Source of the DNA: Micavibrio sp.
GTDB taxonomy: Bacteria > Pseudomonadota > Alphaproteobacteria > Micavibrionales > Micavibrionaceae
DNA length: 64,000 bases
Direction: 5' to 3'
Assembly (NCBI GenBank): GCA_002687495.1
Contig: NZAJ01000066.1
Span: 1 to 64,000, forward strand
Numbering within the stretch: position 1 is the stretch's first letter; each line of letters begins with the position of its first letter. The position numbers were made by a program, and so were the translations under genes. Shown here in pieces: positions 1-64,000 of the stretch. The notes under the pieces were generated by a model that saw only the letters and a list, made by a program, of their open reading frames with translations, was not told where the DNA came from and did no database searches.

Positions 1-2
1 GT

Positions 3-2489
3 GGCAAAAGTGGCGGCGATGACATCCCAATGTGCGGCGTGCCGTTCCATGCCTATGAAAACTATCTCGCAAAACTCATCCGCGCAGGTCATAAAGTCGG
101 CATCTGCGAGCAAGTCGAAACCCCAGACGAAGCTAAAGCGCGCACCAAAGCAGAAGGCAAGCCCGCCTCAAAAGCGCTCGTGCGCCGTGAAGTCGTGCGC
201 GTAGTCACACAAGGCACACTCACCGAAGATACGCTTTTATCATCCCGCGAAAATAATTACCTATGTTCGCTAAGTGAAACAGGCGGGCAATATGCCTTGG
301 CGTGGAGTGATCTTTCTACTGGCTCATTCCATGTACAGCCCGTGCTAAGAGACAATATCCAAACAGCCCTTGAATGCATCACACCAAAAGAAATCGTCGC
401 GCCCGATCAAGTCGCTAACCTACTCCATAAAGACGCACAAATATCTCTTCAGCCGCGCTCTATGTTTGATAGCGAAAATGCCCGCCTGCGTTTAGAGAAA
501 CTCTTCGGCGTAGAAACGCTAGAGAGCTTTGGCGGCTTTTCACGTGCAGAGATTTCTGCCGCTGGTGCGCTCATTGACTATATCAACCGCACACAAGTCG
601 GCAAGCTCCCCTATCTTCAGCCACCGCGCCAAATCACCTCAGGCGCAAATATGGAGATCGATGCAGCCACACGCCGCAATCTTGAGCTAACGCAAACACA
701 AAGCGGCGAGCGCAAAGGCTCCCTTCTCCAAACAATTGATCGCACCATTACCGGCCCAGGCGCACGCCTGCTTCATAGCTGGATTTCCAGCCCCCTGACC
801 GATTTAGAACACATCAATATCCGCTTAAGCCGTATCGATAGCCTACTTCAAAATCCTGCTCTCAACGCAGACATAAGAGAGCAGCTCAAATCCATGCCGG
901 ATATGGAGCGTGCACTCTCGCGCCTATCTGTTGGGCGCGGCGGGCCACGTGATCTTCTGATGATCCGTGATGGCTTGCGCAATATCGAGCTTATCCGCTC
1001 ACAGCTTCATATGTGCCCAGAAATAACCACGCCCCTTCAAAGCATCATAGAAAGCCTTGCTTCATATGCGCCGCTTGATGAACTTCTCGATATTTTAAGC
1101 GCTGGCATCGTTGATGAACCACCTATGCTCGCACGAGATGGCGGCTTCATCGCTAGAGGCTATCATGCTCAGCTTGATGAGCTAAAAACCTTACGCGACA
1201 ATAGCCGCAAATTAATCGCAGCACTTCAAAGCGAATATCAAAAAGACACCACGATCGACAGCCTTAAGATCAAACATAATAACGTGCTTGGCTATTTCCT
1301 CGAAGTTCCATCACGCAAAGCCGATGCAATGCTCAGTGCGGCGCAAGCTGCGGAAAGCCAGTATATACACCGCCAAACAATGGCCAATGTTGTGCGCTTC
1401 ACAACAACAAAACTCGCAGAGCTTGAGCGTGATATCTCTAGCGCCGCAGAAAAGACGCTCGCCATTGAGCTTGAGCTTTTTGCTGATCTCACCAATAAAA
1501 CCATCACCCTCTCAAACGAGATATCATCGCGCGCCCAAGCTATCGCCACACTCGATGTCAGTTGCGCTTTAAGTGAACTCGCGCAAGATATGCAATATTG
1601 TCGCCCCGTACTCGATAACTCTCTCGATTTTGATATTAAAGGCGGACGCCACCCCGTTGTCGAAGCCGCCCTCAAAAAACAAAACGAAGCCTTCGTCCCT
1701 AATGATTGTGACCTAGCACCAAAGAACCGCCTCTGGCTTTTAACAGGCCCTAACATGGCGGGTAAGTCGACATATCTGCGCCAAAATGCACTCATTGCAA
1801 TCCTCGCGCAAATCGGCTCATATGTACCGGCAAGCTCTGCGCATATCGGCATCATTGACCGTGTCTTTTCACGCGTTGGTGCCTCAGATGATTTAGCACG
1901 CGGACGCTCTACATTCATGGTCGAAATGGTTGAAACAGCGACCATCCTCAACCAAGCCACAGAACACTCCCTCGTCATCTTAGATGAGATCGGACGCGGC
2001 ACAGCAACCTTCGACGGTCTCTCTATCGCTTGGGCATGCGTTGAAAACCTTCATGAAGTTAATAAATGTCGCAGCCTCTTCGCAACACATTACCACGAGC
2101 TAACAGCCCTCACAGAAAAACTCAGCGCTCTATCTTGCCATTCCATGCAAGTCAAAGAATGGAAAGGCGAAATCATTTTCCTACATAGTGTCGGTGAAGG
2201 CGCAGCGGATCGCTCATACGGTATTCATGTGGCTCAGCTCGCAGGCCTGCCTCCAGCCGTAATCGCACGCGCACAAACGATTTTAGACATGCTGGAAAGT
2301 GGAAAGCATAAAGGTTCAGCGCCTCTTAATAAACTCACAGATGAGCTTCCCCTATTCACAGCCGCACCAGTTAAACAAGCCCCTAAACAGAGCGAAGCTG
2401 ACCTCATGCTTAAAGAAATTGACCCAGACAGTCTAACACCGCGCGAAGCGTTGGAGGCCTTATATAAGCTCAAAGCTGCGCAAGAATAA
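3..2489 (+). CDS. mutS: DNA mismatch repair protein MutS (5' end outside window)
   Basis: MutS binds mismatched DNA as a dimer and starts methyl-independent or MutL-dependent repair. The reading frame is already open at base 3, where it reads GKSGGDDIP before [15 protein letters not shown]; compared with E. coli MutS roughly 60 residues are missing, including the Phe-x-Glu mismatch-reading motif. The connector, lever and clamp domains follow. The ATPase has Walker [10 protein letters not shown] near base 1744, and Walker [11 protein letters not shown] near base 1976 running into TATFDGLS. The C-terminal tail ends [14 protein letters not shown], as in full-length MutS1, so this is not the MutS2 type. 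It runs convergently into the Hpt gene with one base between the stop codons. Confidence 0.98.
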
Positions 2490-2490
2490 T

Positions 2491-2850
2491 CTACGCTTTT
2501 ACTGTCGCACGTAGCGCTTCAATTGAACGCTCATAGATTTGCTGCAATTCTTTTATCTCAGCATTAATATCTGCCAATTGGCCCTGCCCCTCATTCACAA
2601 TCACAAGAGCCGCATTTTCAATCCGCCCCGAATGGCTCGCTAATAGCTCCATCCCGATATTAGCCGCAGAAGCTTTGAGTGAATGCGCACCATCTACAAC
2701 AATTTGCGCATCACCCTCTTCAAAGCCTTGCAAAATATTATCCGCATAACGTTTTGAATCACGATAGAACATCACCAAAAGCTCTTGGAAATTATCCCCC
2801 ATGAGCTCTTCTAAGCTTTCAAGAATATCAGTATTTAAAATCACACTCAT
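2491..2850 (-). CDS. Histidine phosphotransfer (Hpt) domain protein
   Basis: A stand-alone Hpt domain of 119 residues. Hpt proteins relay phosphate between a hybrid sensor kinase receiver and a final response regulator. The phospho-accepting histidine is His56 within DGAHSLKASAANIG, matching the usual HxLKGxxxxxG pattern except that the glycine after Lys is Ala. The rest is a predicted helical bundle with no other domain. I chose the ATG at 2850, since AAGG lies seven bases before it; a GTG two codons upstream is the alternative. No kinase or regulator lies nearby, so its partners are unknown. Alphaproteobacterial relays such as CckA-ChpT use a different fold, so this should not be called ChpT. 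Confidence 0.85.
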   Translation of the reverse strand: MSVILNTDILESLEELMGDNFQELLVMFYRDSKRYADNILQGFEEGDAQIVVDGAHSLKASAANIGMELLASHSGRIENAALVIVNEGQGQLADINAEIKELQQIYERSIEALRATVKA

Positions 2851-2939
2851 AAACACACCTTAAAGCGATAAGAATCAAATCGTAAAGATAAGAATTACAT
2901 ATTCGATATACTCTATGCAAACCCAGATAAATTCTATAC

Positions 2940-2968
2940 TTGAACAAGTTTTTCCAAACCACTATACA
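2940..2968 (+). promoter_or_regulatory. Candidate sigma70-type promoter of the ferredoxin-NADP reductase gene
   Basis: TTGAAC at 2940-2945 and TATACA at 2963-2968 are separated by exactly 17 bases, upstream of the GTG start at 2998. Both boxes match four of six consensus bases. The predicted leader is about 25 bases and contains the Shine-Dalgarno AGAGGA. Confidence 0.5.
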
Positions 2969-2982
2969 AATGTAGAAAATAG

Positions 2983-4104
<1,122 letters not shown>

Positions 4105-4133
4105 AAACCTAACACAAATTTTAGGCAACAAAA

Positions 4134-4162
4134 AAGCGGGCTATCTCAAGCCCGCTTCTTCT
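4134..4162. terminator. Bidirectional hairpin terminator
   Basis: A perfect nine-base stem (AAGCGGGCT at 4134-4142, AGCCCGCTT at 4149-4157) closes a six-base loop. It is preceded by a run of A and followed by a short T-rich stretch, so it could serve both the reductase gene and the small minus-strand gene ending at 4193. Confidence 0.8.
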
Positions 4163-4192
4163 GTATAGAGTTTATTTTGCTTTTATCGTAGC

Positions 4193-4375
4193 TTAAATTC
4201 CTGGAGGCATAACTGTTTCAACACTACTGGTTAAACCGCCATGCACAAGACTAACTGGATCAAATCCAAAAGCTACGCCACAAAATACTGATGCCAACAT
4301 AATTCCGCCATGCTGCATCAAAAACTCACCACCAGAAAATGCCGTTTCCGCGGCTGCAGCAGCTTCTAAACTCAT
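4193..4375 (-). CDS. Small hypothetical protein, 60 residues
   Basis: Not recognised. The protein begins with an alanine-rich stretch (MSLEAAAAAETAF), has one weakly hydrophobic segment around residues 22-45 (GGIMLASVFCGVAFGF) and ends SVETVMPPGI. It might be a small membrane-associated peptide. The ATG at 4375 is preferred: ACGAGG ends about six bases before it; a TTG two codons upstream would also be in frame. A perfect TATAAT lies just upstream at 4390-4395. The good start signals make it likely to be real although it is short and has no recognised relatives. Confidence 0.55.
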   Translation of the reverse strand: MSLEAAAAAETAFSGGEFLMQHGGIMLASVFCGVAFGFDPVSLVHGGLTSSVETVMPPGI

Positions 4376-4389
4376 GTGCAACCTCGTGT

Positions 4390-4440
4390 ATTATAGTTTC
4401 TCGTGATATATGTTGCTAAAAGAAGTTACCTAAGCAACAT
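4390..4440 (-). promoter_or_regulatory. Candidate promoter with overlapping inverted repeat for the 60-residue gene
   Basis: On the minus strand TATAAT (4390-4395) is preceded after 18 bases by TTAGCA. An eight-base perfect inverted repeat, ATGTTGCT at 4410-4417 and AGCAACAT at 4433-4440, overlaps the -35 side. This could be an operator; no regulator for it is identifiable here. Confidence 0.4.
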
Positions 4441-4540
4441 AAACAAGAAATATACACGAGTCGCTTTACAGAAGTCAAGATAAAATAATTATATTACCCA
4501 CACAGCAAATGCGTAGGTAATATATGAATATATTTATAGC

Positions 4541-5614
4541 TTATAAATCTTCAAATAATACCGACGATAAATAACGCTCAGCAAAAGAAGCTAGAATAAC
4601 AACAATCTGCTTATCCTTATTCTCAGGCTTAGCAGCAACCACTTTCGCTGCCGCCAATGCCGCACCTGAAGATATACCACAAGGAAGCCCTTCCAAACGC
4701 GCGACCTCTCTAGCCACTTGCACCGCTTCATCTGAAGAGATTTTCACAGTCTCATCAATAAGCTTCACATCCAAAGTTTTTGGAATAAAGCCGGCACCAA
4801 TCCCTTGAATTTTGTGCGGGCCTGCATCTTCACCAGAGATAACAGCACTCTCAGAAGGCTCAACCGCATATGTCTTAAAGCCCGGCTTTTTCTGCTTCAA
4901 AACCGCCGAAATACCACTGAGCGTTCCACCAGTCCCGACACCAGAAACAAGGATATCCGCCCCGCCTTGCGTATCAATCCAAATTTCCTCCGCTGTCGTT
5001 TCACGGTGAATTTGTGGATTAGCTGGATTATCGAACTGCCCCGGCGTAAAGGCATCATCATATTCTTCTCGCAAAGCTTCCGCGCGCTCAATCGCGCCCT
5101 TCATCCCTTTTTCCGCTGGCGTCAAATATAGCTCAGCCCCTAAAAGCTTAAGCATCTTGCGTCGCTCCATACTCATGCTTTCAGGCATCGTTAAAATGAG
5201 GCGGTAACCTTTTTGAGCAGCAACAAAAGCCAGCGCAATCCCCGTATTGCCAGATGTAGGCTCAACCAAAACTGTCTTACCCGGTGTAATTTTACCAGCC
5301 CGCTCAGCATCCTCAATCATCGCATAACCGATACGATCTTTAACCGAGGCAATCGGATTGAAAAACTCAAGCTTCACTAAAATATCAGCCTCAAGGCCGT
5401 ATTTTTCTTTAAACTTAGACAAGCGCACCAAAGGTGTATTGCCAATCGTATCCAAAATTGAATCATAAACTTTTCCGCGCGCTTGCGGCTGATCAACAAG
5501 CTTAGAGCCTGAACTTACTGGCGCTGCAGAAGGTGCTGGCGCACTGCCCTGCTCTTGCACTGATGCTTGTGGCTGCGCTGGTACTTGTGTTTGTGTATTT
5601 GGATGCTCGCTCAT
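4541..5614 (-). CDS. cysK: Cysteine synthase A (O-acetylserine sulfhydrylase)
   Basis: PLP enzyme that makes cysteine from O-acetylserine and sulfide. The PLP lysine sits in NPIASVKDRIGY, the substrate loop is PTSGNTGIALAF, and the phosphate-binding GVGTGGTLSG is near residue 228. Residues 1-45 form an extra N-terminal tail rich in Pro, Gln, Ala and Ser that typical CysK proteins of about 310 residues lack; catalytic homology starts at DSILDTIGNTPLVRL. The ATG at 5614 follows GAGG at good spacing, so the tail is probably translated. The C-terminal tail differs from the usual Ile-ending anchor region, so docking to serine acetyltransferase is uncertain. Single gene; about 150 bases separate it from fdxA upstream. 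Confidence 0.95.
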   Translation of the reverse strand: MSEHPNTQTQVPAQPQASVQEQGSAPAPSAAPVSSGSKLVDQPQARGKVYDSILDTIGNTPLVRLSKFKEKYGLEADILVKLEFFNPIASVKDRIGYAMIEDAERAGKITPGKTVLVEPTSGNTGIALAFVAAQKGYRLILTMPESMSMERRKMLKLLGAELYLTPAEKGMKGAIERAEALREEYDDAFTPGQFDNPANPQIHRETTAEEIWIDTQGGADILVSGVGTGGTLSGISAVLKQKKPGFKTYAVEPSESAVISGEDAGPHKIQGIGAGFIPKTLDVKLIDETVKISSDEAVQVAREVARLEGLPCGISSGAALAAAKVVAAKPENKDKQIVVILASFAERYLSSVLFEDL

Positions 5615-5762
5615 TTTATCCTCTAATCATATTCATAAAAACCCATTGGCATTAAACCATATAAAACGCCGCTGGCAAACATCCAGCTTAAACATGATAA
5701 TCTTAATGAAAATATAAAATCGCCGTAAAAAGCAATATATGCAAAATTACAAAGAGACGTAA

Positions 5763-6101
5763 TTAGTCGCCTTCGCCCGGCTCTTCGCTAAAGAAATTCT
5801 CATACTTGCCTTCTACAGCCTTCATTTCTTCAGCTTCTTCCATAGGCTTTTTAGCCTCTGTAATATTTGGCCAGATTTCAGAATATTTCTGATTAATATC
5901 AACCCATTTCTCGGCCTTATCATCTGTATCAGGCAAGATCGCATCGATTGGACATTCTGGTTCACACACACCACAATCAATACATTCATCAGGATTAATC
6001 ACGAGCATATTCTCCCCCTCATAGAAACAATCTACAGGGCAAACCTCGACACAATCAGTGTATTTACATCTAATACAAACATCTGTGACGACAAATGTCA
6101 T
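5763..6101 (-). CDS. fdxA: Seven-iron ferredoxin (FdxA / ferredoxin II type)
   Basis: Small electron carrier of 112 residues with one 3Fe-4S and one 4Fe-4S cluster. The N-terminal motif [18 protein letters not shown] and the second motif [16 protein letters not shown] are both intact, and [17 protein letters not shown] is the usual start of the family. I chose ATG 6101 because AAGGAG lies seven bases before it; an in-frame ATG two codons upstream lies inside that Shine-Dalgarno region. The C-terminal 50 residues are acidic ([17 protein letters not shown]), as in relatives. In alphaproteobacteria the gene often follows an RNA-helicase/CarD cluster; that context is not present here. Confidence 0.96.
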
Positions 6102-6223
6102 GACCATTCTCCTTAATATGGATAATATTGAATTTCAAACACACAAGACATTATGCCTGTTATGCTCTGCATGCAACTGTAAAAATACAAAAAATAAGAG
6201 AATAAAAGCGCGTATTAAAAGCC

Positions 6224-6691
6224 CTATTCACCCCATATTTTACGCTTAAGTGAAAATAAAACAGCCGCCAAATATTTTTTCCGCCCCTGCGCATCATCAA
6301 AGTCATGCACACGCTCTTCTTCAAATTCTAATTTGATAGAGCCAATAAGATCATCAACATTAGCCGTCTTTGCATGCAACTCATTGAGCTTTAACAAAAT
6401 TTGCTGTTCCTCTACAGCGTAATCCCCATCAACATGAACAACGGCATGTGCATGCTTAAAGAACAACGCCTGATCATGCAGATCAGTGATACGACTAAAC
6501 ATCAGCTCAACATTTTGCGGCTCAACAGAATCTTTAACCAAGATGTCATGCTGCTCTTGAGAAAAAGGTATCTCCTTTAGGCGCTCCGCCATATATTGCA
6601 CCTCTTCATCGGTAACAACATTATCAACATGCACCAAAGCAAAGATACTTCGCCACATATGAAACTGGCTATCATTCAAACCCTTAGACAT
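6224..6691 (-). CDS. TerB-like helical protein
   Basis: A soluble protein of 155 residues. Two similar segments are visible: FALVHVDNVVTDEEVQYM near residue 17 and HAVVHVDGDYAVEEQQIL near residue 82, each a helix followed by an acidic loop and another helix. This two-fold layout with Asp/Glu-containing loops resembles the TerB/DjlA-N tellurite-resistance family, which may bind metal. No other ter gene is present, so a role in tellurite resistance should not be assumed. AGGAG lies about nine bases before the ATG. The assignment to TerB is by eye and needs a profile search. Confidence 0.6.
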   Translation of the reverse strand: MSKGLNDSQFHMWRSIFALVHVDNVVTDEEVQYMAERLKEIPFSQEQHDILVKDSVEPQNVELMFSRITDLHDQALFFKHAHAVVHVDGDYAVEEQQILLKLNELHAKTANVDDLIGSIKLEFEEERVHDFDDAQGRKKYLAAVLFSLKRKIWGE

Positions 6692-6750
6692 TAACAGATA
6701 CTCCTAAAATCTTTTTCTACTAATATTACAACACAGATCATAACAGCAGA

Positions 6751-7572
6751 TTAATCACCTATGATCATGCGCCCATTTACAGGCTGCACAGGACGCGCAT
6801 TAACAGGATAGACAGATTGGAAAGCGCGCAGCTGCTTCTCTGAAATCTCAACTGGCTCTTTCAGGATATGCCAAATAACATCCTCACTACAAGGAGGCGT
6901 TGTCAAAGACCCAATATATTTATAGTAATCACGCCCCTCCGGCAGAAGGTTTTCAGCATTAATCTTCACCATAGGCACCGCATTCGTTTGCCCTTCCCCT
7001 GGTACATTCTGCCAAATCCCTTCAATCGTATTATTATGCTGACCAACTTTAACCATCACAGCAACAACAGCTAAAGTTCCATTTTCCGCCATATGCACAA
7101 AATGCATTTCCATTGGATATGGTGCGCCATCTAGGTAATGCTCACTCGGTGTATGAAAATGAACTTGCTGTAGAGTAAAGGGCACATTTTCAATATGAAA
7201 GCCGCTACCAAGCTCAAACTTAACTTCAATAGTGTGCCCATTATTGACCACAACTAGAGGGCTATCCTGATATTCCAAACCGAGATCAGGCAGATCTTCT
7301 TGCAAATAACGCGCAATATTGATTGGTGATTGCGCCTGCCCTTCACTACATGTCCCGCCCCATTGTGATGCGCGATACTCGCCACTATATCCCCAGCCAG
7401 CATGCGCATTACCATGCAATTGCATCGGCGCAGCCTGTAAAGCGCTCCCAACAGCCCCATGTGATACCGCTTGCGTAGGCTTGGCCTGCATGTGGATCTG
7501 CTGCGCTTGCGCTGAAGCCCCAGCCATAAAAGCGATGACACTTACACAGCTCGCCAAAAGAAAATTACGCAT
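6751..7572 (-). CDS. Alpha-type carbonic anhydrase, periplasmic
   Basis: Zinc enzyme interconverting CO2 and bicarbonate. Residues 1-23 form a Sec signal peptide (MRNFLLASCVSVIAFMAG, cleavage likely after ASAQA). The alpha-class signature is clear: QSPINIA near residue 81, zinc ligands HFH in VHFHTPSEHYLDG and the third histidine in MEMHFVHM. The substrate pocket SLTTPPCSEDVIWH and the tail NARPVQPVNGRMI also match. The protein has a His/Gln/Ala-rich linker of about 35 residues after the signal peptide. AAGGAT precedes the ATG. It appears to be monocistronic. Confidence 0.95.
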   Translation of the reverse strand: MRNFLLASCVSVIAFMAGASAQAQQIHMQAKPTQAVSHGAVGSALQAAPMQLHGNAHAGWGYSGEYRASQWGGTCSEGQAQSPINIARYLQEDLPDLGLEYQDSPLVVVNNGHTIEVKFELGSGFHIENVPFTLQQVHFHTPSEHYLDGAPYPMEMHFVHMAENGTLAVVAVMVKVGQHNNTIEGIWQNVPGEGQTNAVPMVKINAENLLPEGRDYYKYIGSLTTPPCSEDVIWHILKEPVEISEKQLRAFQSVYPVNARPVQPVNGRMIIGD

Positions 7573-7779
7573 ATCGACATCCTTATCTAATATTTTTTTT
7601 TACAAACGTCATAACGACTCTAAAAAAAATACTACCAGCCCTTTACTAAAAATAAACCCCCACAAGCCTTTTAAGCAGATTGCATCAACAACTCTGCTCT
7701 GTTAAATCTTCTAGCTGTGAAACAAGACTTAGAGAATATATAGGCACGAGCGACAAATAACACGCTGCAGGAGAAAAAG

Positions 7780-9225
7780 GTGGCTAAAACAATACATATA
7801 ATAGGCGCAGGCCTAGCGGGTTCAGAAGCAGCATGGCAAGCCGCAAATGCTGGCGCTCAAGTTATCCTTCACGAAATGCGCGGCGTTAAGGGCACGCCAG
7901 CCCACCATACAGACGGTTGCGCAGAGCTAGTCTGCTCAAACTCTTTCCGCTCTGATGATGCCGAGCATAATGCTGTCGGCCTCATCCACCAAGAAATGCG
8001 CACATTAAACTCCATCATTATGCGCGAAGGTGATAAAGCTGCTGTTCCTGCTGGCGGCGCACTTGCCGTTGACCGCGACATCTTTTCAAACGGAGTCACA
8101 AAGGCCTTAGAAAAACACCCGAACGTGCGTATAGAGCGCGGCGAGATCACAGGCCTTCCCCCTGAGGAGTGGGAAAACGTGATCATAGCCACAGGCCCTC
8201 TCACTTCAGAAAACCTCGCAAACGCTATCAAAGACCTTACTGGCGAAGATGAGCTTTCCTTCTTTGACGCAATCGCACCAATCGTTGAAAAAGATACAAT
8301 CAATTTTGACATTGCATGGTTTCAATCCCGCTACGATAAAGCGCAAGGCATTGGCACAGATAAAGACTATATCAACTGCCCAATGACTAAGGAGCAGTAC
8401 GAAACATTTATTCACGAGCTGCTCAATGCAGAATACGGCCTCTTCAAAGAATGGGAGCTTCCTTCCGGCTCAAAGACCCTCGCCGAACAAGAGCAAGACA
8501 CGCCCTATTTTGACGGCTGCATGCCGATCGAAATCATGGCCTCACGCGGGATCGAAACACTACGCTTTGGCCCAATGAAACCTGTGGGCCTTATCAACCC
8601 ACACAGTGGCGAAGAACCATATGCTGTCGTTCAGCTTAGACAAGATAATGAGCTTGGCACGCTTTATAATATGGTAGGTTTCCAAACCAAGATGAAATGG
8701 GGCGAGCAAACGCGCATCTTTAAATCCATACCCGGACTAGAAGACGCAACCTTTGCTAGGCTCGGCGGCCTTCACCGCAATACATTCATCAACTCACCAA
8801 AATTACTCGATACACAGCTTCGCCTAAAACAGCGCCCATCTATCCGTTTTGCAGGACAAATCACGGGCTGCGAGGGTTATATAGAAAGCGCGGCTTTAGG
8901 ACTAATCGCAGGCCGCCTTGCCGCTGCCGATGCATTGGGTGAGAACTTCGAAACACCCCCGCAAACAACGGCTATGGGCGCGCTCATTCACCACGTCACT
9001 GGCGGCGCAGACGCTAAACATTTCCAGCCCATGAATGTCACCTTCGGCCTCATGCCTCCTTTGACAAAAGAAGAAGCCACCATTCAATATGTAACGAAAT
9101 CAGGCAAGAAAAAGCGCACAAAGCTTCGCGGTAAAGATCGCAAAAAAGCTTACACTGACCGCGCCAGACGTGATCTGGCAGAGTGGCTCTCTTCCCCGAC
9201 CAATGATGAAACGAAATGCGCATAG
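7780..9225 (+). CDS. trmFO: Folate-dependent tRNA uridine-54 C5-methyltransferase TrmFO
   Basis: Flavoprotein that makes m5U54 in the T-loop of tRNA using methylene-tetrahydrofolate, replacing TrmA. The N-terminal FAD motif is [14 protein letters not shown], followed by the hallmark [13 protein letters not shown] with its conserved cysteine. Typical internal sequences include [25 protein letters not shown] and [14 protein letters not shown]. The ending is slightly unusual: residues 440-475 form a basic patch ([18 protein letters not shown]) before the final helix. The GTG start at 7780 has AGGAG seven bases upstream. Length 481 residues is slightly longer than the usual 440-475. It is followed 33 bases later by the first of two alpha/beta hydrolase genes. 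Confidence 0.97.
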
Positions 9226-9258
9226 TTATGGGCATTTGAGTAACGGAAGCGCAGAAAC

Positions 9259-9930
9259 ATGACATTTGCAGACCAAAATTCGCAGAAAGAAACCGTAGTC
9301 CTTCTTCATGGCATCCTAAAGTCCAAAACGGATATGCTGAAAATGAAAAAAGCTCTTGAGAAAGAAGGCTATGACACGCTCAATATTTTCTATCCTTCCC
9401 GCTCAAAATCTCTAACCGAACTTGCAAGTTTTATTAACGACAAAATCAATCAGCAGCCAAAACCAGATAAGCTGCATTTCGTAGTGCATTCTATGGGCGG
9501 TCTCGTTACACGCTACTATATTGATAAATATGCTCCAGAAAATATCGGCAATATTGTCATGCTCTCCACGCCCAACACCGGCAGCGAATTTGCAGACAAA
9601 CTGAAAGCAGCCCCCATACTCTCACCTCTTTTTAAATTGATTTATGGCCCAGCCGGTCAACAGCTTTCAACAAACTATAACCACCCAATTCCAAAAAACA
9701 CGACCATCGGCATTATCGCTGGCACGAAATCCATCAACCCACTCTCTCCCTTTTTCCTCCCCCGCAAGCACGTTGGTGAACATGACGGCATGGTGCCCGT
9801 CAAGCGCACGCATATCGACGGGGAAACGGATCATATAACCCCTCCTGTCAACCACACCACCATGATGAAGAATAAAGACGTGATCAATCAAACAATCCAC
9901 TTCCTAAAATATAAGAAGTTTGATACATAA
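9259..9930 (+). CDS. Alpha/beta hydrolase, lipase-like (first of a tandem pair)
   Basis: Cytoplasmic alpha/beta hydrolase of 223 residues; no signal peptide is visible. The oxyanion-hole segment is VVLLHGILKSKTDM, the nucleophile elbow is HSMGG (Ser near residue 79), the likely acid is in HDGMVPV and the base histidine in PVNHTTMM. It resembles esterases/lipases related to the class 2 lipase and PGAP1-like families, but the substrate is unknown. It begins 33 bases after trmFO and is followed directly by a paralogue with the same layout, suggesting tandem duplication. Confidence 0.85.
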   Translation: MTFADQNSQKETVVLLHGILKSKTDMLKMKKALEKEGYDTLNIFYPSRSKSLTELASFINDKINQQPKPDKLHFVVHSMGGLVTRYYIDKYAPENIGNIVMLSTPNTGSEFADKLKAAPILSPLFKLIYGPAGQQLSTNYNHPIPKNTTIGIIAGTKSINPLSPFFLPRKHVGEHDGMVPVKRTHIDGETDHITPPVNHTTMMKNKDVINQTIHFLKYKKFDT

Positions 9931-9940
9931 TCACTCCATT

Positions 9941-10639
9941 ATGGATACAGAAACCCCTACAATCGTATTTCTACATGGCATAACGCGCAATAAAATAGAT
10001 ATGGCGCCGTTATTTCTGTATTTCCAATCAAAAGGTTATCGCGGCATCAATATTGAATATCCTTCAACAAAGATGCCCATCGAAGAGCTCAGCACCTTTG
10101 TCGGGCGCGCTATTCGCGACGATATGAACTACAACCCTTTCGCGCCAATGCATTTCATCACCCATTCTATGGGCGGTTTAATTACACGCTACTTCCTAGC
10201 AGATCAACGCCCACCACAATTGGGCAAAGTTGTTATGCTCGGCACCCCTAATTCAGGCAGCGAATGTGCAGATTTTTTACATGAGCATGAGATTTTCGGC
10301 GATATGTTTAAAGCACTTTTTGGCCCAGCCGGAGCGCAGCTACGGACGAATTACGAACATAAAATGGCTAATAGCCCTATTGACTACCCTTTAGGTGTTA
10401 TCGCTGGCACCTCCAATATCAACCCGCTTACACCTTGGCTTTTCAATGACGAAGCCAATGACGGTATCGTTCCAGTTGAGCGTACAAAAATTGAAGGTAT
10501 GAGCGATCATATTATCTTACCAGTCTCACACCCTTTAATGATGCTTGCTCCCAAAGTCATGCGACAAGCACGTCATTTCATAGAACACGGCCATTTCGAC
10601 CATACAGAAGAAATCATAGCTAAAGACACTCCAGAGTAA
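9941..10639 (+). CDS. Alpha/beta hydrolase, lipase-like (second of a tandem pair)
   Basis: Paralogue of the preceding gene: both share the order LHGI, D-M, IEYPS/IFYPS, HFxxHSMGGLxTRYF, VMLxTPNxGSE, FGPAGxQL, NINPLTPW and DGIVPVERTxIEG. Catalytic residues appear to be Ser in HSMGG, Asp in NDGIVPV and His in PVSHPLMM. The ATG at 9941 lines up best with the paralogue; an in-frame TTG at 9920 would overlap the upstream stop and cannot be excluded. No good Shine-Dalgarno precedes the ATG, so translation may be coupled to the first gene. A hairpin follows the stop codon. Substrate unknown. Confidence 0.85.
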   Translation: MDTETPTIVFLHGITRNKIDMAPLFLYFQSKGYRGINIEYPSTKMPIEELSTFVGRAIRDDMNYNPFAPMHFITHSMGGLITRYFLADQRPPQLGKVVMLGTPNSGSECADFLHEHEIFGDMFKALFGPAGAQLRTNYEHKMANSPIDYPLGVIAGTSNINPLTPWLFNDEANDGIVPVERTKIEGMSDHIILPVSHPLMMLAPKVMRQARHFIEHGHFDHTEEIIAKDTPE

Positions 10640-10656
10640 GCAAGTTCAAGCCACAA

Positions 10657-10690
10657 AAAAGCGCGCATCTATATAAAAATGCACGCTTAA
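10657..10690 (+). terminator. Imperfect hairpin terminator
   Basis: AAGCGCGCAT at 10659-10668 pairs with ATGCACGCTT at 10679-10688 with one mismatch. It lies 20 bases after the second hydrolase gene and is preceded by a run of A, so it may act on both strands. The T-tract on the plus strand is poor. Confidence 0.5.
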
Positions 10691-10713
10691 TCTCTATATA
10701 GCGCTGTTAAACG

Positions 10714-10971
10714 CTATAATGTTTCATCAAATAATGTACCGCGTGTCAGCGTCAAATCCTGATCTTGCGATAAAGTCGCACTAGCCTGCTCAGCTTCAGC
10801 TTGAGCCTGCGCTTGTGAAACGATTTGATCTGTAATCTCAACTTGTGGCGCACTTGCAGCCGAAGGAGCACCCGCTTGGACAGTACTCGGCGAAGTTAAA
10901 TTTTGTGCTTGCGTATCGCGTGGATAAACCAGCGACTGCGCCGCACCAATACTGCCTAATGAATCAACCAT
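10714..10971 (-). CDS. Small hypothetical protein rich in Ala and Gln
   Basis: Not recognised. The protein has 85 residues with a low-complexity middle (QAGAPSAASAPQVEIT) and a glutamine/alanine helix (VSQAQAQAEAEQASATL), ending TLTRGTLFDETL. No signal peptide or membrane segment is visible. AAGGG lies about nine bases before the ATG, which favours a real gene. Composition like this is seen in many short alphaproteobacterial proteins and gives no functional hint. Confidence 0.6.
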   Translation of the reverse strand: MVDSLGSIGAAQSLVYPRDTQAQNLTSPSTVQAGAPSAASAPQVEITDQIVSQAQAQAEAEQASATLSQDQDLTLTRGTLFDETL

Positions 10972-11073
10972 ATCTGCTACCCTTAATTTTTAATCCTAAC
11001 CTCTATTATTATAGCTTGCCTGTTTTTAAAATGCAAAATCCAGCGCGTCTCTAGCACCTATAGCCTAGTGAAC

Positions 11074-11865
11074 CTAACTTAGCCAGACACGCAAACTTTT
11101 AAAGGCCGGAGGAATCTGCATCCGCGCATCAAACGGATCATAACCACATTGAGCTAATTGCTTCATGTAAAGATCAGCTATACGCTGCGATGCCCTTAAA
11201 TAGCGCGAGGATGGCTTTATATCAGCCTTATAGATTTGCGCAACCACCCGAACAACGTCAGGGAAAGCCTCAACACGCTTATACTCATATAAGCGATTAA
11301 CACTCTGCCCCTTTTCCTTCATGATATCCTCAGCCAACAAACAGCGCCTATGCGCAGCCAAATGCGGCACAGAACGCAAGATTCCAGCCAAAGCATAATT
11401 AATCGCCACCTCTTGATAAGGCTCAGCATCTTTACTCACCCCTAAAATCATCAAAGCAAGCTCAACTAAAGGCGAATGTGTGTAATCTGCATAATGCACA
11501 ACACCCTCAAGGCTAGAAGGCAAAACATCTTCCAAATCAAATTCACGCGCATAAATCAGCTTATCAAACAGCTCTTTTGGTAAATCATAAGCCTTAATAG
11601 CACGCGAGAGCGGTTCTAATACTTGGTGCTCTAAAACCTCACCGCGCTCATAAATCCCTTCAAGGGCATCACGCCACCACTGCAAACGAATAAGCCCTAG
11701 CTGCGTCTCACTAACCACATCGCGCGTTTTTGCAATCTCATAATTAAACGCGAACAAAGCCCATAATGCCGGCCTATGCTCTGACGCACACAACATCGAC
11801 AAAAAAAAGCGATCAGGGTCATGCTCTTTTACAAAAGCCCCACAATAAGAAATATCATCTAACAT
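11074..11865 (-). CDS. Squalene/phytoene synthase-family protein, NDUFAF6-like
   Basis: All-helical trans-prenyltransferase-fold protein of 263 residues. RDVVSETQLGLIRLQWWRDA near residue 48 is the hallmark of the branch that includes NDUFAF6, a mitochondrial complex I assembly factor. The canonical paired Asp-rich motifs of active squalene synthases are not both present: the first position reads KTRDVVSE and the second region reads SVNRLYEYKRVE. It is therefore more likely an assembly or unknown-function protein than a carotenoid enzyme. In many alphaproteobacteria this gene follows yajC-secDF-Mth938; here it lies 3.4 kb from that group on the same strand, separated by sodB and three unrecognised genes. 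Confidence 0.85.
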   Translation of the reverse strand: MLDDISYCGAFVKEHDPDRFFLSMLCASEHRPALWALFAFNYEIAKTRDVVSETQLGLIRLQWWRDALEGIYERGEVLEHQVLEPLSRAIKAYDLPKELFDKLIYAREFDLEDVLPSSLEGVVHYADYTHSPLVELALMILGVSKDAEPYQEVAINYALAGILRSVPHLAAHRRCLLAEDIMKEKGQSVNRLYEYKRVEAFPDVVRVVAQIYKADIKPSSRYLRASQRIADLYMKQLAQCGYDPFDARMQIPPAFKSLRVWLS

Positions 11866-11989
11866 CGCTTCTATTAACCAAATTTAGTCCTTGAATTCAA
11901 ACACAAACACTTTAACTTACTAGTTAATTTACGCCTGATCGATAATCGAGATATGGCTACGCACTATAAATAAAAGATAGGAATGAAAA

Positions 11990-12610
11990 ATGTCAGCTTT
12001 TGATCTCCCAGAATTACCTTACGCCTATGACGCGCTAGATCCATATATGTCAGCAGAAACACTAGAATTTCACCACGATAAGCACCATAACGCTTATGTC
12101 GTAAAAGGTAACGAGCTTATCTCTGGCCTAGACCACATGGGCGACACACTTGAAGAAGTTGTCGTAAATGCCCACAAAAAAGGCGAACAAGCCCTCTTCA
12201 ACAATGCGGGTCAGCACTGGAACCACAAACATTTCTGGAATTGGATGAAGCCAAATGGCGGCGGGAATATCCCTGGCGAGCTTGAAGCAGCAATCAATGA
12301 CAGCTTCGGCAGCTTCGATGCTTTCCGCAGCGAATTTATCAATGCTGGCGTAGGTCAGTTCGGATCCGGATGGGCATGGCTTGTCATGAACTCAGAAGGC
12401 AAACTTGAAGTGATGAAAACAGCAAATGCTGATAACCCGCTTACATCTGGCAAGACAGCGATTCTAGGCTGTGATGTGTGGGAACACTCCTACTATATCG
12501 ATTACCGCAATGCGCGCCCTAAATATCTAGAAGCTTTTGTTGATAATCTCGTAAACTGGGAATATGCAGCAGAGCTTTTCGCGAAAGGCCCACTTAAGCT
12601 TGCAGCTTAA
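11990..12610 (+). CDS. sodB: Superoxide dismutase, iron type
   Basis: Cytosolic enzyme that converts superoxide to hydrogen peroxide and oxygen. Metal ligands are His28 in FHHDKHHNAYV, a His in GQHWNHKHFW, and Asp and His in CDVWEHSYYIDY. Gln in FNNAGQHWNH is the position that usually marks iron enzymes, where manganese enzymes carry Gly. The length of 206 residues is slightly above the usual 193-200. No signal peptide is present. TAGGA precedes the ATG and a strong intrinsic terminator follows, so the gene is probably transcribed alone. Confidence 0.97.
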   Translation: MSAFDLPELPYAYDALDPYMSAETLEFHHDKHHNAYVVKGNELISGLDHMGDTLEEVVVNAHKKGEQALFNNAGQHWNHKHFWNWMKPNGGGNIPGELEAAINDSFGSFDAFRSEFINAGVGQFGSGWAWLVMNSEGKLEVMKTANADNPLTSGKTAILGCDVWEHSYYIDYRNARPKYLEAFVDNLVNWEYAAELFAKGPLKLAA

Positions 12611-12634
12611 AAACCTCTCAAGAACATAAAACAT

Positions 12635-12668
12635 AAAAAGAGGCCTCACCCGAGCGCCTCTTTTTTTT
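12635..12668 (+). terminator. Intrinsic terminator of sodB
   Basis: AAGAGGC and GCCTCTT form the stem around 12638-12662, followed by an uninterrupted run of eight or more T. This is the clearest Rho-independent terminator in the window. Confidence 0.9.
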
Positions 12669-12702
12669 ATCACAAAACAATATACTCACTCAAAACAGCT
12701 AA

Positions 12703-13452
12703 CTATGAAGGCTTTGCCCCTTCATAAACACTATTATTTTTAGCATCAAGACTGACATCAAAATCTCGACTAACAGATGGCTGAGCATTATTTACAGCGG
12801 AAAAGCTAGAAACAACATGCCCTTCCAACCCAGCTAAACTCTCAGGATTATAAAACTTAGCAATCAACGTGCTATCCCATGATGACTCTAAATTGACATT
12901 ATTAGTAAATCCACCGGCAGGTAAATTTTGCAATGCCTCTATAGTGTAGTCCTTCAAATCAATATTTGCTTCTATATGATCCAACCACCACTCATCACGA
13001 ACTTCCCCCTCCATACCACCAAGTTCAGAGACAACACTTTCATATTCAAATAAAAATTCTGACACATTATGAGGATACCCATTTTCATCCAGCATTTCAT
13101 TAAGTTCAGCAATAAGCTCTTTAGCGCGCATAGCTATGTCATACGGTAAATCACCATATTCAACATCATCACTCGCCCAAGCATCCCCACCTCCATCACC
13201 CATAAGATCATTAAAATCTTGAGTAGCATCCTGTTTTTCTGAAGAAAAATGTTTTGGAAGTTCTGTATCGACATACTTATCTAAGTCATATCCGGTCTCT
13301 TCAAGCCCTTTTCTTAGAGCGTCTATATCAACAATAGTCTCTGTACTGCCATCATTAATGGATATGCTGACATTATCATTATCAGCCTGTCTTATTTTAT
13401 TTTTTATTGTTTCTAAATCATCAGACTCGAGATTAATTTTAATTTGAGCCAT
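12703..13452 (-). CDS. Hypothetical acidic protein
   Basis: Not recognised. The protein has 249 residues and is strongly acidic (for example DDVEYGDLPYD), with helical stretches around residues 100-165 and a C-terminal tail low in structure (NAQPSVSRDFDVSLDAKNN). No signal peptide, membrane segment or catalytic motif is visible. The ATG at 13452 is chosen because a run of eight G followed by TGGTT lies directly upstream and can act as Shine-Dalgarno; in-frame GTG codons lie inside that run. It is on the same strand as the hypothetical gene ending at 13538 and may be cotranscribed. Confidence 0.7.
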   Translation of the reverse strand: MAQIKINLESDDLETIKNKIRQADNDNVSISINDGSTETIVDIDALRKGLEETGYDLDKYVDTELPKHFSSEKQDATQDFNDLMGDGGGDAWASDDVEYGDLPYDIAMRAKELIAELNEMLDENGYPHNVSEFLFEYESVVSELGGMEGEVRDEWWLDHIEANIDLKDYTIEALQNLPAGGFTNNVNLESSWDSTLIAKFYNPESLAGLEGHVVSSFSAVNNAQPSVSRDFDVSLDAKNNSVYEGAKPS

Positions 13453-13537
13453 AACCACCCCCCCCACTTTGAGGATATGTTAAATCACAGATGTTAATAT
13501 AAAATGAAAATGCTCGCTTATAGTTCTAGCTCATAGC

Positions 13538-14590
13538 TTAAAATTCACTCGAAGGAGGCTGCACGATCTTTGCAGGTAAGGCTTCATTAGCTTCGCCCCT
13601 CCTCACACTACCCCCCTCAACATGTGCAGAATTATTCCAGCTTGCATCCAGATTAGGCGCGCTATTTCTCACATTTTTATCTGATGAAAAATCGTCACTT
13701 AAGCTCTTGAGATAAATACCAGCATCGCGCCCCTTATCATCCATAATCAAGCTCAAATATGATGCCGCCGAACTTTTAAGCGTTTCATCTAAATCATCAA
13801 AATGGCTTTTAAAAGTTTCAAACTTCTCATTAATCTCGCTGCGCATTTCATTAAGGCGCGTTTCATCCGCTCCCCTATCCTCAAACCTCTCTAAACGCTC
13901 AAGGGCACTGCGCAAAGCGCGCACTTCACCGCGTAACTCTCTAAATGTTTTGGAATCTTCCTTATCAAAGGCTTTAGGAGCAGTTCCATCTTCATATCCA
14001 TCAATAAAATCATAAAAATCCGTCTTCCCGATAACCGCTACCTGTTCAATTACAGCAGGCTTATCAATTGGTGGTGGCTCAACGCTAGCCTGCGCTTTGT
14101 GAGCAGGCTCTTCCCTCTCAACAACAACAGGAGGCTTCACAGCTTTTTGCTCGAACTCAGCCTTAACTCTTGGCTTCTCACGTGCTTTCAAGCTTACACC
14201 AGCCTCACCTAACAACGCCGCACTTACGTCTTTCGCCGCAAATACACGCGCATTACCCTTATCACCATATTCACCGATAAATTGAGAACGATCCGCCTGC
14301 CCTCTCAGCGGGTCAGTCTTTTCATGATATAGCTTTTGCCAATCAGAAGCACTCATCGCGCTATAGCCACTCGGCGCACTAGGATCATGAAAGAGTAAAG
14401 TCACACGATTATTCTCATCACGAAACATCACTGTGCGCTCACCAGCAGCTGGCACGTCAATCATCACTGGCGCAAGCAGCTCTGCCGGCCACCATTCAGG
14501 CGGTTCCATTGCTGGCAAAGCCTTTACCCGCGCGGGACTAGTCCCTTTGGACAATATATCTATAATCTCGTTTAAATCGCGCTTGGCCAT
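13538..14590 (-). CDS. Hypothetical protein with C-terminal coiled coil
   Basis: Not recognised. The protein has 350 residues. Residues 1-110 look folded, with tryptophan-rich EPPEWWPAELLAP and a possible small beta domain (GERTVMFRDENNRVTLLF). Residues 130-185 are a Pro/Glu/Lys-rich linker. Residues 210-275 form a likely coiled coil (RALRSALERLERFED). The tail ends IVQPPSSEF. AAGGAG lies about eleven bases before the ATG. No signal peptide or membrane segment is present, so a cytoplasmic structural or adaptor role is possible but unproven. Confidence 0.7.
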   Translation of the reverse strand: MAKRDLNEIIDILSKGTSPARVKALPAMEPPEWWPAELLAPVMIDVPAAGERTVMFRDENNRVTLLFHDPSAPSGYSAMSASDWQKLYHEKTDPLRGQADRSQFIGEYGDKGNARVFAAKDVSAALLGEAGVSLKAREKPRVKAEFEQKAVKPPVVVEREEPAHKAQASVEPPPIDKPAVIEQVAVIGKTDFYDFIDGYEDGTAPKAFDKEDSKTFRELRGEVRALRSALERLERFEDRGADETRLNEMRSEINEKFETFKSHFDDLDETLKSSAASYLSLIMDDKGRDAGIYLKSLSDDFSSDKNVRNSAPNLDASWNNSAHVEGGSVRRGEANEALPAKIVQPPSSEF

Positions 14591-14729
14591 ATAAAGCTAC
14601 ACTCCTTGCGGCCATCATATAGAAAAGCCTTTAAAGAAGAGTTAAAGCCACGCTCAGCCTCAAAACCACAAATTGACATATTTAAAAAATATTGTTACTG
14701 TCCGCGCCCAACAAACAAAGGCATGCGTA

Positions 14730-15224
14730 ATGGCACAACACATATCAGATAAATCTGCCTCCCCTATCGCGGATAGCTGTACGTTAAGCGATGCTTTAAC
14801 TCAATTACACAAAGCCGCATATAAAGCAGGGTTTACGCTAACAAAGCGTAGACATGAGATCATTTGCGAGCCATATAAACTCGAAGAAAACAAAGACGGC
14901 TTTACATCCTCAATATTCAGAACAATACCTAATGAAAAAGCTGTCGCTTATGGCAGGAATAAACGCCTCATACAGCTACTAGATACAGCATCGGACAACA
15001 CAGACCTCACAGCCCTTAAAAACGCCCTAAGCCTAGAATTTTATAAAGGGCAATATTATATGTGTGAAGACATATACGAAGCTTTAAAAAACACGAAAAC
15101 GAAAGAGCGTTTTTCTCAGCGCCTAAAACAAGCCCAAGAGCTTTTTGAAGCAGCAGAAGCAGAAGCAAAGGAAACACCTGAGCTTTCTCTCTCAAACATC
15201 ACGCCTATTGCCCCTATTATATAG
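14730..15224 (+). CDS. Hypothetical protein
   Basis: Not recognised. From the ATG at 14730 the protein has 164 residues; an in-frame TTG at 14673 would add 19 but has no Shine-Dalgarno. The first part contains LHKAAYKAGFTLTKRRHEI, and the C-terminal third is a charged helix (AQELFEAAEAEAKETPE). No signal peptide or membrane segment is visible. It is transcribed divergently from the coiled-coil gene at 13538-14590 and convergently with the Mth938-like gene. Codon use looks like that of its neighbours. Confidence 0.6.
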   Translation: MAQHISDKSASPIADSCTLSDALTQLHKAAYKAGFTLTKRRHEIICEPYKLEENKDGFTSSIFRTIPNEKAVAYGRNKRLIQLLDTASDNTDLTALKNALSLEFYKGQYYMCEDIYEALKNTKTKERFSQRLKQAQELFEAAEAEAKETPELSLSNITPIAPII

Positions 15225-15242
15225 AGATATCCTGCTTCAAAA

Positions 15243-15626
15243 CTAAAACGGTAAAAGAGCCGCAGCGACCCTGCGCCCTTCAGCCATTAAGACATTATAA
15301 GTTCTGCACGCTGCACCGCTATCCATCACTTCAATCACAAGGCCATGTGCGCGAAGCTCTTGCTTTAAAGGTGCAGGCATAAAAGCTATTTTCTCACCAC
15401 ACCCCAAAAGCACCACATCAATATCTTGCGCGCGATCAATCAAGGGCGCAAAATCACTTTCTTGCATCTCTTTCAGATTTGTATGCGCAGGACTCCACGC
15501 TATAGTCTCTTGCGCCGTGACAATCACCGCCCCCTCATAAGCCACTTGGCTCACGCGAAAACCGCCATCACCATAGCCTTGGATAATCTGCGAACCCTGC
15601 TTAATAAGCGGTGTGACATCAACCAT
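15243..15626 (-). CDS. Mth938-like domain protein, NDUFAF3 homologue
   Basis: Protein of 127 residues with the Mth938 fold (formerly DUF498): INDXGxGGFRVS-type start GYGDGGFRVSQVAYEG, then VVLLGCGEKIAFMPAPL and MDSGAACRTYNVLMAEGRRVAAALLPF, which is the family signature ending. Human NDUFAF3 in this family helps assemble respiratory complex I. The gene starts six bases after secF and belongs to the same operon, a conserved arrangement in alphaproteobacteria. The bacterial function has not been settled; a role in membrane insertion or complex I biogenesis is inferred from relatives. Confidence 0.92.
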   Translation of the reverse strand: MVDVTPLIKQGSQIIQGYGDGGFRVSQVAYEGAVIVTAQETIAWSPAHTNLKEMQESDFAPLIDRAQDIDVVLLGCGEKIAFMPAPLKQELRAHGLVIEVMDSGAACRTYNVLMAEGRRVAAALLPF

Positions 15627-15632
15627 ATTCGC

Positions 15633-16601
15633 TTATGCCTCTGCACTAGATTGATTTGCAGCATTTGCATCATCAACCACCACATCACCGCGGCGCACAT
15701 TCATAAAGAGCAAAATAGGCGCAGCAATAAAGATCGAAGAATATGTACCAATCCCGATCCCGAAAATCAGCGCATAGATAAAGCCGCGAATAACTTCGCC
15801 GCCAAAGACATATAGCGCAACCAACGCTAAGATTGTTGTGAAAGATGTCATGATTGTACGGCTAAGCGTAGCATTCACAGCCATATTCAAAACTTCCGCC
15901 AAAGGCTTTTTCTTATAACGACGTAAATCTTCACGAATACGGTCAAACACAACCACAGTGTCATTGATCGAGTAACCAGCAATCATCAAAACAGCTGCCA
16001 CAGTTGTCAGGTTAAACTCCATCTGTGTGAAAGCAAATAGACCAATCGTCGCAATGGCATCATGCGCAAGCGCCAAGACAGATGCGACACCAAACTGCCA
16101 CTCAAAACGGAACCAAACATACGCCAAAATCCCTATAAGCGCGAACAGAACAGCAAAAGCGCCCTGCTTCTTCAGCTCATCACCAACTTGCGGCCCAACA
16201 AACTCAACGCGGCGATAATCAACCGGATCTTCACCATAATGCGTATTCACAGCATCACTCACCGTATCAATTGCAGATTGCTGCGCCTCTGGCCCACCTG
16301 CTTGTTGCGGCATACGAATAAGCAAATCTTCAGGAGCGCCAAATTCTTGTATAGAAATCTCACCCAAGCCAAGGGCATTCAGCTCGCCTCTCATCGCTTT
16401 AAGATCAGGCACTTCCGGCGTTCTAATCTCAATCACCGTACCACCGGCAAAATCGATACCGAAGTTAAGCCCCTTCGTCGCAATCATAAAAATAGATGCT
16501 GCGATAATCGCTAATGACAAAGCAAATGTCACAAAACGAATACCGATAAAGTTGATATTTGTCTCTTCTGGAACAAGTCTTAATCCACGCATTTTATTCA
16601 A
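15633..16601 (-). CDS. secF: Protein translocase subunit SecF
   Basis: Inner-membrane partner of SecD that uses the proton gradient to help pull exported proteins out of the SecYEG channel. The protein has 322 residues. An N-terminal membrane segment is followed by the GLNFGIDFAGGTVIEIRTP motif, a periplasmic domain, and five C-terminal membrane segments with IAGYSINDTVVVFDRIRE and TLSRTIMTSFTTILALVALY, all family signatures. It starts two bases after the secD stop codon, indicating coupled expression. Confidence 0.98.
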   Translation of the reverse strand: MNKMRGLRLVPEETNINFIGIRFVTFALSLAIIAASIFMIATKGLNFGIDFAGGTVIEIRTPEVPDLKAMRGELNALGLGEISIQEFGAPEDLLIRMPQQAGGPEAQQSAIDTVSDAVNTHYGEDPVDYRRVEFVGPQVGDELKKQGAFAVLFALIGILAYVWFRFEWQFGVASVLALAHDAIATIGLFAFTQMEFNLTTVAAVLMIAGYSINDTVVVFDRIREDLRRYKKKPLAEVLNMAVNATLSRTIMTSFTTILALVALYVFGGEVIRGFIYALIFGIGIGTYSSIFIAAPILLFMNVRRGDVVVDDANAANQSSAEA

Positions 16602-16603
16602 TC

Positions 16604-18148
16604 CTATACTGGTAGTGTTTTTGCATTACGGTTCTTCTTAAGCCATGTCAGCACAAGAAGACGTGTGATCATGATTGCTGTAAAGAACGAGGTGACAATC
16701 CCTATTCCCAAAGTCACGGAGAAGCCTTTAATCGGCCCGCTACCAAATGAGAACAAGATCACAGCTGCAATTAATGTTGTTAAGTTAGAGTCGATAATCG
16801 TCGCCATCGCGCGACCATAGCCTGCATCAATAGCCGATATAATACCGCGCCCTTTACGAAGCTCTTCACGAATACGCTCAAAAATCAGCACATTTGCATC
16901 AACCGCCATACCAATCGTAAGAACGATACCGGCAATCCCCGGCAAAGTTAAGGTCGCCTGTAACATGGATAATAAAGCAAAGATAAGCGCCACATTAATC
17001 AGCAAAGCCACATTCGCCATCAAACCGAACAAGCTATAGCTGATCGTCATGAACAGTAAAATACGCGCCAAGCCTATAATCGCAGCCACTTTACCTGCTT
17101 CAATAGAATCAGCTCCCAAAGACGGCCCCACTGTGCGCTCTTCAACAACATGCATTTCCGCAGGCAAAGCCCCCGCTCGCAGTAAAAGCGCCAACTCACC
17201 AGCCGCTTGAATTGTAAAGCCACCACTAATCTGTCCAGAGCCACCACAAATAGGCTCACGAATTACAGGTGCGCTTAAAACTTCATCATCCAAAACAATC
17301 GCAAAAGGCTTACCCACACTAGTGCGCGTTACATCACAAAAACGTCTCGCCCCAGCATGATTAAGCTTAAAGGAAATCACATGCTGACCAGATTGATCTT
17401 GCGCATAAGCAGCCGTTTCCAGCATATCACCCGTCACAAGCGCTGCACGCTGCACTTCTAGACTACGCGCGGGATCTTCCGCATAGGGATAACGACGCGC
17501 CGAAGCAGAGCCAGGCTCAGCCACTAAATGAAAGGCAAGCTTAGCAGTCGTACCAACAACGCTTTTCAAATCTTGCGCATCCGTACCCGGCGCCTGAATA
17601 AGAATACGATCCTCACCTTGGCGCTGAATAACCGGTTCAGTTGTACCAAGCGCATCAATACGGCGTCTAACCACCTCAATCGATTGAGAAAGCGTGTTAT
17701 CATAAACCTGCTTTATACCCGCTTCATTCAAGCGCGCTTCAATAACCACGCCATCAGTATTAATCTCTAAATTCGCATCAATAGCGCGCAAAAGCTTACG
17801 TGCCGCCGCGCCATCATTTTCATCACGTAGCGTAACTTTAACGCCATTTTCAATCACACCTATGCGGCGATAACCGATCTTTTCATCACGCAAAGTTTCA
17901 CGCACATCTCTAAGCATGCTCTCCGCACGCTCAATAAAAACAGAAGCCACATCAACATCATAAAGAAGATGCGCACCGCCGCGTAAATCCAGACCTAAAT
18001 TCACCGTTTTACTCGGCACAAAGCTTGGCATCGTTTCAGATATTTTAGCGCGTAAATCGCTGCTCAAAACATTTGGCATTGCAAAGGCTACGCCCAAAAC
18101 ACAAACCGCTATACTTAAATAAACTTTCCAAGAAGCAATATTAATCAT
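16604..18148 (-). CDS. secD: Protein translocase subunit SecD
   Basis: Inner-membrane Sec accessory subunit of 514 residues. The order of domains is: first membrane helix, LGLDLRGGAHLLYDVD near residue 50, the large periplasmic P1 domain containing RRIDALGTTEPVIQRQG, the TIQAAGELALLLRAGALPAEM segment, and five membrane helices with GMAVDANVLIFERIREELR. Shorter than E. coli SecD (615) as is usual for alphaproteobacteria. It lies downstream of yajC, with a 74-base gap holding a hairpin, and is followed after two bases by secF. Confidence 0.98.
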   Translation of the reverse strand: MINIASWKVYLSIAVCVLGVAFAMPNVLSSDLRAKISETMPSFVPSKTVNLGLDLRGGAHLLYDVDVASVFIERAESMLRDVRETLRDEKIGYRRIGVIENGVKVTLRDENDGAAARKLLRAIDANLEINTDGVVIEARLNEAGIKQVYDNTLSQSIEVVRRRIDALGTTEPVIQRQGEDRILIQAPGTDAQDLKSVVGTTAKLAFHLVAEPGSASARRYPYAEDPARSLEVQRAALVTGDMLETAAYAQDQSGQHVISFKLNHAGARRFCDVTRTSVGKPFAIVLDDEVLSAPVIREPICGGSGQISGGFTIQAAGELALLLRAGALPAEMHVVEERTVGPSLGADSIEAGKVAAIIGLARILLFMTISYSLFGLMANVALLINVALIFALLSMLQATLTLPGIAGIVLTIGMAVDANVLIFERIREELRKGRGIISAIDAGYGRAMATIIDSNLTTLIAAVILFSFGSGPIKGFSVTLGIGIVTSFFTAIMITRLLVLTWLKKNRNAKTLPV

Positions 18149-18186
18149 ATCAATGAACTATCCTGTTTCAATATACACATAAACAA

Positions 18187-18211
18187 TAGCGGCCTATCAA
18201 AAGCCGCTATC
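18187..18211 (-). terminator. Hairpin between yajC and secD
   Basis: ATAGCGGC at 18187-18194 and GCCGCTAT at 18204-18211 form a perfect eight-base stem with a nine-base loop. On the minus strand it is followed by TGTTTATG, a weak T-tract. It may partly terminate transcription after yajC or protect the 3' end, lowering secDF relative to yajC. Confidence 0.5.
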
Positions 18212-18222
18212 ATCATAATCAA

Positions 18223-18636
18223 TTATTTTTTGCTGTTCTTTTTGTCATCTTTTTTTGCCGCATCATTTGCTGGCTTATCTTTTAAGATCACATCTGTTTT
18301 CGCATGAATAGTTGAACGCAATGCAGTGACTTTTAGACCATTACCAAGATCAATACTCACCTCTTGCTCGCCTGGCTTGATTTTGTCGATTGTGCCAACA
18401 AGACCGCCACCAGTCACAACTTTATCACCTTTTTGCAGACCTTGAAGCATTTCACCATGCTCTTTAATACGGCGCTGCTGTGGCTTGATCATAAGGATGT
18501 AGAACAACACAACCATCAAAACAACCAAACCCATATTCCATGCGAACGCTTCCATTGCACTTGGTGCTTCCGGCAGATTAGCCGCCACATCAGCACTCGT
18601 TTCAACAGCTTGCGCATAGGCTTTAGAAATAAACAT
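18223..18636 (-). CDS. yajC: Preprotein translocase subunit YajC
   Basis: Small membrane protein of the SecDF-YajC complex. From ATG 18636 it reads MFISKAYAQAVET, the usual alphaproteobacterial start, with AAAGAG upstream; an in-frame start 12 codons earlier is unlikely. A single membrane helix (WNMGLVVLMVVLFYILMIK) ends in the signature IKPQQRRIKEH, followed by the KV-rich cytoplasmic domain GDKVVTGGGLVGTIDKI and a lysine-rich tail. It is first in the yajC-secD-secF-Mth938 group. Confidence 0.96.
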   Translation of the reverse strand: MFISKAYAQAVETSADVAANLPEAPSAMEAFAWNMGLVVLMVVLFYILMIKPQQRRIKEHGEMLQGLQKGDKVVTGGGLVGTIDKIKPGEQEVSIDLGNGLKVTALRSTIHAKTDVILKDKPANDAAKKDDKKNSKK

Positions 18637-18748
18637 TTTTACACTCTTTCTACAAAATTGAATTAGATTCAAGCGACTATAACGCCCTTATATGCAAACG
18701 CAAGCAAAAGCGCGTGAACTATACACAAGCTCACTATCTACACTGTAA

Positions 18749-18882
18749 GCAGCAACAAAGTTGAAGCATAAAAGTCAAAGTTCCAATCGAAGAATTTTAG
18801 GCATTCAGCGAGGCGCAAGGAACGCCGCGTAGTTAACCTACGCAAGTGACGCAGCAACAAAGCTGAGGCATAAAAGTCAAAG
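18749..18882. repeat. Imperfect 32-base direct repeat between yajC and the M23 gene
   Basis: GCAGCAACAAAG and GCATAAAAGTCAAAG mark two copies, 18749-18780 and 18851-18882, which agree at 30 of 32 positions. The second copy is the right end of a full palindromic repeat element (18810-18868); the first looks like a truncated copy lacking the palindrome. The second copy ends two bases before the stop codon of the M23 gene. Confidence 0.8.
18810..18868. repeat. Short interspersed palindromic repeat, copy 1
   Basis: Reads GAGGC, 17 bases from its start to the palindrome GCGTAG-TTAAC-CTACGC (18827-18843), then 12 bases to AACAAAG at 18856. The same layout recurs at 44701 and 57341. It lies in the intergenic space between the M23 lipoprotein gene and yajC. 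Confidence 0.7.
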
Positions 18883-18884
18883 AT

Positions 18885-19880
18885 TTAGAGGTATTGCTTG
18901 GGGTTGATAGCGGTCGTCCCACGCCTAACCTCAAAATGAAGTTGCGGCGTATCAACCGAGCCTGTCTGCCCTACAGTGCCGAGCATTTGCCCGCGGCTAA
19001 GCACATCTCCGCGATTAACATTGATCTTATCCAAATGCCCATACGCCGTCATCCAGCGATCTGAGTGCCTAACCAAAACGAGGTTCCCCATCCCTTTAAG
19101 CTCACTACCTGCATAAACCACCACACCATTTTCCGCGGCTTTCACACTCGAGCCGCGTGCAGCGCGAATATTCACCCCATCATTATGAAGGCCGTTTTTC
19201 TTTGTCCCATAGCTAGAGATAATCTCCCCATCAACTGGACGTAAAAAACGTGAAGAGCTACGCTTTGGTGGCTGAGTTCTGACAGCAGAGGGTTTTGATT
19301 TACTCGCGCTCGATGCAGGCACATCACTCACCACAAAATCCTGACTATTTTTTGAAACACCAGCTTTGCTCGCTGTCGCTAATCTCACAGGACTATAACC
19401 AGCACTCGCTTCTTCTGGTGTTACACGCGGTAATTTTAAACTTTGCCCCGGCGTTATCACATATGGTGCAGGCAAGCCATTCACAGCAATCATCTTCTCT
19501 GTGCTCACCCCAAAGATCTGCGCCACTGTCGATAAGCTGTCACCCGTGCGCACACGATATGTTGGCGGCGGCGGCAGTTTCAAGCGTTGCCCCGGCGTAA
19601 TGCGATAAGGCGCTTCTATGTGATTAGCATAGGCCAAATCTTTCAAAATCAGATTATAACGATGCGCAATACTATACATCGTTTCATCTTGCTGAACGAT
19701 ATGAACCCCGCCACTGCCCTCGCCTGCGCTTGTTCCATAAATCGTCACAGGCACATGCGCAGGCTTATCACAGCCGCTTAAAAATAATGCTAAAATCGCC
19801 GAAGATAAAATCAATGACCTCATAGACAATACTATAACGCCTGCACCTTTCTTTTTCCAAGGGGCAAAAAAGCCTTGCAT
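18885..19880 (-). CDS. LysM / M23-family lipoprotein, NlpD-like
   Basis: Envelope protein of 331 residues. A hydrophobic stretch ends in the lipobox LFLSGC near residues 33-37, so it should be an outer- or inner-membrane lipoprotein. Two LysM domains follow (HIVQQDETMYSIAHRYN near residue 60; YRVRTGDSLSTVAQIFG near residue 108), then a Ser/Lys/Pro linker and an M23 (LytM) domain (GEIISSYGTKKNGLHNDGVNI, YGHLDKI, LHFEVRRG). The first zinc-ligand position HxxxD reads HNDGVNI and the last histidine is kept in QLHFEV, but the complete zinc set is doubtful, so it may be an amidase activator like NlpD rather than an active peptidase. AAGGGGG precedes ATG 19880; ATG 19823 would give a shorter signal peptide. 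Confidence 0.93.
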   Translation of the reverse strand: MQGFFAPWKKKGAGVIVLSMRSLILSSAILALFLSGCDKPAHVPVTIYGTSAGEGSGGVHIVQQDETMYSIAHRYNLILKDLAYANHIEAPYRITPGQRLKLPPPPTYRVRTGDSLSTVAQIFGVSTEKMIAVNGLPAPYVITPGQSLKLPRVTPEEASAGYSPVRLATASKAGVSKNSQDFVVSDVPASSASKSKPSAVRTQPPKRSSSRFLRPVDGEIISSYGTKKNGLHNDGVNIRAARGSSVKAAENGVVVYAGSELKGMGNLVLVRHSDRWMTAYGHLDKINVNRGDVLSRGQMLGTVGQTGSVDTPQLHFEVRRGTTAINPKQYL

Positions 19881-19929
19881 CTATTTACCCCCTTAGTTTA
19901 GAACATGCGCAAAATCTTAAATGACATAA

Positions 19930-20115
19930 ATGGCGGTAACCATGACAAACGATAAAAAACTCTCACAAGAGACTTTCCCAGAACAAGTAGAAAACAACCA
20001 AGCCCCTACATCTAACTCATGGTTAGATAGTGAAACGCCTGGTGCATCAGAAAATGAACTCACTTGGGAAGAAGAAGGCAAAACCCCTCACATAAGTCCA
20101 GCCTTAAATAACTAA
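19930..20115 (+). CDS. Small hypothetical acidic protein
   Basis: Not recognised. The product has at most 61 residues and is acidic and polar (NELTWEEEGKTPH), without membrane segment or signal peptide. ATG 19930 or ATG 19942 could be the start; GGCGG lies before the second. It is divergent from the M23 lipoprotein gene and convergent with pcm, with only four bases between stop codons. The tight fit between neighbours and ordinary codon use favour a real gene, but evidence is modest. Confidence 0.45.
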   Translation: MAVTMTNDKKLSQETFPEQVENNQAPTSNSWLDSETPGASENELTWEEEGKTPHISPALNN

Positions 20116-20119
20116 CGCC

Positions 20120-20812
20120 TTAAGCGCCAGCCATTTGGCTGCGCGCTTCTGCATCTTCTGCAATATCAGGCAGCAACGGCACAAAGCGCACAGGCATAAC
20201 ATCACGAACGCTATAAGCTTCCTCTGTTTCTTTCTTATAAAGCTTAAGCACCTGCTCGCCGCTAGGCCCCACAGGAATAATCATCATCCCGCCAACGCGC
20301 AACTGATCCAGCAGTTTTTGTGGTGGTTTATCCTTCGCTGCAGCAGTCACAATAATCTTATCAAATGGCGCTTGCTCAATGCCATGCATCTTAGGCCAGC
20401 CCTTCATACCATCCGCAGCTAACGCCGTAACATTACGCAACTTCAAAGCCTCAAAGCGCGCCTCAGCATGCTCTAACAAATATTTATGACGCTCAATCGT
20501 ATAAACGCGCCGACATAGCTTGCTTAAAATCGCGGTCTGATAGCCGCACCCCGTTCCAATTTCCAAGATTTTATCACGATCCGAAATCTCAAGAACTTGG
20601 CTCATCATACCAACAACGACTGGCTGGCTGATTGTTTGCCCGCGCCCAATCGGCAGCGCCATGTCATCCCACGCCTGATCCTTCACAGCATCCGGTACAA
20701 AAAAATCACGTGGCACGCGCTCAATCGCACCCAACACATTCGCATCACGAACCCCCTTCGTGCGCAAATCCATAACCAAGCGAATGCGTCTATTAATATC
20801 TTGTGTATTCAT
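20120..20812 (-). CDS. pcm: Protein-L-isoaspartate O-methyltransferase
   Basis: Repairs isomerised aspartate residues in damaged proteins using S-adenosylmethionine. The protein has 230 residues. The SAM-binding motif ILEIGTGCGYQTAILSKL is near residue 79, and the family landmarks VPRDFFVPD, LPIGRGQTISQP and GGMMIIPVG are all present. In relatives pcm sits between surE and an NlpD-like gene. Here the M23 gene is next downstream but surE is absent; the upstream neighbour is a DUF4153 membrane protein only 21 bases away. Confidence 0.96.
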   Translation of the reverse strand: MNTQDINRRIRLVMDLRTKGVRDANVLGAIERVPRDFFVPDAVKDQAWDDMALPIGRGQTISQPVVVGMMSQVLEISDRDKILEIGTGCGYQTAILSKLCRRVYTIERHKYLLEHAEARFEALKLRNVTALAADGMKGWPKMHGIEQAPFDKIIVTAAAKDKPPQKLLDQLRVGGMMIIPVGPSGEQVLKLYKKETEEAYSVRDVMPVRFVPLLPDIAEDAEARSQMAGA

Positions 20813-20833
20813 GCACTCACTATACGCTTAGGA

Positions 20834-22642
20834 TCATCGGACTAACAATATAAAATCGATGCCATTGATCAAAAGTTTTTCATCCGGTCCATATTTCCCA
20901 TGTATCCGCTTTATCAGCAGTTTTCCATGCTCGCCCAGCGGCCACTCAGCTTGCTCTAATTCCTTAAACTCATTCGCCAGCACTGATTTCTCTATAATTG
21001 GCCTTAAGGGCAATCTCACCGGCGCTTCGCCATCAAATGTAAAGACAAACTCATTATCTTCAATCTGCGCAGTAACAAAGCGCTCTGGCTCTTCTGTGCG
21101 CGCAGCCGCTAGCGTCCATTTATACGATTTAGGCTTTCGATCAACGCGCGCATTGTAGTGAGATTGCAGCGCATATTCATACCCGTTTACATTAAACAGA
21201 ACATCAGAAGCAAAATTGCCCAAAAGGAAAGACTTCTCTGCGGAGAGCGATTTTTCAGCATCATATTTCGATACAAATTCAATCCCCATCATCTTCGTCG
21301 CTTCGCTGACATTGAAATATTGTGCATTTTCCCTGCCCTGAAATTCAAACCAGTCATGGAGTTTTTTAATATGAGCACGATGTGATAAATAGCTCAAACG
21401 AGAGGATATCTCGCGGCGATCTTCAAATGACACATTGCCCTGCACTTTAACGATCTGACCATCTTGCAATATATTGTTTTTAAGCAATAGCGATTCTAAA
21501 CGTGCGACTTGCGAACGTTCAGATACATTCACCGCACTTAAAGGGCCTAATCCACCAATAAACAATAGCACCGACAACACAAACAGCATCAGATGCATTT
21601 TTACAGGGGCTTTTCTAATCTGCGCACTCAGCGCATAGGCAATACAGAATACAAAAAATACGGCTGACAGCCCGACAAGATAGCGCTGCTCCGTAATCCC
21701 ATATGCTCCAATGCGTTGTGACAAAGACAATATTTGCATCCCTACAGGCAGAATCAACAGCATAAACAAATATTTATGCATAAAGCGAATGACAAAACTG
21801 CCGCTTTCACGCAGCGGATAGCTCATAAAATAGGTAACGATACCTACGCCGGCAAACCCCATAGTCAGGCTGGATAAAACACCCTTTGGCATCTGCCCCT
21901 CTATACCGACCTTCACAAAATACGCATATAAAATCAGCAGATAAACAAAGCTAAGCGGCCCTAAAACCCAGTTAATTATAAAGTTTACCTGAACGGGCGC
22001 GCGGCATTCCTCATCATCATAATCAAACTTATCCGGCACCCATGACAACGCATAAAGGGAAGACAAAAGTCCCATCGCCACAACCCAAATATCAAAGAAA
22101 TACTTACCGCTAACTTTCAAGCCAAACAGCATATTCACTGCCCCAAGTGCGGCGCATGCCCCCACAGCCCATATAAAACCCGCCGAAATAGACAGTAAAA
22201 CACCAAGCCATGTTTTGGAATTAAACGCCCAATAAGACAGCGCAGAACGCCCCTGCCCCAGATACCCCGCCACACTGATCAAGGCGATACATGCAGGCAA
22301 AGCAAGCGCAGAAAAATAAATTATTTTAATGTGCGGAGAAGCCGCTAACATGACAAATAGTATCGCCATTACAGCCACACTGGCTAAATAATAAAACTTA
22401 TCACCACGCCCATTAGACCATTGATAAAGCCGCACCGCCCCTGACCAGAAGAAACCAAGAACCAAAACATAGAAAATCCTGGCGAGCACTAATTTATCAA
22501 ATGAAGCCGTCAAATCATGATTAAGTAAAAAACCAAGCATAGTCGCCAAACATGCGCATACGGCACTTACTGGAAAACGAATAATCGTTCCCTGCATTCT
22601 ATCTAATGGCAATAATTTCTTAAATAACCCAGCCATACTCAT
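20834..22642 (-). CDS. DUF4153-family multi-pass membrane protein
   Basis: Inner-membrane protein of 602 residues. About ten hydrophobic segments fill residues 20-375 (for example FYVLVLGFFWSGAV and FIINWVLGPLSFVYLLIL), and the final 220 residues are soluble and mainly beta. The pattern YAYFVKVGIEGQMPKGVLSSL followed by YFMSYPLRE matches the DUF4153 family, whose function is unknown. Two start codons are close together (22642 and 22636); GGGAAG lies nine bases before the second. It occupies the position between pcm and serS where relatives often have surE. Confidence 0.8.
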   Translation of the reverse strand: MSMAGLFKKLLPLDRMQGTIIRFPVSAVCACLATMLGFLLNHDLTASFDKLVLARIFYVLVLGFFWSGAVRLYQWSNGRGDKFYYLASVAVMAILFVMLAASPHIKIIYFSALALPACIALISVAGYLGQGRSALSYWAFNSKTWLGVLLSISAGFIWAVGACAALGAVNMLFGLKVSGKYFFDIWVVAMGLLSSLYALSWVPDKFDYDDEECRAPVQVNFIINWVLGPLSFVYLLILYAYFVKVGIEGQMPKGVLSSLTMGFAGVGIVTYFMSYPLRESGSFVIRFMHKYLFMLLILPVGMQILSLSQRIGAYGITEQRYLVGLSAVFFVFCIAYALSAQIRKAPVKMHLMLFVLSVLLFIGGLGPLSAVNVSERSQVARLESLLLKNNILQDGQIVKVQGNVSFEDRREISSRLSYLSHRAHIKKLHDWFEFQGRENAQYFNVSEATKMMGIEFVSKYDAEKSLSAEKSFLLGNFASDVLFNVNGYEYALQSHYNARVDRKPKSYKWTLAAARTEEPERFVTAQIEDNEFVFTFDGEAPVRLPLRPIIEKSVLANEFKELEQAEWPLGEHGKLLIKRIHGKYGPDEKLLINGIDFILLVR

Positions 22643-22869
22643 TCACTTCCCCATTTATTTTTTTAATTACCATTACCAGCTATTATACATATCCACTAAG
22701 TGAACACAAAGCAGTTAAACTATTACAGCGACCTTAAAACCCCTCGTATTTTCTGACTTAAAATTGGCATTTTTATGTTGCCACGCAGCATTTAAGAGAA
22801 AACTAAATTAAATCAATATTATTATCCACAGAATCCCCATAAAAATAAAAGAACCCTTTATATACAAAT

Positions 22870-22898
22870 TTGACAAATAAAATTTCAACTTATATAAA
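22870..22898 (+). promoter_or_regulatory. Strong sigma70-type promoter of the 63-residue gene
   Basis: TTGACA at 22870-22875 and TATAAA at 22893-22898 are exactly 17 bases apart. Start of transcription is expected near 22905, giving a leader of about 120 bases before the ATG at 23028. Confidence 0.75.
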
Positions 22899-22922
22899 AA
22901 AGTACTTTTTGTCATAGGCGAT

Positions 22923-22968
22923 AAATTCGAGCAAAAATTCGAGCTAAAAATTCGGGCCAAATTCGAGC
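22923..22968 (+). repeat. Four tandem AAATTCGAGC-type repeats in a 5' leader
   Basis: Copies lie at 22923-22932, 22935-22944, 22948-22957 (ATTCGGGC variant, with AA before it) and 22959-22968. Their start-to-start spacing is 12, 13 and 11 bases. They fall downstream of the predicted transcription start, so they would be in RNA as well as DNA. Confidence 0.8.
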
Positions 22969-23027
22969 TAAATTTATGACAGAGGTTTTTTTGTAAAATC
23001 AACCTTAACGACGAAAAGGAAAAACAA

Positions 23028-23219
23028 ATGAAACTATCTTCGGCAAGCTCCCTTGTAAAAGCAATCGATAAACGTGGCGAAGCTCTTGCAGCTTTTGGCG
23101 CAGCAAAAGATCGAGGCATAGAAGAGCGCATGAACGCTATCACTGCAGACGCTCCTAAAGCAGGCTCTGGACCAAGCAGCACAGCAAAGTTCGCTCCAGC
23201 TGGTCCAGGCGGATCTTAA
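23028..23219 (+). CDS. Small hypothetical protein, 63 residues
   Basis: Not recognised. The protein is basic at the start (MKLSSASSLVKAIDKRGEAL), alanine-rich in the middle and ends in a flexible Gly/Pro/Ser tail (TAKFAPAGPGGS). There is no membrane segment. AAGG lies eight bases before the ATG and a consensus promoter lies 130 bases upstream, so expression is likely to be high. The four leader repeats suggest regulation at the RNA or DNA level. Antisense frames over this gene lack such signals and are taken to be shadows. Confidence 0.75.
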   Translation: MKLSSASSLVKAIDKRGEALAAFGAAKDRGIEERMNAITADAPKAGSGPSSTAKFAPAGPGGS

Positions 23220-23250
23220 AACCAACAATCATTATTGTGAATATCTTCTT

Positions 23251-23283
23251 TTAAGTCAGGCGCAAATTTGCGCGCCTGCTTAA
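23251..23283 (+). terminator. Hairpin after the 63-residue gene
   Basis: TTAAGTCAGGCGC and GCGCCTGCTTAA pair with a single bulge; an inner palindrome GCGCAAATTTGCGC overlaps. No T-run follows, so it may be a processing or stability hairpin, not a terminator. Confidence 0.45.
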
Positions 23284-23337
23284 ATATATGGTAAATACAA
23301 AAACACACGGATAGTTGAGTATATAGGAGAACGAATA

Positions 23338-23778
23338 ATGCGTAGAACAAATCAACCGACCTATTTCGGGGAAGGTCATTGGGGCCGTAGTGAAACATCT
23401 GGCCTACTTCACGAACAATTCAAACATGTAGCGCAAGTCTTTGAGAAGTTCGTAGGCTGGAGCAAAGAACATGGCGTTGACCTTAACGGCTATGGAAGAG
23501 CAGTGTTCGAACATGTTCATACTGGCGAGAAATCAAGTGCATCTATCGCACAGATCAGAGCATCCTTGCAAAATGGTGATCTAACGCCTCACGATCAAAA
23601 ACTATTGCAAGAAGCGCATGACCACATAGATTCACCAGCTACTATTTCCAAACGCGAGGCAGCAGCCAAAAAAATTGTGCTGCATGTTGTCCAAACGCCT
23701 CAAGAACACCCACAAGACGCTACAGAACAACCCACCCAAATTGTAAGAGAACAGTCGCAACCTGCTGTTAATATTTAA
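23338..23778 (+). CDS. Hypothetical protein
   Basis: Not recognised. A soluble protein of 146 residues. The start MRRTNQPTYFGEGHWGR is followed by a helical region (LLHEQFKHVAQVFEKFVGW) and another near residues 70-115; the tail is Gln/Pro-rich (EQPTQIVREQSQPAVNI) and probably disordered. TAGGAG lies eight bases before the ATG. It is 118 bases downstream of the 63-residue gene on the same strand with a hairpin between. A perfect hairpin follows the stop codon. Confidence 0.7.
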   Translation: MRRTNQPTYFGEGHWGRSETSGLLHEQFKHVAQVFEKFVGWSKEHGVDLNGYGRAVFEHVHTGEKSSASIAQIRASLQNGDLTPHDQKLLQEAHDHIDSPATISKREAAAKKIVLHVVQTPQEHPQDATEQPTQIVREQSQPAVNI

Positions 23779-23800
23779 CAATCATACCCACCATATACAA

Positions 23801-23820
23801 ATCCCCGCTTGCGCGGGGAT
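23801..23820. terminator. Perfect hairpin between convergent genes
   Basis: ATCCCCGC and GCGGGGAT form an eight-base stem with loop TTGC. It lies between the 146-residue gene and the end of serS, so it may end transcription from both sides. T-tracts are short. Confidence 0.65.
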
Positions 23821-23868
23821 GGTAGAGTCTTAAAACTAGCCGCTATATTTGCAGACCATTTACCTCAG

Positions 23869-25140
23869 CTATTTCGTGATCTTCTCGATCCCGCCCATAT
23901 ATGGCTTAAGAACCTCTGGCACCACAACCCCGCCATCTGCTGGATCGTAATAATTCTCCATCACAGCAATCAGCGCACGACCAACAGCCACACCGCTCCC
24001 ATTCAGCGTATGCACAAAGCGCGTCTTTTTCTCACCCTTAGGACGGCAACGCGCATTCATACGGCGCGCCTGAAAATCCCAACAATTAGACACAGAAGAG
24101 ATCTCACGGAAAGTCTCCTGCCCCGGCAACCACGCTTCAATATCATAAGTCTTACGCGCGCCAAACCCTGTATCGCCGCTACATAGCTTCACGGTGCGGA
24201 ACGGAATTTCCAGCTTTTTCAAAACTGTCTCCGCACAGCCTAACATGCGCTCATGCTCCGCTTCGCTCTCATCCGGCGTGGTCACAGACACCATCTCAAC
24301 CTTATAGAATTGGTGCTGACGGAGCATCCCGCGTGTATCACGCCCAGCGCTTCCCGCTTCTGATCTAAAACATGGCGTAAACGCACAGTAACGACGCGGC
24401 AAGCTCTCCTCATCGACAATCATATCAGCAACGATATTCGTCAGCGGCACTTCTGCTGTAGGGATAAGGAAGTGCTCAGTCTCACGTGTAGAGAACTGAT
24501 CCTCCGCGAATTTCGGCAACTGTCCTGTGCCATAGAGTGCATTATCACGCACAAGCAGCGGCGGAGACGTCTCAACATAACCATGCTCGCCAGTGTGGGT
24601 ATCAAGGAAGAACTGCGCAATCGCACGTTCCAAACGCGCCAAACCACCTTGCAGCATCACAAAGCGAGAGCCGCTCATCTTCGCAGCCGTCTCAAAATCC
24701 ATCAAACCCAGCTTCTCGCCAATATCATAATGCTCAACTTTATGATCCGTGCGCGGCTCGCCAAATGTGCGCACCTCGACATTATCATCTTCATCCGCAC
24801 CTTCCGGCACATCATCCGCCATAATATTCGGCAAGCCTGCAAGCACATCATTTAGCTCCTGCGCGACGACGCGCTCAGCCTCTTCCAGCTCGCCCATACG
24901 CGCCTTCATCGCCGCAACAGCATCCATAATCTCTTGCGCATCACCGCCTTGCGCTTTCACTTTTCCGATCTCTTTAGATTTAGCATTACGCTCAGACTGA
25001 ATTTCCTGTAGCTCAGTCTGCAAAGAACGGCGCTTTTCATCCAGCGCTAAAATAGCCGCCGACTGCCCTTCCAAGCCTCTGCGTCCCATCGCCTTATCAA
25101 AATCACCCGCATTTTCGCGTATATATCTAATATCGTGCAT
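23869..25140 (-). CDS. serS: Seryl-tRNA synthetase
   Basis: Class II aminoacyl-tRNA synthetase of 423 residues that charges tRNA-Ser. The N-terminal coiled-coil arm spans about residues 25-105 ([20 protein letters not shown]). Motif 2 is [29 protein letters not shown] split over the usual loop, and motif 3 is [19 protein letters not shown]. The catalytic core reads [15 protein letters not shown], and the end [11 protein letters not shown] is normal. It belongs to the same strand as the pcm-yajC-secDF backbone but is separated from pcm by about 3 kb. Confidence 0.98.
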
Positions 25141-25218
25141 TCTTTACCTCTGTAATATAATCTCGAGCGGAGCCTAGCCGAGTGGAGAGATCTTATCAAC
25201 TATGGAATTTACATTCTA

Positions 25219-25288
25219 ATGGAGTTGCTGAGGTATATTTGAAAATTGTTGCAACATATATAAGTCTCTATTCTCATTCCAACTCCAT
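25219..25288. repeat. Nine-base inverted repeat upstream of serS
   Basis: ATGGAGTTG at 25219-25227 and CAACTCCAT at 25280-25288 are exact inverted copies 52 bases apart. They lie between the divergent starts of serS and the N-formylglutamate amidohydrolase gene. Function unknown. Confidence 0.5.
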
Positions 25289-25376
25289 ATATGTAATAAG
25301 CTAAGAACCTACACTAATATGTGAATATTGGTAAAGAGACTATTCAATACACATATAAAAATATAGACTTAGATCT

Positions 25377-26258
25377 ATGGTTAAAGCTTATATACTTGAG
25401 ACGCCCCAAACACCTGCCCTGCCGATCATATTCGACAGCCCGCATTCCGGCACCCATTACCCGCAAGATTTTGACTATGCCTGCGCGCTATCCACTTTAA
25501 AAACGGCCGAAGACCATTATGTTGAAGAGCTTTTCAGCAATGCCCCTGCATACGGCGCGCATTTTCTCCATGCCCTCTTCCCGCGCAGCTATATAGATGT
25601 AAACCGCATCATTGATGATATCGACCCCGCGCTTTTAGCCGAGAGCTGGAGCGGCCCATTGCCCATAAATCCATCCGCCAGATCAGATGCAGGCATCGGC
25701 CTTATTCGCCGCCTCGTTAAACCGGGTGTGCCTGTTTATAACCGTGCCTTAAGCACCGAAGAGATTCTACATCGTATAGAGCATTACTATATCCCCTATC
25801 ACGAAGCGCTAGAAAAACTGATCGAGCAAGCCCATTATAATTTCGGCCAAGCCTGGCATATAAACTGCCACTCCATGCCTGCCGCCAGCGCCTATCCGCG
25901 AACACCCTCCGCCTTGAGCCTGTCTATACCACGCGCCGCAGATTTTGTGATCGGCAATCTGGATGGCACCAGCGCCTGCCTCAGCTTTACCCGCGCCTTA
26001 CGCAATTATATCCAGAGCCTTGGCTATTACGTCACGATCAACGACCCATTTAAAGGCGTAGAGATATTAGAGCGCCACGCAGACCCAGCGCGCGGCATCC
26101 ACTCCATACAGCTTGAAATTAACAAAGCCCTTTATATGGATGAAAAAACAGGCGAGAAAAACGCCGGCTATGAAAAGCTAAAAACTAATATCGATCTGAT
26201 CATGGGCTTCGTCGCAACCTATGCCAGCCAAAACCTCACCGACCTCGCCGCAGATTAG
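25377..26258 (+). CDS. N-formylglutamate amidohydrolase family protein
   Basis: Zinc-hydrolase-fold protein of 293 residues. FDSPHSGTHYPQDF near residue 19, DHYVEELF, FPRSYIDVNR and INCHSMPA near residue 161 match the family that includes HutG and related formimidoyl/N-formyl-glutamate hydrolases. LEINKALYMDEKTG near residue 245 is the expected C-terminal motif. No other histidine-degradation gene is nearby, so the physiological substrate is uncertain. The start at 25377 lacks a clear Shine-Dalgarno. Divergent from serS. Confidence 0.88.
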   Translation: MVKAYILETPQTPALPIIFDSPHSGTHYPQDFDYACALSTLKTAEDHYVEELFSNAPAYGAHFLHALFPRSYIDVNRIIDDIDPALLAESWSGPLPINPSARSDAGIGLIRRLVKPGVPVYNRALSTEEILHRIEHYYIPYHEALEKLIEQAHYNFGQAWHINCHSMPAASAYPRTPSALSLSIPRAADFVIGNLDGTSACLSFTRALRNYIQSLGYYVTINDPFKGVEILERHADPARGIHSIQLEINKALYMDEKTGEKNAGYEKLKTNIDLIMGFVATYASQNLTDLAAD

Positions 26259-26260
26259 AT

Positions 26261-26289
26261 TTGACATATTGCAAAAACCTCTATATGTT
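26261..26289 (+). promoter_or_regulatory. Promoter of the 194-residue hypothetical gene
   Basis: TTGACA at 26261-26266 and TATGTT at 26284-26289 have 17 bases between them. They begin three bases after the stop codon of the upstream gene. Confidence 0.6.
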
Positions 26290-26317
26290 AGGCAAATAAT
26301 TATTAGGGAGAACAATA

Positions 26318-26902
26318 GTGAGCGCTTTTAAAAATCTTTTCAACGCAGTGCAAAATCCAGATTCAACAGAAGCTGATATTGCAAGTGCAAACCTAGCCTT
26401 TTCAGCTGAAAAATTAGACAAGAGCAGAGCCATATATCAGGAATGTGTCAATAAATCTGACAAACTAAATCTTCTGAGCGAGATAATTTCCCCTAAAAAT
26501 ATAACACAAAAAATAAGCGGCACAGGTCATAATATTGTTATTAATCGCCAAGAAGGTGAAAGCCTTAAGCAATGGGAAAAAAGAACAAAAAGACTAGCTG
26601 GGAGATTAGAACACATCGCTGGGCAACCCCTAACGCAGCAGTCAAAATTTAGTAACGGCCGCATCTACACGAATACTCTTCCACACAGCAATGCCCATAC
26701 TTTATTTAATGCTTTAATTAACCCGCAAGAGCAACAAGCTATCAATGATAACACTAATAGAGCTCGACATTCATATAGTAAGAGCCTTCAAGCACATAGA
26801 GCGAGCGAAAATACTGCTGCTAATCTAACATTTTCGGAAACGGAAACGACATCAACACATCCTAGTGTCAACGACACGCCACACCCCCCTCCCTTTATAT
26901 GA
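26318..26902 (+). CDS. Hypothetical protein with proline-rich C-terminus
   Basis: Not recognised. A soluble protein of 194 residues, starting at GTG 26318 with AGGGAG upstream. Residues 1-60 look helical (ADIASANLAFSAEKLDKSRAIYQE); the middle contains NRQEGESLKQWEKRTKRLAG; the last 50 residues are rich in Ser, Thr, Asn and His and end in THPSVNDTPHPPPFI, probably disordered. It has its own promoter and a following hairpin, so it is an independent unit. A+T content is higher than in flanking housekeeping genes. Confidence 0.65.
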   Translation: MSAFKNLFNAVQNPDSTEADIASANLAFSAEKLDKSRAIYQECVNKSDKLNLLSEIISPKNITQKISGTGHNIVINRQEGESLKQWEKRTKRLAGRLEHIAGQPLTQQSKFSNGRIYTNTLPHSNAHTLFNALINPQEQQAINDNTNRARHSYSKSLQAHRASENTAANLTFSETETTSTHPSVNDTPHPPPFI

Positions 26903-26936
26903 TAAAGCGTAAATTAACGGCATAGATTCATTGATC

Positions 26937-26958
26937 GCGGGTTACACACATAACCCGC
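26937..26958. terminator. Hairpin between convergent genes
   Basis: GCGGGTTA at 26937-26944 pairs perfectly with TAACCCGC at 26951-26958 around a six-base loop. It lies between the 194-residue gene and lipB. T-tracts are weak on both strands. Confidence 0.55.
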
Positions 26959-26972
26959 CTCAATAACACTCA

Positions 26973-27605
26973 TTAAACGCCACTTAAAAAAACCTCACCA
27001 AAACAGGCCTTAAGCGCGGCATCGACCTCTTCCATAGAGGCTTCAACCCCCAGCGCTTTTAAGCTTGTAACGCCATGCTCAGATATCCCGCACGGCACAA
27101 TCCCGCCAAAATGCGTCAGATCAGGCGCTACATTAATCGCAATCCCATGCAGCGTAATCCAGTGCCGCACCCTCACACCAATCGCAGCGATTTTCTCCTC
27201 ACGCCCATTATCACGCACAACCCAAATCCCGACGCGTCCACATCGGCGCTCTCCCTTAATACCAAAACGCGCAAGCGTCAGAATAATCCATTCCTCTAAT
27301 CGCCAAACATAGTCTTTGATATCAGGCACTTTCTGACGCTTTTTCAAATCCAGCATCACATAGGCAACGCGCTGCCCCGGCCCGTGATAAGTATGCTCGC
27401 CCCCTCGCCCCGTCTTATAAACAGGAAAGCGCTTCTCTAATAAATCCTCAGCCTTAGCACTGGTCCCCGCCGTATAAAGCGCAGGATGCTCAAGCAGCCA
27501 CACCGCATCATCCATAGAGCCATCATGAATACCCGCCACCCTCTCATCCATTCGCGAGAGCGCCAGCTCATAATCCACTAAGTCTTTTGAAATAATCCAA
27601 TCCAT
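26973..27605 (-). CDS. lipB: Octanoyltransferase LipB
   Basis: Transfers octanoyl groups from acyl carrier protein to lipoyl domains, the first step of lipoate synthesis. The protein has 210 residues. [20 protein letters not shown] near residue 72, the lysine-region [21 protein letters not shown], and the catalytic cysteine in [18 protein letters not shown] near residue 172 are all conserved. It lies 14 bases downstream of a methyltransferase-like gene on the same strand and may be cotranscribed with it; lipA is not in the window. Confidence 0.97.
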
Positions 27606-27619
27606 GCTTAACGGATATA

Positions 27620-28183
27620 TTACTTAGGCACTTCAATATCAAGCACAGAGAATTGGTAATAGCGACCAGTGGGATCACTAATGGAGGGTAATGACTTCAC
27701 AACCCCGCCAGCCTGCCTAAAGAAGCGCTTCATTTTATCGCTACTATGGCGATAATAACCGCCGGAGAATTGCGGATCATCAGCCCCTAATGATTTTGGT
27801 ACAAAAGCAGAATGCAAATGAACGATATGACCGCCCGGCTTTGTATTACCAAGCAAAGATTTTGTATAGTTTTTTAACTGATCAAAAGGAACAGACATCG
27901 CCACACCCATAGACAATGTCACATCAGCCTTTAGCTCTTCAGGCAGCTCTAAGCTCATAACATCATTTAAATCAAGAGCCATAAACCGCGCCCCGCTTTT
28001 TTGCGCATAACGCTCAAAGACTGGCGCGAGATTACCCCCGCCGCCACAGCCCACAGCAATTATCATCGGCTTATTAATTTTATCCGCATAATGATAGACA
28101 TGCGCCAAAACAGGATCGGCATTATCCTGCCCCTTAACACATCCATCATCCTGTAATCCTTGATGAACGCCAGCGTTTCTCAT
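27620..28183 (-). CDS. Putative SAM-dependent methyltransferase
   Basis: A protein of 187 residues. The segment [22 protein letters not shown] near residue 39 resembles motif I of Rossmann-type methyltransferases, with an acidic position following in FMALDLND, and [15 protein letters not shown] near residue 117 may be the motif IV/V region. The fit is partial, and the glycine-rich loop is unusual in its four glycines. The substrate cannot be inferred. It precedes lipB by 14 bases on the same strand. Confidence 0.55.
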
Positions 28184-28206
28184 AAAGATTTACTCATAGG
28201 AGATAT

Positions 28207-28542
28207 CTAGCCGACGTTATATTGGCCAATAATCTTATACGCAACAGCGCAAGCTGCATTAGTTTGAATAGCCTCACGCGTTGCCTCTACTTGCTCAGCA
28301 ACCTCTTCACTCAAAACATCATAAGCGGCATCGTCACTTAAATCACGCGCCCCAATAACCAGAGCTTTTTTGTCGCGCGCTTCTCTGGCTTCATCAAAGG
28401 CCTTAATATGCCCGCGCACTTGAGTTTCAAACTCTAATATCGGCAATTCAGTTCCAGGCTTATTACCCTGCTGAGCCTTGAGCTTTTCAACCTTACCTGT
28501 AAAGGCCGCACTATTAAGAAGATTTCTAAGCTTATAATCCAT
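28207..28542 (-). CDS. Hypothetical helical protein
   Basis: Not recognised. From ATG 28542, which has a strong AGGAG eight bases upstream, the protein has 111 residues. It is mostly helical and charged (FETQVRGHIKAFDEAREARDKK, with ALSEEVAEQVEATREAI-like helices) and lacks membrane segments. The last 20 residues read NAACAVAYKIIGQYNVG. It is 23 bases upstream of the methyltransferase-like gene on the same strand and probably begins the operon that ends with lipB. Confidence 0.65.
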   Translation of the reverse strand: MDYKLRNLLNSAAFTGKVEKLKAQQGNKPGTELPILEFETQVRGHIKAFDEAREARDKKALVIGARDLSDDAAYDVLSEEVAEQVEATREAIQTNAACAVAYKIIGQYNVG

Positions 28543-28701
28543 ATTTTTACTCCTACTCATTGAATAATAGCGTTGTAGCCCATAGAAAAAATTATGTCAA
28601 AATATAAACAGCTACATTTTTTAGCTTTTGCACAAAGGAATATACTTGCAAGCGCTCTGTCGATTTGATACATGAATGCTTCCTACCGATGACACAGTTT
28701 T

Positions 28702-28788
28702 GCGGCCGTGGCGGAATGGTAGACGCGCAGCGTTGAGGTCGCTGTGGGAGTAAATCCCGTGGAAGTTCGAGTCTTCTCGGCCGCACCA
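28702..28788 (+). tRNA. tRNA-Leu (anticodon GAG)
   Basis: An 87-base tRNA with encoded CCA. Acceptor arms are GCGGCCG and CGGCCGC; the anticodon stem CAGCG/CGCTG closes a loop reading TTGAGGT with anticodon GAG; a long variable arm TGGGAG...CTCCCA-like region (GTGGGAGTAAATCCCGT) marks the class II leucine type. The T-arm GGAAGTTCGAGTCTTC is intact. It is followed by a strong terminator and by a decayed copy of its 3' end. Confidence 0.97.
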
Positions 28789-28796
28789 TCTAAAAC

Positions 28797-28824
28797 AAGC
28801 CCGCCTTTTGGCGGGTTTTGTTTT
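28797..28824 (+). terminator. Intrinsic terminator after tRNA-Leu
   Basis: CCCGCC at 28800-28805 and GGCGGG at 28810-28815 enclose a TTTT loop, followed by TTTTGTTTT. Good Rho-independent terminator. Confidence 0.9.
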
Positions 28825-28840
28825 GGATATTGGACAAGAG

Positions 28841-28935
28841 CCTCGAACGATATGAAGTTCGACAATAAGCTTAGCGAACCTATGCGAGCTAAGCGTTTGC
28901 CACTTTGTCAGGGGCTAAACAGCCCCGCAACAAAG
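28841..28935 (+). ncRNA. Candidate structured RNA: three consecutive stem-loops
   Basis: Three hairpins occur in a row: TCGAAC/GTTCGA (28843-28862), GCTTAGC/GCTAAGC (28869-28894), and a nested stem CTTTGT/ACAAAG with GGGGCT/AGCCCC inside (28903-28935). A strong terminator lies 30 bases downstream. No promoter was identified, and the segment could equally be the worn remains of a tRNA duplication. Low confidence as an expressed RNA. Confidence 0.3.
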
Positions 28936-28962
28936 AAGTTTTCTCGGCCACACCATTTAAAA
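28936..28962 (+). pseudogene. Decayed copy of the tRNA-Leu 3' end
   Basis: GAAGTT followed by TTCTCGGCCACACCAT repeats the T-arm and acceptor end of tRNA-Leu (28761-28790) with six T-loop bases missing and a G-to-A change in the acceptor arm; the similarity continues a few bases past CCA. It cannot form a working tRNA. Confidence 0.7.
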
Positions 28963-28964
28963 TT

Positions 28965-28990
28965 AAAGCCCCATAAGGGGCTTTTTATAT
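28965..28990. terminator. Bidirectional terminator
   Basis: AAAGCCCC at 28965-28972 pairs with GGGGCTTT at 28977-28984, followed by TTTTTATAT on the plus strand and preceded by A-rich sequence serving the minus-strand gene that ends at 28998. Confidence 0.8.
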
Positions 28991-28997
28991 GCTCTAT

Positions 28998-30056
28998 TTA
29001 AAACTCGTAATTATATGCTTTTGCACATTTACTCTCATTCAACCATCTATGCTGCCTACTATTCAAACCTGAACGCGGAACAAGTCTTTTGAACAAATCC
29101 TTATCCATACAACGTGCGTTTTGCTTATATGAAGGTGCACTAATAAGCGCTAAATATAAATCTAGCGCATTATTGCTGTCCTTATCGTAAGATCGACTAT
29201 CAATCCCCCTATCAAGAAGATATTTAATAGCCTTCTCAGAATCAGCTTGTGATGCCCCATCACTTATAGATATTGGGTTAAAACCAACGGCAATAGCAAA
29301 GTGCAAAAGAGAAGCATTCAGCTCAGCATCTTTTAAATCAATATCAAGGTTCGCCACAGCCGCTTTATAATCGTTTATGCTTCTGCCACCTCTGATAATC
29401 ATACGATTAAGAACATTTATATCATTGCTATGCATATAGTGTAGCTGAGTTAAATCCCCCTTCTTAAAACCATCCGTTTCTTGATAGATAGGGTAAGCTT
29501 CATGTGGGTAATCAAAGCTGTATATTTTTTCACCAGATCTTTTGGGTGTATCCGCCTGTTTATTTGTTTTATAGGGATTAACCAACTCAGTAGGCTGCGC
29601 ATGTTTAACGGGCTGCTCTTTTTGCTCCCCGCTACTCTTATACGGGTTAACTAACGCTGTAGGTTGTTCACGTTCTAATGACTGCTGCTGTGGCTTTTCC
29701 GCTTCTTGATTAGATTTATATGGGTTAACCATTGAAGTAGGAGCAGTATATGTTGATGGCTCTTGCGCTTTAGGTCGATATTGCGGCTTGTCATCACAGC
29801 TATTTATCACGCCAATAACAACAGCTGCAAAACAAAATGCACCAATTAAGCCACCACCTTTACCCGAACTAGCTTTTCGCACTGATTTAACCTTAGGATT
29901 TTGAACAGGCTGTTGCTTTGGCGTGTTCCCACCATTACCCCGCATATTCTCATACATCTTAGACATCTCATCGCGGTAAAGCTGCTCTTCGCCGCCAGGC
30001 GTTCCAGGAGTACGATCCTGCGCATTCCTAAACCATTTATCAGTCTCATTAGACAT
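28998..30056 (-). CDS. Membrane-anchored protein with three VNPYK repeats and an ankyrin-like domain
   Basis: Not a recognised family. The protein has 352 residues. Residues 1-65 are polar and cytoplasmic in character; one membrane helix (GGLIGAFCFAAVVIGVI) lies near residues 68-84. Then come three copies of a motif built around VNPYKS (MVNPYKSN, LVNPYKSS, LVNPYKTN), 28-30 residues apart in a Gln/Glu/Lys/Pro-rich stalk. The C-terminal half contains ankyrin-like helices (LHFAIAVGFNPIS, KYLLDRGIDSRSYDKDSNNALDLYLAL). ATG 30056 is chosen with AGGGAAGG upstream; GTG 30065 is possible. The stalk is probably periplasmic and the repeats may bind a partner. Confidence 0.7.
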   Translation of the reverse strand: MSNETDKWFRNAQDRTPGTPGGEEQLYRDEMSKMYENMRGNGGNTPKQQPVQNPKVKSVRKASSGKGGGLIGAFCFAAVVIGVINSCDDKPQYRPKAQEPSTYTAPTSMVNPYKSNQEAEKPQQQSLEREQPTALVNPYKSSGEQKEQPVKHAQPTELVNPYKTNKQADTPKRSGEKIYSFDYPHEAYPIYQETDGFKKGDLTQLHYMHSNDINVLNRMIIRGGRSINDYKAAVANLDIDLKDAELNASLLHFAIAVGFNPISISDGASQADSEKAIKYLLDRGIDSRSYDKDSNNALDLYLALISAPSYKQNARCMDKDLFKRLVPRSGLNSRQHRWLNESKCAKAYNYEF

Positions 30057-30225
30057 AGCCTTCACCCTTCCCTAAGCTAATCAATCAACAAAGAGCATTT
30101 AAACACCTATTACGTCTTGCCGATCTACATACTTTGACTAAATTTAATTATAGAAAACAAATACTGAGTTTTAAAATGACTGTCAACTTAAAGCTGAATC
30201 AACAACAACTAAGCACCATATAAAG

Positions 30226-30250
30226 CTAAAGCCCCGTGAGGGGCTTTAAT
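30226..30250. terminator. Hairpin terminator
   Basis: TAAAGCCCC at 30227-30235 and GGGGCTTTA at 30240-30248 form a nine-base stem with a four-base loop. It follows the minus-strand gene ending at 30287. Confidence 0.7.
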
Positions 30251-30286
30251 ATCTACACCAAGAGCACCAGAACGCTAAGCCCTTCT

Positions 30287-30874
30287 CTAATGCCTTAGCA
30301 TCTCTAGCACTTCAGTAAATTTTTGAGCCGCCACATCGAAATCAGCATCCGTTGCATATGGTGCAGTTTCCATTATTTGGAAAGCATTGTCCGTATCCAC
30401 CTTTATAGGCTGGCCTGGGTCTGCTTCTTTCATAAAGCTTGTCCTAATCTCCTTTTGGATCTCACGCACTGCTGACGATTTCATAATAGCAATAGCATCA
30501 AGCAAAGCTAGATAGCCAATGTCAGAAGGCATATTTGCATCATGCGCTATGCCCTCCATTTTAAGGAACTTAACAACATGCTTACCTGATGCATTAAACA
30601 ATTCTTGAAGCTTAGCGCTAGAATATAATAGTGGCTCGTCCTTCCCCGCATCAAGCTGCTTCATTCTGGCTTCAACCAAAACATTATCCAAGGCAAAGAG
30701 TATTGGCCGAACTTGCGATGCAGACACAGCAAAATTCGCCCCCAACATAAGGCTTCCATCATTTTCAATATTCTCCAGCCTCATCTCTAAAAAATTATTA
30801 TTTGTAATCAATCTAAAGGGATTAAAAATACGGCTTTGCAATTCTTTTAATGTGAATTCTTTATTGCTCTTCAT
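30287..30874 (-). CDS. Hypothetical protein
   Basis: Not recognised. A soluble, mostly helical protein of 195 residues. GAGGGGAG lies six bases before the ATG, a strong ribosome binding site. The middle contains FNASGKHVVKFLKMEGIAHD and LLDAIAIMKSSAVREIQKEI; the end reads AAQKFTEVLEMLRH. No signal peptide, membrane segment or known motif is seen. It has its own terminator, and the next gene on this strand (the VNPYK-repeat protein) begins about 230 bases further on, so the two are probably separate units. Confidence 0.7.
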   Translation of the reverse strand: MKSNKEFTLKELQSRIFNPFRLITNNNFLEMRLENIENDGSLMLGANFAVSASQVRPILFALDNVLVEARMKQLDAGKDEPLLYSSAKLQELFNASGKHVVKFLKMEGIAHDANMPSDIGYLALLDAIAIMKSSAVREIQKEIRTSFMKEADPGQPIKVDTDNAFQIMETAPYATDADFDVAAQKFTEVLEMLRH

Positions 30875-31128
30875 AGACAGCTCCCCTCATAAAAAATAGA
30901 TATGCCAGCAACCAATACACAAAGATTATGAAAACATCAAGTCTTTATATCCATAACAAAACCCCACTTGCCCCAAACATTTACGTGTATAACCCCACCC
31001 CCTGCTGCGCTGCAAAACAAAAGAAGCCTTGCATAGTATTGCGCAATTATGTATCGAAGGGCATCCGTTATTTTAATAGATTATAACGCATTCATTACAA
31101 CCTTTTTGAAGAGTAAGTTACTTTAACC

Positions 31129-33498
31129 ATGAGCAACGAGAACAAAGACACTTTCCGCCAAGACGCCCTTAACTATCACAAATACCCAGAGCCAGGTAAA
31201 GTCGCCATCGTCCCGACAACATCCATGGCAACACAGCGCGACCTCGCGCTCGCTTACTCACCTGGCGTTGCAGCGCCTTGTGAAGAGATCGAGAAAGACC
31301 CTCTAACAGCATATGACTATACTTCAAAAGGTAACCTCGTTGCTGTAATCACAGAAGGAACTGCGGTTCTTGGTCTTGGCGATATTGGCGCTCTCGCAGC
31401 TAAGCCAGTGATGGAAGGTAAATCTGTTCTCTTTAAGAAATTCGCAAATATCGACTCTGTTGATGTTGAAGTCGATATGAACACACAGCTTGATCGCGAG
31501 AGCTGCACCCGTGAAGAATATATCGAAAAATTCTGTGATATTGTGGCCTCTCTTGAGCCAACATATGGCGGTATCAACCTCGAAGATATCAAAGCGCCAG
31601 AATGTTTTGAAATTGAGCGCCGCTTAAAAGAGCGCATGAATATCCCTGTTTTCCACGATGACCAACATGGTACAGCCATCATCGTGACAGCCGCTTTCAA
31701 AAACTGGATTGATTATTCAGGCCGTGATGTTTCTAAGATCAAGCTTGTCGCCTCTGGCGCTGGCGCGTCTGCACTCTCATGCCTACGCCTTTTGAAAAAA
31801 GCAGGCCTTAAAGCAGAAAACATCATCGTTTGTGACCGTAATGGCGTTGTTTATAAAGGCCGTAACGAGGGCATGGATCCACAAAAAGAAGAATTCGCGA
31901 TTGAGACTGATCACCGCACGATCGCAGAAGCCATGCAAGGGGCTGATGTGTTCTTAGGTCTTTCTGGTCCACGTGCAGTCAATAAAGAGATGATTGCCTC
32001 TATGGGTAAAAAGCCTCTCATCATGACATTGGCAAACCCAACACCAGAAATCATGCCTGAAGAAGTCATGGAAGTCCGTAATGATGCTGTTATCTGTACT
32101 GGCCGCTCTGACTATCCAAACCAGGTAAACAATGTTCTCTGTTTCCCATTCTTGTTCCGCGGCGCTCTTGATGTTGGCGCGACAGCAATCAATGAAGAAA
32201 TGAAAATGGCATGTGTGGATGCAATCGCGTCCCTCGCCCGCAAGCAAGTCTTGGCAGAAGTGGCAAACGTCTATTCAGGCGAGAATTTAGAGTTCGGCCC
32301 TGAATATCTGATCCCTAAACCATTTGATCCACGCCTGATCGTAGATCTTCCATTGGCTGTGGCAAAAGCTGCTATGGATAGCGGTGTAGCAACACGCCCA
32401 ATCACAGACTTTGAAGGCTATGAGCACAAGCTTCAGCAATTCTTCATTCGCTCACAACTTGTTATGCGCCCGATCTATCAACGTGCAAAAACAGCACCTA
32501 AGCGCGTCGTTTACTGTGAGGCTGAAGAAGAGCATGTACTCTCTGCCATCCAAACAGTTATTGATGAAGGCATCGCGCACCCAATCCTAATTGGCCGTGA
32601 AAAAGTTGTGACATCACGTATCAAGCGCATGGGCCTTCCTATGGAGCTTGGTAAAGACTTCGAACTCGTCGATCCAGAGAGTGACCCACGCTACCGTGAA
32701 TATTGGGAAGAATATCACGCAATCATGCAGCGCCAAGGCATTACCCCTGCTGTTGCACGTATGAAAGTGCGTACAAACACAACCATTATCGGCGCACTTA
32801 TGGTTCGCCGCGGTGATGCAGACACAATGATCTGCGGTGCTGTTGGTCGTTACCAAAAACACACAAAGAACGTGATCGACATCATCGGCCTTAAGCCAGG
32901 TGTAGAGACACCAGCCGCTATGAATGGTCTACTTGTCTCTTCCGGTACATATTTCTTCTGTGACACACAGATCAATCCAAACCCATCTGTCTCTCAGTTA
33001 ACTGAAATGACAATGCTTGCAGTTGAAGAAGTAAAACGCTTTGGCATTAAGCCTAAAGTGGCTCTTCTTTCTCACTCAAACTTTGGCTCTATGGACTGTG
33101 AAAGCGCAAACAAAATGCGTGCAGCTTACCAAGACATCCGCCTACGCGATCCATCTTTAGAGATCGATGGTGAGATGAGTGCAGATGCAGCCCTCTTTGA
33201 AAAGACACGTGCCCTTCTTTGTCCAAACTCGACATTAGAAGGTGCTGCTAACCTCTTCATCATGCCAAATATTGAAGCTGCGAATATCAGCTACCACATG
33301 GTACGCGGTTTCACAGACAGCGTCTCAATCGGCCCACTTCTTTTAGGAACGGCTCGTCCGGTACATGTTGTCACACCATCTGTTTCAACACGTGGCTTGA
33401 TTAACATCACAGCCGTGGCAACAGTCGGCGCGCAAGTTCATGCTGAAGAAGCCGAGCAGATCAAAAAAGTAAGCGATAAAAAAATAAACGCTAAATAA
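31129..33498 (+). CDS. maeB: NADP-dependent malic enzyme with phosphotransacetylase-like domain
   Basis: Converts malate to pyruvate and CO2 with NADP reduction. The protein has 789 residues. The malic N-terminal domain has [12 protein letters not shown] near residue 44 and [11 protein letters not shown] near residue 178; the nucleotide-binding domain has [12 protein letters not shown]; the catalytic-end motif is SRGPRAVN-like [11 protein letters not shown]. The C-terminal 330 residues form the PTA-like domain ([34 protein letters not shown]) that in MaeB proteins serves regulation by acetyl-CoA and not catalysis. Strong terminator follows; monocistronic. Confidence 0.97.
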
Positions 33499-33522
33499 GC
33501 GCTTCATTTTCTAAAGTTTTTC

Positions 33523-33560
33523 AAAATGGCTCGAAGGCTTCCCTCCTTTGAGCCATTTTA
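33523..33560 (+). terminator. Intrinsic terminator of maeB
   Basis: AAAATGGCTC at 33523-33532 and GAGCCATTTT at 33550-33559 form a long stem, with an inner AAGG/CCTT extension. Good terminator shape. Confidence 0.85.
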
Positions 33561-33610
33561 TTATTCCTGCCTACCCAATTCACATACAAGCTCTGCATAA
33601 GCATTTAATT

Positions 33611-33641
33611 TTGTTTTAAAAACCGCATAAAAACATATAAT
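33611..33641 (+). promoter_or_regulatory. Candidate mgtE promoter implying a leaderless mRNA
   Basis: A perfect TATAAT lies at 33636-33641 and the ATG begins at 33650, only eight bases later, so transcription should start at or next to the A of the ATG. A weak TTGTTT lies upstream with 19-base spacing. No Shine-Dalgarno precedes the ATG. Confidence 0.5.
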
Positions 33642-33649
33642 GTATCGCA

Positions 33650-35041
33650 ATGCGCAATGAACAAGACCTACATCACGAAGACGAAATTGAAGAAGTAAGC
33701 TTTACACTGACCGATGACGAAATCCGCAGTGTAACCGAGGCTGTGCGTGCGCAAGACCCTGACACCGTCAACTCTGTGCTGGATGAGCTAAGCGCCGCCG
33801 ATACCGCTGAACTGATCGCTAAAGTCAGCGATGAAGAGCGTAACGAGCTTGTAACCATGTATGGCGACGCCCTCGATCCGGTTACATTTACTGAATTAAA
33901 TCCAGAGCTTAGCCGCGCATGTTTAACAAATATGCCAGCCAAACAAGTGGCTGAAATCATCACGGCTCTAGACAGTGATGACGCACTCGACCTCATTATC
34001 AATCTGGATGATGATCAACAAAAAGACATTATCCGCAACCTCTCCGCCAAAACCAGAATGGCCGTTGAAGAAGGTCTATCCTTCCCCGAAGACTCCGCTG
34101 GTCGTCTTATGCAGCGTGAAGTCGTCGCGGTTCCTGAATTTTGGAATGTCGGTAAAACCATCGATTATTTACGCGCAGCAGGCGCTGACCTTCCCGAAGA
34201 TTTCTTTGATGTCTTTATCATCGATCCAGCCTATCACATAAAAGGCCAAATCCCGCTCAACACGCTCGTGCGTACCCCGCGCTCAGAAAAGCTGGAAAAT
34301 ATGGTGCTGAATGATATCGAGACTATTCCCGCCACCATGGACCAAGAAGAAGTCGCGCACCTCTTTAGGCGAGACAATATTATCTCCGCGCCTGTGGTTG
34401 ATGAAAATCGCCGCCTGATCGGTGTGATTACAATTGACGATATCGTTGACGTTATTGATGAAGAAGCACAAGAAGACATTTTGAAAATGGCTGGTGTAGA
34501 TCAAGACGACCTTTATCGCGCCATCCTGTCCACCACAGGCACACGCTTTCGTTGGCTGTTTGTCAATTTGCTAACAGCGATACTGGCCTCATATGTCATC
34601 TCGGTATTTGACACAACAATCGAGCAACTTGTCGCGCTTGCCGTGCTGATGCCGATCGTCGCCTCCATGGGCGGCAACGCAGGAACACAGGCGCTAACCG
34701 TTGCCGTGCGCGCGATTGCCACCAAAGAACTTTCCGCTACTAACACGTGGCGTATCATTTGGAAAGAAACACTCGTCGGCACATTGAATGGCGCAGCCTT
34801 CGCCCTTATCACAGGCATTATTGCCGGCCTTTGGTTTACCAATCCGCTTCTTGGCGGCGTAATCGCAGTCGCTATGATCGTTAATCTTATCATAGCAGGC
34901 TTCTTCGGCGCCTCAATTCCGATCCTTCTCAATCGTTTCGGCTCAGACCCAGCTGTCGCCTCGACTGTTTTCTTAACAACCATAACAGATGTCGTTGGTT
35001 TCTTTGTCTTTTTAGGGCTAGCCGCCATCATGCTCTTATAA
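33650..35041 (+). CDS. mgtE: Magnesium transporter MgtE
   Basis: Homodimeric Mg2+ channel of the inner membrane, 463 residues. An acidic N-domain (residues 20-140, ending FPEDSAGRLMQREVVAVPEFW) senses Mg2+ together with two CBS domains (residues 145-275, PVVDENRRLIGVITIDDIVDV). Five membrane helices fill residues 300-463, with the family motifs PIVASMGGNAGTQALTV and FGASIPILLNRFGSDPAVAS lining the pore. No magnesium riboswitch (ykoK type) is visible upstream; instead a promoter abuts the start codon. The gene after it is a GNAT acetyltransferase 66 bases downstream. Confidence 0.97.
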   Translation: MRNEQDLHHEDEIEEVSFTLTDDEIRSVTEAVRAQDPDTVNSVLDELSAADTAELIAKVSDEERNELVTMYGDALDPVTFTELNPELSRACLTNMPAKQVAEIITALDSDDALDLIINLDDDQQKDIIRNLSAKTRMAVEEGLSFPEDSAGRLMQREVVAVPEFWNVGKTIDYLRAAGADLPEDFFDVFIIDPAYHIKGQIPLNTLVRTPRSEKLENMVLNDIETIPATMDQEEVAHLFRRDNIISAPVVDENRRLIGVITIDDIVDVIDEEAQEDILKMAGVDQDDLYRAILSTTGTRFRWLFVNLLTAILASYVISVFDTTIEQLVALAVLMPIVASMGGNAGTQALTVAVRAIATKELSATNTWRIIWKETLVGTLNGAAFALITGIIAGLWFTNPLLGGVIAVAMIVNLIIAGFFGASIPILLNRFGSDPAVASTVFLTTITDVVGFFVFLGLAAIMLL

Positions 35042-35107
35042 GAGTGCTTTTCATCAACCCTCAGATATGCTACCCAAAGCTAATCGTAACAAAATGGAAT
35101 AGATCAC

Positions 35108-35641
35108 ATGTCAGCCTCAAAACTTGTAAAACCAAGTATTGAATATATGGACAGCTATTTAGATGCGCTTGATGAATATCACGCAGAAGGCCGCTATCAA
35201 TTCCTGCATAGAGAAGATCTAAAAAACAACTTCCAACTCTATGTCGACATCTTGAATGAAGGTAAACAATATATCCATAAACCCTTTGCCGACTGGGTCG
35301 AGCCAGTGCCGGAAACCCCGCTTTGGTTTGTAAAAGGCAATGAGTATATCGGCACACTCAACATCCGACACCGCTTAAACTGGCACCTAGAAAAATGGGG
35401 CGGTCACGTAAACTTCATCATTCGCCCCACTATGCGCGGCAAAGGTTTTGGGAAGAAAATCTTGCAAAAAGGCATGCCCTATATCTGCTATTTCGGCATT
35501 GAAAGAGCCCTTTTCACCATCGACCCTAAAGCCAAAGGCGCACAGCGCATACTCGAATTCTGTGGTGCAGACTATGAAGACACAACCCCAGAAACTGACA
35601 AATTCCCAGCACGCAAACGCTTCTGGCTAGATTGCTCATAA
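35108..35641 (+). CDS. GNAT-family acetyltransferase
   Basis: Protein of 177 residues with an intact acetyl-CoA binding motif RPTMRGKGFGKKILQKG near residue 103. The pattern PLWFVKGNEYIGTLNIRHRLN followed by HVNFIIRPTMRGKG resembles the COG3981 group of predicted acetyltransferases. The substrate is unknown. The start ATG at 35108 has a moderate Shine-Dalgarno (TGGA). It sits between mgtE and a penicillin-binding protein gene, 25 bases upstream of the latter, so the two may be cotranscribed. Confidence 0.88.
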   Translation: MSASKLVKPSIEYMDSYLDALDEYHAEGRYQFLHREDLKNNFQLYVDILNEGKQYIHKPFADWVEPVPETPLWFVKGNEYIGTLNIRHRLNWHLEKWGGHVNFIIRPTMRGKGFGKKILQKGMPYICYFGIERALFTIDPKAKGAQRILEFCGADYEDTTPETDKFPARKRFWLDCS

Positions 35642-35666
35642 TAAAAATTAAGGCTAAAACACGCCC

Positions 35667-37733
35667 ATGGCAAAAACGAAAAAAACAAACACCTCGCGTA
35701 AAACTAAGAGCAAAAGCAGCCCCACAAAACGTAAAGGCAGCGCAAAAAAGACAACAGCTAAAAAAACAACGCGTAAGAGAAAAACCAAAAAGCCTTCATT
35801 ATTCAAAAGGCTCATAAAATGGCTTTTCGTGCTTGGGCTATGGGGCGCCATCATCCTGACAGCGATCATAGCATACTATGCAAGCGATCTGCCTGACATC
35901 ACTGAGAACGCAACATTTGATCGCCGCCGCGCCATCATCGTCAAAGACAGAAGCGGTGACATCATCGCCCGCTACGGTGATATCGTCGGCAATAAAGTCG
36001 GCATAGAAGACATCCCGCCTTACCTTGTACAAGCCGTTCTCGCCATTGAAGATCGCCGCTTTTATCATCATCCGGGCATTGACCCGATCGGCCTAGCCCG
36101 CGCTATGGCCGTTAATGCGAAAGCAGGCTCCGTCGTTCAGGGCGGCTCCACTATTACGCAACAGCTTGCCAAGAACCTCTTCCTTTCCAGAGAGCGCACC
36201 TTAAAGCGTAAAATCCAAGAAGCCCTGCTCGCCCTATGGCTAGAATATGAGCTTACAAAAGATGAAATCCTCACCGCTTACCTAAACCGCGTCTATCTCG
36301 GCTCAGGTACATATGGCGTAGATGCTGCAGCAAGGCTCTACTTCCACGAGCCTGTACAAAACCTCTCATTAAATGAATGCGCAACAATTGCTGGCCTTCT
36401 AAAAGCTCCATCAAGATACGCACCGAACCGTAACCCTAGCCTCTCAAAGCAGCGTGCACAGGTCGTTCTAACGGCAATGGTCGATGCAGGATACATCACT
36501 GAGGATCAAGCAACAGGCGAGTCTAAACTACCACCAAAGCCAATCCAAAAACCAACTAATGAGCTAACAAGCCGTTTCTATAGTGACTGGATTGTTGATC
36601 AATTAAATGATTTGATCGGCACCCCTGAAGAAGACCTCATCATTGAAACCACGCTGGATAGCGACATACAAGATAAAGCGACCATAGCCATAGACACGAC
36701 GATTGGCCGCTTCGGTGCAGAAAAACATATGAGCCAAGGCGCATTCATTGCTATGCGCCCCGATGGAGAAGTGCTCGCAATCGTCGGCGGGCGTAACTAT
36801 TCCCGCAGCCAATTTAACCGTGCAACACAATCACTTAGACCACCCGGCTCATCCTTTAAACCTATTCTATATCTCACCGCTTTAGAAAAAGGCTGGGATA
36901 TTGACGACACCATCATGGACGAGCCCATCACAGATTCTAAATACCAGCCCAAAAACTTTGGCGATAGATATTATGGTGAAGTCACACTCGAAGAAGCGAT
37001 GACTTACTCTCTCAACACCGCCGCTGTGCGCCTGATGAAAGAGCTTGGTACAGCACCTGTCATAAACTCAGCTAAACGCCTTGGCATCACTTCAGAGCTA
37101 CAACCAGACCTCTCCCTTGCCTTAGGCAGCTCTGGCGTCAGCCTCTTAGAAATGGCAAACGCCTATGCCATTTTCGCAAATGGCGGGCTACAAGTTCAGC
37201 CTTACGGCATATTGCGCATCACCAATAATGATGGTGAGCTTTACTATGAACGTCCAAATCAGCAAGCCCACACACGTGTTTTCAATAGCAGCAATATAAA
37301 TGACCTCACCCGCATGATGGGCAGCGTCATTGAATATGGTACAGGCCGCGGGGCAGCTATCGGTGTACCAATGGGCGGAAAGACTGGAACATCCAACGAA
37401 AGCCGCGATGCGCTATTCATGGGCTTCACACGCAATGTTGTCGGCGTTGTCTGGCTTGGTAATGATGATAACTCCTCAATGAAAGGCGTAACAGGTGGCT
37501 CCTACCCTGCGCGCATATGGGCAGAAGTTATAGCGGAAGCGAATAAACGCTACACCGCAACGCCGCTTCATGATAACCAAGCGCGCCCATCTGCTTTTGG
37601 CCGCTTAATCGAAAATCTAATTTTTGGTGGAAGCAATGACGAGCCGCAACAAGAGCGTTTCATTCCACGCGAAGAGATAGAACGCCGTGGCGGAGAACTT
37701 GAAGCACCAAGCTCTTACCAGCTCAATGATTAA
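35667..37733 (+). CDS. Class A penicillin-binding protein (PBP1A family)
   Basis: Bifunctional cell-wall enzyme of 688 residues. Residues 1-48 are a very lysine/threonine-rich cytoplasmic tail; one membrane helix (WLFVLGLWGAIILTAIIAYYA) follows. The glycosyltransferase 51 domain has AIEDRRFYHHPGIDPIGLAR, GGSTITQQLAKNLFL and ERTLKRKIQE. The transpeptidase domain has the nucleophile SSFK near residue 395, SLN in YSLNTAAVRLM and KTG in GGKTGTSNESRDALF near residue 571. The family normally polymerises and cross-links peptidoglycan. Shorter than E. coli PBP1A because the extra OB-like insert is absent. It overlaps the next, convergent gene by four bases. Confidence 0.96.
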   Translation: MAKTKKTNTSRKTKSKSSPTKRKGSAKKTTAKKTTRKRKTKKPSLFKRLIKWLFVLGLWGAIILTAIIAYYASDLPDITENATFDRRRAIIVKDRSGDIIARYGDIVGNKVGIEDIPPYLVQAVLAIEDRRFYHHPGIDPIGLARAMAVNAKAGSVVQGGSTITQQLAKNLFLSRERTLKRKIQEALLALWLEYELTKDEILTAYLNRVYLGSGTYGVDAAARLYFHEPVQNLSLNECATIAGLLKAPSRYAPNRNPSLSKQRAQVVLTAMVDAGYITEDQATGESKLPPKPIQKPTNELTSRFYSDWIVDQLNDLIGTPEEDLIIETTLDSDIQDKATIAIDTTIGRFGAEKHMSQGAFIAMRPDGEVLAIVGGRNYSRSQFNRATQSLRPPGSSFKPILYLTALEKGWDIDDTIMDEPITDSKYQPKNFGDRYYGEVTLEEAMTYSLNTAAVRLMKELGTAPVINSAKRLGITSELQPDLSLALGSSGVSLLEMANAYAIFANGGLQVQPYGILRITNNDGELYYERPNQQAHTRVFNSSNINDLTRMMGSVIEYGTGRGAAIGVPMGGKTGTSNESRDALFMGFTRNVVGVVWLGNDDNSSMKGVTGGSYPARIWAEVIAEANKRYTATPLHDNQARPSAFGRLIENLIFGGSNDEPQQERFIPREEIERRGGELEAPSSYQLND

Positions 37734-38203
37734 GCGCTCATCATCAAATCGAGCAACGGATAACCTGTAGAGCCGCTAGCGCCCCCTTGCACGTTAGCCG
37801 CCCCATCATGTGAACAAGAGAGATCGTCATGATCATCATCCTGATAGCGGCTCCAGAATAAACGCAGCTCTTCTAATGCCGCATTCGGCCCAGCAACATC
37901 CCAACCTGAATGCTTCAACGCCGTATCCGCATAACTCAAAAAACTAGCCGGGAAGGCTTTACGCGGTGCCCTTAACCCCAAATTAACGAGCACTTTGCCA
38001 ACATGTGCATCAGAACAATCAAGCATATCTGCGGTAAATTGAATTGCAGACAAAATCCGTAATATTCTGCGTGAGGTCGGTATACATCTCATATGCCGCA
38101 TGAAACGCACATAAATATCCATATCCTCTGCGGCCGTTTTTTCCGGCGGCAAAGGCATGAGTAAATTATCCGTTCCATCCAGTGCATAATTGATCTGTGC
38201 CAT
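37730..38203 (-). CDS. Hypothetical protein
   Basis: Not recognised. A soluble protein of 157 residues. Residues 25-90 are helical (DIYVRFMRHMRCIPTSRRILRIL; TADMLDCSDAHVGKVLVNLG), and the second segment could be a helix-turn-helix, which is weak evidence for DNA binding. The C-terminal 45 residues are acidic and Gly/Ser-rich. GGGAGGG lies five bases before the ATG, a very strong ribosome binding site. Its stop codon overlaps the end of the convergent penicillin-binding protein gene by four bases. Confidence 0.65.
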   Translation of the reverse strand: MAQINYALDGTDNLLMPLPPEKTAAEDMDIYVRFMRHMRCIPTSRRILRILSAIQFTADMLDCSDAHVGKVLVNLGLRAPRKAFPASFLSYADTALKHSGWDVAGPNAALEELRLFWSRYQDDDHDDLSCSHDGAANVQGGASGSTGYPLLDLMMSA

Positions 38204-38476
38204 GTTGAACCCTCCCAGCTTAGGTGGTTTGTGTGTGAGAAATAACGAAAATCATCGCTATATCTCCAGCTTGTCTTTCAATGCTTAATGAAAGATTAAG
38301 ACGCACAATCTGGCTTTGCAAGAAAATGAAGCAAGCTATTGATATAGCTTTATAGATTCGACTTATACACAAAATGAAGCGCGCAAGCCCTGCCATACAA
38401 AATCAAAGAAAATCGTAAAAAAATGAGGGATTCCAACGCCCTTTAACGCGAATCATCTCTAATAAATTGCATTGCT

Positions 38477-38911
38477 TTAGCGCGGGACAGCATTAACCGC
38501 CAGCTGATCAACACGCTCATTATCTGGATGACCAGCATGCCCCTTCACCCAATGAAACTTGATTTTATGCTGAACGACCAGCTCATCAATCTGCATCCAT
38601 AGATCTTGATTTTTAACAGGCTTCTTCGCCGCAGTCTTCCAGCCGCGTGCCTTCCAACCCGCCAGCCATTCCTCAATACCCTGCATCACATATTTACTAT
38701 CCGTATAAAGATCAATCTCTTTACCCTGCCCTTTAAGCGCTTCCAACGCCTTAATCACAGCCATCATCTCCATACGGTTATTGGTTGTTTCATCCTCACC
38801 GCCCGAAAGTTCTTTCTCATGACCATTCCAGCGCAGCAAAGCCCCCCAGCCGCCCGGCCCCGGATTTCCACTACACGCACCATCGGTATAAATCTCTATC
38901 TTGTTAGACAT
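38477..38911 (-). CDS. rnhA: Ribonuclease HI
   Basis: Degrades RNA in RNA-DNA hybrids. The protein has 144 residues. The catalytic carboxylates are Asp in [17 protein letters not shown], Glu in [14 protein letters not shown], Asp in [15 protein letters not shown] and the last Asp in [15 protein letters not shown], so the DEDD set is complete. The length and start are normal. The gene lies 15 bases downstream of a P-loop kinase gene on the same strand, probably in one transcript. Confidence 0.97.
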
Positions 38912-38926
38912 GCCTCACCCATTTAC

Positions 38927-39679
38927 CTATAAAGCCTTCTCAATCACAGCCATCATTTCATCCGCCGTCTGCACATCCTGAAACTGATCCGCATAAATAC
39001 TGACCCCATAGCGATCTGCCAAAGATTGGTATTTTGATAAACGCGCTTCAAAGAGATAAGGAAAAACCCAGCGTAAAAAAGCCATAGGCTCAATCTCACC
39101 GACATCACTTAGATTGCGCTCCGCTAAATAAGCGTCAACACGCTCAAGCAAAAAGCCTCGCTCATAATAAAGCGGCTTAGGATAATCTAACGCCCTGCGT
39201 AAAATCTCATCATGATGCTCTGGCCTAACTTTCAAATATATAAACACGCTCTGACGCGCCAAAGCCTCGAGCTCCTCATCAGCCCCCAGCTCACAAATAG
39301 AGCCTGTGCTATCAATCACCACATTCTCATCACGCCCAGCAATAACACGCTCAGCCTCAATCAATGAGCGCACCTCTGCCTCTTTATAAAGATCTTGGCG
39401 ACGGCAAAACTCATCCATACCCAAGCCACCTTTAGAGACATTCCCCAATTGACCGATAAAACGAGATAAAGCAGAAATATCATCCGCGCTCATATCCTGA
39501 GCAAATGCGCCCAACTCTTCTACAAGATAGCGCGTCCCAATAAGGTAATCACAAGAATGGCAGTACCAGCCTTGCTTTTGCAGCAACTCCGATAGATAGG
39601 ATTTGCCAACCCCTGACATGCCAATCAAAGTAATGCTCTTTTTTGCGAGCGCCCTAAATTCATCCTTATTAAGTTTCAT
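38927..39679 (-). CDS. P-loop kinase-like protein, shikimate kinase-related
   Basis: Protein of 250 residues with Walker A GMSGVGKS near residue 20 (ITLIGMSGVGKSYLSELLQ) and a core resembling shikimate/gluconate kinases. However, the following sequence (YCHSCDYLIGTRYLVEELG) lacks the DxD substrate motif of true shikimate kinases, and ENVVIDSTGSICELG is the likely Walker B region. The C-terminal 80 residues are additional. It may phosphorylate or bind another small molecule. ATG 39679 is chosen; a TTG six codons earlier is in frame. Likely cotranscribed with rnhA. Confidence 0.75.
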   Translation of the reverse strand: MKLNKDEFRALAKKSITLIGMSGVGKSYLSELLQKQGWYCHSCDYLIGTRYLVEELGAFAQDMSADDISALSRFIGQLGNVSKGGLGMDEFCRRQDLYKEAEVRSLIEAERVIAGRDENVVIDSTGSICELGADEELEALARQSVFIYLKVRPEHHDEILRRALDYPKPLYYERGFLLERVDAYLAERNLSDVGEIEPMAFLRWVFPYLFEARLSKYQSLADRYGVSIYADQFQDVQTADEMMAVIEKAL

Positions 39680-39762
39680 GCCCGCGAACTTACCCAAAAG
39701 AGCGGCAAAAATAAAGCGTCAAGAAAGTGAAAGTCATGAATTCACGTTGATCAACTGAAGAA

Positions 39763-40536
39763 TTACCCCAAACCTGGCGTTTGCAAAACTAAAGGTACTT
39801 TAGGCTCAGTATTAATATCCATATCTTCAAAGAAACTGGGTCTGTGTTCTTGAATTTGTCGAATAAAGTCTTGAACATGACCTCGCCCATCTTCCGCATA
39901 TAAGATATCATGATAATGGTCAAAGAGCTCTTTAAATTCAGGGTTTTGCTTATAAGAGGCAATCAAATCATCATAATAATCAACATTATCTGCATTTTTG
40001 CCGCCAGGACTATGCGCATCCATATATTCTGAAAATTTTCCACCCGTCATTTCATTCATAGTATCTTCAAGATCATTCATCGCATTGTCGCGCTCATCTA
40101 GGCTCATATTAATGATAGAAATCAAATCTTGATTTTTCTCTATATAAGTATCAATTAATGCTTGTTTTTGCTCTTCAGTAAAATCATCCATTAACAAGGG
40201 CAAACTCTCCAGTTCACCAGACTTTATGCCCTCAACAAACCCGTTCACTTCTTGTTGCAAAGTAGCAGCTTCAATATCCTCCGGACTATCTACCGAAGTA
40301 TAGCCCCATTTTTTATATCTTTCCCGCTCACACACCTCTTGGGAAAAGCTCATTTTTACTGTCGTCTCATCAGTATTGTAAATAAAGGTGTTTGTATAAC
40401 CATGCTCATGGGCCATTCGAGAGAAAATCTCACGATCTATCCCGACAGCCGCCATCTCCTCATACGTAAAAGAGCCATCCTCTATAACTTCCAGAAATTT
40501 CTCTAAATTATCAAAATAGTCTTCTTCGTACCCCAT
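39763..40536 (-). CDS. Hypothetical acidic protein
   Basis: Not recognised. From ATG 40536 (GAGGAG just upstream) the protein has 257 residues. It is acidic and largely helical (YFDNLEKFLEVIEDGSFTYEEM; DERDNAMNDLEDTMNEM), with a probable disordered tail ending EPKVPLVLQTPGLG. There is no signal peptide or membrane segment. It lies between ispH and the kinase gene on the same strand. Its composition is similar to the other orphan acidic proteins in the window (12703-13452, 49573-50922), but I see no shared motif. Confidence 0.65.
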   Translation of the reverse strand: MGYEEDYFDNLEKFLEVIEDGSFTYEEMAAVGIDREIFSRMAHEHGYTNTFIYNTDETTVKMSFSQEVCERERYKKWGYTSVDSPEDIEAATLQQEVNGFVEGIKSGELESLPLLMDDFTEEQKQALIDTYIEKNQDLISIINMSLDERDNAMNDLEDTMNEMTGGKFSEYMDAHSPGGKNADNVDYYDDLIASYKQNPEFKELFDHYHDILYAEDGRGHVQDFIRQIQEHRPSFFEDMDINTEPKVPLVLQTPGLG

Positions 40537-40603
40537 AGAACTCCTCATTTGTGAGAAAATCTTATAGAAGAATATTTAAGATGAAGTTAATATAAAAAAT
40601 AAA

Positions 40604-40621
40604 GTCTTAAGCGCTTAAGAC
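40604..40621 (-). terminator. Palindromic terminator overlapping the ispH stop codon
   Basis: GTCTTAAGCGCTTAAGAC is a perfect 18-base palindrome that contains the ispH stop codon TAA. On the minus strand it is followed by TTTATTTTTTATATT, a good T-tract. Confidence 0.75.
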
Positions 40622-41566
40622 CTTTGGCACTTTGAAATTCACATTTTCTTTAGTGATCGCAACTTCTTTGATGCTGACCTCATAGCGCGCTCTAGCCGCT
40701 TCAATCACCTCATCGACCAACACTTCAGGCGCCGAAGCCCCTGCAGTAATGCCAAGCACACGCACGCCTTTAAACCAGTTCCAATCAATATCGCCAGCGC
40801 GCTGGACTAACATTGCCTGCTCACAGCCATGCAAACGCGCAACCTCTACCAAACGATTAGAGTTAGAGCTATTTGGCGCGCCCAGCACAATCATCGCATC
40901 AGCTTCCTCTGCAATTGCCTTCACCGCAGCCTGACGGTTTGTCGTCGCATAACAAATATCTTCCTTATGTGGCCCAACTATATTCGGAAAACGCGCATTA
41001 AGCGCCTCGACAATACTGGCCGTATCATCAACAGATAAAGTTGTCTGCGTACAAAACGCTAGATTATCCGGATCATCAACCTCTAGGCTCGCAACATCTT
41101 CAACCGTTTCCACAAGCAACACAGCCCCTACAGGCAATTGCCCCATCGTGCCAATAACTTCCGGATGGCCTTTATGCCCAATAAGCACGATCTGATGCCC
41201 TTGCGCATGATGACGCTCCGCCTCACGATGCACCTTACTCACCAAAGGGCATGTCGCATCGATATAAAACATGTTCCGCGCCTCAGCATCCTCAGGCACT
41301 GCCTTAGCCACACCATGCGCAGAAAAAATAACCGGGCATTCATAATGCTCTAGCGGAATTTCTTCAAGTTCCTCAACAAAAACTGCGCCCTTATCACGCA
41401 GAGAATCAACCACAAATTTGTTATGCACAATTTCGTGACGCACATAAACAGGCGCCCCATATTTTTCAAGTGCCAGCTCAACGATTTGTATAGCGCGGTC
41501 TACACCGGCACAAAAGCCACGCGGCGCTGCTAATAATAATGTTAATGCTGATTTAGCTGTGTCCAT
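40607..41566 (-). CDS. ispH: 4-hydroxy-3-methylbut-2-enyl diphosphate reductase
   Basis: Last enzyme of the MEP isoprenoid pathway: reduces HMBPP to IPP and DMAPP with an iron-sulfur cluster. The protein has 319 residues. Cluster cysteines are in [26 protein letters not shown] and near residue 205 in [12 protein letters not shown]. Substrate-binding [26 protein letters not shown] and [15 protein letters not shown] are all present. The pathway's first enzyme (dxs) and the prenyl synthase (ispA) are also in the window but not in the same operon. A lipoprotein gene diverges from it. Confidence 0.98.
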
Positions 41567-41646
41567 CTTCTTTTACACCCTTGCCTTTTGCGGGGCATAT
41601 CCGCTATCTTCTGATGCATTACTCATATATAGAAGCTCGAGGAAAA

Positions 41647-42318
41647 ATGAAACCCTTAAGATATTTGGTTATCGCCATCGGCATATTATCTTTAGCGGCA
41701 TGCCAGACTATGGACGGCATTTTAGAAGACTTCGACTCCCTTCAGCTTCCAGCCCTTATGAGCGGTGAGGATAGTGCCGACAACCTCACCTATAGCGGAC
41801 ATTGCCCAGCCGTTGATAAAATGCACGAGCTCTCCATGCTCAGCGAGTTCACAAACCCTAGCGACCCGTCAGAAGAAAACCTCATCTCACGCGCGGCAAT
41901 CGCTAATCTTGAGACAACATGTAACTATGATGAGCGCTCTGTAACTGTCGATCTCAAAATGACATTTGACGGGATTTTAGGCCCGCGCGGTCGTTCATCT
42001 GAAAACGACAAGCCATTCTACTCTTACCCATTCTTCATCGCGATAGCTGAAAATAATGGCCGCATCTTAGCAAAAGAAATCTTCGCAGCCTCAATGACAT
42101 ATGACCGCGGCGAAAATCGTCACACCTACTATGAGAATATGCGCCAAATCATCCCGCTTGAATATCGCGACCGTGGCAACCGCTATAAAATCATTATCGG
42201 CTTTCAGCTTAGCCCTGATCAGCTAGCCTATAACCGCAGACAAATCCGCAATAAAAAAGCCAGCGCGCAAACTATGGATACAACTGACGCAAATGCGCCA
42301 ACACCGCTTACACCATAA
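41647..42318 (+). CDS. Predicted lipoprotein
   Basis: Starts at ATG 41647 with GAGG upstream and has 223 residues. A signal peptide MKPLRYLVIAIGILS precedes the lipobox LAAC at residues 16-19, so lipidation of Cys19 is expected. The mature part contains a beta-rich domain (ATTCNYDERSVTVDLKMTFDGILGPRG and FFIAIAENNGRILAKEIF) and a polar tail. I do not recognise the family. It is divergent from ispH, whose start lies 80 bases away. The upstream in-frame start at 41581 is not supported. Confidence 0.8.
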   Translation: MKPLRYLVIAIGILSLAACQTMDGILEDFDSLQLPALMSGEDSADNLTYSGHCPAVDKMHELSMLSEFTNPSDPSEENLISRAAIANLETTCNYDERSVTVDLKMTFDGILGPRGRSSENDKPFYSYPFFIAIAENNGRILAKEIFAASMTYDRGENRHTYYENMRQIIPLEYRDRGNRYKIIIGFQLSPDQLAYNRRQIRNKKASAQTMDTTDANAPTPLTP

Positions 42319-42415
42319 GTTAACGCATTAAGCTAAGGGCAATAAAAGACTTGCGCTTAAAGCCCGCTCAGCTTAAAAACCAGTTAAGCGAACAGATTTA
42401 AAAAAAGCAAAAACC

Positions 42416-43042
42416 ATGGATTTAAAATCAAAAAAAGCAGAATTCCACACGCCAAAAAACGAAGTCAGCGCCCTGAACTACTGGCAGGAAACGCGCGACA
42501 CCCATATTGCTGTGGCACAAGAAATGTTCGAAACACAATTCGAAGCCTTTGATAAGCTCGTCGACACAGCCGTCGAAGCGATCAAGCGCGGCAACAAAAT
42601 CATCATGTTCGGCAATGGTGGCTCCGCCTCAGACGCACAGCACATCGTCGCTGAAATGTCGATCAAGCTTAAAAAAGAACGCTCACCAATCGCAGCCCTA
42701 TCACTATCCTTGGACGCAAGTGCAATTACCGCCTGCGCTAACGATTTCGGCTTTGACGAGATTTTCTCTCGCCAGATCAGAACCTTGGGTTATGAAGGCG
42801 ATATCGCTATCGGCCTCTCCACATCTGGCAATTCAGAAAACATCCTCAAAGGCTTGAAAAAAGCAAAGCGCATGGGCATGACATGCGTAGGCTTCACTGG
42901 CAAAACAGGCGGAAAAATGCCGCCACTTTGCGACATCATACTCCATGTCCCACATACTGACCCGGGCCGCATCCAAGAAATGCACATCACGCTCGGCCAT
43001 ATGTTCGTCGGCGTCTTAGAGCAAAAGCTAGGGTTGGTTTAA
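42416..43042 (+). CDS. gmhA: Phosphoheptose isomerase
   Basis: SIS-domain enzyme converting sedoheptulose 7-phosphate to glycero-manno-heptose 7-phosphate for lipopolysaccharide. The protein has 208 residues. Motifs are FGNGGSASDAQHIVAEM near residue 64, ALSLSLDASAITACANDFGF, LSTSGNSENILKG and the active-site end GRIQEMHITLGHMFVGVLE. A stretch of about 20 N-terminal residues is longer than E. coli GmhA. No Shine-Dalgarno precedes the ATG. A hairpin overlaps its stop codon. It may act in heptose synthesis or, in organisms lacking it, in related sugar pathways; no other heptose gene is here. Confidence 0.95.
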   Translation: MDLKSKKAEFHTPKNEVSALNYWQETRDTHIAVAQEMFETQFEAFDKLVDTAVEAIKRGNKIIMFGNGGSASDAQHIVAEMSIKLKKERSPIAALSLSLDASAITACANDFGFDEIFSRQIRTLGYEGDIAIGLSTSGNSENILKGLKKAKRMGMTCVGFTGKTGGKMPPLCDIILHVPHTDPGRIQEMHITLGHMFVGVLEQKLGLV

Positions 43043-43060
43043 GGCCCAACCCTCAATTTT
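43030..43060 (+). terminator. Hairpin overlapping the gmhA stop codon
   Basis: AGGGTTGG at 43030-43037 and CCAACCCT at 43046-43053 form a perfect stem whose loop contains the TAA stop; CAATTTTA follows. Confidence 0.65.
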
Positions 43061-43073
43061 ATGAAAAAAGCCC

Positions 43074-43101
43074 TTGAAATATTATCTGAGGGCGCTATGT
43101 T
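43074..43101 (+). promoter_or_regulatory. Candidate promoter of the GNAT-like gene
   Basis: TTGAAA at 43074-43079 and TATGTT at 43096-43101 are 16 bases apart, upstream of the ATG at 43156. Confidence 0.45.
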
Positions 43102-43155
43102 CCCCCTCACGGTAATAGAGACAATAACAAAAAACGGTTTTTAAAAAACAAATCA

Positions 43156-43674
43156 ATGACACTGACATCAACATTCAAACCTCTCGCAGGTATTGAATTC
43201 GCGCGTAACTACACAACTTTCGCAAACACAATCAAAACAAACCCTGAAAATCACTACATCATAAAGTCTGATGAAAAAACACGCAAAGAACAGCAAGGCC
43301 CGCTTAAAAAAATAAGGGCAAGCTGGCGTGATATGAATCGTCACTATTATTTCATGTGTGATGAAGACGGCCTGCTCATCGGCGCTGCAAGCTTTAGACC
43401 ATCAACGATTGAGCAACATAAATACATCCTAGATGATATCGAAATTCACCCAGCATACCGCGATCAAAAAATAGAGCTTAGCCAAGCACTTTTTGATGCT
43501 GTAAAAAGATTCGCCGCCAATCATAATGCAGAGCTTATAGATAATAACGGTTATGCCGCCAAATTGAAGGCCTCTAGCATTGGACAAACGAGCATAGAAA
43601 ATCCAAGCACAGACATGACAGCAATTCCGCCTACGGTACCAAACGCTGAACAGCTATCTGCCGCCATAAAATAA
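43156..43674 (+). CDS. GNAT-like hypothetical protein with degenerate cofactor motif
   Basis: The protein has 172 residues. YYFMCDEDGLLIGAASFR followed by ILDDIEIHPAYRDQKIELSQALFDAVKRFA resembles the beta4-alpha3 core of GNAT acetyltransferases, but the acetyl-CoA pyrophosphate loop (R/Q-x-x-G-x-G/A) reads RDQKIELS and lacks the glycines. It may not be an active acetyltransferase. The C-terminal 45 residues are low-complexity (NPSTDMTAIPPTVPN). No Shine-Dalgarno precedes the ATG. It is unrelated by eye to the GNAT gene at 35108. Confidence 0.5.
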   Translation: MTLTSTFKPLAGIEFARNYTTFANTIKTNPENHYIIKSDEKTRKEQQGPLKKIRASWRDMNRHYYFMCDEDGLLIGAASFRPSTIEQHKYILDDIEIHPAYRDQKIELSQALFDAVKRFAANHNAELIDNNGYAAKLKASSIGQTSIENPSTDMTAIPPTVPNAEQLSAAIK

Positions 43675-43749
43675 TAGGCTTGAGTTTTAAAGATTTTTCC
43701 CCTTACAATAACTTTGTAAGACATGCAAAATATTAAGGGGATCAGATAG

Positions 43750-44388
43750 ATGGCTAAAATCATTTTAGTTGTATTATTTTTATTTGTGGCGCTCTATATG
43801 GCACGCCAACATCTGGGCGTAGAGCTACCTGTAAATGCGCCGCAAATATCCCTGCCTAAAATTAATTTAAATGCTCCCCAAAAAACGAGCTTTAAAAAGC
43901 CTGACTTCATCGGCAAGCCTATGGACTTAACGGCTGAGAATTTAACAACCCTTTACACAGACATCCCATGTGTTGATGGCCCTGAATATCTAGAATGGCA
44001 AATAGAACTCCTAGAGAAATATCATCATGATCGCTATATAGAAAAAGGAACCGTAACGACCATTCTTGGTAATCAATCCTCAACTAACAAATATAATTCA
44101 ACCAAAACGCAATTAATCAACGACTACAAGAAGGTTCTTGATCAAGGCGCAACTTGCCATTCACAAGATATAGAGATCACAAATATAGAAATTGAAAAAG
44201 ATCGCCCTATCGCACATGTTAAAGCGAGAAGTCAGGTATCACTCAAACTTCCAGCGGCCAGCGAAGGCGCACGCATGTATACAAATTTGTTAGCTGATTG
44301 CACAACAACCTTTATCCAAGGCGAAACACACCCCATCGCGACCAAACAAGAATGCGTTGCCACCGACCAAGTCACCTTTGGTCAATAA
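43750..44388 (+). CDS. Hypothetical secreted or membrane-anchored protein
   Basis: Not recognised. The protein has 212 residues. Residues 1-18 (MAKIILVVLFLFVALYMA) are a strongly hydrophobic signal anchor. A Pro/Asn/Lys linker follows, then a domain with four cysteines (DIPCVDG, ATCHSQD, ADCTTTF, QECVATD), suggesting disulfides in the periplasm. AAGGGG lies nine bases before the ATG. It is followed 76 bases later by xseB, which has its own promoter-like sequence. Confidence 0.7.
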   Translation: MAKIILVVLFLFVALYMARQHLGVELPVNAPQISLPKINLNAPQKTSFKKPDFIGKPMDLTAENLTTLYTDIPCVDGPEYLEWQIELLEKYHHDRYIEKGTVTTILGNQSSTNKYNSTKTQLINDYKKVLDQGATCHSQDIEITNIEIEKDRPIAHVKARSQVSLKLPAASEGARMYTNLLADCTTTFIQGETHPIATKQECVATDQVTFGQ

Positions 44389-44427
44389 AGCAGAGTAAAT
44401 TAAGTATAAAGCCACGCTAAACGCGCT

Positions 44428-44456
44428 TGTATAAAGCAAATCGCTAACGTATAATC
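44428..44456 (+). promoter_or_regulatory. Candidate xseB promoter implying a leaderless mRNA
   Basis: TATAAT at 44451-44456 ends seven bases before the xseB ATG (44464). TTGTAT at 44428-44433 is 17 bases upstream. Transcription is expected to start at about the ATG itself. Confidence 0.5.
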
Positions 44457-44463
44457 CAGCCTC

Positions 44464-44709
44464 ATGAGTGAAGCATTAAAAAATATCGACACAATGTCAT
44501 TTGAAGAATCTCTAGGCGAGCTAGAAAACATCGTGCGCTCACTAGAGAGCGGACAAGCCCCTTTAGAAAAATCTATCGAAAGCTATGAGCGCGGCATCGC
44601 GCTAAAAAAGCATTGCGAGAAAAAGCTCGGCGAAGCCCAAGCTAAAATTGAAAAAATCACGGCTGATAAAAGCGGCCAATTATCAACCCAGCCTCTAGAT
44701 GAGGCATAA
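44464..44709 (+). CDS. xseB: Exodeoxyribonuclease VII small subunit
   Basis: Small partner of XseA, 81 residues. [20 protein letters not shown] followed by [32 protein letters not shown] is the family signature. Its last residues DEA and the stop codon lie inside the second palindromic repeat element, so the repeat supplies the C-terminus. No Shine-Dalgarno is present; the promoter placement predicts a leaderless transcript. It is followed by ispA, the usual neighbour. Confidence 0.96.
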
Positions 44710-44760
44710 GGAGCGAAGTGTATAAATATACACGAGCAATCGAATAACAACGTAAGAAGA
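44701..44760. repeat. Short interspersed palindromic repeat, copy 2
   Basis: GAGGC at 44701, palindrome GTGTATA-AA-TATACAC at 44718-44733, AACAACG at 44746. Spacing to the palindrome is 17 bases as in the other copies. It covers the end of xseB and the xseB-ispA gap. Confidence 0.7.
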
Positions 44761-44776
44761 CAATTTAGGAAAAAAA

Positions 44777-45691
44777 ATGCCATCACCACGTTCAGCATCC
44801 CCAAAACTCCAAGCCGCTCTCGATGAAATCGCAGATGCAGTAAATCTAACGATTGAGCGCCTACTCCCAGAGAGTGAAGATGCTGAGAGCCAATTATACG
44901 ACGCTATGCGCCATGGTACGCTCGGCGGCGGTAAACGTCTTCGCCCTTTCCTTGTGATGCAATCTGCCTTCCTTTTCAACGTGCCCTCTTCTCGCGCGCG
45001 CCGTGTTGCAGCAGCTCTAGAATTTGTGCATTGCTACTCACTTATTCACGATGACTTACCAGCAATGGATGACGCAGCTCTTCGCCGTGGTCAGCCAACT
45101 GTTCACAAACAATATGACGAAGCCACAGCAATCTTAGCTGGCGATGCGCTTCTCACGCTTGCTTTTGAAATCCTAGCTGAGCCGGAAACACATGAAGATC
45201 CACGCGTGCGCTGCCACCTTATCAGCGCGCTTGCAAAAGCTTCAGGCGGTCATGGTATGGTGGGCGGTCAAATGCTCGACCTCATCGCTGAGCGTGATGA
45301 TGTAGAATTTGATGTTGGCGAAGTCTCTCGCCTACAGCGCATGAAAACTGGAAAGCTTATGGCTTTTGCTTGTGAAGCAGGCGCGATCCTTGGCGGCGCA
45401 GGCGAGCCACAACGCAAAGCACTATGTAACTATGCCCATGATCTCGGCCTAGCCTTCCAAGTGACTGACGATATTTTAGACGTTGAAGCCGATCCGCAAG
45501 ATACAGGTAAAGACACAAATAAAGACGAAGACGCCGGCAAAGCCACATTCGTTTCGACAATGGGTAAAGAAGCCGCAAAAGCGCGCGCAGATATGCTTGT
45601 TGCACAAGCAAATCGCCACCTCAAAATCTTTGAAGGCCGCGCCGATATGCTGAAAGAACTCGCAGAATATGTGCTAGAACGCCGCGCTTAA
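44777..45691 (+). CDS. ispA: Polyprenyl synthetase, farnesyl diphosphate synthase type
   Basis: Condenses IPP with allylic diphosphates. The protein has 304 residues. The first aspartate-rich motif is SLIHDDLPAMDDAALRRG near residue 92, with the two extra residues typical of bacterial FPP synthases; the second is QVTDDILDVEAD near residue 230. Other landmarks are GTLGGGKRLRPFLV and GGQMLDL. TAGGA precedes the ATG. It follows xseB. In many alphaproteobacteria dxs comes next; here a 7.5 kb accessory block lies between. Confidence 0.96.
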   Translation: MPSPRSASPKLQAALDEIADAVNLTIERLLPESEDAESQLYDAMRHGTLGGGKRLRPFLVMQSAFLFNVPSSRARRVAAALEFVHCYSLIHDDLPAMDDAALRRGQPTVHKQYDEATAILAGDALLTLAFEILAEPETHEDPRVRCHLISALAKASGGHGMVGGQMLDLIAERDDVEFDVGEVSRLQRMKTGKLMAFACEAGAILGGAGEPQRKALCNYAHDLGLAFQVTDDILDVEADPQDTGKDTNKDEDAGKATFVSTMGKEAAKARADMLVAQANRHLKIFEGRADMLKELAEYVLERRA

Positions 45692-45830
45692 AGATCTCTG
45701 GCGCAAATTTCTTTTGAACATCGACTTTAGAAAGCGTATCGACTAGCTTCTGGTGCATCGCCTAATCCTTACGCTACACTGGCATTTACTTTATTCAAGC
45801 CATATCATATCGCACAGCTGCCCGCACACC

Positions 45831-45900
45831 TATCTATAGATAGATAAAATCTTGACATTCACCCTAGAATCACATATTATCTACTTATAGATAGATAAAA
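45831..45900 (+). promoter_or_regulatory. Operator-like repeats around the tetR promoter
   Basis: The 15-mer TATAGATAGATAAAA occurs at 45835-45849 and 45886-45900, 51 bases apart. The second copy forms TTATCTAC-N6-ATAGATAA, a variant of the perfect operator at 46550. A palindrome TATCTATAGATA (45831-45842) overlaps the first copy. The two copies flank a consensus promoter, as expected for autoregulation. Confidence 0.7.
45852..45880 (+). promoter_or_regulatory. Consensus promoter of tetR
   Basis: TTGACA at 45852-45857 and TATTAT at 45875-45880 are 17 bases apart. ATG follows 30 bases after the -10 box. Confidence 0.8.
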
Positions 45901-45910
45901 AGATATAGTT

Positions 45911-46486
45911 ATGAACACACAAACGCTAAACGATACCGCCCACAAAATCCTCGATGTCGCAGAGTTTTACACACAGACACGTGGCTTTAATGCATTTAGC
46001 TATAAAGACATCCAATCTGATGTTGGTATCAAAACCTCTAGCATTCATTACTACTTCCCTACAAAACAAGATCTCGCCAAAACGATGGCCGCGCGCTTTA
46101 ATGAGCGCCTTATAGAAAAACTTACAGTGCTCACAGAAAAGCACACCAGCCCAACCAACCGCTTTAAAGCTTTCAATAAAATCCATGTAGAAACAGTCTC
46201 ACAAGACAAATTCTGCCTCTGCGGCATGCTCGCTAGTGACATAGACGGCCTACCCGAGCTCGCCGATAAAGAACTTGCGGCATTCTTCTCCATCATCGAG
46301 AACTGGATAGCTGACACAATCAAAGACGGCCAGCAACATAATGAGTTCAATAAAGAGCTAAACCCGAAATTAAGTGCGCAATCTTACCTCGCCACCATAG
46401 AAGGCGGCATGCTCATTGCGCGCGCTAAAAAAGACCCAAAACATTTAAAAAAGATATTAGAGGAAACACTGACAAGGCTTAGCTAA
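45911..46486 (+). CDS. TetR-family transcriptional regulator
   Basis: Protein of 191 residues. The N-terminal helix-turn-helix YKDIQSDVGIKTSSIHYYFPTKQDLAKTM is typical of the family. The ligand domain (residues 65-191) contains FCLCGMLASDIDGLPELADKELAAFF, with cysteines that could sense oxidants or electrophiles; this is a guess. Operator-like repeats flank its own promoter, and a perfect inverted repeat of the same type overlaps the promoter of the downstream 52-residue gene, so it likely represses both units. The upstream neighbour is ispA. Confidence 0.92.
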   Translation: MNTQTLNDTAHKILDVAEFYTQTRGFNAFSYKDIQSDVGIKTSSIHYYFPTKQDLAKTMAARFNERLIEKLTVLTEKHTSPTNRFKAFNKIHVETVSQDKFCLCGMLASDIDGLPELADKELAAFFSIIENWIADTIKDGQQHNEFNKELNPKLSAQSYLATIEGGMLIARAKKDPKHLKKILEETLTRLS

Positions 46487-46529
46487 GTGCGCCCTCGTAC
46501 AAAGTCTTAGCAACGCCTTTAACAGCCTA

Positions 46530-46557
46530 TTGACATTAAACACAACCGCTTTATCTA
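46530..46557 (+). promoter_or_regulatory. Promoter of the 52-residue / AhpD-like unit
   Basis: TTGACA at 46530-46535, with TATCTA at 46552-46557 as the best -10 candidate (16-base spacing). The -10 lies inside the operator. Confidence 0.6.
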
Positions 46558-46573
46558 CCTACTAGTAGATAAA
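46550..46573 (+). promoter_or_regulatory. Perfect TetR-type operator
   Basis: TTTATCTAC (46550-46558), six-base spacer, GTAGATAAA (46565-46573): a perfect nine-base inverted repeat. It overlaps the -10 region of the downstream unit. The tetR 5' region has variants with the same spacing. Confidence 0.8.
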
Positions 46574-46595
46574 CAAAAAGAAAGGGAGAAAGAAA

Positions 46596-46754
46596 ATGAA
46601 CCACCCAGAATTCAAAGATTTATGTAGCGAGTATGAACGCCGCATACGCGCATCAGGCCAAGACATCAATGCCGTCAACGACTTTGCAGCACATTGCCAA
46701 TCTATGCCCTGCGGAGAGCAAGCCCCAAAAGATCAAAACCAAACCAATCTTTAA
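46596..46754 (+). CDS. Small Cys-containing hypothetical protein, 52 residues
   Basis: Not recognised. A short gene with AGGGAG eight bases before the ATG. The protein begins MNHPEFKDLCSEYERRIRAS, continues GQDINAVNDFAAHCQSMPCG and ends EQAPKDQNQTNL. It has three cysteines (residues 10, 34 and 39) and no membrane segment. It lies directly downstream of a TetR-type operator and promoter and 26 bases before the AhpD-like gene, so it should be coexpressed with it. A redox or chaperone-like role is only a guess from the cysteines and neighbour. Confidence 0.65.
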   Translation: MNHPEFKDLCSEYERRIRASGQDINAVNDFAAHCQSMPCGEQAPKDQNQTNL

Positions 46755-46780
46755 CCAGCTATAGATAAAGGAGATACATC

Positions 46781-47350
46781 ATGGCTAATTTTGTAACACA
46801 CACCGAAGACACAGCCCCAATCGAAGCCCTACCGATCATCAGCAAAATGACAAAAAGCTATGGATTCTTACCAAATCTATTAGGCACAATGGCTGAATCC
46901 CCAGCCCTACTTGAAGCCTACACAACGCTTGCTGGAATTTTCGACAAGACCAGCCTCACACAAACCGAGCGCCAAGTTGTCATGATGACAAATAATCTGC
47001 TCAATGACTGCGAATATTGCATGGCAGCGCACTCCGTAATTTCAAAAATGAGCGGCGTAGAAGCGGATGTCATCGAAGGATTGCGCAATAACACAGCTTT
47101 AGCCGACCCACAGCTTGAGGCACTTCGTCAGTTCACAATCACGGTGAACAAAACGCGTGGATGGCCAGAACAGCAAGCTGTCGAAGCATTTCTCAATGCA
47201 GGATATACAGAGCAGAATATCCTGGAAGTTATTCTCGGCACATCTTTAAAAGTACTCTCAAACTACACAAATCACATAGCGCAAACACCGCTAGATGATG
47301 CCTTTAAGCCTGCAAAGTGGTCTAAGGAAGACCTGCAGAACGCAGCTTAA
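46781..47350 (+). CDS. AhpD-like / carboxymuconolactone decarboxylase-family protein
   Basis: Protein of 189 residues. The family motif CEYCMAAHS near residue 81 has the CxxC pair and the histidine of AhpD-type alkylhydroperoxidases. MTKSYGFLPNLLGTMAESPALLEAY is typical of the subgroup often annotated as carboxymuconolactone decarboxylase family. Likely a thiol peroxidase or disulfide-active protein; its reductant is not identifiable. GGAG lies before the ATG. It ends the TetR-controlled unit with a strong terminator. Confidence 0.9.
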   Translation: MANFVTHTEDTAPIEALPIISKMTKSYGFLPNLLGTMAESPALLEAYTTLAGIFDKTSLTQTERQVVMMTNNLLNDCEYCMAAHSVISKMSGVEADVIEGLRNNTALADPQLEALRQFTITVNKTRGWPEQQAVEAFLNAGYTEQNILEVILGTSLKVLSNYTNHIAQTPLDDAFKPAKWSKEDLQNAA

Positions 47351-47387
47351 ACACACACAAACCTTCCTCAACACCCCCGCCTCAAAG

Positions 47388-47440
47388 AAAAGCCGGAAAA
47401 AAACTTCTCAAAAATCACTTTTTCCGGCTTTTATCTTTTT
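47388..47440 (+). terminator. Intrinsic terminator of the AhpD-like gene
   Basis: AAAGCCGGAAAAA and TTTTTCCGGCTTT form a long stem with a loop of about 20 bases, followed by a T-rich tail. Confidence 0.8.
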
Positions 47441-47541
47441 CAAAAAATCTCGATTAATCGCAAACTTAAGACGGCGCGCTAAACGCACCCAATACGCATC
47501 GCAAAGAATATTTATCCCAAATTAGTCTTTAGACAGAAGAA

Positions 47542-48378
47542 TCAAAGCAACGAAGCATGATGCTCCAAATGATCATCGATAAAGCTCGCAATAAAGTAAT
47601 AGCTATGATCATAGCCCTCATGTAAGCGTAAATTCAGTTTCTGCCCCGCATCCTTACAAGCACGCTCAAACTCTTCAGGACGAAGCTGCTCTTTCAAGAA
47701 CTGATCGCCCAAGCCCTGATCAATCAAGATCTCAGGCGCACCTTCTGTATAAGCTTCACGCACCAAGGCACACGCATCATGCTTGATCCACTCCGCCTCA
47801 TCTGCGCCCAAATAGCCCTTAAACGCTTTACGCCCCCAAGGCACTTCCGCAGGTGCTACAATCGGCGAAAAGGCCGACACGCTGGCAAATTTCTCCGGAT
47901 ACTTAAAGTAAAGCGTGAGCGCTCCATGCCCGCCCATAGAATGCCCCATAATGCCCAATCGCTCACCAGCAATAGGAAGCTGCCCCTTCACAAGATCAAA
48001 CAGCTCATCGGCAATGTAGCTCTCCATATGAAAATGCTTAGACCAAGGCGCTTGGGTCGCATTGATATAAAAACCTGCCCCCTGCCCGAAATCATAGGCC
48101 TCATCATTAGCGACGTCATCCCCTCTAGGCGATGTATCTGGCGCAATAACGATCAACCCAAGCTCTGCCGCCTTTTTATAAGCCCCAGCTTTGGTTGTAA
48201 AATTATCATGCGTGCATGTCAGGCCAGATAAAAACATCACTGCCGGACAGTTTCCTTTAGAGACTTGCGGCGGCAAAAACACAGAGAACTTCATCTCACA
48301 ATTCAGCGCCTCGCTCGCATGTTCATAAATAACAAGCGAACCGCCATGACACACATGCTCTTCAATTTTCGTCAGCAT
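47542..48378 (-). CDS. frmB: S-formylglutathione hydrolase
   Basis: Esterase-D type hydrolase that releases formate and glutathione from S-formylglutathione, the second step of formaldehyde detoxification. The protein has 278 residues. The nucleophile is in LGIMGHSMGGHGALTLY near residue 145; the oxyanion-hole region is VMFLSGLTCTHDNFTTKAG; the catalytic histidine lies in GYDHSYYFIASFIDDHLE. AGGAGG precedes the ATG and overlaps the stop codon of frmA, so the two genes are translationally close-coupled. Confidence 0.97.
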   Translation of the reverse strand: MLTKIEEHVCHGGSLVIYEHASEALNCEMKFSVFLPPQVSKGNCPAVMFLSGLTCTHDNFTTKAGAYKKAAELGLIVIAPDTSPRGDDVANDEAYDFGQGAGFYINATQAPWSKHFHMESYIADELFDLVKGQLPIAGERLGIMGHSMGGHGALTLYFKYPEKFASVSAFSPIVAPAEVPWGRKAFKGYLGADEAEWIKHDACALVREAYTEGAPEILIDQGLGDQFLKEQLRPEEFERACKDAGQKLNLRLHEGYDHSYYFIASFIDDHLEHHASLL

Positions 48379-48386
48379 CTCGCCTC

Positions 48387-49526
<1,140 letters not shown>

Positions 49527-49572
49527 CTAAAATAGCTCATAGCCTAAAAATCACAAGTACAGTTTATAAACT

Positions 49573-50922
49573 TTAATGAACTTTACCAATTGGAGAAAAT
49601 GCCTGCCCATTATGATCAATCGCAATATGTTGACCTTGCTCATCAAAATGAGGTGGCTCAAATGGCTCTTTTGGATCTAAGCCTTCAGGAACTTTTGTCG
49701 GCATAAGAGTCTGCACAGCATTGAGGTATTCATACGCATACTGCTTAGCAATTGGATGCTCATCAAACGCACCTTCCAAATATTGCTCACGCAGAACAGC
49801 ATATGTTCCATCCGGAGATGCTTGCGCCTCTTTACCACCATGAGCCCAAACTTTATCCATAAACTTTGCCTCATAGAACACTTTAATATACCCTGGCAGT
49901 TGATGGAATTTCTCTAGCCCTTCAGGCGAGAGCTGTTCCTCAAGTAATAACGCATCCCCCTCATAATCAAACAACTCATCCGCAATTTCCTCTAAGAGCT
50001 CCTGATCCTTATCACTGACCTTTAATTCAACACCCTCACCGAAATCACCATCAACAAGATCAGTAAAGACACCCCACGACAAAGAGTCATCTGGAACCTC
50101 GTGAGCGATCGCCTCAAATAATGTTTTCTTTAAAAATATAAGCTCTTCCTTAAACTTCCAGCTTGCAGCAACAGGCGCATGCCCTGCCTGCCCCGGCACA
50201 TGCACCGCAGCGCTTGTATCGTGCCTCATCTCATCTGGGTCAATATTTGCATTCATCAAAGAGCCTATCGCTCTTGCGGCATCCATCTGCTCAGCGATTT
50301 CATGCCCTAAATGCATACCGCCAGCAGCGCCTGAAGCATTATTAAATGAGAGCGTTAAAACTTTATAAGCAGTATCATCGCTTCCCACCTCAAATGGTAA
50401 ATGATCAGAAGCATTCGTGTTATCAGGGGAGTGTCCAACCTCATGAAAAATCACAGCATTAATCCAATCTTGGTCAATACCCGCAACTGTCGAGCGCCCT
50501 TCATCATCAACAAAAAGAGAAGCCTCTAAGCCGCAAATACCCGCTATCAAGTCCTCTTTTTTCAAATCAGGATCAGGCATCAAAACAATTGCATTTTCAT
50601 TTTTCTGGCTAGTAATATCTGGATCATAGCGCCAATTCTGGGGCTTCCCCTCAATAAGAGACCCCATCATCTCCTCAATCATCTCATCAACCATGCGCGC
50701 TGACATGGCAGGATAATTCTCATCCAGATAATCTCTCAATCTTTCGTTAAAAACCCCACGGTTTTCGTGATACGCAGCTTTTATCTCTTGCTTATCGCCC
50801 TCAACAACATCAAACAGAGAGATAAAAACAACGCGCCCATCAAAATGATCGCCCATTAATTCCGGTATTACCCGCAATATAGGAAAAGAATTATGCGTCT
50901 GCTCTGAAGCACTAACCTGCAA
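49573..50922 (-). CDS. Unrecognised protein with an HExxH metallopeptidase-like motif
   Basis: Family unknown. The protein has 449 residues and no signal peptide. The sequence VIFHEVGHSPDN near residues 157-168 contains HEVGH, the zinc-binding helix pattern of many metallopeptidases, in a suitable hydrophobic setting. A downstream glutamate or histidine in MHLGHEIAEQMDAARAIG could be the third ligand. The remainder is acidic and helical, with a His/Pro-rich end. The start is TTG 50922, preceded after seven bases by AAGGGG in the 3' arm of a terminator-shaped hairpin; no better start precedes the conserved-looking region. Confidence 0.65.
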   Translation of the reverse strand: MQVSASEQTHNSFPILRVIPELMGDHFDGRVVFISLFDVVEGDKQEIKAAYHENRGVFNERLRDYLDENYPAMSARMVDEMIEEMMGSLIEGKPQNWRYDPDITSQKNENAIVLMPDPDLKKEDLIAGICGLEASLFVDDEGRSTVAGIDQDWINAVIFHEVGHSPDNTNASDHLPFEVGSDDTAYKVLTLSFNNASGAAGGMHLGHEIAEQMDAARAIGSLMNANIDPDEMRHDTSAAVHVPGQAGHAPVAASWKFKEELIFLKKTLFEAIAHEVPDDSLSWGVFTDLVDGDFGEGVELKVSDKDQELLEEIADELFDYEGDALLLEEQLSPEGLEKFHQLPGYIKVFYEAKFMDKVWAHGGKEAQASPDGTYAVLREQYLEGAFDEHPIAKQYAYEYLNAVQTLMPTKVPEGLDPKEPFEPPHFDEQGQHIAIDHNGQAFSPIGKVH

Positions 50923-50923
50923 T

Positions 50924-50960
50924 AAAAAACCCCTTATATTTGCAACAACTATAAGGGGTT
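50924..50960 (-). terminator. Terminator-shaped hairpin overlapping the Shine-Dalgarno of the HExxH gene
   Basis: On the minus strand AACCCCTTATA (50950-50960) and TATAAGGGGTT (50928-50938) form an eleven-base stem with an eleven-base loop, followed by TTTT before A and the TTG start. It would end the upstream 75-residue gene's transcript; its 3' arm also holds AAGGGG, the likely ribosome binding site. Confidence 0.8.
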
Positions 50961-50993
50961 AACGTTAATTTTATGTAAAAATTATAGATATAC

Positions 50994-51221
50994 TTAAAGC
51001 TTACACTTTAAAGCATCAACGACTGGCCAATAAGTAGTTCTCTCTGGCTTACCATATCGAGCCTCAACTTCTTCATAGTGCTCATCATAGCCAGAGGGCT
51101 TTTCTTGCTGAAGAGCCTCAATATTGTATTCGTTGCTAAGAGCGTTTTCACTCTTAGTAGAGGCAATCCCATTACGTGCACTACCCCAAAAACCGCTTAA
51201 TATATTATCCGTATGTCTCAT
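50994..51221 (-). CDS. Small hypothetical protein
   Basis: Not recognised. From ATG 51221 the product has 75 residues, polar and charged (EEVEARYGKPERTTYWPVVDAL), ending in KCKL. No membrane segment. The ribosome binding site is weak, and an in-frame GTG at 51242 would add seven basic residues. It is followed on the same strand by a terminator-like hairpin and the HExxH gene. The intergenic space to the chemoreceptor gene is about 115 bases. Confidence 0.5.
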   Translation of the reverse strand: MRHTDNILSGFWGSARNGIASTKSENALSNEYNIEALQQEKPSGYDEHYEEVEARYGKPERTTYWPVVDALKCKL

Positions 51222-51335
51222 GCGCCGCTTAGTGCCACACACAATCCATTATGTCAACGATAAAAACGAATTTATGCTATAAAATAATTAACAAAAGTCA
51301 TTAAAAATAACAAAAGCACTAATTTCAACGACTTA

Positions 51336-53069
51336 CTAAGCCGCTTTAGTTTCGTGTCTCATCTTCTTAAGCAAAGCATCGACCGCGCCTTGTAAATTAT
51401 CACAAATCTGAGCCATTTCCTTAGAAGCATCAAGCACTTCATCCGCAGATTTACCTGTATCACCAGCACTAGATTGTACATCCTGGATAATAGAAGACAC
51501 CTGCTGCACCCCTTGCGATGCCTCAGAAATACTTCTCACAACTTCGCTTGTTGTCGTATTTTGCTTTTCAACAGCACTCGAAACACCTGTAACAGATTGA
51601 TCAATATCAGAAATATTATTCATGATACTTTCCATCGCCCGCACAGAAGCTTGCGTTGCATTTTGAATTTCACTAATGCGCGAATTAACCTCCTCAGTTT
51701 TACTAGCAGTCTCATTCGCTAGCTTCTTAACCTCATCCGCAACAACAGCAAAGCCTTTACCCGCCTCACCAGCACGTGCTGCTTCAATCGTAGCATTCAA
51801 GGCCAATAAATTCGTCTGTTCTGCAATATCAGAGATCGCTGTCACAACCTCACCAATATTCGCAACAAGCGTATTCAAATTCTGAACAGTATCATTCGCA
51901 ACATTGGCATTTGAAGCCATATCACGAGACTTGTTCTTAACACTACCCATCTGAGCGCTAATCTCACTTGAAGACGCTGACATTTGCTCCATAGAAGAAG
52001 CCACATTATTCACATTAGAGCTAGCCACCTCAGACGTTGATGACACAACCCCACTCGCCTGCATTGTGCTATCAGCAACATTTCGCATTTTATGCGCGGT
52101 TGAGTGCAAATGCCCGGAAGCAGAATTCATCGTTTTCAACACATCACCGATCTGCTTTTCGAACTCATTAGAAATATCCTGCACGATAGCGACACGCTCT
52201 CCCTCAGCCTGTCGCTCAGCCGCGCTATGCTCCGCTTCTCTTCGTTCAGCTTCAATTGCATTAGCTTTAAAAACTTCCAAAGCTTTAGCCATTTCACCAA
52301 GCTCATCCTCACGATCAGCACCGACAATCTCTACATCCATATCACCATCAGCCAAGCGGTGCATTTGCTTTGCTGCTCTATTAATCGGTTTTGACAATGC
52401 AAATTTAAGGACAAAAACACATATAATAATCGCGATTAGCATAATACCGAAAGCTGTAATAAAGATTGTCTGCGTTACTTCCGCCTTCGAAGTCAGAAAC
52501 ACATCTTTCAACAAACCAACATAGAGAATACCTACAACGTCATTTGTGCCTTTTGCAAAAATAGGATCATAACGTGTAAAATACGGCTTACCTAAAATAA
52601 CAGCTTCACCAACAAAGTTTTCACCTTTTGTCAAAAATGGGTATACAGCCCCGCCCTTACCTAGCGGTGTTCCCACAGCTCTATCGCCGTTATCCTTAAT
52701 AATATTCGTCGTTTTACGCCAAAAATCCTGCGTCTCTTTATCCCATAAGAACAACGTCGCTGTTTGTCCGGTAATCTCACCAACAGAATCGATAATATTA
52801 TGATTAGAAAATTCAGGCAGATATTCCAAAACAAATCGCTTTTGACCATTCGCAGCCCTCTCAATTTCAAAACCATCCAGATCACGCTCAAAGACCGCAG
52901 CAGCAACATTAATATTCTTGTTTTGATCTTCCGTCACCGCCCCTTTAAGCACAGCCTCTACTTCACTCTCTACGACAAAAATCATAGACACGCCCATGAG
53001 CAGCAACATACAGAAAACAAAAAACGTAACTTTATGCGATAGTTTCACGCGATTAATCATTGAAAACAT
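51336..53069 (-). CDS. Methyl-accepting chemotaxis protein with Cache sensor
   Basis: Transmembrane chemoreceptor of 577 residues. TM1 ([20 protein letters not shown]) is followed by a single-Cache-like periplasmic domain ([48 protein letters not shown]), TM2 ([21 protein letters not shown]), a HAMP domain ([21 protein letters not shown]) and the signalling domain with hairpin tip [35 protein letters not shown]. The tip glutamate set for receptor trimerisation is kept. ATG 53069 follows GAGGGG. No other che gene is nearby. Confidence 0.95.
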
Positions 53070-53247
53070 TGGTCCCCTCAATCTGGTATATGTACGGCAC
53101 TCATTGGCCTGCAGAATTAATTTAATTAGAGTAGAATAATATTATCTCACCTCAAAGGTTAAAACGCCGTGAATACAATTAAATTCACGTCCTTTATTAC
53201 AAAAAACTTTGCTTTTTACCCCTGAATATGAGTAAAACATCCAGACC

Positions 53248-55209
53248 ATGAAACAGCAGGCAGACATAAATACAAACGATCAGGATAAAGCAATCGATGA
53301 GGCCAATGCCCCAACGCTTTCAAATGCCCTTCCAAACGCCATACTGGATCATGTAAATATCCCCGCTGATATGAAGGGTCTAACAGACGAACAGCTTAAG
53401 CAACTAAGCAGTGAAGTGCGTCAAGCAACCATCGAAGCTGTTGCCAAAACAGGCGGACATCTCGGTGCAGGCCTAGGCGTGGTTGAGCTTACCGTCGCTA
53501 TTCATGCTGTCTTCGATACACCGCAAGATAAACTCGTTTGGGATGTTGGCCACCAATGCTATCCGCACAAGATTTTAACTGGACGCAAAGACCGTATAGA
53601 TACTTTGCGCAAAGGCGGTGGGCTTTCTGGCTTCACCAAACGCTCAGAAAGCGAATATGACCCGTTTGGTGCAGGCCACAGCTCAACCTCTATCTCCGCG
53701 GCACTCGGCATGGCCGCAGGCCGCGATATTAATGGCGATAACACCCACATGATTGCCGTTATCGGTGATGGCTCAATGTCTGCGGGCATGGCCTATGAAG
53801 CGCTTAATAACGCTGGTGATATGAAATCCCGCCTGATCGTTATTTTGAACGACAATGAAATGTCCATCGCACCGCCCGTTGGCGCGATGAGCAAGCACCT
53901 CACGAAAATGGTAAGCTCTAAAGGCTATCGTAACGTTCGCGATATGGGCAAGAAAATCACTGAGGCTCTCCCCTCACCGATCCGCCACGCGGCTAAACGT
54001 GCCGAAGAAGGCGCACGCGTTGCCATTGGCGGCGGCTCATTATTCGAAGAGATGGGCTTTTACTATATTGGCCCAGTGGATGGTCACGACCTTGACCAGC
54101 TCCTTCCAATCCTGCGTAATTTGAAAAACAGCCCTAACCATGGCCCCGTTCTCATCCATGCGCGCACACAAAAAGGTAAAGGCTACCTCCCTGCAGAAAA
54201 CTCAACCGATAAAATGCATGGTGTGAAAAAATTCGATGTTATCACAGGCCAGCAAGCAAAGAGCGCCCCTTCCGCGCCAAGCTACACTGGTGTTTTCGCT
54301 GAGCAGCTTATCAAACAAGCAGAAAAAGACGATAAAATCGTGGCCATCACAGCCGCTATGCCAAGCGGAACTGGCCTTGATAAATTCGCCTCAAAATTCC
54401 CTGATCGCTGTTTTGACGTCGGGATAGCCGAGCAGCACGCCGTCACATTCGCGGCTGGCTTAGCCTCAGAGGGTCTAAAGCCTTTCTGCGCGCTATATTC
54501 CACATTCCTTCAGCGCGGCTATGACCAGCTTGTACACGATGTCGCCATTCAAAACCTACCTGTGCGCTTTATGATCGACCGCGCAGGGCTTGTCGGCGCA
54601 GATGGTGCAACCCATGCCGGCAGCTTTGATATCGCTTATCTAGCCTGCCTACCAAATATGACACTCATGGCCGCCAGCGACGAAGCTGAGCTCGCCTATA
54701 TGGTTGATTTCGCCGCCCAGTATAATGGCGGGCCACTCGCCCTTCGCTACCCACGCGGCAATGGCTTAGGGCTAGAAATCCCGAGCAATACTTCAGGCCA
54801 AATCACACTCGGCAAAGGCCGCGTTGTACATGGTGATGCAAACGCTAAAGGCGATGTCGCGATCCTATCTTACGGCACGCGCCTACAAGAATCGCTAAAA
54901 GCCGCAAAAATGCTTGAAGAAAAAGGTTTAAGCGTCACTGTCGCCGATGCCCGCTTCGCCAAGCCGCTCGATGAAGCGCTAACCCGCAGCCTCGCGCAAA
55001 ATAACAAAACACTCATCACTCTCGAAGAAGGTTCCCGCGGTGGCTTTGGCTCAATCATATTAGAATATCTCGCTAATAATGATCTATTGAGCGATCTAAA
55101 AATCCGCACACTCACCCTACCCGACTATTTCCAAGATCATAACGATCCAGAAAAACAATATGAAGAAGCTGGCTTGGTTGCGCAAAATATTATCGCTCAA
55201 CTCAAGTAA
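53248..55209 (+). CDS. dxs: 1-deoxy-D-xylulose-5-phosphate synthase
   Basis: Thiamine-diphosphate enzyme starting the MEP pathway. The protein has 653 residues. [34 protein letters not shown] near the start, the TPP motif [18 protein letters not shown] near residue 172, [18 protein letters not shown] near residue 388 and [18 protein letters not shown] near residue 445 are all intact. About 30 extra N-terminal residues precede the conserved start. Separated from ispA by 7.5 kb of other genes; no thiamine riboswitch is seen upstream. Confidence 0.97.
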
Positions 55210-55333
55210 GAAACGCCACCTAATACTATTGCATTCTTACTTCAAAAAAGCATAATATACTGTGCTAAGGCATAGTAATCACACAATAAATCCATTGCTG
55301 AACCCCACCCAAAAATGCGATAATCAAGAAAAT

Positions 55334-56587
55334 ATGAAAAAAATCACGCAAGCACAGCTAAATGAGGTTATAAAACTCCACCGCATGTTTTTGATGGGGA
55401 CATCAGGCGGCATTCGCGCCGTTTTAAAATTCCACGACCTTTCAGACCTCGATTTCAGCAAAGCCAATCTATCAAACGCAGATCTTTCAGGCTCCATATT
55501 AAATGGCGCAAATCTCTCCCTAGGTGATTTCAACAACACAAACTTCTTCTCCTGCGATTTGTATAAAACAGACATGCGCGGCAGCAACTTCACACGCGCA
55601 GATTTTCGCGGCACACAAATCCTTGGTGCCAATTTAAGCAAAGCCGATATGAAGGGCGTAGATTTTCGCCAAGGCTTTATCATGAATTATGATACCGAAG
55701 ACGCAGATAGCGGATGGTCCCGCACAGGAGAAACACTCTTTAGTGGCTCCAACATTCGTGACACGAACATGTCCAATATCATGGCACAGCGCACGAATTT
55801 CACAAATGCCAACCTTCAAGGCGTAATCCTGAATGATGCCAACCTCGAAGGCTCGAACTTCACAGGCACAAACCTCACAGATACAGACCTCTCTGGCAGT
55901 AACCTCGCCAAGGTGAATATGCACAACTCCGTCCTGCAAGGCACAGTGGTTCTCGGCGTAACAGGTGACATCCCTATCATCCAAGAGATGAAAGACAAAC
56001 AAGAAAGCCGCAAAAAAATCGACCGCGAGCTTGCTAATATCAACACCCTTATCAGGCTTCACACTCTATGGATCGATACCGCAGGTAAAAAAGGCAAACA
56101 GCTTAATTTAAGCGGCTACAACTTAAGTAAGGAAAATGATATCCGCAGATATCCCCTTACCCTCATCGTTGCAGATAATTGCCAATTTATTGGCCTCAAC
56201 TTGCATGGCGCAATGATGCAGAGCTCGATTTTGGATAATTCAGACTTCCAAGATTGTAGCGCCCGCGACTCAGACTTCCGCGGCTCATCATTTAAAAGCG
56301 CCAAATTCACCCGCGCCGATCTTCGCAACGCTAATTTCAGCCACCTTAAAGTACAAAAAGGCGGTAAAAGTATCTTCCAGCCTGTAGATTTAAGCGATGC
56401 AGATATGAGCTTTACGAACATGGAAATGGCACATTTTGAAGGTGCTAATCTTAAAAACACCAATTTTGCCCACGCTAATTTAAGGAATGTCGACTTCACA
56501 GGCGCGCAGCTAGAAGGTGCCAATTTTGAAAAAGCCGACCTGACCGGCGCTATTCTAAGTGACACCATCATTGAAGGCAAAGCTTAA
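55334..56587 (+). CDS. Pentapeptide-repeat protein with two modules
   Basis: Protein of 417 residues. Many A(D/N)LXX pentapeptides form right-handed beta-helices in two blocks: residues 30-200 and 285-417. Each block is preceded by a similar helix (LNEVIKLHRMFLMGTSGGIRA and INTLIRLHTLWIDTAGKKGKQ), implying internal duplication. A short helical linker (EMKDKQESRKKIDREL) lies between. Function unknown; some relatives mimic DNA or bind gyrase. ATG 55334 has a weak Shine-Dalgarno; GATAAT nine bases upstream hints at a near-leaderless message. A GTG at 55262 is possible. Confidence 0.88.
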   Translation: MKKITQAQLNEVIKLHRMFLMGTSGGIRAVLKFHDLSDLDFSKANLSNADLSGSILNGANLSLGDFNNTNFFSCDLYKTDMRGSNFTRADFRGTQILGANLSKADMKGVDFRQGFIMNYDTEDADSGWSRTGETLFSGSNIRDTNMSNIMAQRTNFTNANLQGVILNDANLEGSNFTGTNLTDTDLSGSNLAKVNMHNSVLQGTVVLGVTGDIPIIQEMKDKQESRKKIDRELANINTLIRLHTLWIDTAGKKGKQLNLSGYNLSKENDIRRYPLTLIVADNCQFIGLNLHGAMMQSSILDNSDFQDCSARDSDFRGSSFKSAKFTRADLRNANFSHLKVQKGGKSIFQPVDLSDADMSFTNMEMAHFEGANLKNTNFAHANLRNVDFTGAQLEGANFEKADLTGAILSDTIIEGKA

Positions 56588-56603
56588 CACCTCAATAACA
56601 AAC

Positions 56604-56632
56604 TTGACAAAATAAGAATATATTCATATTAT
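56604..56632 (+). promoter_or_regulatory. Consensus promoter implying a leaderless mRNA
   Basis: TTGACA at 56604-56609 and TATTAT at 56627-56632 are exactly 17 bases apart; the ATG begins six bases later at 56639. Initiation should fall at the start codon, and no Shine-Dalgarno can be present. Confidence 0.7.
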
Positions 56633-56638
56633 AGCGAT

Positions 56639-56959
56639 ATGAACAATATATACAAACCCACAAAAGCAAACAATATCAACCAACTCACCGATACTCTAAA
56701 ACTATCACAGAAAGAGAAACCAGCCTCAGAGACAGAGCTTTTATCGCATCAGGCCAATATCTTAAACAATCTTTTTGAAAATATAGCTTTAGAATATCTC
56801 ACAAATCCGCCAGCGCCAGACCGCTATGCAGAAAGCCAACAACATTGGCTTGCCCTAGCCCTTAAAGCGCAACAACTGACAACGCAGGCCATTAAGGCCA
56901 GCGCGTCTGTAGATTATATGAACCACCTGACACCCCCACCCCCTCCCCCCAAAAAGTGA
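56639..56959 (+). CDS. Hypothetical protein, upstream member of an overlapping pair
   Basis: The protein has 106 residues. SETELLSHQANILNNLFENIALEYL followed by ALALKAQQLTTQAIKA resembles short uncharacterised alphaproteobacterial proteins that, as I recall, often occur with STGPKTAEGKA-type proteins; I have no family name. The tail is PPPPPPKK, encoded by a C-rich tract of three near-pure runs. Its TGA stop overlaps the next gene's GTG start as GTGA, a standard coupling arrangement. The promoter predicts a leaderless transcript. Confidence 0.75.
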   Translation: MNNIYKPTKANNINQLTDTLKLSQKEKPASETELLSHQANILNNLFENIALEYLTNPPAPDRYAESQQHWLALALKAQQLTTQAIKASASVDYMNHLTPPPPPPKK

Positions 56960-57213
56960 CGAGCAATATGACGAATCCTAAAAACAAAACAAAAAGAAGA
57001 CCTTACCCTGAAAAATATAAAAAAGAACGCGCCATTCTTATTAGAAAAACAAAACCATGGGAGCATAGCACTGGCCCCAAAACGGCTGAAGGGAAAGCAA
57101 AAGTTAGCCAAAACGGCTTAAAACACGGGGCACGCTCGAAAATTTTCACTGAGTTACGCGCCGCTTTATGTGCACAACAGCGAAGCTTAAAACGCTATAG
57201 GCTCGACTTATAA
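56956..57213 (+). CDS. Hypothetical basic protein, downstream member of an overlapping pair
   Basis: Protein of 85 residues, strongly basic at the start (NPKNKTKRRPYPEKYKKERA). HSTGPKTAEGKAKVSQNGLKHGARS is a recurrent motif of uncharacterised bacterial proteins. GTG 56956 overlaps the upstream stop by four bases; ATG 56968 is an alternative start. The basic charge suggests nucleic acid binding, which is inference. The end reads AQQRSLKRYRLDL. Confidence 0.75.
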   Translation: MTSNMTNPKNKTKRRPYPEKYKKERAILIRKTKPWEHSTGPKTAEGKAKVSQNGLKHGARSKIFTELRAALCAQQRSLKRYRLDL

Positions 57214-57312
57214 TGGCTGTCATGTTTAGATTTAACTTTATGAATTAATTAAAATAGATAAATGACAACCACTATTTTTAGATTTGATAACGCCGCGCAG
57301 AACAGCACTCAA

Positions 57313-57418
57313 GATAATGTCATGAGACTGCCATTAATACGAGGCGCGACAAGCGTGGCGTATGCATATACGCGAGCGCGTCGCAACAAAGTAGGAAGGG
57401 CGTTCCCATGACATTATC
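57313..57418 (+). promoter_or_regulatory. Twelve-base inverted repeat enclosing a palindromic element at the HAD gene start
   Basis: GATAATGTCATG (57313-57324) and CATGACATTATC (57407-57418) are exact inverted copies. The right arm contains the ATG of the HAD gene. Between them lies the third copy of the palindromic repeat. In RNA this could fold over the start codon. Confidence 0.6.
57341..57399. repeat. Short interspersed palindromic repeat, copy 3
   Basis: GAGGC at 57341, palindrome GCGTAT-GCAT-ATACGC at 57358-57373, AACAAAG at 57385. Spacing to the palindrome is 17 bases. Its right end forms the Shine-Dalgarno region of the HAD gene (GAAGGG). Confidence 0.7.
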
Positions 57419-58154
57419 AGCGCCAACAGTTGTTATTTTTGACATGGACGGCACAACCGTGCGCCATTTGAGCCCTAAAATGCTCGGCGCTATGGAGTGG
57501 CTTGATGACACAGCCTTTAAAATCTCTAGGCTTTGGCAGTGGATCTTTGAGCGTAAAGCTCAAGGCCCGATCATCCTCCCCACCCCTGAAAGCCCTGTTA
57601 AAGCCCCTAAATCCATTATTGTACATCGCGCCATACATAAGCTTCGCCGCAAGCCTGTCGAGCTTCTGGTTGAGCCATGCCCGTCTGTTTATACAGTGCT
57701 GGATTTGCTAAAGCGCTCCAATATCCCGACTGCGCTTGTCTCTAATGGCTTGGGCAAAGGCTATGGGCTGGACATCATTGAGAAATTTAAGCTCTCAAGC
57801 TATTTTCCAATCACAATTTTTCGTGAAGACATTCGTAAATCCAAGCCTAACCCTGAGCCGATTTTACTCGCGATTCAGAATATGGAGCTGGATTTAAAAG
57901 AGGATGATGTTGTCTGGTATATAGGCGATCGCCATAAAGATGTGATCGCGGCGCAAAATGCGGGCAAGCACTTACCCTGCCGTGTAGAGCCTGTTGCCTA
58001 TGCCCTCAATGCGGCGGCAGCAATCTTAGAGCGCGGCTACACTCCCGATCATATTTTGATGAGTTATCAGGATATGTATATCGTCCTTAAACGCCTCTTG
58101 GAAAACAGTGCCAAGAAAAAGCAGAGCCAAAAAGAAGCGCTCAAATCCGCTTAA
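57408..58154 (+). CDS. HAD-superfamily phosphatase, phosphoglycolate phosphatase-like
   Basis: Protein of 248 residues. Motif I is IFDMDGTTV near residue 11 (nucleophile DxD), motif II is ALVSNG near residue 107, the lysine is in RKSKPNPEPIL near residue 144 and motif III is YIGDRHKDVIAA near residue 172. The layout is HAD subfamily IA, near Gph. A cap of about 80 residues with a basic patch (KLRRKPVELL) follows motif I. The start lies inside an inverted repeat, and the Shine-Dalgarno AAGGG is supplied by the palindromic repeat. Substrate uncertain. Confidence 0.9.
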   Translation: MTLSAPTVVIFDMDGTTVRHLSPKMLGAMEWLDDTAFKISRLWQWIFERKAQGPIILPTPESPVKAPKSIIVHRAIHKLRRKPVELLVEPCPSVYTVLDLLKRSNIPTALVSNGLGKGYGLDIIEKFKLSSYFPITIFREDIRKSKPNPEPILLAIQNMELDLKEDDVVWYIGDRHKDVIAAQNAGKHLPCRVEPVAYALNAAAAILERGYTPDHILMSYQDMYIVLKRLLENSAKKKQSQKEALKSA

Positions 58155-58200
58155 GCATTAAAGGCCAAAGCAAAACAAAGACTGGCATAGAGTTCAAGCC

Positions 58201-60096
58201 TTACTGTAAGCGCAGCGCCTCATAGGCCGCCACAGGCTCGGCGCTCTGTACACGGATCATTTCAGCAGCTGGCGCAAAAGCTTTAAAGGCTTCACTTTGC
58301 ATCTTAAGCGCTTGCCCCATCATGACTTGCCCTTCCAAAAGCTCAGCAATCATCTCCAACGCTGTTTTAGGTTTAGGACGCACAGTGATCGCAGCTTTCA
58401 TACGGTTTGGCGCACCGATCAGCTTCGCTGTATAATCAAGCGCCTTATCCAAGCCACCAAGCTCATCAACCAAGCCCACTTCCAAAGCGGCCTTACCCGT
58501 CCAAACGCGGCCACCAGCAATCTGATCAACTTGCTCAACGCTCATACCTCGCCCTTTAGAAACACGCGCCAAGAACTGCTCATAAACATTATCCAACATC
58601 GCGTTCATCTGCTCAGCTTCGCTTTCACTAAAGGCGCTATTAACAGCCCACATGCCGGCATTCTCACCCCAGCTCACGCCATCCCAATTCACACCCAGTT
58701 TTTTAGAGAGCTCACCAATGGAAAACTTACCGCCCACAACACCAATAGAACCGGTTAGCGTAGTCGGCATTGCAAAAATACGATCCGCATAGGCTGAAAC
58801 CCAGTACCCACCAGAAGCCGCAGCACTGCCCATGGATACAATCACAGTCTTACCACGCTCCTTGGCTTTTTCTACCGCACGCAAGATACTCTCAGACGCG
58901 CTCGGCGAGCCACCAGGGCTATCAACACGCAGCACAATCGCTTTAACCTTCTCATCCCGCGACGCTTTCAAGATCGCAGGCGCAATCTCAGACGCTGCCG
59001 CCACAGACGAGCCGCCACCAAAGCCACCGCCATCACTATCCGGCACAATCGCTCCCGCCACATAAATCAACGCAATCTCAGGCATATTCGCCAACAAAAA
59101 CGCACGATGCTCAGAAAAGCTAGACGCATAGCGCTCAATACTAACGAAATTCTCTTCAATCTCCTGCGCATCTTTAACGCCAGTCAGCTTCATCGCCACA
59201 TGATCGAGCAAAACATCCCCATAATCAGCATGCGTGATCAGCCCTACTTCCTGCGCTTCTTGTGCACTAAACAGCCCCTTATCAACCATCTCCAAAAACG
59301 CCTCAGCGCTTATCCCCCGCTCAGCAGGCACGTCCGCCAAAATCTCATCTCGGATATCACCGATCAACGCTTCATATGTCTCACGTGAGTAGCGAGACAT
59401 ATGCTTCGCTGTCATATTCTCATAAGCCGTCTTATAATCCTTACGCTGGAAGAAATCCGGATACACACCAAGCTTATCCAGAGCGCCGCGCAAATATGGC
59501 GCTTCAGCATGCACGCCCGGAATAGAGACTACGCCCAATGGCTGCATCCAAATCTCATCAAAAGCAGACGCCAAATAATAGCGACTAAGCCCCAAACCAC
59601 CTTCGCCATAAGAGCTACTATAGATATAAGCAAACTTACCAGACGCTTCGAAGCGTTTCACCGCAGCGCGCAGCTCCTGCACTTGCGAAAGCGCATAACT
59701 GCCCGCACGCATACGCACAACTAGCCCCTCCACACGCTTATCATAAGACGCACCATCCAGCGCATCCACCAAAGCACGCAATGTCATAGGCTTCTCATCA
59801 AAAGCCTCCATAAAACCACCCTGATCAGCACGCTCAGCAAGGCCTTCTTTTAAATCTGCATATAGAACAATCTTATCTGGCAAAGACGGTGCTACCTCAC
59901 CGCTTAACAAAATCGGCAATACAAATAACATCAGCACAAAATTGAAAATCATCAAAAAGCCGAGCGTCATCGCGAGGCGCTTCATCGCCATCCAGAAAAT
60001 CGGCAGGATTTTCCACTTAATCTTGGCGGACTTCATAGAAGCCGGCACAGGTGAGGTAAATAAAGGGCGATGCGTTCTAAAATTACGTTTTTTCAT
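58201..60096 (-). CDS. sppA: Signal peptide peptidase SppA, 67 kDa type
   Basis: Membrane-anchored serine protease that degrades cleaved signal peptides; 631 residues. An N-terminal cytoplasmic stretch and one TM helix (LAMTLGFLMIFNFVLMLFVL) precede two tandem S49 domains. The general-base lysine is in FFQRKDYKTAYENM near residue 235, in the first domain; the nucleophile serine is in SMGSAAASGGYWVSA near residue 430, in the second. LTGSIGVVGGKFSI and AGGRVWTGKAALEVGLVDELGG are family landmarks. Slightly longer than E. coli SppA. Confidence 0.96.
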   Translation of the reverse strand: MKKRNFRTHRPLFTSPVPASMKSAKIKWKILPIFWMAMKRLAMTLGFLMIFNFVLMLFVLPILLSGEVAPSLPDKIVLYADLKEGLAERADQGGFMEAFDEKPMTLRALVDALDGASYDKRVEGLVVRMRAGSYALSQVQELRAAVKRFEASGKFAYIYSSSYGEGGLGLSRYYLASAFDEIWMQPLGVVSIPGVHAEAPYLRGALDKLGVYPDFFQRKDYKTAYENMTAKHMSRYSRETYEALIGDIRDEILADVPAERGISAEAFLEMVDKGLFSAQEAQEVGLITHADYGDVLLDHVAMKLTGVKDAQEIEENFVSIERYASSFSEHRAFLLANMPEIALIYVAGAIVPDSDGGGFGGGSSVAAASEIAPAILKASRDEKVKAIVLRVDSPGGSPSASESILRAVEKAKERGKTVIVSMGSAAASGGYWVSAYADRIFAMPTTLTGSIGVVGGKFSIGELSKKLGVNWDGVSWGENAGMWAVNSAFSESEAEQMNAMLDNVYEQFLARVSKGRGMSVEQVDQIAGGRVWTGKAALEVGLVDELGGLDKALDYTAKLIGAPNRMKAAITVRPKPKTALEMIAELLEGQVMMGQALKMQSEAFKAFAPAAEMIRVQSAEPVAAYEALRLQ

Positions 60097-60175
60097 AGGC
60101 TTGAGTTTAGCCTCTTATCAAAAGATGTCGAATAGTTTTTTAAGTCCTCACAAACCTTACTAATTCATTTTTTAA

Positions 60176-60210
60176 TTGACATAAAAATAAATAATATGAT
60201 TTATAAATAA
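60176..60210 (+). promoter_or_regulatory. Candidate promoter region of the 143-residue gene
   Basis: A consensus TTGACA lies at 60176-60181. Several A+T-rich hexamers downstream, including TATAAA, could be the -10, but none has ideal spacing. Confidence 0.4.
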
Positions 60211-60227
60211 CTCGAAAAGGAAGAATC

Positions 60228-60659
60228 ATGACAAAACAAAATACAGAAAACGATAATATAATAGGTTACTTCAAACAAAAAGACGCCTTCATAAGAGATA
60301 TTAAAACTGCATTAAGCGAAAAATGGAAAGGTGCTATACCTGCCAACAAATTCTTCGTCGCAAATAATTTACGGGTAAGAATCACACAAGAAAAAAAAGA
60401 TACACACCTTGAAATAAAAAATTCTGAAAAGCATATAACCCTATGCATGCAATTTAAAAGTGCCAATTTCCAATCACTTAAAATCACAAAACAAGTAACA
60501 GTAAGCAATATGGATCTTACCGAAGAAGAAGTTCTTGATACGTTAAAGAGATTAAAGAAATGTTTGAGTGATGATGCTGAGCCTCTTTATAGAAACATCA
60601 GAACAGTATCACCCAAAGGCACTTCAGATGTAAGAACGCACACTTTATTATTGGATTAA
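60228..60659 (+). CDS. Hypothetical protein
   Basis: Not recognised. A soluble protein of 143 residues with an alternating helical and beta pattern (FFVANNLRVRITQEKKDTHLEIKN; ITLCMQFKSANF). No signal peptide or membrane segment. AAAGGAAG lies before the ATG. A+T content is higher than in sppA and aroC, which flank it convergently and divergently. The C-terminal tail is polar (SPKGTSDVRTHTLLLD). Confidence 0.65.
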   Translation: MTKQNTENDNIIGYFKQKDAFIRDIKTALSEKWKGAIPANKFFVANNLRVRITQEKKDTHLEIKNSEKHITLCMQFKSANFQSLKITKQVTVSNMDLTEEEVLDTLKRLKKCLSDDAEPLYRNIRTVSPKGTSDVRTHTLLLD

Positions 60660-60683
60660 ACTGAATATAATATGATAAACGCC

Positions 60684-61757
60684 CTAGAGGCACTGCGCTT
60701 TGTGGCGTAGCCAATGATCAGCAAGAACACAAGCCATCATTGCCTCAACAACAGGCGTACCACGCAAACCTACACACGGATCATGGCGCCCTTTTGTAAC
60801 AATTTCTGTCTCGTTACCGTTTTGATCAATTGTTTTTGTCGGAATAAGGATCGAGCTTGTCGGCTTAAAGCCCACGCGAACGACAATATCTTGCCCCGTT
60901 GATAGGCCGCCTAAAATACCGCCCGCATGATTAGAGGTAAATTCTTTGCCGGCTCGAATTTCATCAGCATTGGCTTCACCGCCAAGCTCCACCGCATCAA
61001 AGCCATCGCCAATCTCAACCGCTTTAACCGCATTGATCGACATCATCGCTTTCGCGAGATCACTAGAAAGCTTATCATACACAGGCGCACCAAGCCCCGC
61101 AGGAATACCACTCGCATGAACTTCGACAATCGCGCCCGCAGATGAGCCTTTTTTACGCACAGTATCAAGATATACTTCAATTTCAGGCACTGCCGCCGCA
61201 TCAGGAAGCCATAGCGGGTTTTGCGAAACCTGATCCCAATCCCAATTATCGCGATTAATTTTCTGTGTACCAACCTGCACTACAGCCGCGCGGATTTTAA
61301 CCTGCTCGCCGATCTGGCTTTCCAAAAGCTTACGCGCCACAGCGCCCGCCGCAACGCGGCTAGCCGTTTCACGTGCAGAAGAGCGCCCGCCGCCGCGATA
61401 ATCGCGAATGCCATATTTTTCGATATAAGTGAAATCAGCATGGCCGGGACGAAACTTATCTTTAATCTCGGAATAATCTTTTGATTTTTGATCTTGGTTT
61501 CGTATCAAAAGCGCAATCGGGTGGCCCGTTGTTTGCCCCTCAAATACACCAGAGAGAATTTCAACCTCGTCAGGCTCGCGGCGCTGCGTCGTATGGCGGC
61601 TCTGCCCTGGCTTGCGCTTATCAAGGAAGCTCTGAATATAAGCCTCATCAATCGCAATGCGCGGCGGCACGCCATCAACCACAGCCCCTATTGCTGGCCC
61701 GTGGCTCTCACCAAATGTTGTATATTGAAATAAAGTTCCGAAACGATTACCTGACAT
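60684..61757 (-). CDS. aroC: Chorismate synthase
   Basis: Last shared enzyme of aromatic amino acid synthesis: converts EPSP to chorismate using reduced FMN. The protein has 357 residues. [18 protein letters not shown] near residue 13, [23 protein letters not shown]-type [13 protein letters not shown] near residue 122, and [20 protein letters not shown] near residue 325 are the family signatures. Catalytic histidines are in GESHG and GRHDP. It lies between the 143-residue gene and a TPR protein gene; fabI, a frequent neighbour of aroC in alphaproteobacteria, is 1.6 kb away. Confidence 0.98.
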
Positions 61758-61774
61758 AACTTATCTTTTAGCGC

Positions 61775-62401
61775 CTACTCTTGTGTTGAATGAAATTCTT
61801 TTTGCCTTAATGCTTCAGCCTTATTCGATAAAACAATCTCATCATTAGGATCAATAGCCAGTGCCTTATCCCAAAGCAATATTGCCCCATCATAATCTCC
61901 TTGCTCTGCCTTCACAACTCCAAAGCTTGTGTATATAGCAGCATTAGACGGGAGAGTATATTTATTGTCAGGGTCTTGCTTTAAAGCGCTTTGAAAGCCA
62001 GAAAACGCACTCGCATGATCCCCTAAATAAGAGTAATTCATCGCTATCTGATAATATGCATTCTTTAGTAAATCAGGCTTATCCAGCATGTAGCCTTTAT
62101 CTTCATAAGAAGAAGTACTTTCTAATGAGTTGATAGCCTTTTGATAGTACGTAATTGCTCCATTAAAATCACTAAGCTCAGCATTGCAATTGCCAATCCA
62201 AATAAGAGCTTCAGGATGAATATCGTCATACTTCAATATTTGTTTAAACAGGACAATAGCTTTCTCGTACTCACCTTTTTGGAACAGATCAAACCCACGC
62301 GCCCCAAATGCATTCATCTTGTCTATTTGCATAGCATTTTGAGCTCCTGCCTGCCCGACAAAAACAAATAAACAAAAGAAACAAAGAAAAACATACTTCA
62401 T
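61775..62401 (-). CDS. Exported TPR-repeat protein
   Basis: Protein of 208 residues. Residues 1-20 (MKYVFLCFFCLFVFVGQAGA) form a Sec signal peptide. At least three tetratricopeptide units follow: FDLFQKGEYEKAIVLFKQIL near residue 38, IGNCNAELSDFNGAITYYQKAI near residue 68, and VVKAEQGDYDGAILLWDKALAIDPND near residue 165. Periplasmic TPR proteins serve as assembly scaffolds; partner unknown. It is 17 bases upstream of aroC, so it may be cotranscribed with it. Confidence 0.88.
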   Translation of the reverse strand: MKYVFLCFFCLFVFVGQAGAQNAMQIDKMNAFGARGFDLFQKGEYEKAIVLFKQILKYDDIHPEALIWIGNCNAELSDFNGAITYYQKAINSLESTSSYEDKGYMLDKPDLLKNAYYQIAMNYSYLGDHASAFSGFQSALKQDPDNKYTLPSNAAIYTSFGVVKAEQGDYDGAILLWDKALAIDPNDEIVLSNKAEALRQKEFHSTQE

Positions 62402-62472
62402 ACAAATATTCCTAATTCCAACATGGGTGAATATTGTAACGTATCACTTATCATAACACCACCAGAAATTAA

Positions 62473-62502
62473 TTGACATAAATCAGAATCACCTGATATA
62501 AG
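62473..62502 (+). promoter_or_regulatory. Promoter of the 90-residue gene
   Basis: TTGACA at 62473-62478 and TATAAG at 62497-62502, spacing 18 bases, leading to the ATG at 62530 with GAGGG as Shine-Dalgarno. Confidence 0.65.
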
Positions 62503-62529
62503 GTTATGAAAATAAATTGAGGGTAAAAC

Positions 62530-62802
62530 ATGGCTTTAAGCAATAAAAAAATAAGAGATCTACGTGACGCGGCGCGCGGTTCATTTGTTGGTTCAACAGA
62601 AAAAGTTATAAAAATATTGGAAAAAGCTGGCGCCATCAAATTAAGTAATGATTCTGATAGAGCATGCCTTGAGCTTGACGGGACATGTGTAACAATTTTT
62701 AATAAAAAAACTCACTTAAACCAACGGCATAATACTGCACTGGGGCACATAAACCCAATCAAAGAGCTTGCTTCTAAAGCATACGAGCTACACGCCAAAT
62801 AG
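62530..62802 (+). CDS. Small hypothetical protein, 90 residues
   Basis: Not recognised. The protein is basic at the start (MALSNKKIRDLRDAARGSF) with a helical pattern, then a beta-like middle (RACLELDGTCVTIFNKKTH) and a helical end (PIKELASKAYELHAK). No membrane segment. Good promoter and ribosome binding site make it likely to be expressed. It is convergent with the thioesterase gene. Confidence 0.7.
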   Translation: MALSNKKIRDLRDAARGSFVGSTEKVIKILEKAGAIKLSNDSDRACLELDGTCVTIFNKKTHLNQRHNTALGHINPIKELASKAYELHAK

Positions 62803-62822
62803 AAATCTCGAACGCAATATAA

Positions 62823-63287
62823 CTATCGTTCAACGACTATCTTTTCTTTCTGCGTCGAAAGTGTCCCCTGCTCGATGATCGCAACGGTGAGGCGCGATAC
62901 GGCGGTGCGCTTGCCTGTCGCCTCCTCAAACATATCCGTCTGCCAGACTTGTGTGCGGCGGCCTGTATGAAGCGGTGTGCAGCGACCAACAACGAAGCCT
63001 TCCGTCACTGCGCGGATATGATTGCAGTTAATCTCAAGACCAACCGCGCGATATTTATCTGGATCAATCGTCATCCACGCCGCCACTGAGCCTAGCGTTT
63101 CCGAAAGAACGCAACTCGCGCCGCCATGCAAAATACCAAAAGGCTGGGTCGTGCGATGATCAACCGGCATACGTCCTTCAAGGAAATCATCACCAACTTG
63201 AGTAAGCTCTAAGCCTAAATGCTCACCCATATTGGCATTACGCAAGCCTTCCAAAAAATCAGCTGTATAGTCTTTAAACCAAATCAT
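62823..63287 (-). CDS. Hotdog-fold thioesterase, PaaI/YdiI type
   Basis: Acyl-CoA thioesterase-like protein of 154 residues. The hotdog helix and catalytic region DHRTTQPFGILHGGASCVLSETLGS matches PaaI/MenI thioesterases, with the catalytic glutamate in LSETLG. ATG 63287 has GGAGGG seven bases upstream and gives the usual start MIWFKDYTADFLEGLR; the longer frame from 63347 adds an unlikely 20 residues. It lies 70 bases downstream of fabI on the same strand; substrate unknown. Confidence 0.9.
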   Translation of the reverse strand: MIWFKDYTADFLEGLRNANMGEHLGLELTQVGDDFLEGRMPVDHRTTQPFGILHGGASCVLSETLGSVAAWMTIDPDKYRAVGLEINCNHIRAVTEGFVVGRCTPLHTGRRTQVWQTDMFEEATGKRTAVSRLTVAIIEQGTLSTQKEKIVVER

Positions 63288-63357
63288 GTGCGCCCTCCAA
63301 AAAGCAAAGCCTCTAAAGAAAAACGGCCCTTGCAGACCGTTCATCAAAGAGTATCAA

Positions 63358-64000
63358 TTAAGCAGCTGCTTCGCTTTTACCCTTAGGCTTCATGCTCGCG
63401 AGCAGCTCAGCAGTCTCACCAACATTATCAACGCTCAGCATCCCGACTGTGTGGTAACCCGCATCAACATGCAGACACTCACCTGTCACGCCGCTAGACA
63501 GATCAGAAAGAAGATAAAGACCGCTGCGGCCGACATCATCAATTGTCACATTGCGCTTCATTGGCGCATTAAGTTCGTTCCATTTAAGAATAAAGCGGAA
63601 ATCACCAATACCTGAGGCTGCCAATGTTTTAATCGGACCAGCAGAAATCGCATTAACGCGAATACCTTTAGAACCAAGATCAGCCGCCAAATATTTTACT
63701 GAGCACTCAAGAGCCGCTTTCGCCACGCCCATCACGTTATAATGAGGCATCACTTGTTCAGCACCATAATATGTGAGTGTGATCAATGAACCACCCTCTT
63801 TCATCATCGGCACTGCGCGCTGTGCAACAGACGTGAATGAGTAAACAGAAATATCCATAGTCTTTGTGAAGTTCGCACGCGTTGTATCAAGATACAAACC
63901 ATCCAACTCGTTCTTATCAGAAAAAGCAATTGCGTGAACAACAAAGTCAACCTTGCCCCACTGCTTTTCGATTTCTGCGAAAGCCGCATCAACAGAGGCA
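63358..64000 (-). CDS. fabI: Enoyl-[acyl-carrier-protein] reductase FabI (5' end outside window)
   Basis: NADH-dependent reductase that completes fatty acid elongation. About 214 residues are present; the N-terminal Rossmann start lies beyond the window edge. The open frame reaches the edge, where it reads VDFVVHAIAFSDKNEL. Catalytic Tyr and Lys are in YYGAEQVMPHYNVMGVAKAAL (Y-x6-K: YNVMGVAK). RVNAISAGPIKTLAASGIGDF and GYHTVGM are FabI landmarks; triclosan-type inhibitors bind this class. The C-terminus is extended by about ten residues (KPKGKSEAAA). Confidence 0.97.
   Translation of the reverse strand, partial: ASVDAAFAEIEKQWGKVDFVVHAIAFSDKNELDGLYLDTTRANFTKTMDISVYSFTSVAQRAVPMMKEGGSLITLTYYGAEQVMPHYNVMGVAKAALECSVKYLAADLGSKGIRVNAISAGPIKTLAASGIGDFRFILKWNELNAPMKRNVTIDDVGRSGLYLLSDLSSGVTGECLHVDAGYHTVGMLSVDNVGETAELLASMKPKGKSEAAA

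Follow-up and report, generated by a model that had tools for sequence, protein, structure and literature searches.

The three short palindromic repeats noted in the window (the whole 64,000-nt stretch of Micavibrio sp. DNA analysed here) are the middle of an imperfect palindrome of about 100 nt, which is scattered across Micavibrio-like bacteria and some other Alphaproteobacteria. In the Micavibrio-like group its orientation is nearly fixed relative to GC skew, and this polarity is weaker in distant genomes. The replication-linked orientation, a one-sided placement at gene edges and orthologous junctions that are free of the element are observations that go beyond the preliminary description. 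We propose, with confidence that we would put at about even, that the copies are a family of non-autonomous mobile hairpins inserted by a replication-coupled, strand-specific route; on this reading the family would be MITE- or REP-like in kind, while membership of the REPs themselves finds no support.

The hairpin and its copies

The three elements were present where the preliminary description placed them, all on the + strand, and their gene contexts were as it gave them: copy A at the stop codon of an M23 peptidase gene, copy B across that of xseB, and copy C in the leader of a HAD gene. The 59-nt span it assigned to them covers the core only, however, and misses the outer arms of the full element. 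The features are as follows, with bit scores from the refined model (R2).

18705–18783, + strand: degenerate earlier copy in tandem with copy A (102-nt period), only its 3' part recognisable
18785–18884, + strand: copy A, full hairpin; core 18808–18866; R2 match 18784–18898, 91.2 bits
18885–19880, − strand: M23 peptidase/DipM-like gene beside copy A, below the curated cut-offs of named equivalogs
44464–44709, + strand: xseB, exonuclease VII small subunit (PF02609)
44677–44774, + strand: copy B; core 44699–44756; R2 match 44676–44788, 58.9 bits
57313–57418, + strand: copy C; core 57339–57395; R2 66.7 bits
57408–58154, + strand: HAD-family hydrolase gene, with copy C in its leader

Copy A is flanked by yajC and the M23 peptidase gene, whose stop codon at 18885 meets its 3' end. 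The tandem partner shares a 32-nt repeat with it (18749–18780 against 18851–18882, 94% identity), although support for this degenerate copy is weak as its R1 score is only 10.9 bits (E 2.1). Copy B has lost its left arm, contains the end of xseB within its core and adjoins the start of the FPP synthase gene (44777) with its 3' end; both arms are kept in the copy at the equivalent junction of genome G001 (L023/L132). Copy C is bounded by an inverted repeat (57313–57340/57391–57418) that is 79% complementary, has a predicted fold of −48.7 kcal/mol (z −5.9) and reaches with its outer arms 11 nt into the HAD gene, start codon included. The N-terminus of that protein reads M-x-L-x-x-P in the nine orthologues displayed of 12 tried.

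The fixed spacing first seen in three copies proved to be general: in all three window copies the stem starts 17 bases after the start of GAGGC, the equivalent spacing of 12 nt separates AGGC from the stem in 96 of 106 copies, and AAC follows the stem at a distance of 11–12 nt in 103 of the 106. The AGGC part of the GAGGC motif was conserved but its leading G was not, the family consensus being nAGGC. Compensated pairing was borne out by double changes at 8 of 9 model pairs in 31 copies and at 31 of 32 pairs in the 106 aligned copies, and in distant Alphaproteobacteria the 32 pairs are kept with 90.1% of cells paired. The element ends in TAGTC/GACTA or variants of these, and the core has internal loops that include GA/GA mismatches.

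A model built from the three copies returned 14 matches in the genome of origin (Micavibrio sp. assembly GCA_002687495.1, 90.5% complete), the three in the window included, and matched 20 of 37 genomes, again counting this one (E ≤ 1); these numbers indicate a family beyond chance. With R2 there were 18 copies in this genome and up to 38 per genome; the E-values of both models are rough, and the 12 genomes of one R2 search were picked for having R1 matches. Copy number within the genus ranges from 0 to 38, with no R2 copies in G002 although it belongs to the same genus and is 96% complete. Copy A as a query found no similar DNA in plasmids and phages, and a pattern search of viral contigs gave no match, though the pattern used picks up just 16 of the 106 known copies. 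Rfam had no match at the copies, in searches of the whole window and of nine loci. We note that an ffh match below the Rfam cut-off adjoins a copy in locus L031. Among the literature matches listed, no title or abstract dealt with these hairpins or with a similar palindromic repeat whose orientation is fixed relative to replication.

Orientation relative to replication

Orientation was analysed in 104 copies scoring at least 35 bits, taken from 80 of 185 planned windows, selected by genome and score and not at random, and from 20 segments of contig G027:C1. The + strand lay in negative GC skew in 95 of these, in 67 of 68 where |skew| was at least 0.1, and in 96 of 104 when the element and 300 nt on each side were masked. 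Adjacent copies on one contig agreed in 92 of 103 pairs from 18 genomes, and neighbours within 10 kb in 36 of 37; a single close pair in inverted orientation is on G000:C49. Orientation flips together with the skew near 450 kb on G027:C1 (7/7 copies agreeing), where 440–460 kb holds mnmE, rho, hemH and hemE, an arrangement to be read with the rule that oriC neighbours hemE; on G037:C1 the flip is at the skew maximum (15/15 copies). In titled records the rule held in 103 of 120 cases, a count that treats L319–L338 as new when at least L320 and L334 coincide with G010 copies; the pattern-locus sample used 100 of 119 pattern loci. Nine of the 104 copies broke the rule, five of them in G016. Ten distant genomes showed less concordance (48/65 pairs, and a non-significant 12/18 under the most stringent score threshold), and a two-breakpoint test on the single contig of G151 gave no significant result, with 1577 of 5000 random orientations fitting equally well.

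The leading strand is G-rich, so that negative skew identifies the + strand of the element as lagging-strand sequence, lying on the leading-strand template. The − strand is thus on the lagging template, and the structure data lean to the + strand as the one that folds: at pair 57/80 there are 45 G.T and two A.C combinations, and in the outer arms 108 and 46, with reference to the + strand. One explanation for the bias would be that insertion is random in orientation and that a hairpin-forming strand on the lagging-strand template makes a copy unstable or harmful, its hairpin being cut or deleted, until only the tolerated orientation is left. Long palindromes are replication-sensitive, and the better-folding + strand seldom lies on the lagging template, as this model would have it. 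Core pairs besides 57/80, however, show no asymmetry (20 G.T, 24 A.C), most of the stem can be formed by both strands, so that stability alone would hardly be expected to give a bias this close to absolute, and the model leaves the one-sided position at gene edges unexplained. We consider it unlikely.

Gene edges and element-free junctions

In the 99 copies with a neighbour on both sides (five of the 104 had none on one side; genes were called by a simple script and not taken from an annotated record), the 3' end lay against the edge of a gene or tRNA in 64 and the 5' end in 11, where 22.8 were expected per side. None of the 104 copies lay wholly within a called CDS, at a coding density of 87%, although the arms may overlap gene ends. 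The one-sided placement is independent of gene strand, the 3'-side neighbour being on the same strand as the element in 57 cases and on the opposite strand in 42. Neighbouring genes do not account for orientation either, since the replication rule was obeyed by 42 of 42 copies beside opposite-strand genes and by 48 of 57 beside same-strand genes.

These counts bear on the proposal that the repeat could be an RNA-structured element, for example a transcribed cis-acting leader, terminator or attenuator. The covariation and the favoured G.U pair would fit such a role, as would a Shine–Dalgarno-like motif in the right arm of same-strand copies at a CDS edge (13/26 vs 2/30). We nevertheless regard an RNA role as very improbable, the least likely of the readings weighed here: neighbour strand is near balance, the copies beside opposite-strand genes obey the replication rule without exception, Rfam has no match at the copies, and the strand of the element tracks replication and not the neighbouring gene. 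The G.U excess was dropped as proof of RNA because a single core pair, together with the outer arms, accounts for it.

When orthologous junctions were compared, the element was missing in 8 of 16 cases inside the genus and in 36 of 49 across a wider range, among them the junction of copy A in G001, G003 and G016. These junction pairs are not independent, as some were counted from both sides and some are at low identity; target windows were picked for holding elements, which inflates 'present', and L136/L120 was scored absent although a seemingly degenerate copy stands there. Intergenic lengths at filled and empty junctions often fit insertion. Deletion of intergenic DNA up to the gene on insertion was also considered and dropped, as gap lengths without the element are often like those of empty gaps. 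The right flanks are A/T-rich and C-poor with no consistent target word, the flanks hold no consistent direct repeat, the empty sites are too diverged for base-by-base alignment, and the ends of the two arms pair with one another.

Another possibility is that the copies are functional polar sites in the manner of KOPS, whose orientation is held constant because selection acts on some process of the chromosome or the fork. The strictness of the orientation, particularly at strong skew, and the structure kept in distant Alphaproteobacteria would both be expected of such sites. Their patchiness, with none in G002, and the frequently empty junctions of relatives argue against this. AIMS/KOPS are strand-biased along the chromosome, as the hairpin is, but they are described as octamers on leading strands, richer near the terminus (PMC5993296), whereas the element here is an inserted structure about 100 nt long with its + strand as lagging-strand sequence. 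We judge polar sites to be improbable, marginally more so than selective loss.

Known mobile elements and a proposed route of insertion

The hairpin had been called REP-like. It is indeed an interspersed, structure-conserved palindromic repeat, and it shares with the REP/RAYT systems of the GTAG and CGTC families (CGTC-1 is reported in Micavibrio aeruginosavorus) the form of extragenic, strand-asymmetric, multi-copy imperfect hairpins; membership of those systems finds no support in the data. REPs are described as 20–40 nt long with a terminal GTAG or CGTC tag (PMC3733652) and have a cognate RAYT, whereas the element here has about 100 nt and no such end tag, CGTC occurring only within the core and on the − strand. 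BIME or REPIN inverted doublets are likewise not the pattern seen, as neighbours are mostly co-oriented. A RAYT in the element's own lineage was rejected, as Y1_Tnp (PF01797) had no match in its own genome and six other genus members (G000–G006); it was also not found in the element-rich G010, G015, G016, G027 and G035. That this is nonetheless a true REP family, moved by the RAYT (TnpA-REP) of some members of the clade, gains something from the presence of Y1_Tnp in 5 of 37 genomes, although among element-rich genomes it is only in G007, and from the E. coli TnpA-REP, which is described as recognising imperfect hairpins that are strand-specific and contain a conserved mismatch (PMC8266576); given these absences and the unfitting length and tags, we find this highly unlikely. 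RVT_1 was above cut-off in G003, G006, G011, G012, G013, G014, G029 and G036 but was not found in ten element-rich genomes (G000, G001, G004, G005, G007, G010, G015, G016, G027 and G035), and a resident reverse transcriptase was rejected as a general requirement. The search, which covered Y1_Tnp and reverse transcriptase, thus gave no candidate enzyme.

MITEs are defined by terminal inverted repeats, a target site duplication and a parent transposon with the same ends. The hairpin is, like them, a short, non-coding, inverted-repeat insertion, and as the entire element is palindromic the terminal inverted repeats are present; it differs in its replication-fixed orientation. For a target duplication there is no consistent direct repeat in the flanks, a reading limited by the divergence of the empty sites. 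Rickettsia palindromic elements (RPEs) are palindromes of similar size in Alphaproteobacteria, but they are noted for inserting into genes in frame (PMC10969869), a description that sets them apart from a family with no copy wholly in a CDS.

IS200/IS605 and Tn7 provide precedent for orientation coupled to the fork (PMC5371812). IS200/IS605 elements and their non-autonomous derivatives have hairpins and an orientation that follows replication, as here, but they carry two subterminal hairpins in place of one whole hairpin, and their Y1 transposase was not found in most element-rich genomes, G007 excepted. If the + strand is active, the orientation here is also the reverse of theirs. The active strand of IS608 enters the template of the lagging strand, beside a target word that is fixed. 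A folded, active + strand in its leading-template position would oppose this rule and would count against the proposed route.

The mobile hairpin that we favour would use as its substrate a replication-fork intermediate, either single-stranded or forked, and an activity supplied in trans might recognise the folded core through its GA/GA-type internal loops and the favoured G.T pair. Template switching may then match the arms to each other again once the element is in place, an idea suggested by copy C, whose left arm repeats the start of the HAD gene in inverted form. More tentatively, the family could be a mobile hairpin of a new class, in which insertion is read from the fork, orientation is essentially fixed and the site is the boundary at which the fork exits a gene; it would reside in hosts with no detected Y1 or reverse transcriptase and spread by some enzyme or by the replication machinery itself through template switching.

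The precedents for replication-coupled orientation are transposons with their own enzyme (PMC5371812), whereas the element here is a non-coding hairpin of near-absolute polarity, in genomes where searches for the two obvious enzyme families, Y1_Tnp and reverse transcriptase, came up empty. If the proposal is true, the link between fork structure and insertion becomes directly testable, and hairpin polarity could mark the direction of replication in fragmented draft genomes. Copy C appears to be a natural case of hairpin-arm matching that has taken in a start codon.

The hairpin and its distribution

The three palindromic elements of the preliminary description lie where it had placed them and share the spacing that it reported. 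Alignment and folding show that the described element is real, yet only the core of a longer hairpin, flanked in most copies by two arms of about 20-25 nt each; arm sequences differ among copies and within each copy are mutually complementary. The family consensus is tagtC...TTTtgACaAGGCaCaAGgagCGaAGCGTA-loop-TACGTaAGcgaCGaAGcAACGcaGT...Gacta. The covariance model called for at that stage, built solely on the window's three copies (R1), yielded 14 matches within the window's own genome and hits in 20 of the 37 genomes searched, own genome counted (E <= 1). With a refined model made from 29 copies of the whole hairpin (R2; E <= 0.1), genus members G000 to G006 held 18, 24, 0, 24, 11, 38 and 7 copies, and twelve further relatives, chosen because R1 had matches there, held 1-28 each. 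G002 has zero R2 matches though it is 96% complete, the other searched genus members having 7-38.

When 106 copies were aligned to R2, the AGGC-to-stem spacing was 12 nt in 96 and the stem-to-AAC spacing 11-12 nt in 103. Pairing had been said to survive through compensating changes, and 31 of 32 pairs did change on both sides. Paired cells made up 90.9% of 3368, against a shuffled mean of 63.9 and 27-40% in slid controls, figures that lean towards the model to which the alignment was fitted. Among nine copies folded against shuffles, the strongest, folding far better than shuffles, were two loci outside the window (L051, z -11.4; L029, z -8.4) and copy C (z -5.9), with copies A and B only moderately better (z -2.0 and -2.4). 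The pair at the inner-stem foot favours G.T (45/106 copies; A.C in 2) and G.T is commoner than A.C in the outer arms (108 versus 46), which makes folding of the + strand, whether as RNA or single-stranded DNA, somewhat the likelier. The other core pairs had no G.T preference (20 G.T, 24 A.C).

A class-wide sample of 240 genomes, searched with stricter filters, yielded a match in 23 at E <= 0.001, under 18 family labels; focused search of ten among those 23 gave 7-27 matches per genome. In an alignment of 34 distant matches, fitted to the model and drawn from the ten genomes (31) and titled contigs (3), the architecture was kept, 90.1% of 1080 cells were paired and covariation was 0.757 versus 0.206 when shuffled. 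A pattern scan of titled genomes matched at least 119 stretches. Among the 80 matches listed, 77 were titled Alphaproteobacteria, Micavibrio, Paracaedibacteraceae or Rhodospirillaceae; of the other three, L295 is titled WPS-2, L280 Staskawiczbacteria and L306 an unplaced bacterium. These may be mis-binned contigs, or the hairpin in L295 and L280 may have arrived by transfer. Head-to-tail tandem pairs, repeating every 101-104 nt or so, occur in the window, G010 and G039, and local duplication of the element thus seems to take place as well.

Copies and neighbouring features named in the text
Window 18785-18884, +: copy A
Window 44677-44774, +: copy B
Window 57313-57418, +: copy C
Window 18705-18882: tandem pair
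G010:C7 15417/15519: tandem pair
G039:C1 349804/349908 and 379405/379506: tandem pairs
G039:C2 148414/148516: tandem pair
G039:C3 175378/175480: tandem pair
L295 2884-2996: hairpin in WPS-2-titled contig
L280 3194-3313: hairpin in Staskawiczbacteria-titled contig
Window 55262-56587, +: gene for a large pentapeptide-repeat protein, upstream of copy C, scoring under the curated cut-off in each named family that it matches

Orientation and replication

Neighbouring copies on one contig were co-oriented in 92/103 pairs (18 genomes), and in 36/37 pairs less than 10 kb apart. Local GC skew in the fetched stretches predicted orientation, with the + strand at negative skew, for 95/104 copies, for 96/104 with the element and 300 nt per side masked, and for 67/68 where |skew| >= 0.1. 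By genome, the rule was obeyed by 15/16 (G000), 9/9 (G001), 12/15 (G003), 16/16 (G005), 17/17 (G010), 10/10 (G015), 12/17 (G016) and 4/4 (G027) copies. The five dissenting copies of G016 (L198, L208, L210, L211) each lie at |skew| < 0.1 and are possibly recent inversions or young insertions. In titled records, using stretches of at most 8 kb, 103/120 copies agreed. The window has a skew of -0.18 overall, below zero in every 8-kb block, and its three copies are all +.

Orientation also turns where skew turns. On G027:C1, with skew sampled over half of the contig, the sign changes near 450 kb, the copies reverse direction between 426 and 567 kb and 7/7 agree; mnmE, rho, hemH and hemE lie at 440-460 kb, genes that usually neighbour the origin in Alphaproteobacteria. 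On G037:C1 (1.33 Mb; 20 sampled segments of 20 kb) skew is positive at first and becomes negative between about 580 and 630 kb, copies being 7/7 - before and 8/8 + after. Exceptions are G040:C8, with mixed orientations, G037:C7, with one copy against four, and G039, where matches under about 53 bits are mixed. In the ten distant genomes co-oriented pairs were fewer (48/65; with the score cut raised, 24/33 and then 12/18, this final figure not being significant); concordance was strong in G134, G150 and G219, not in G060, G050, G148 and G255, and the result for G151 on its own was not significant.

Gene strand does not account for this: the leading side holds 54% of called coding bases (869,826/1,612,404), and the rule was obeyed by 42/42 copies beside opposite-strand genes and by 48/57 beside same-strand genes. 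The concordance with skew might instead reflect selective loss of one orientation, which we think unlikely, or a polar chromosome function for the elements, which we rate just below that.

Position beside genes and insertion

Copies wholly within a called CDS numbered 0/104. The 3' end lay -12 to +10 nt from a CDS or tRNA edge in 64/99 copies (26 same-strand CDS, 30 opposite-strand CDS, 8 tRNA) and the 5' end at such an edge in 11 of 99, uniform placement in the gap predicting 22.8 per side. Together with orientation that follows replication, this suggests that copies tend to lie just beyond the point at which the replication fork leaves a gene. The right arm has an SD-like motif in 13/26 same-strand CDS-edge copies versus 2/30 opposite-strand ones and may therefore serve as a ribosome binding site.

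Flank comparison of fetched stretches from different genomes gave 65 junction comparisons, with the element present in 8 and absent in 8 within the genus and present in 13 and absent in 36 more widely, although the pairs are not independent and window choice inflates the 'with' counts. The gap minus the element was often near the empty gap (for example 41 vs 27, 50 vs 47, 6 vs 16, 47 vs 31), and in other pairs the lengths were far apart. Copy A has no counterpart at the corresponding junction of G001, G003 or G016. Copy B does cover the xseB stop codon, as first described, likely because its left arm, complete in G001, is absent in the window and xseB ends inside the core; at 44464-44709 a deletion relative to G001 fuses xseB to the core, whose TAA terminates it.

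The arms of copy C reach 11 nt into the HAD gene (57408-58154, +). Across the 106 copies, pairing more than 4 nt outside the usual ends is at background, so copy C is exceptional in its extended pairing. Twelve HAD orthologues were tried, three without a motif match, and the N-terminal pattern M-x-L-x-x-P is kept in the nine displayed; in those orthologue genomes run with R2, the 160 nt preceding the start held no R2 match. Judged from these sequences, the left arm of copy C has therefore probably copied the start of the HAD gene. Such arm copying is what template switching between the arms of a hairpin would produce (PMC8794818; on its strand bias, PMC7202029). Elsewhere in the window, two terminator-like hairpins (AAAGCCCC...GGGGCTTT; 28962-28984 and 30228-30250), 87% mutually complementary, bracket an ORF at 28998-30065.

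A putative mobilizing activity

The suggested search for a RAYT-type transposase did not find Y1_Tnp in the seven genus members, and the tests made give no support to the REP label. Y1_Tnp occurs in 5/37 genomes, G007 being the sole element-rich one among them. A search of ten of the richer genomes did not find reverse transcriptase (RVT_1), which is present in some other element-bearing genomes, such as G003. The most likely account, to which we give about an even chance, is that this family is a non-autonomous hairpin element inserted by a putative activity in a strand-specific, replication-coupled manner.
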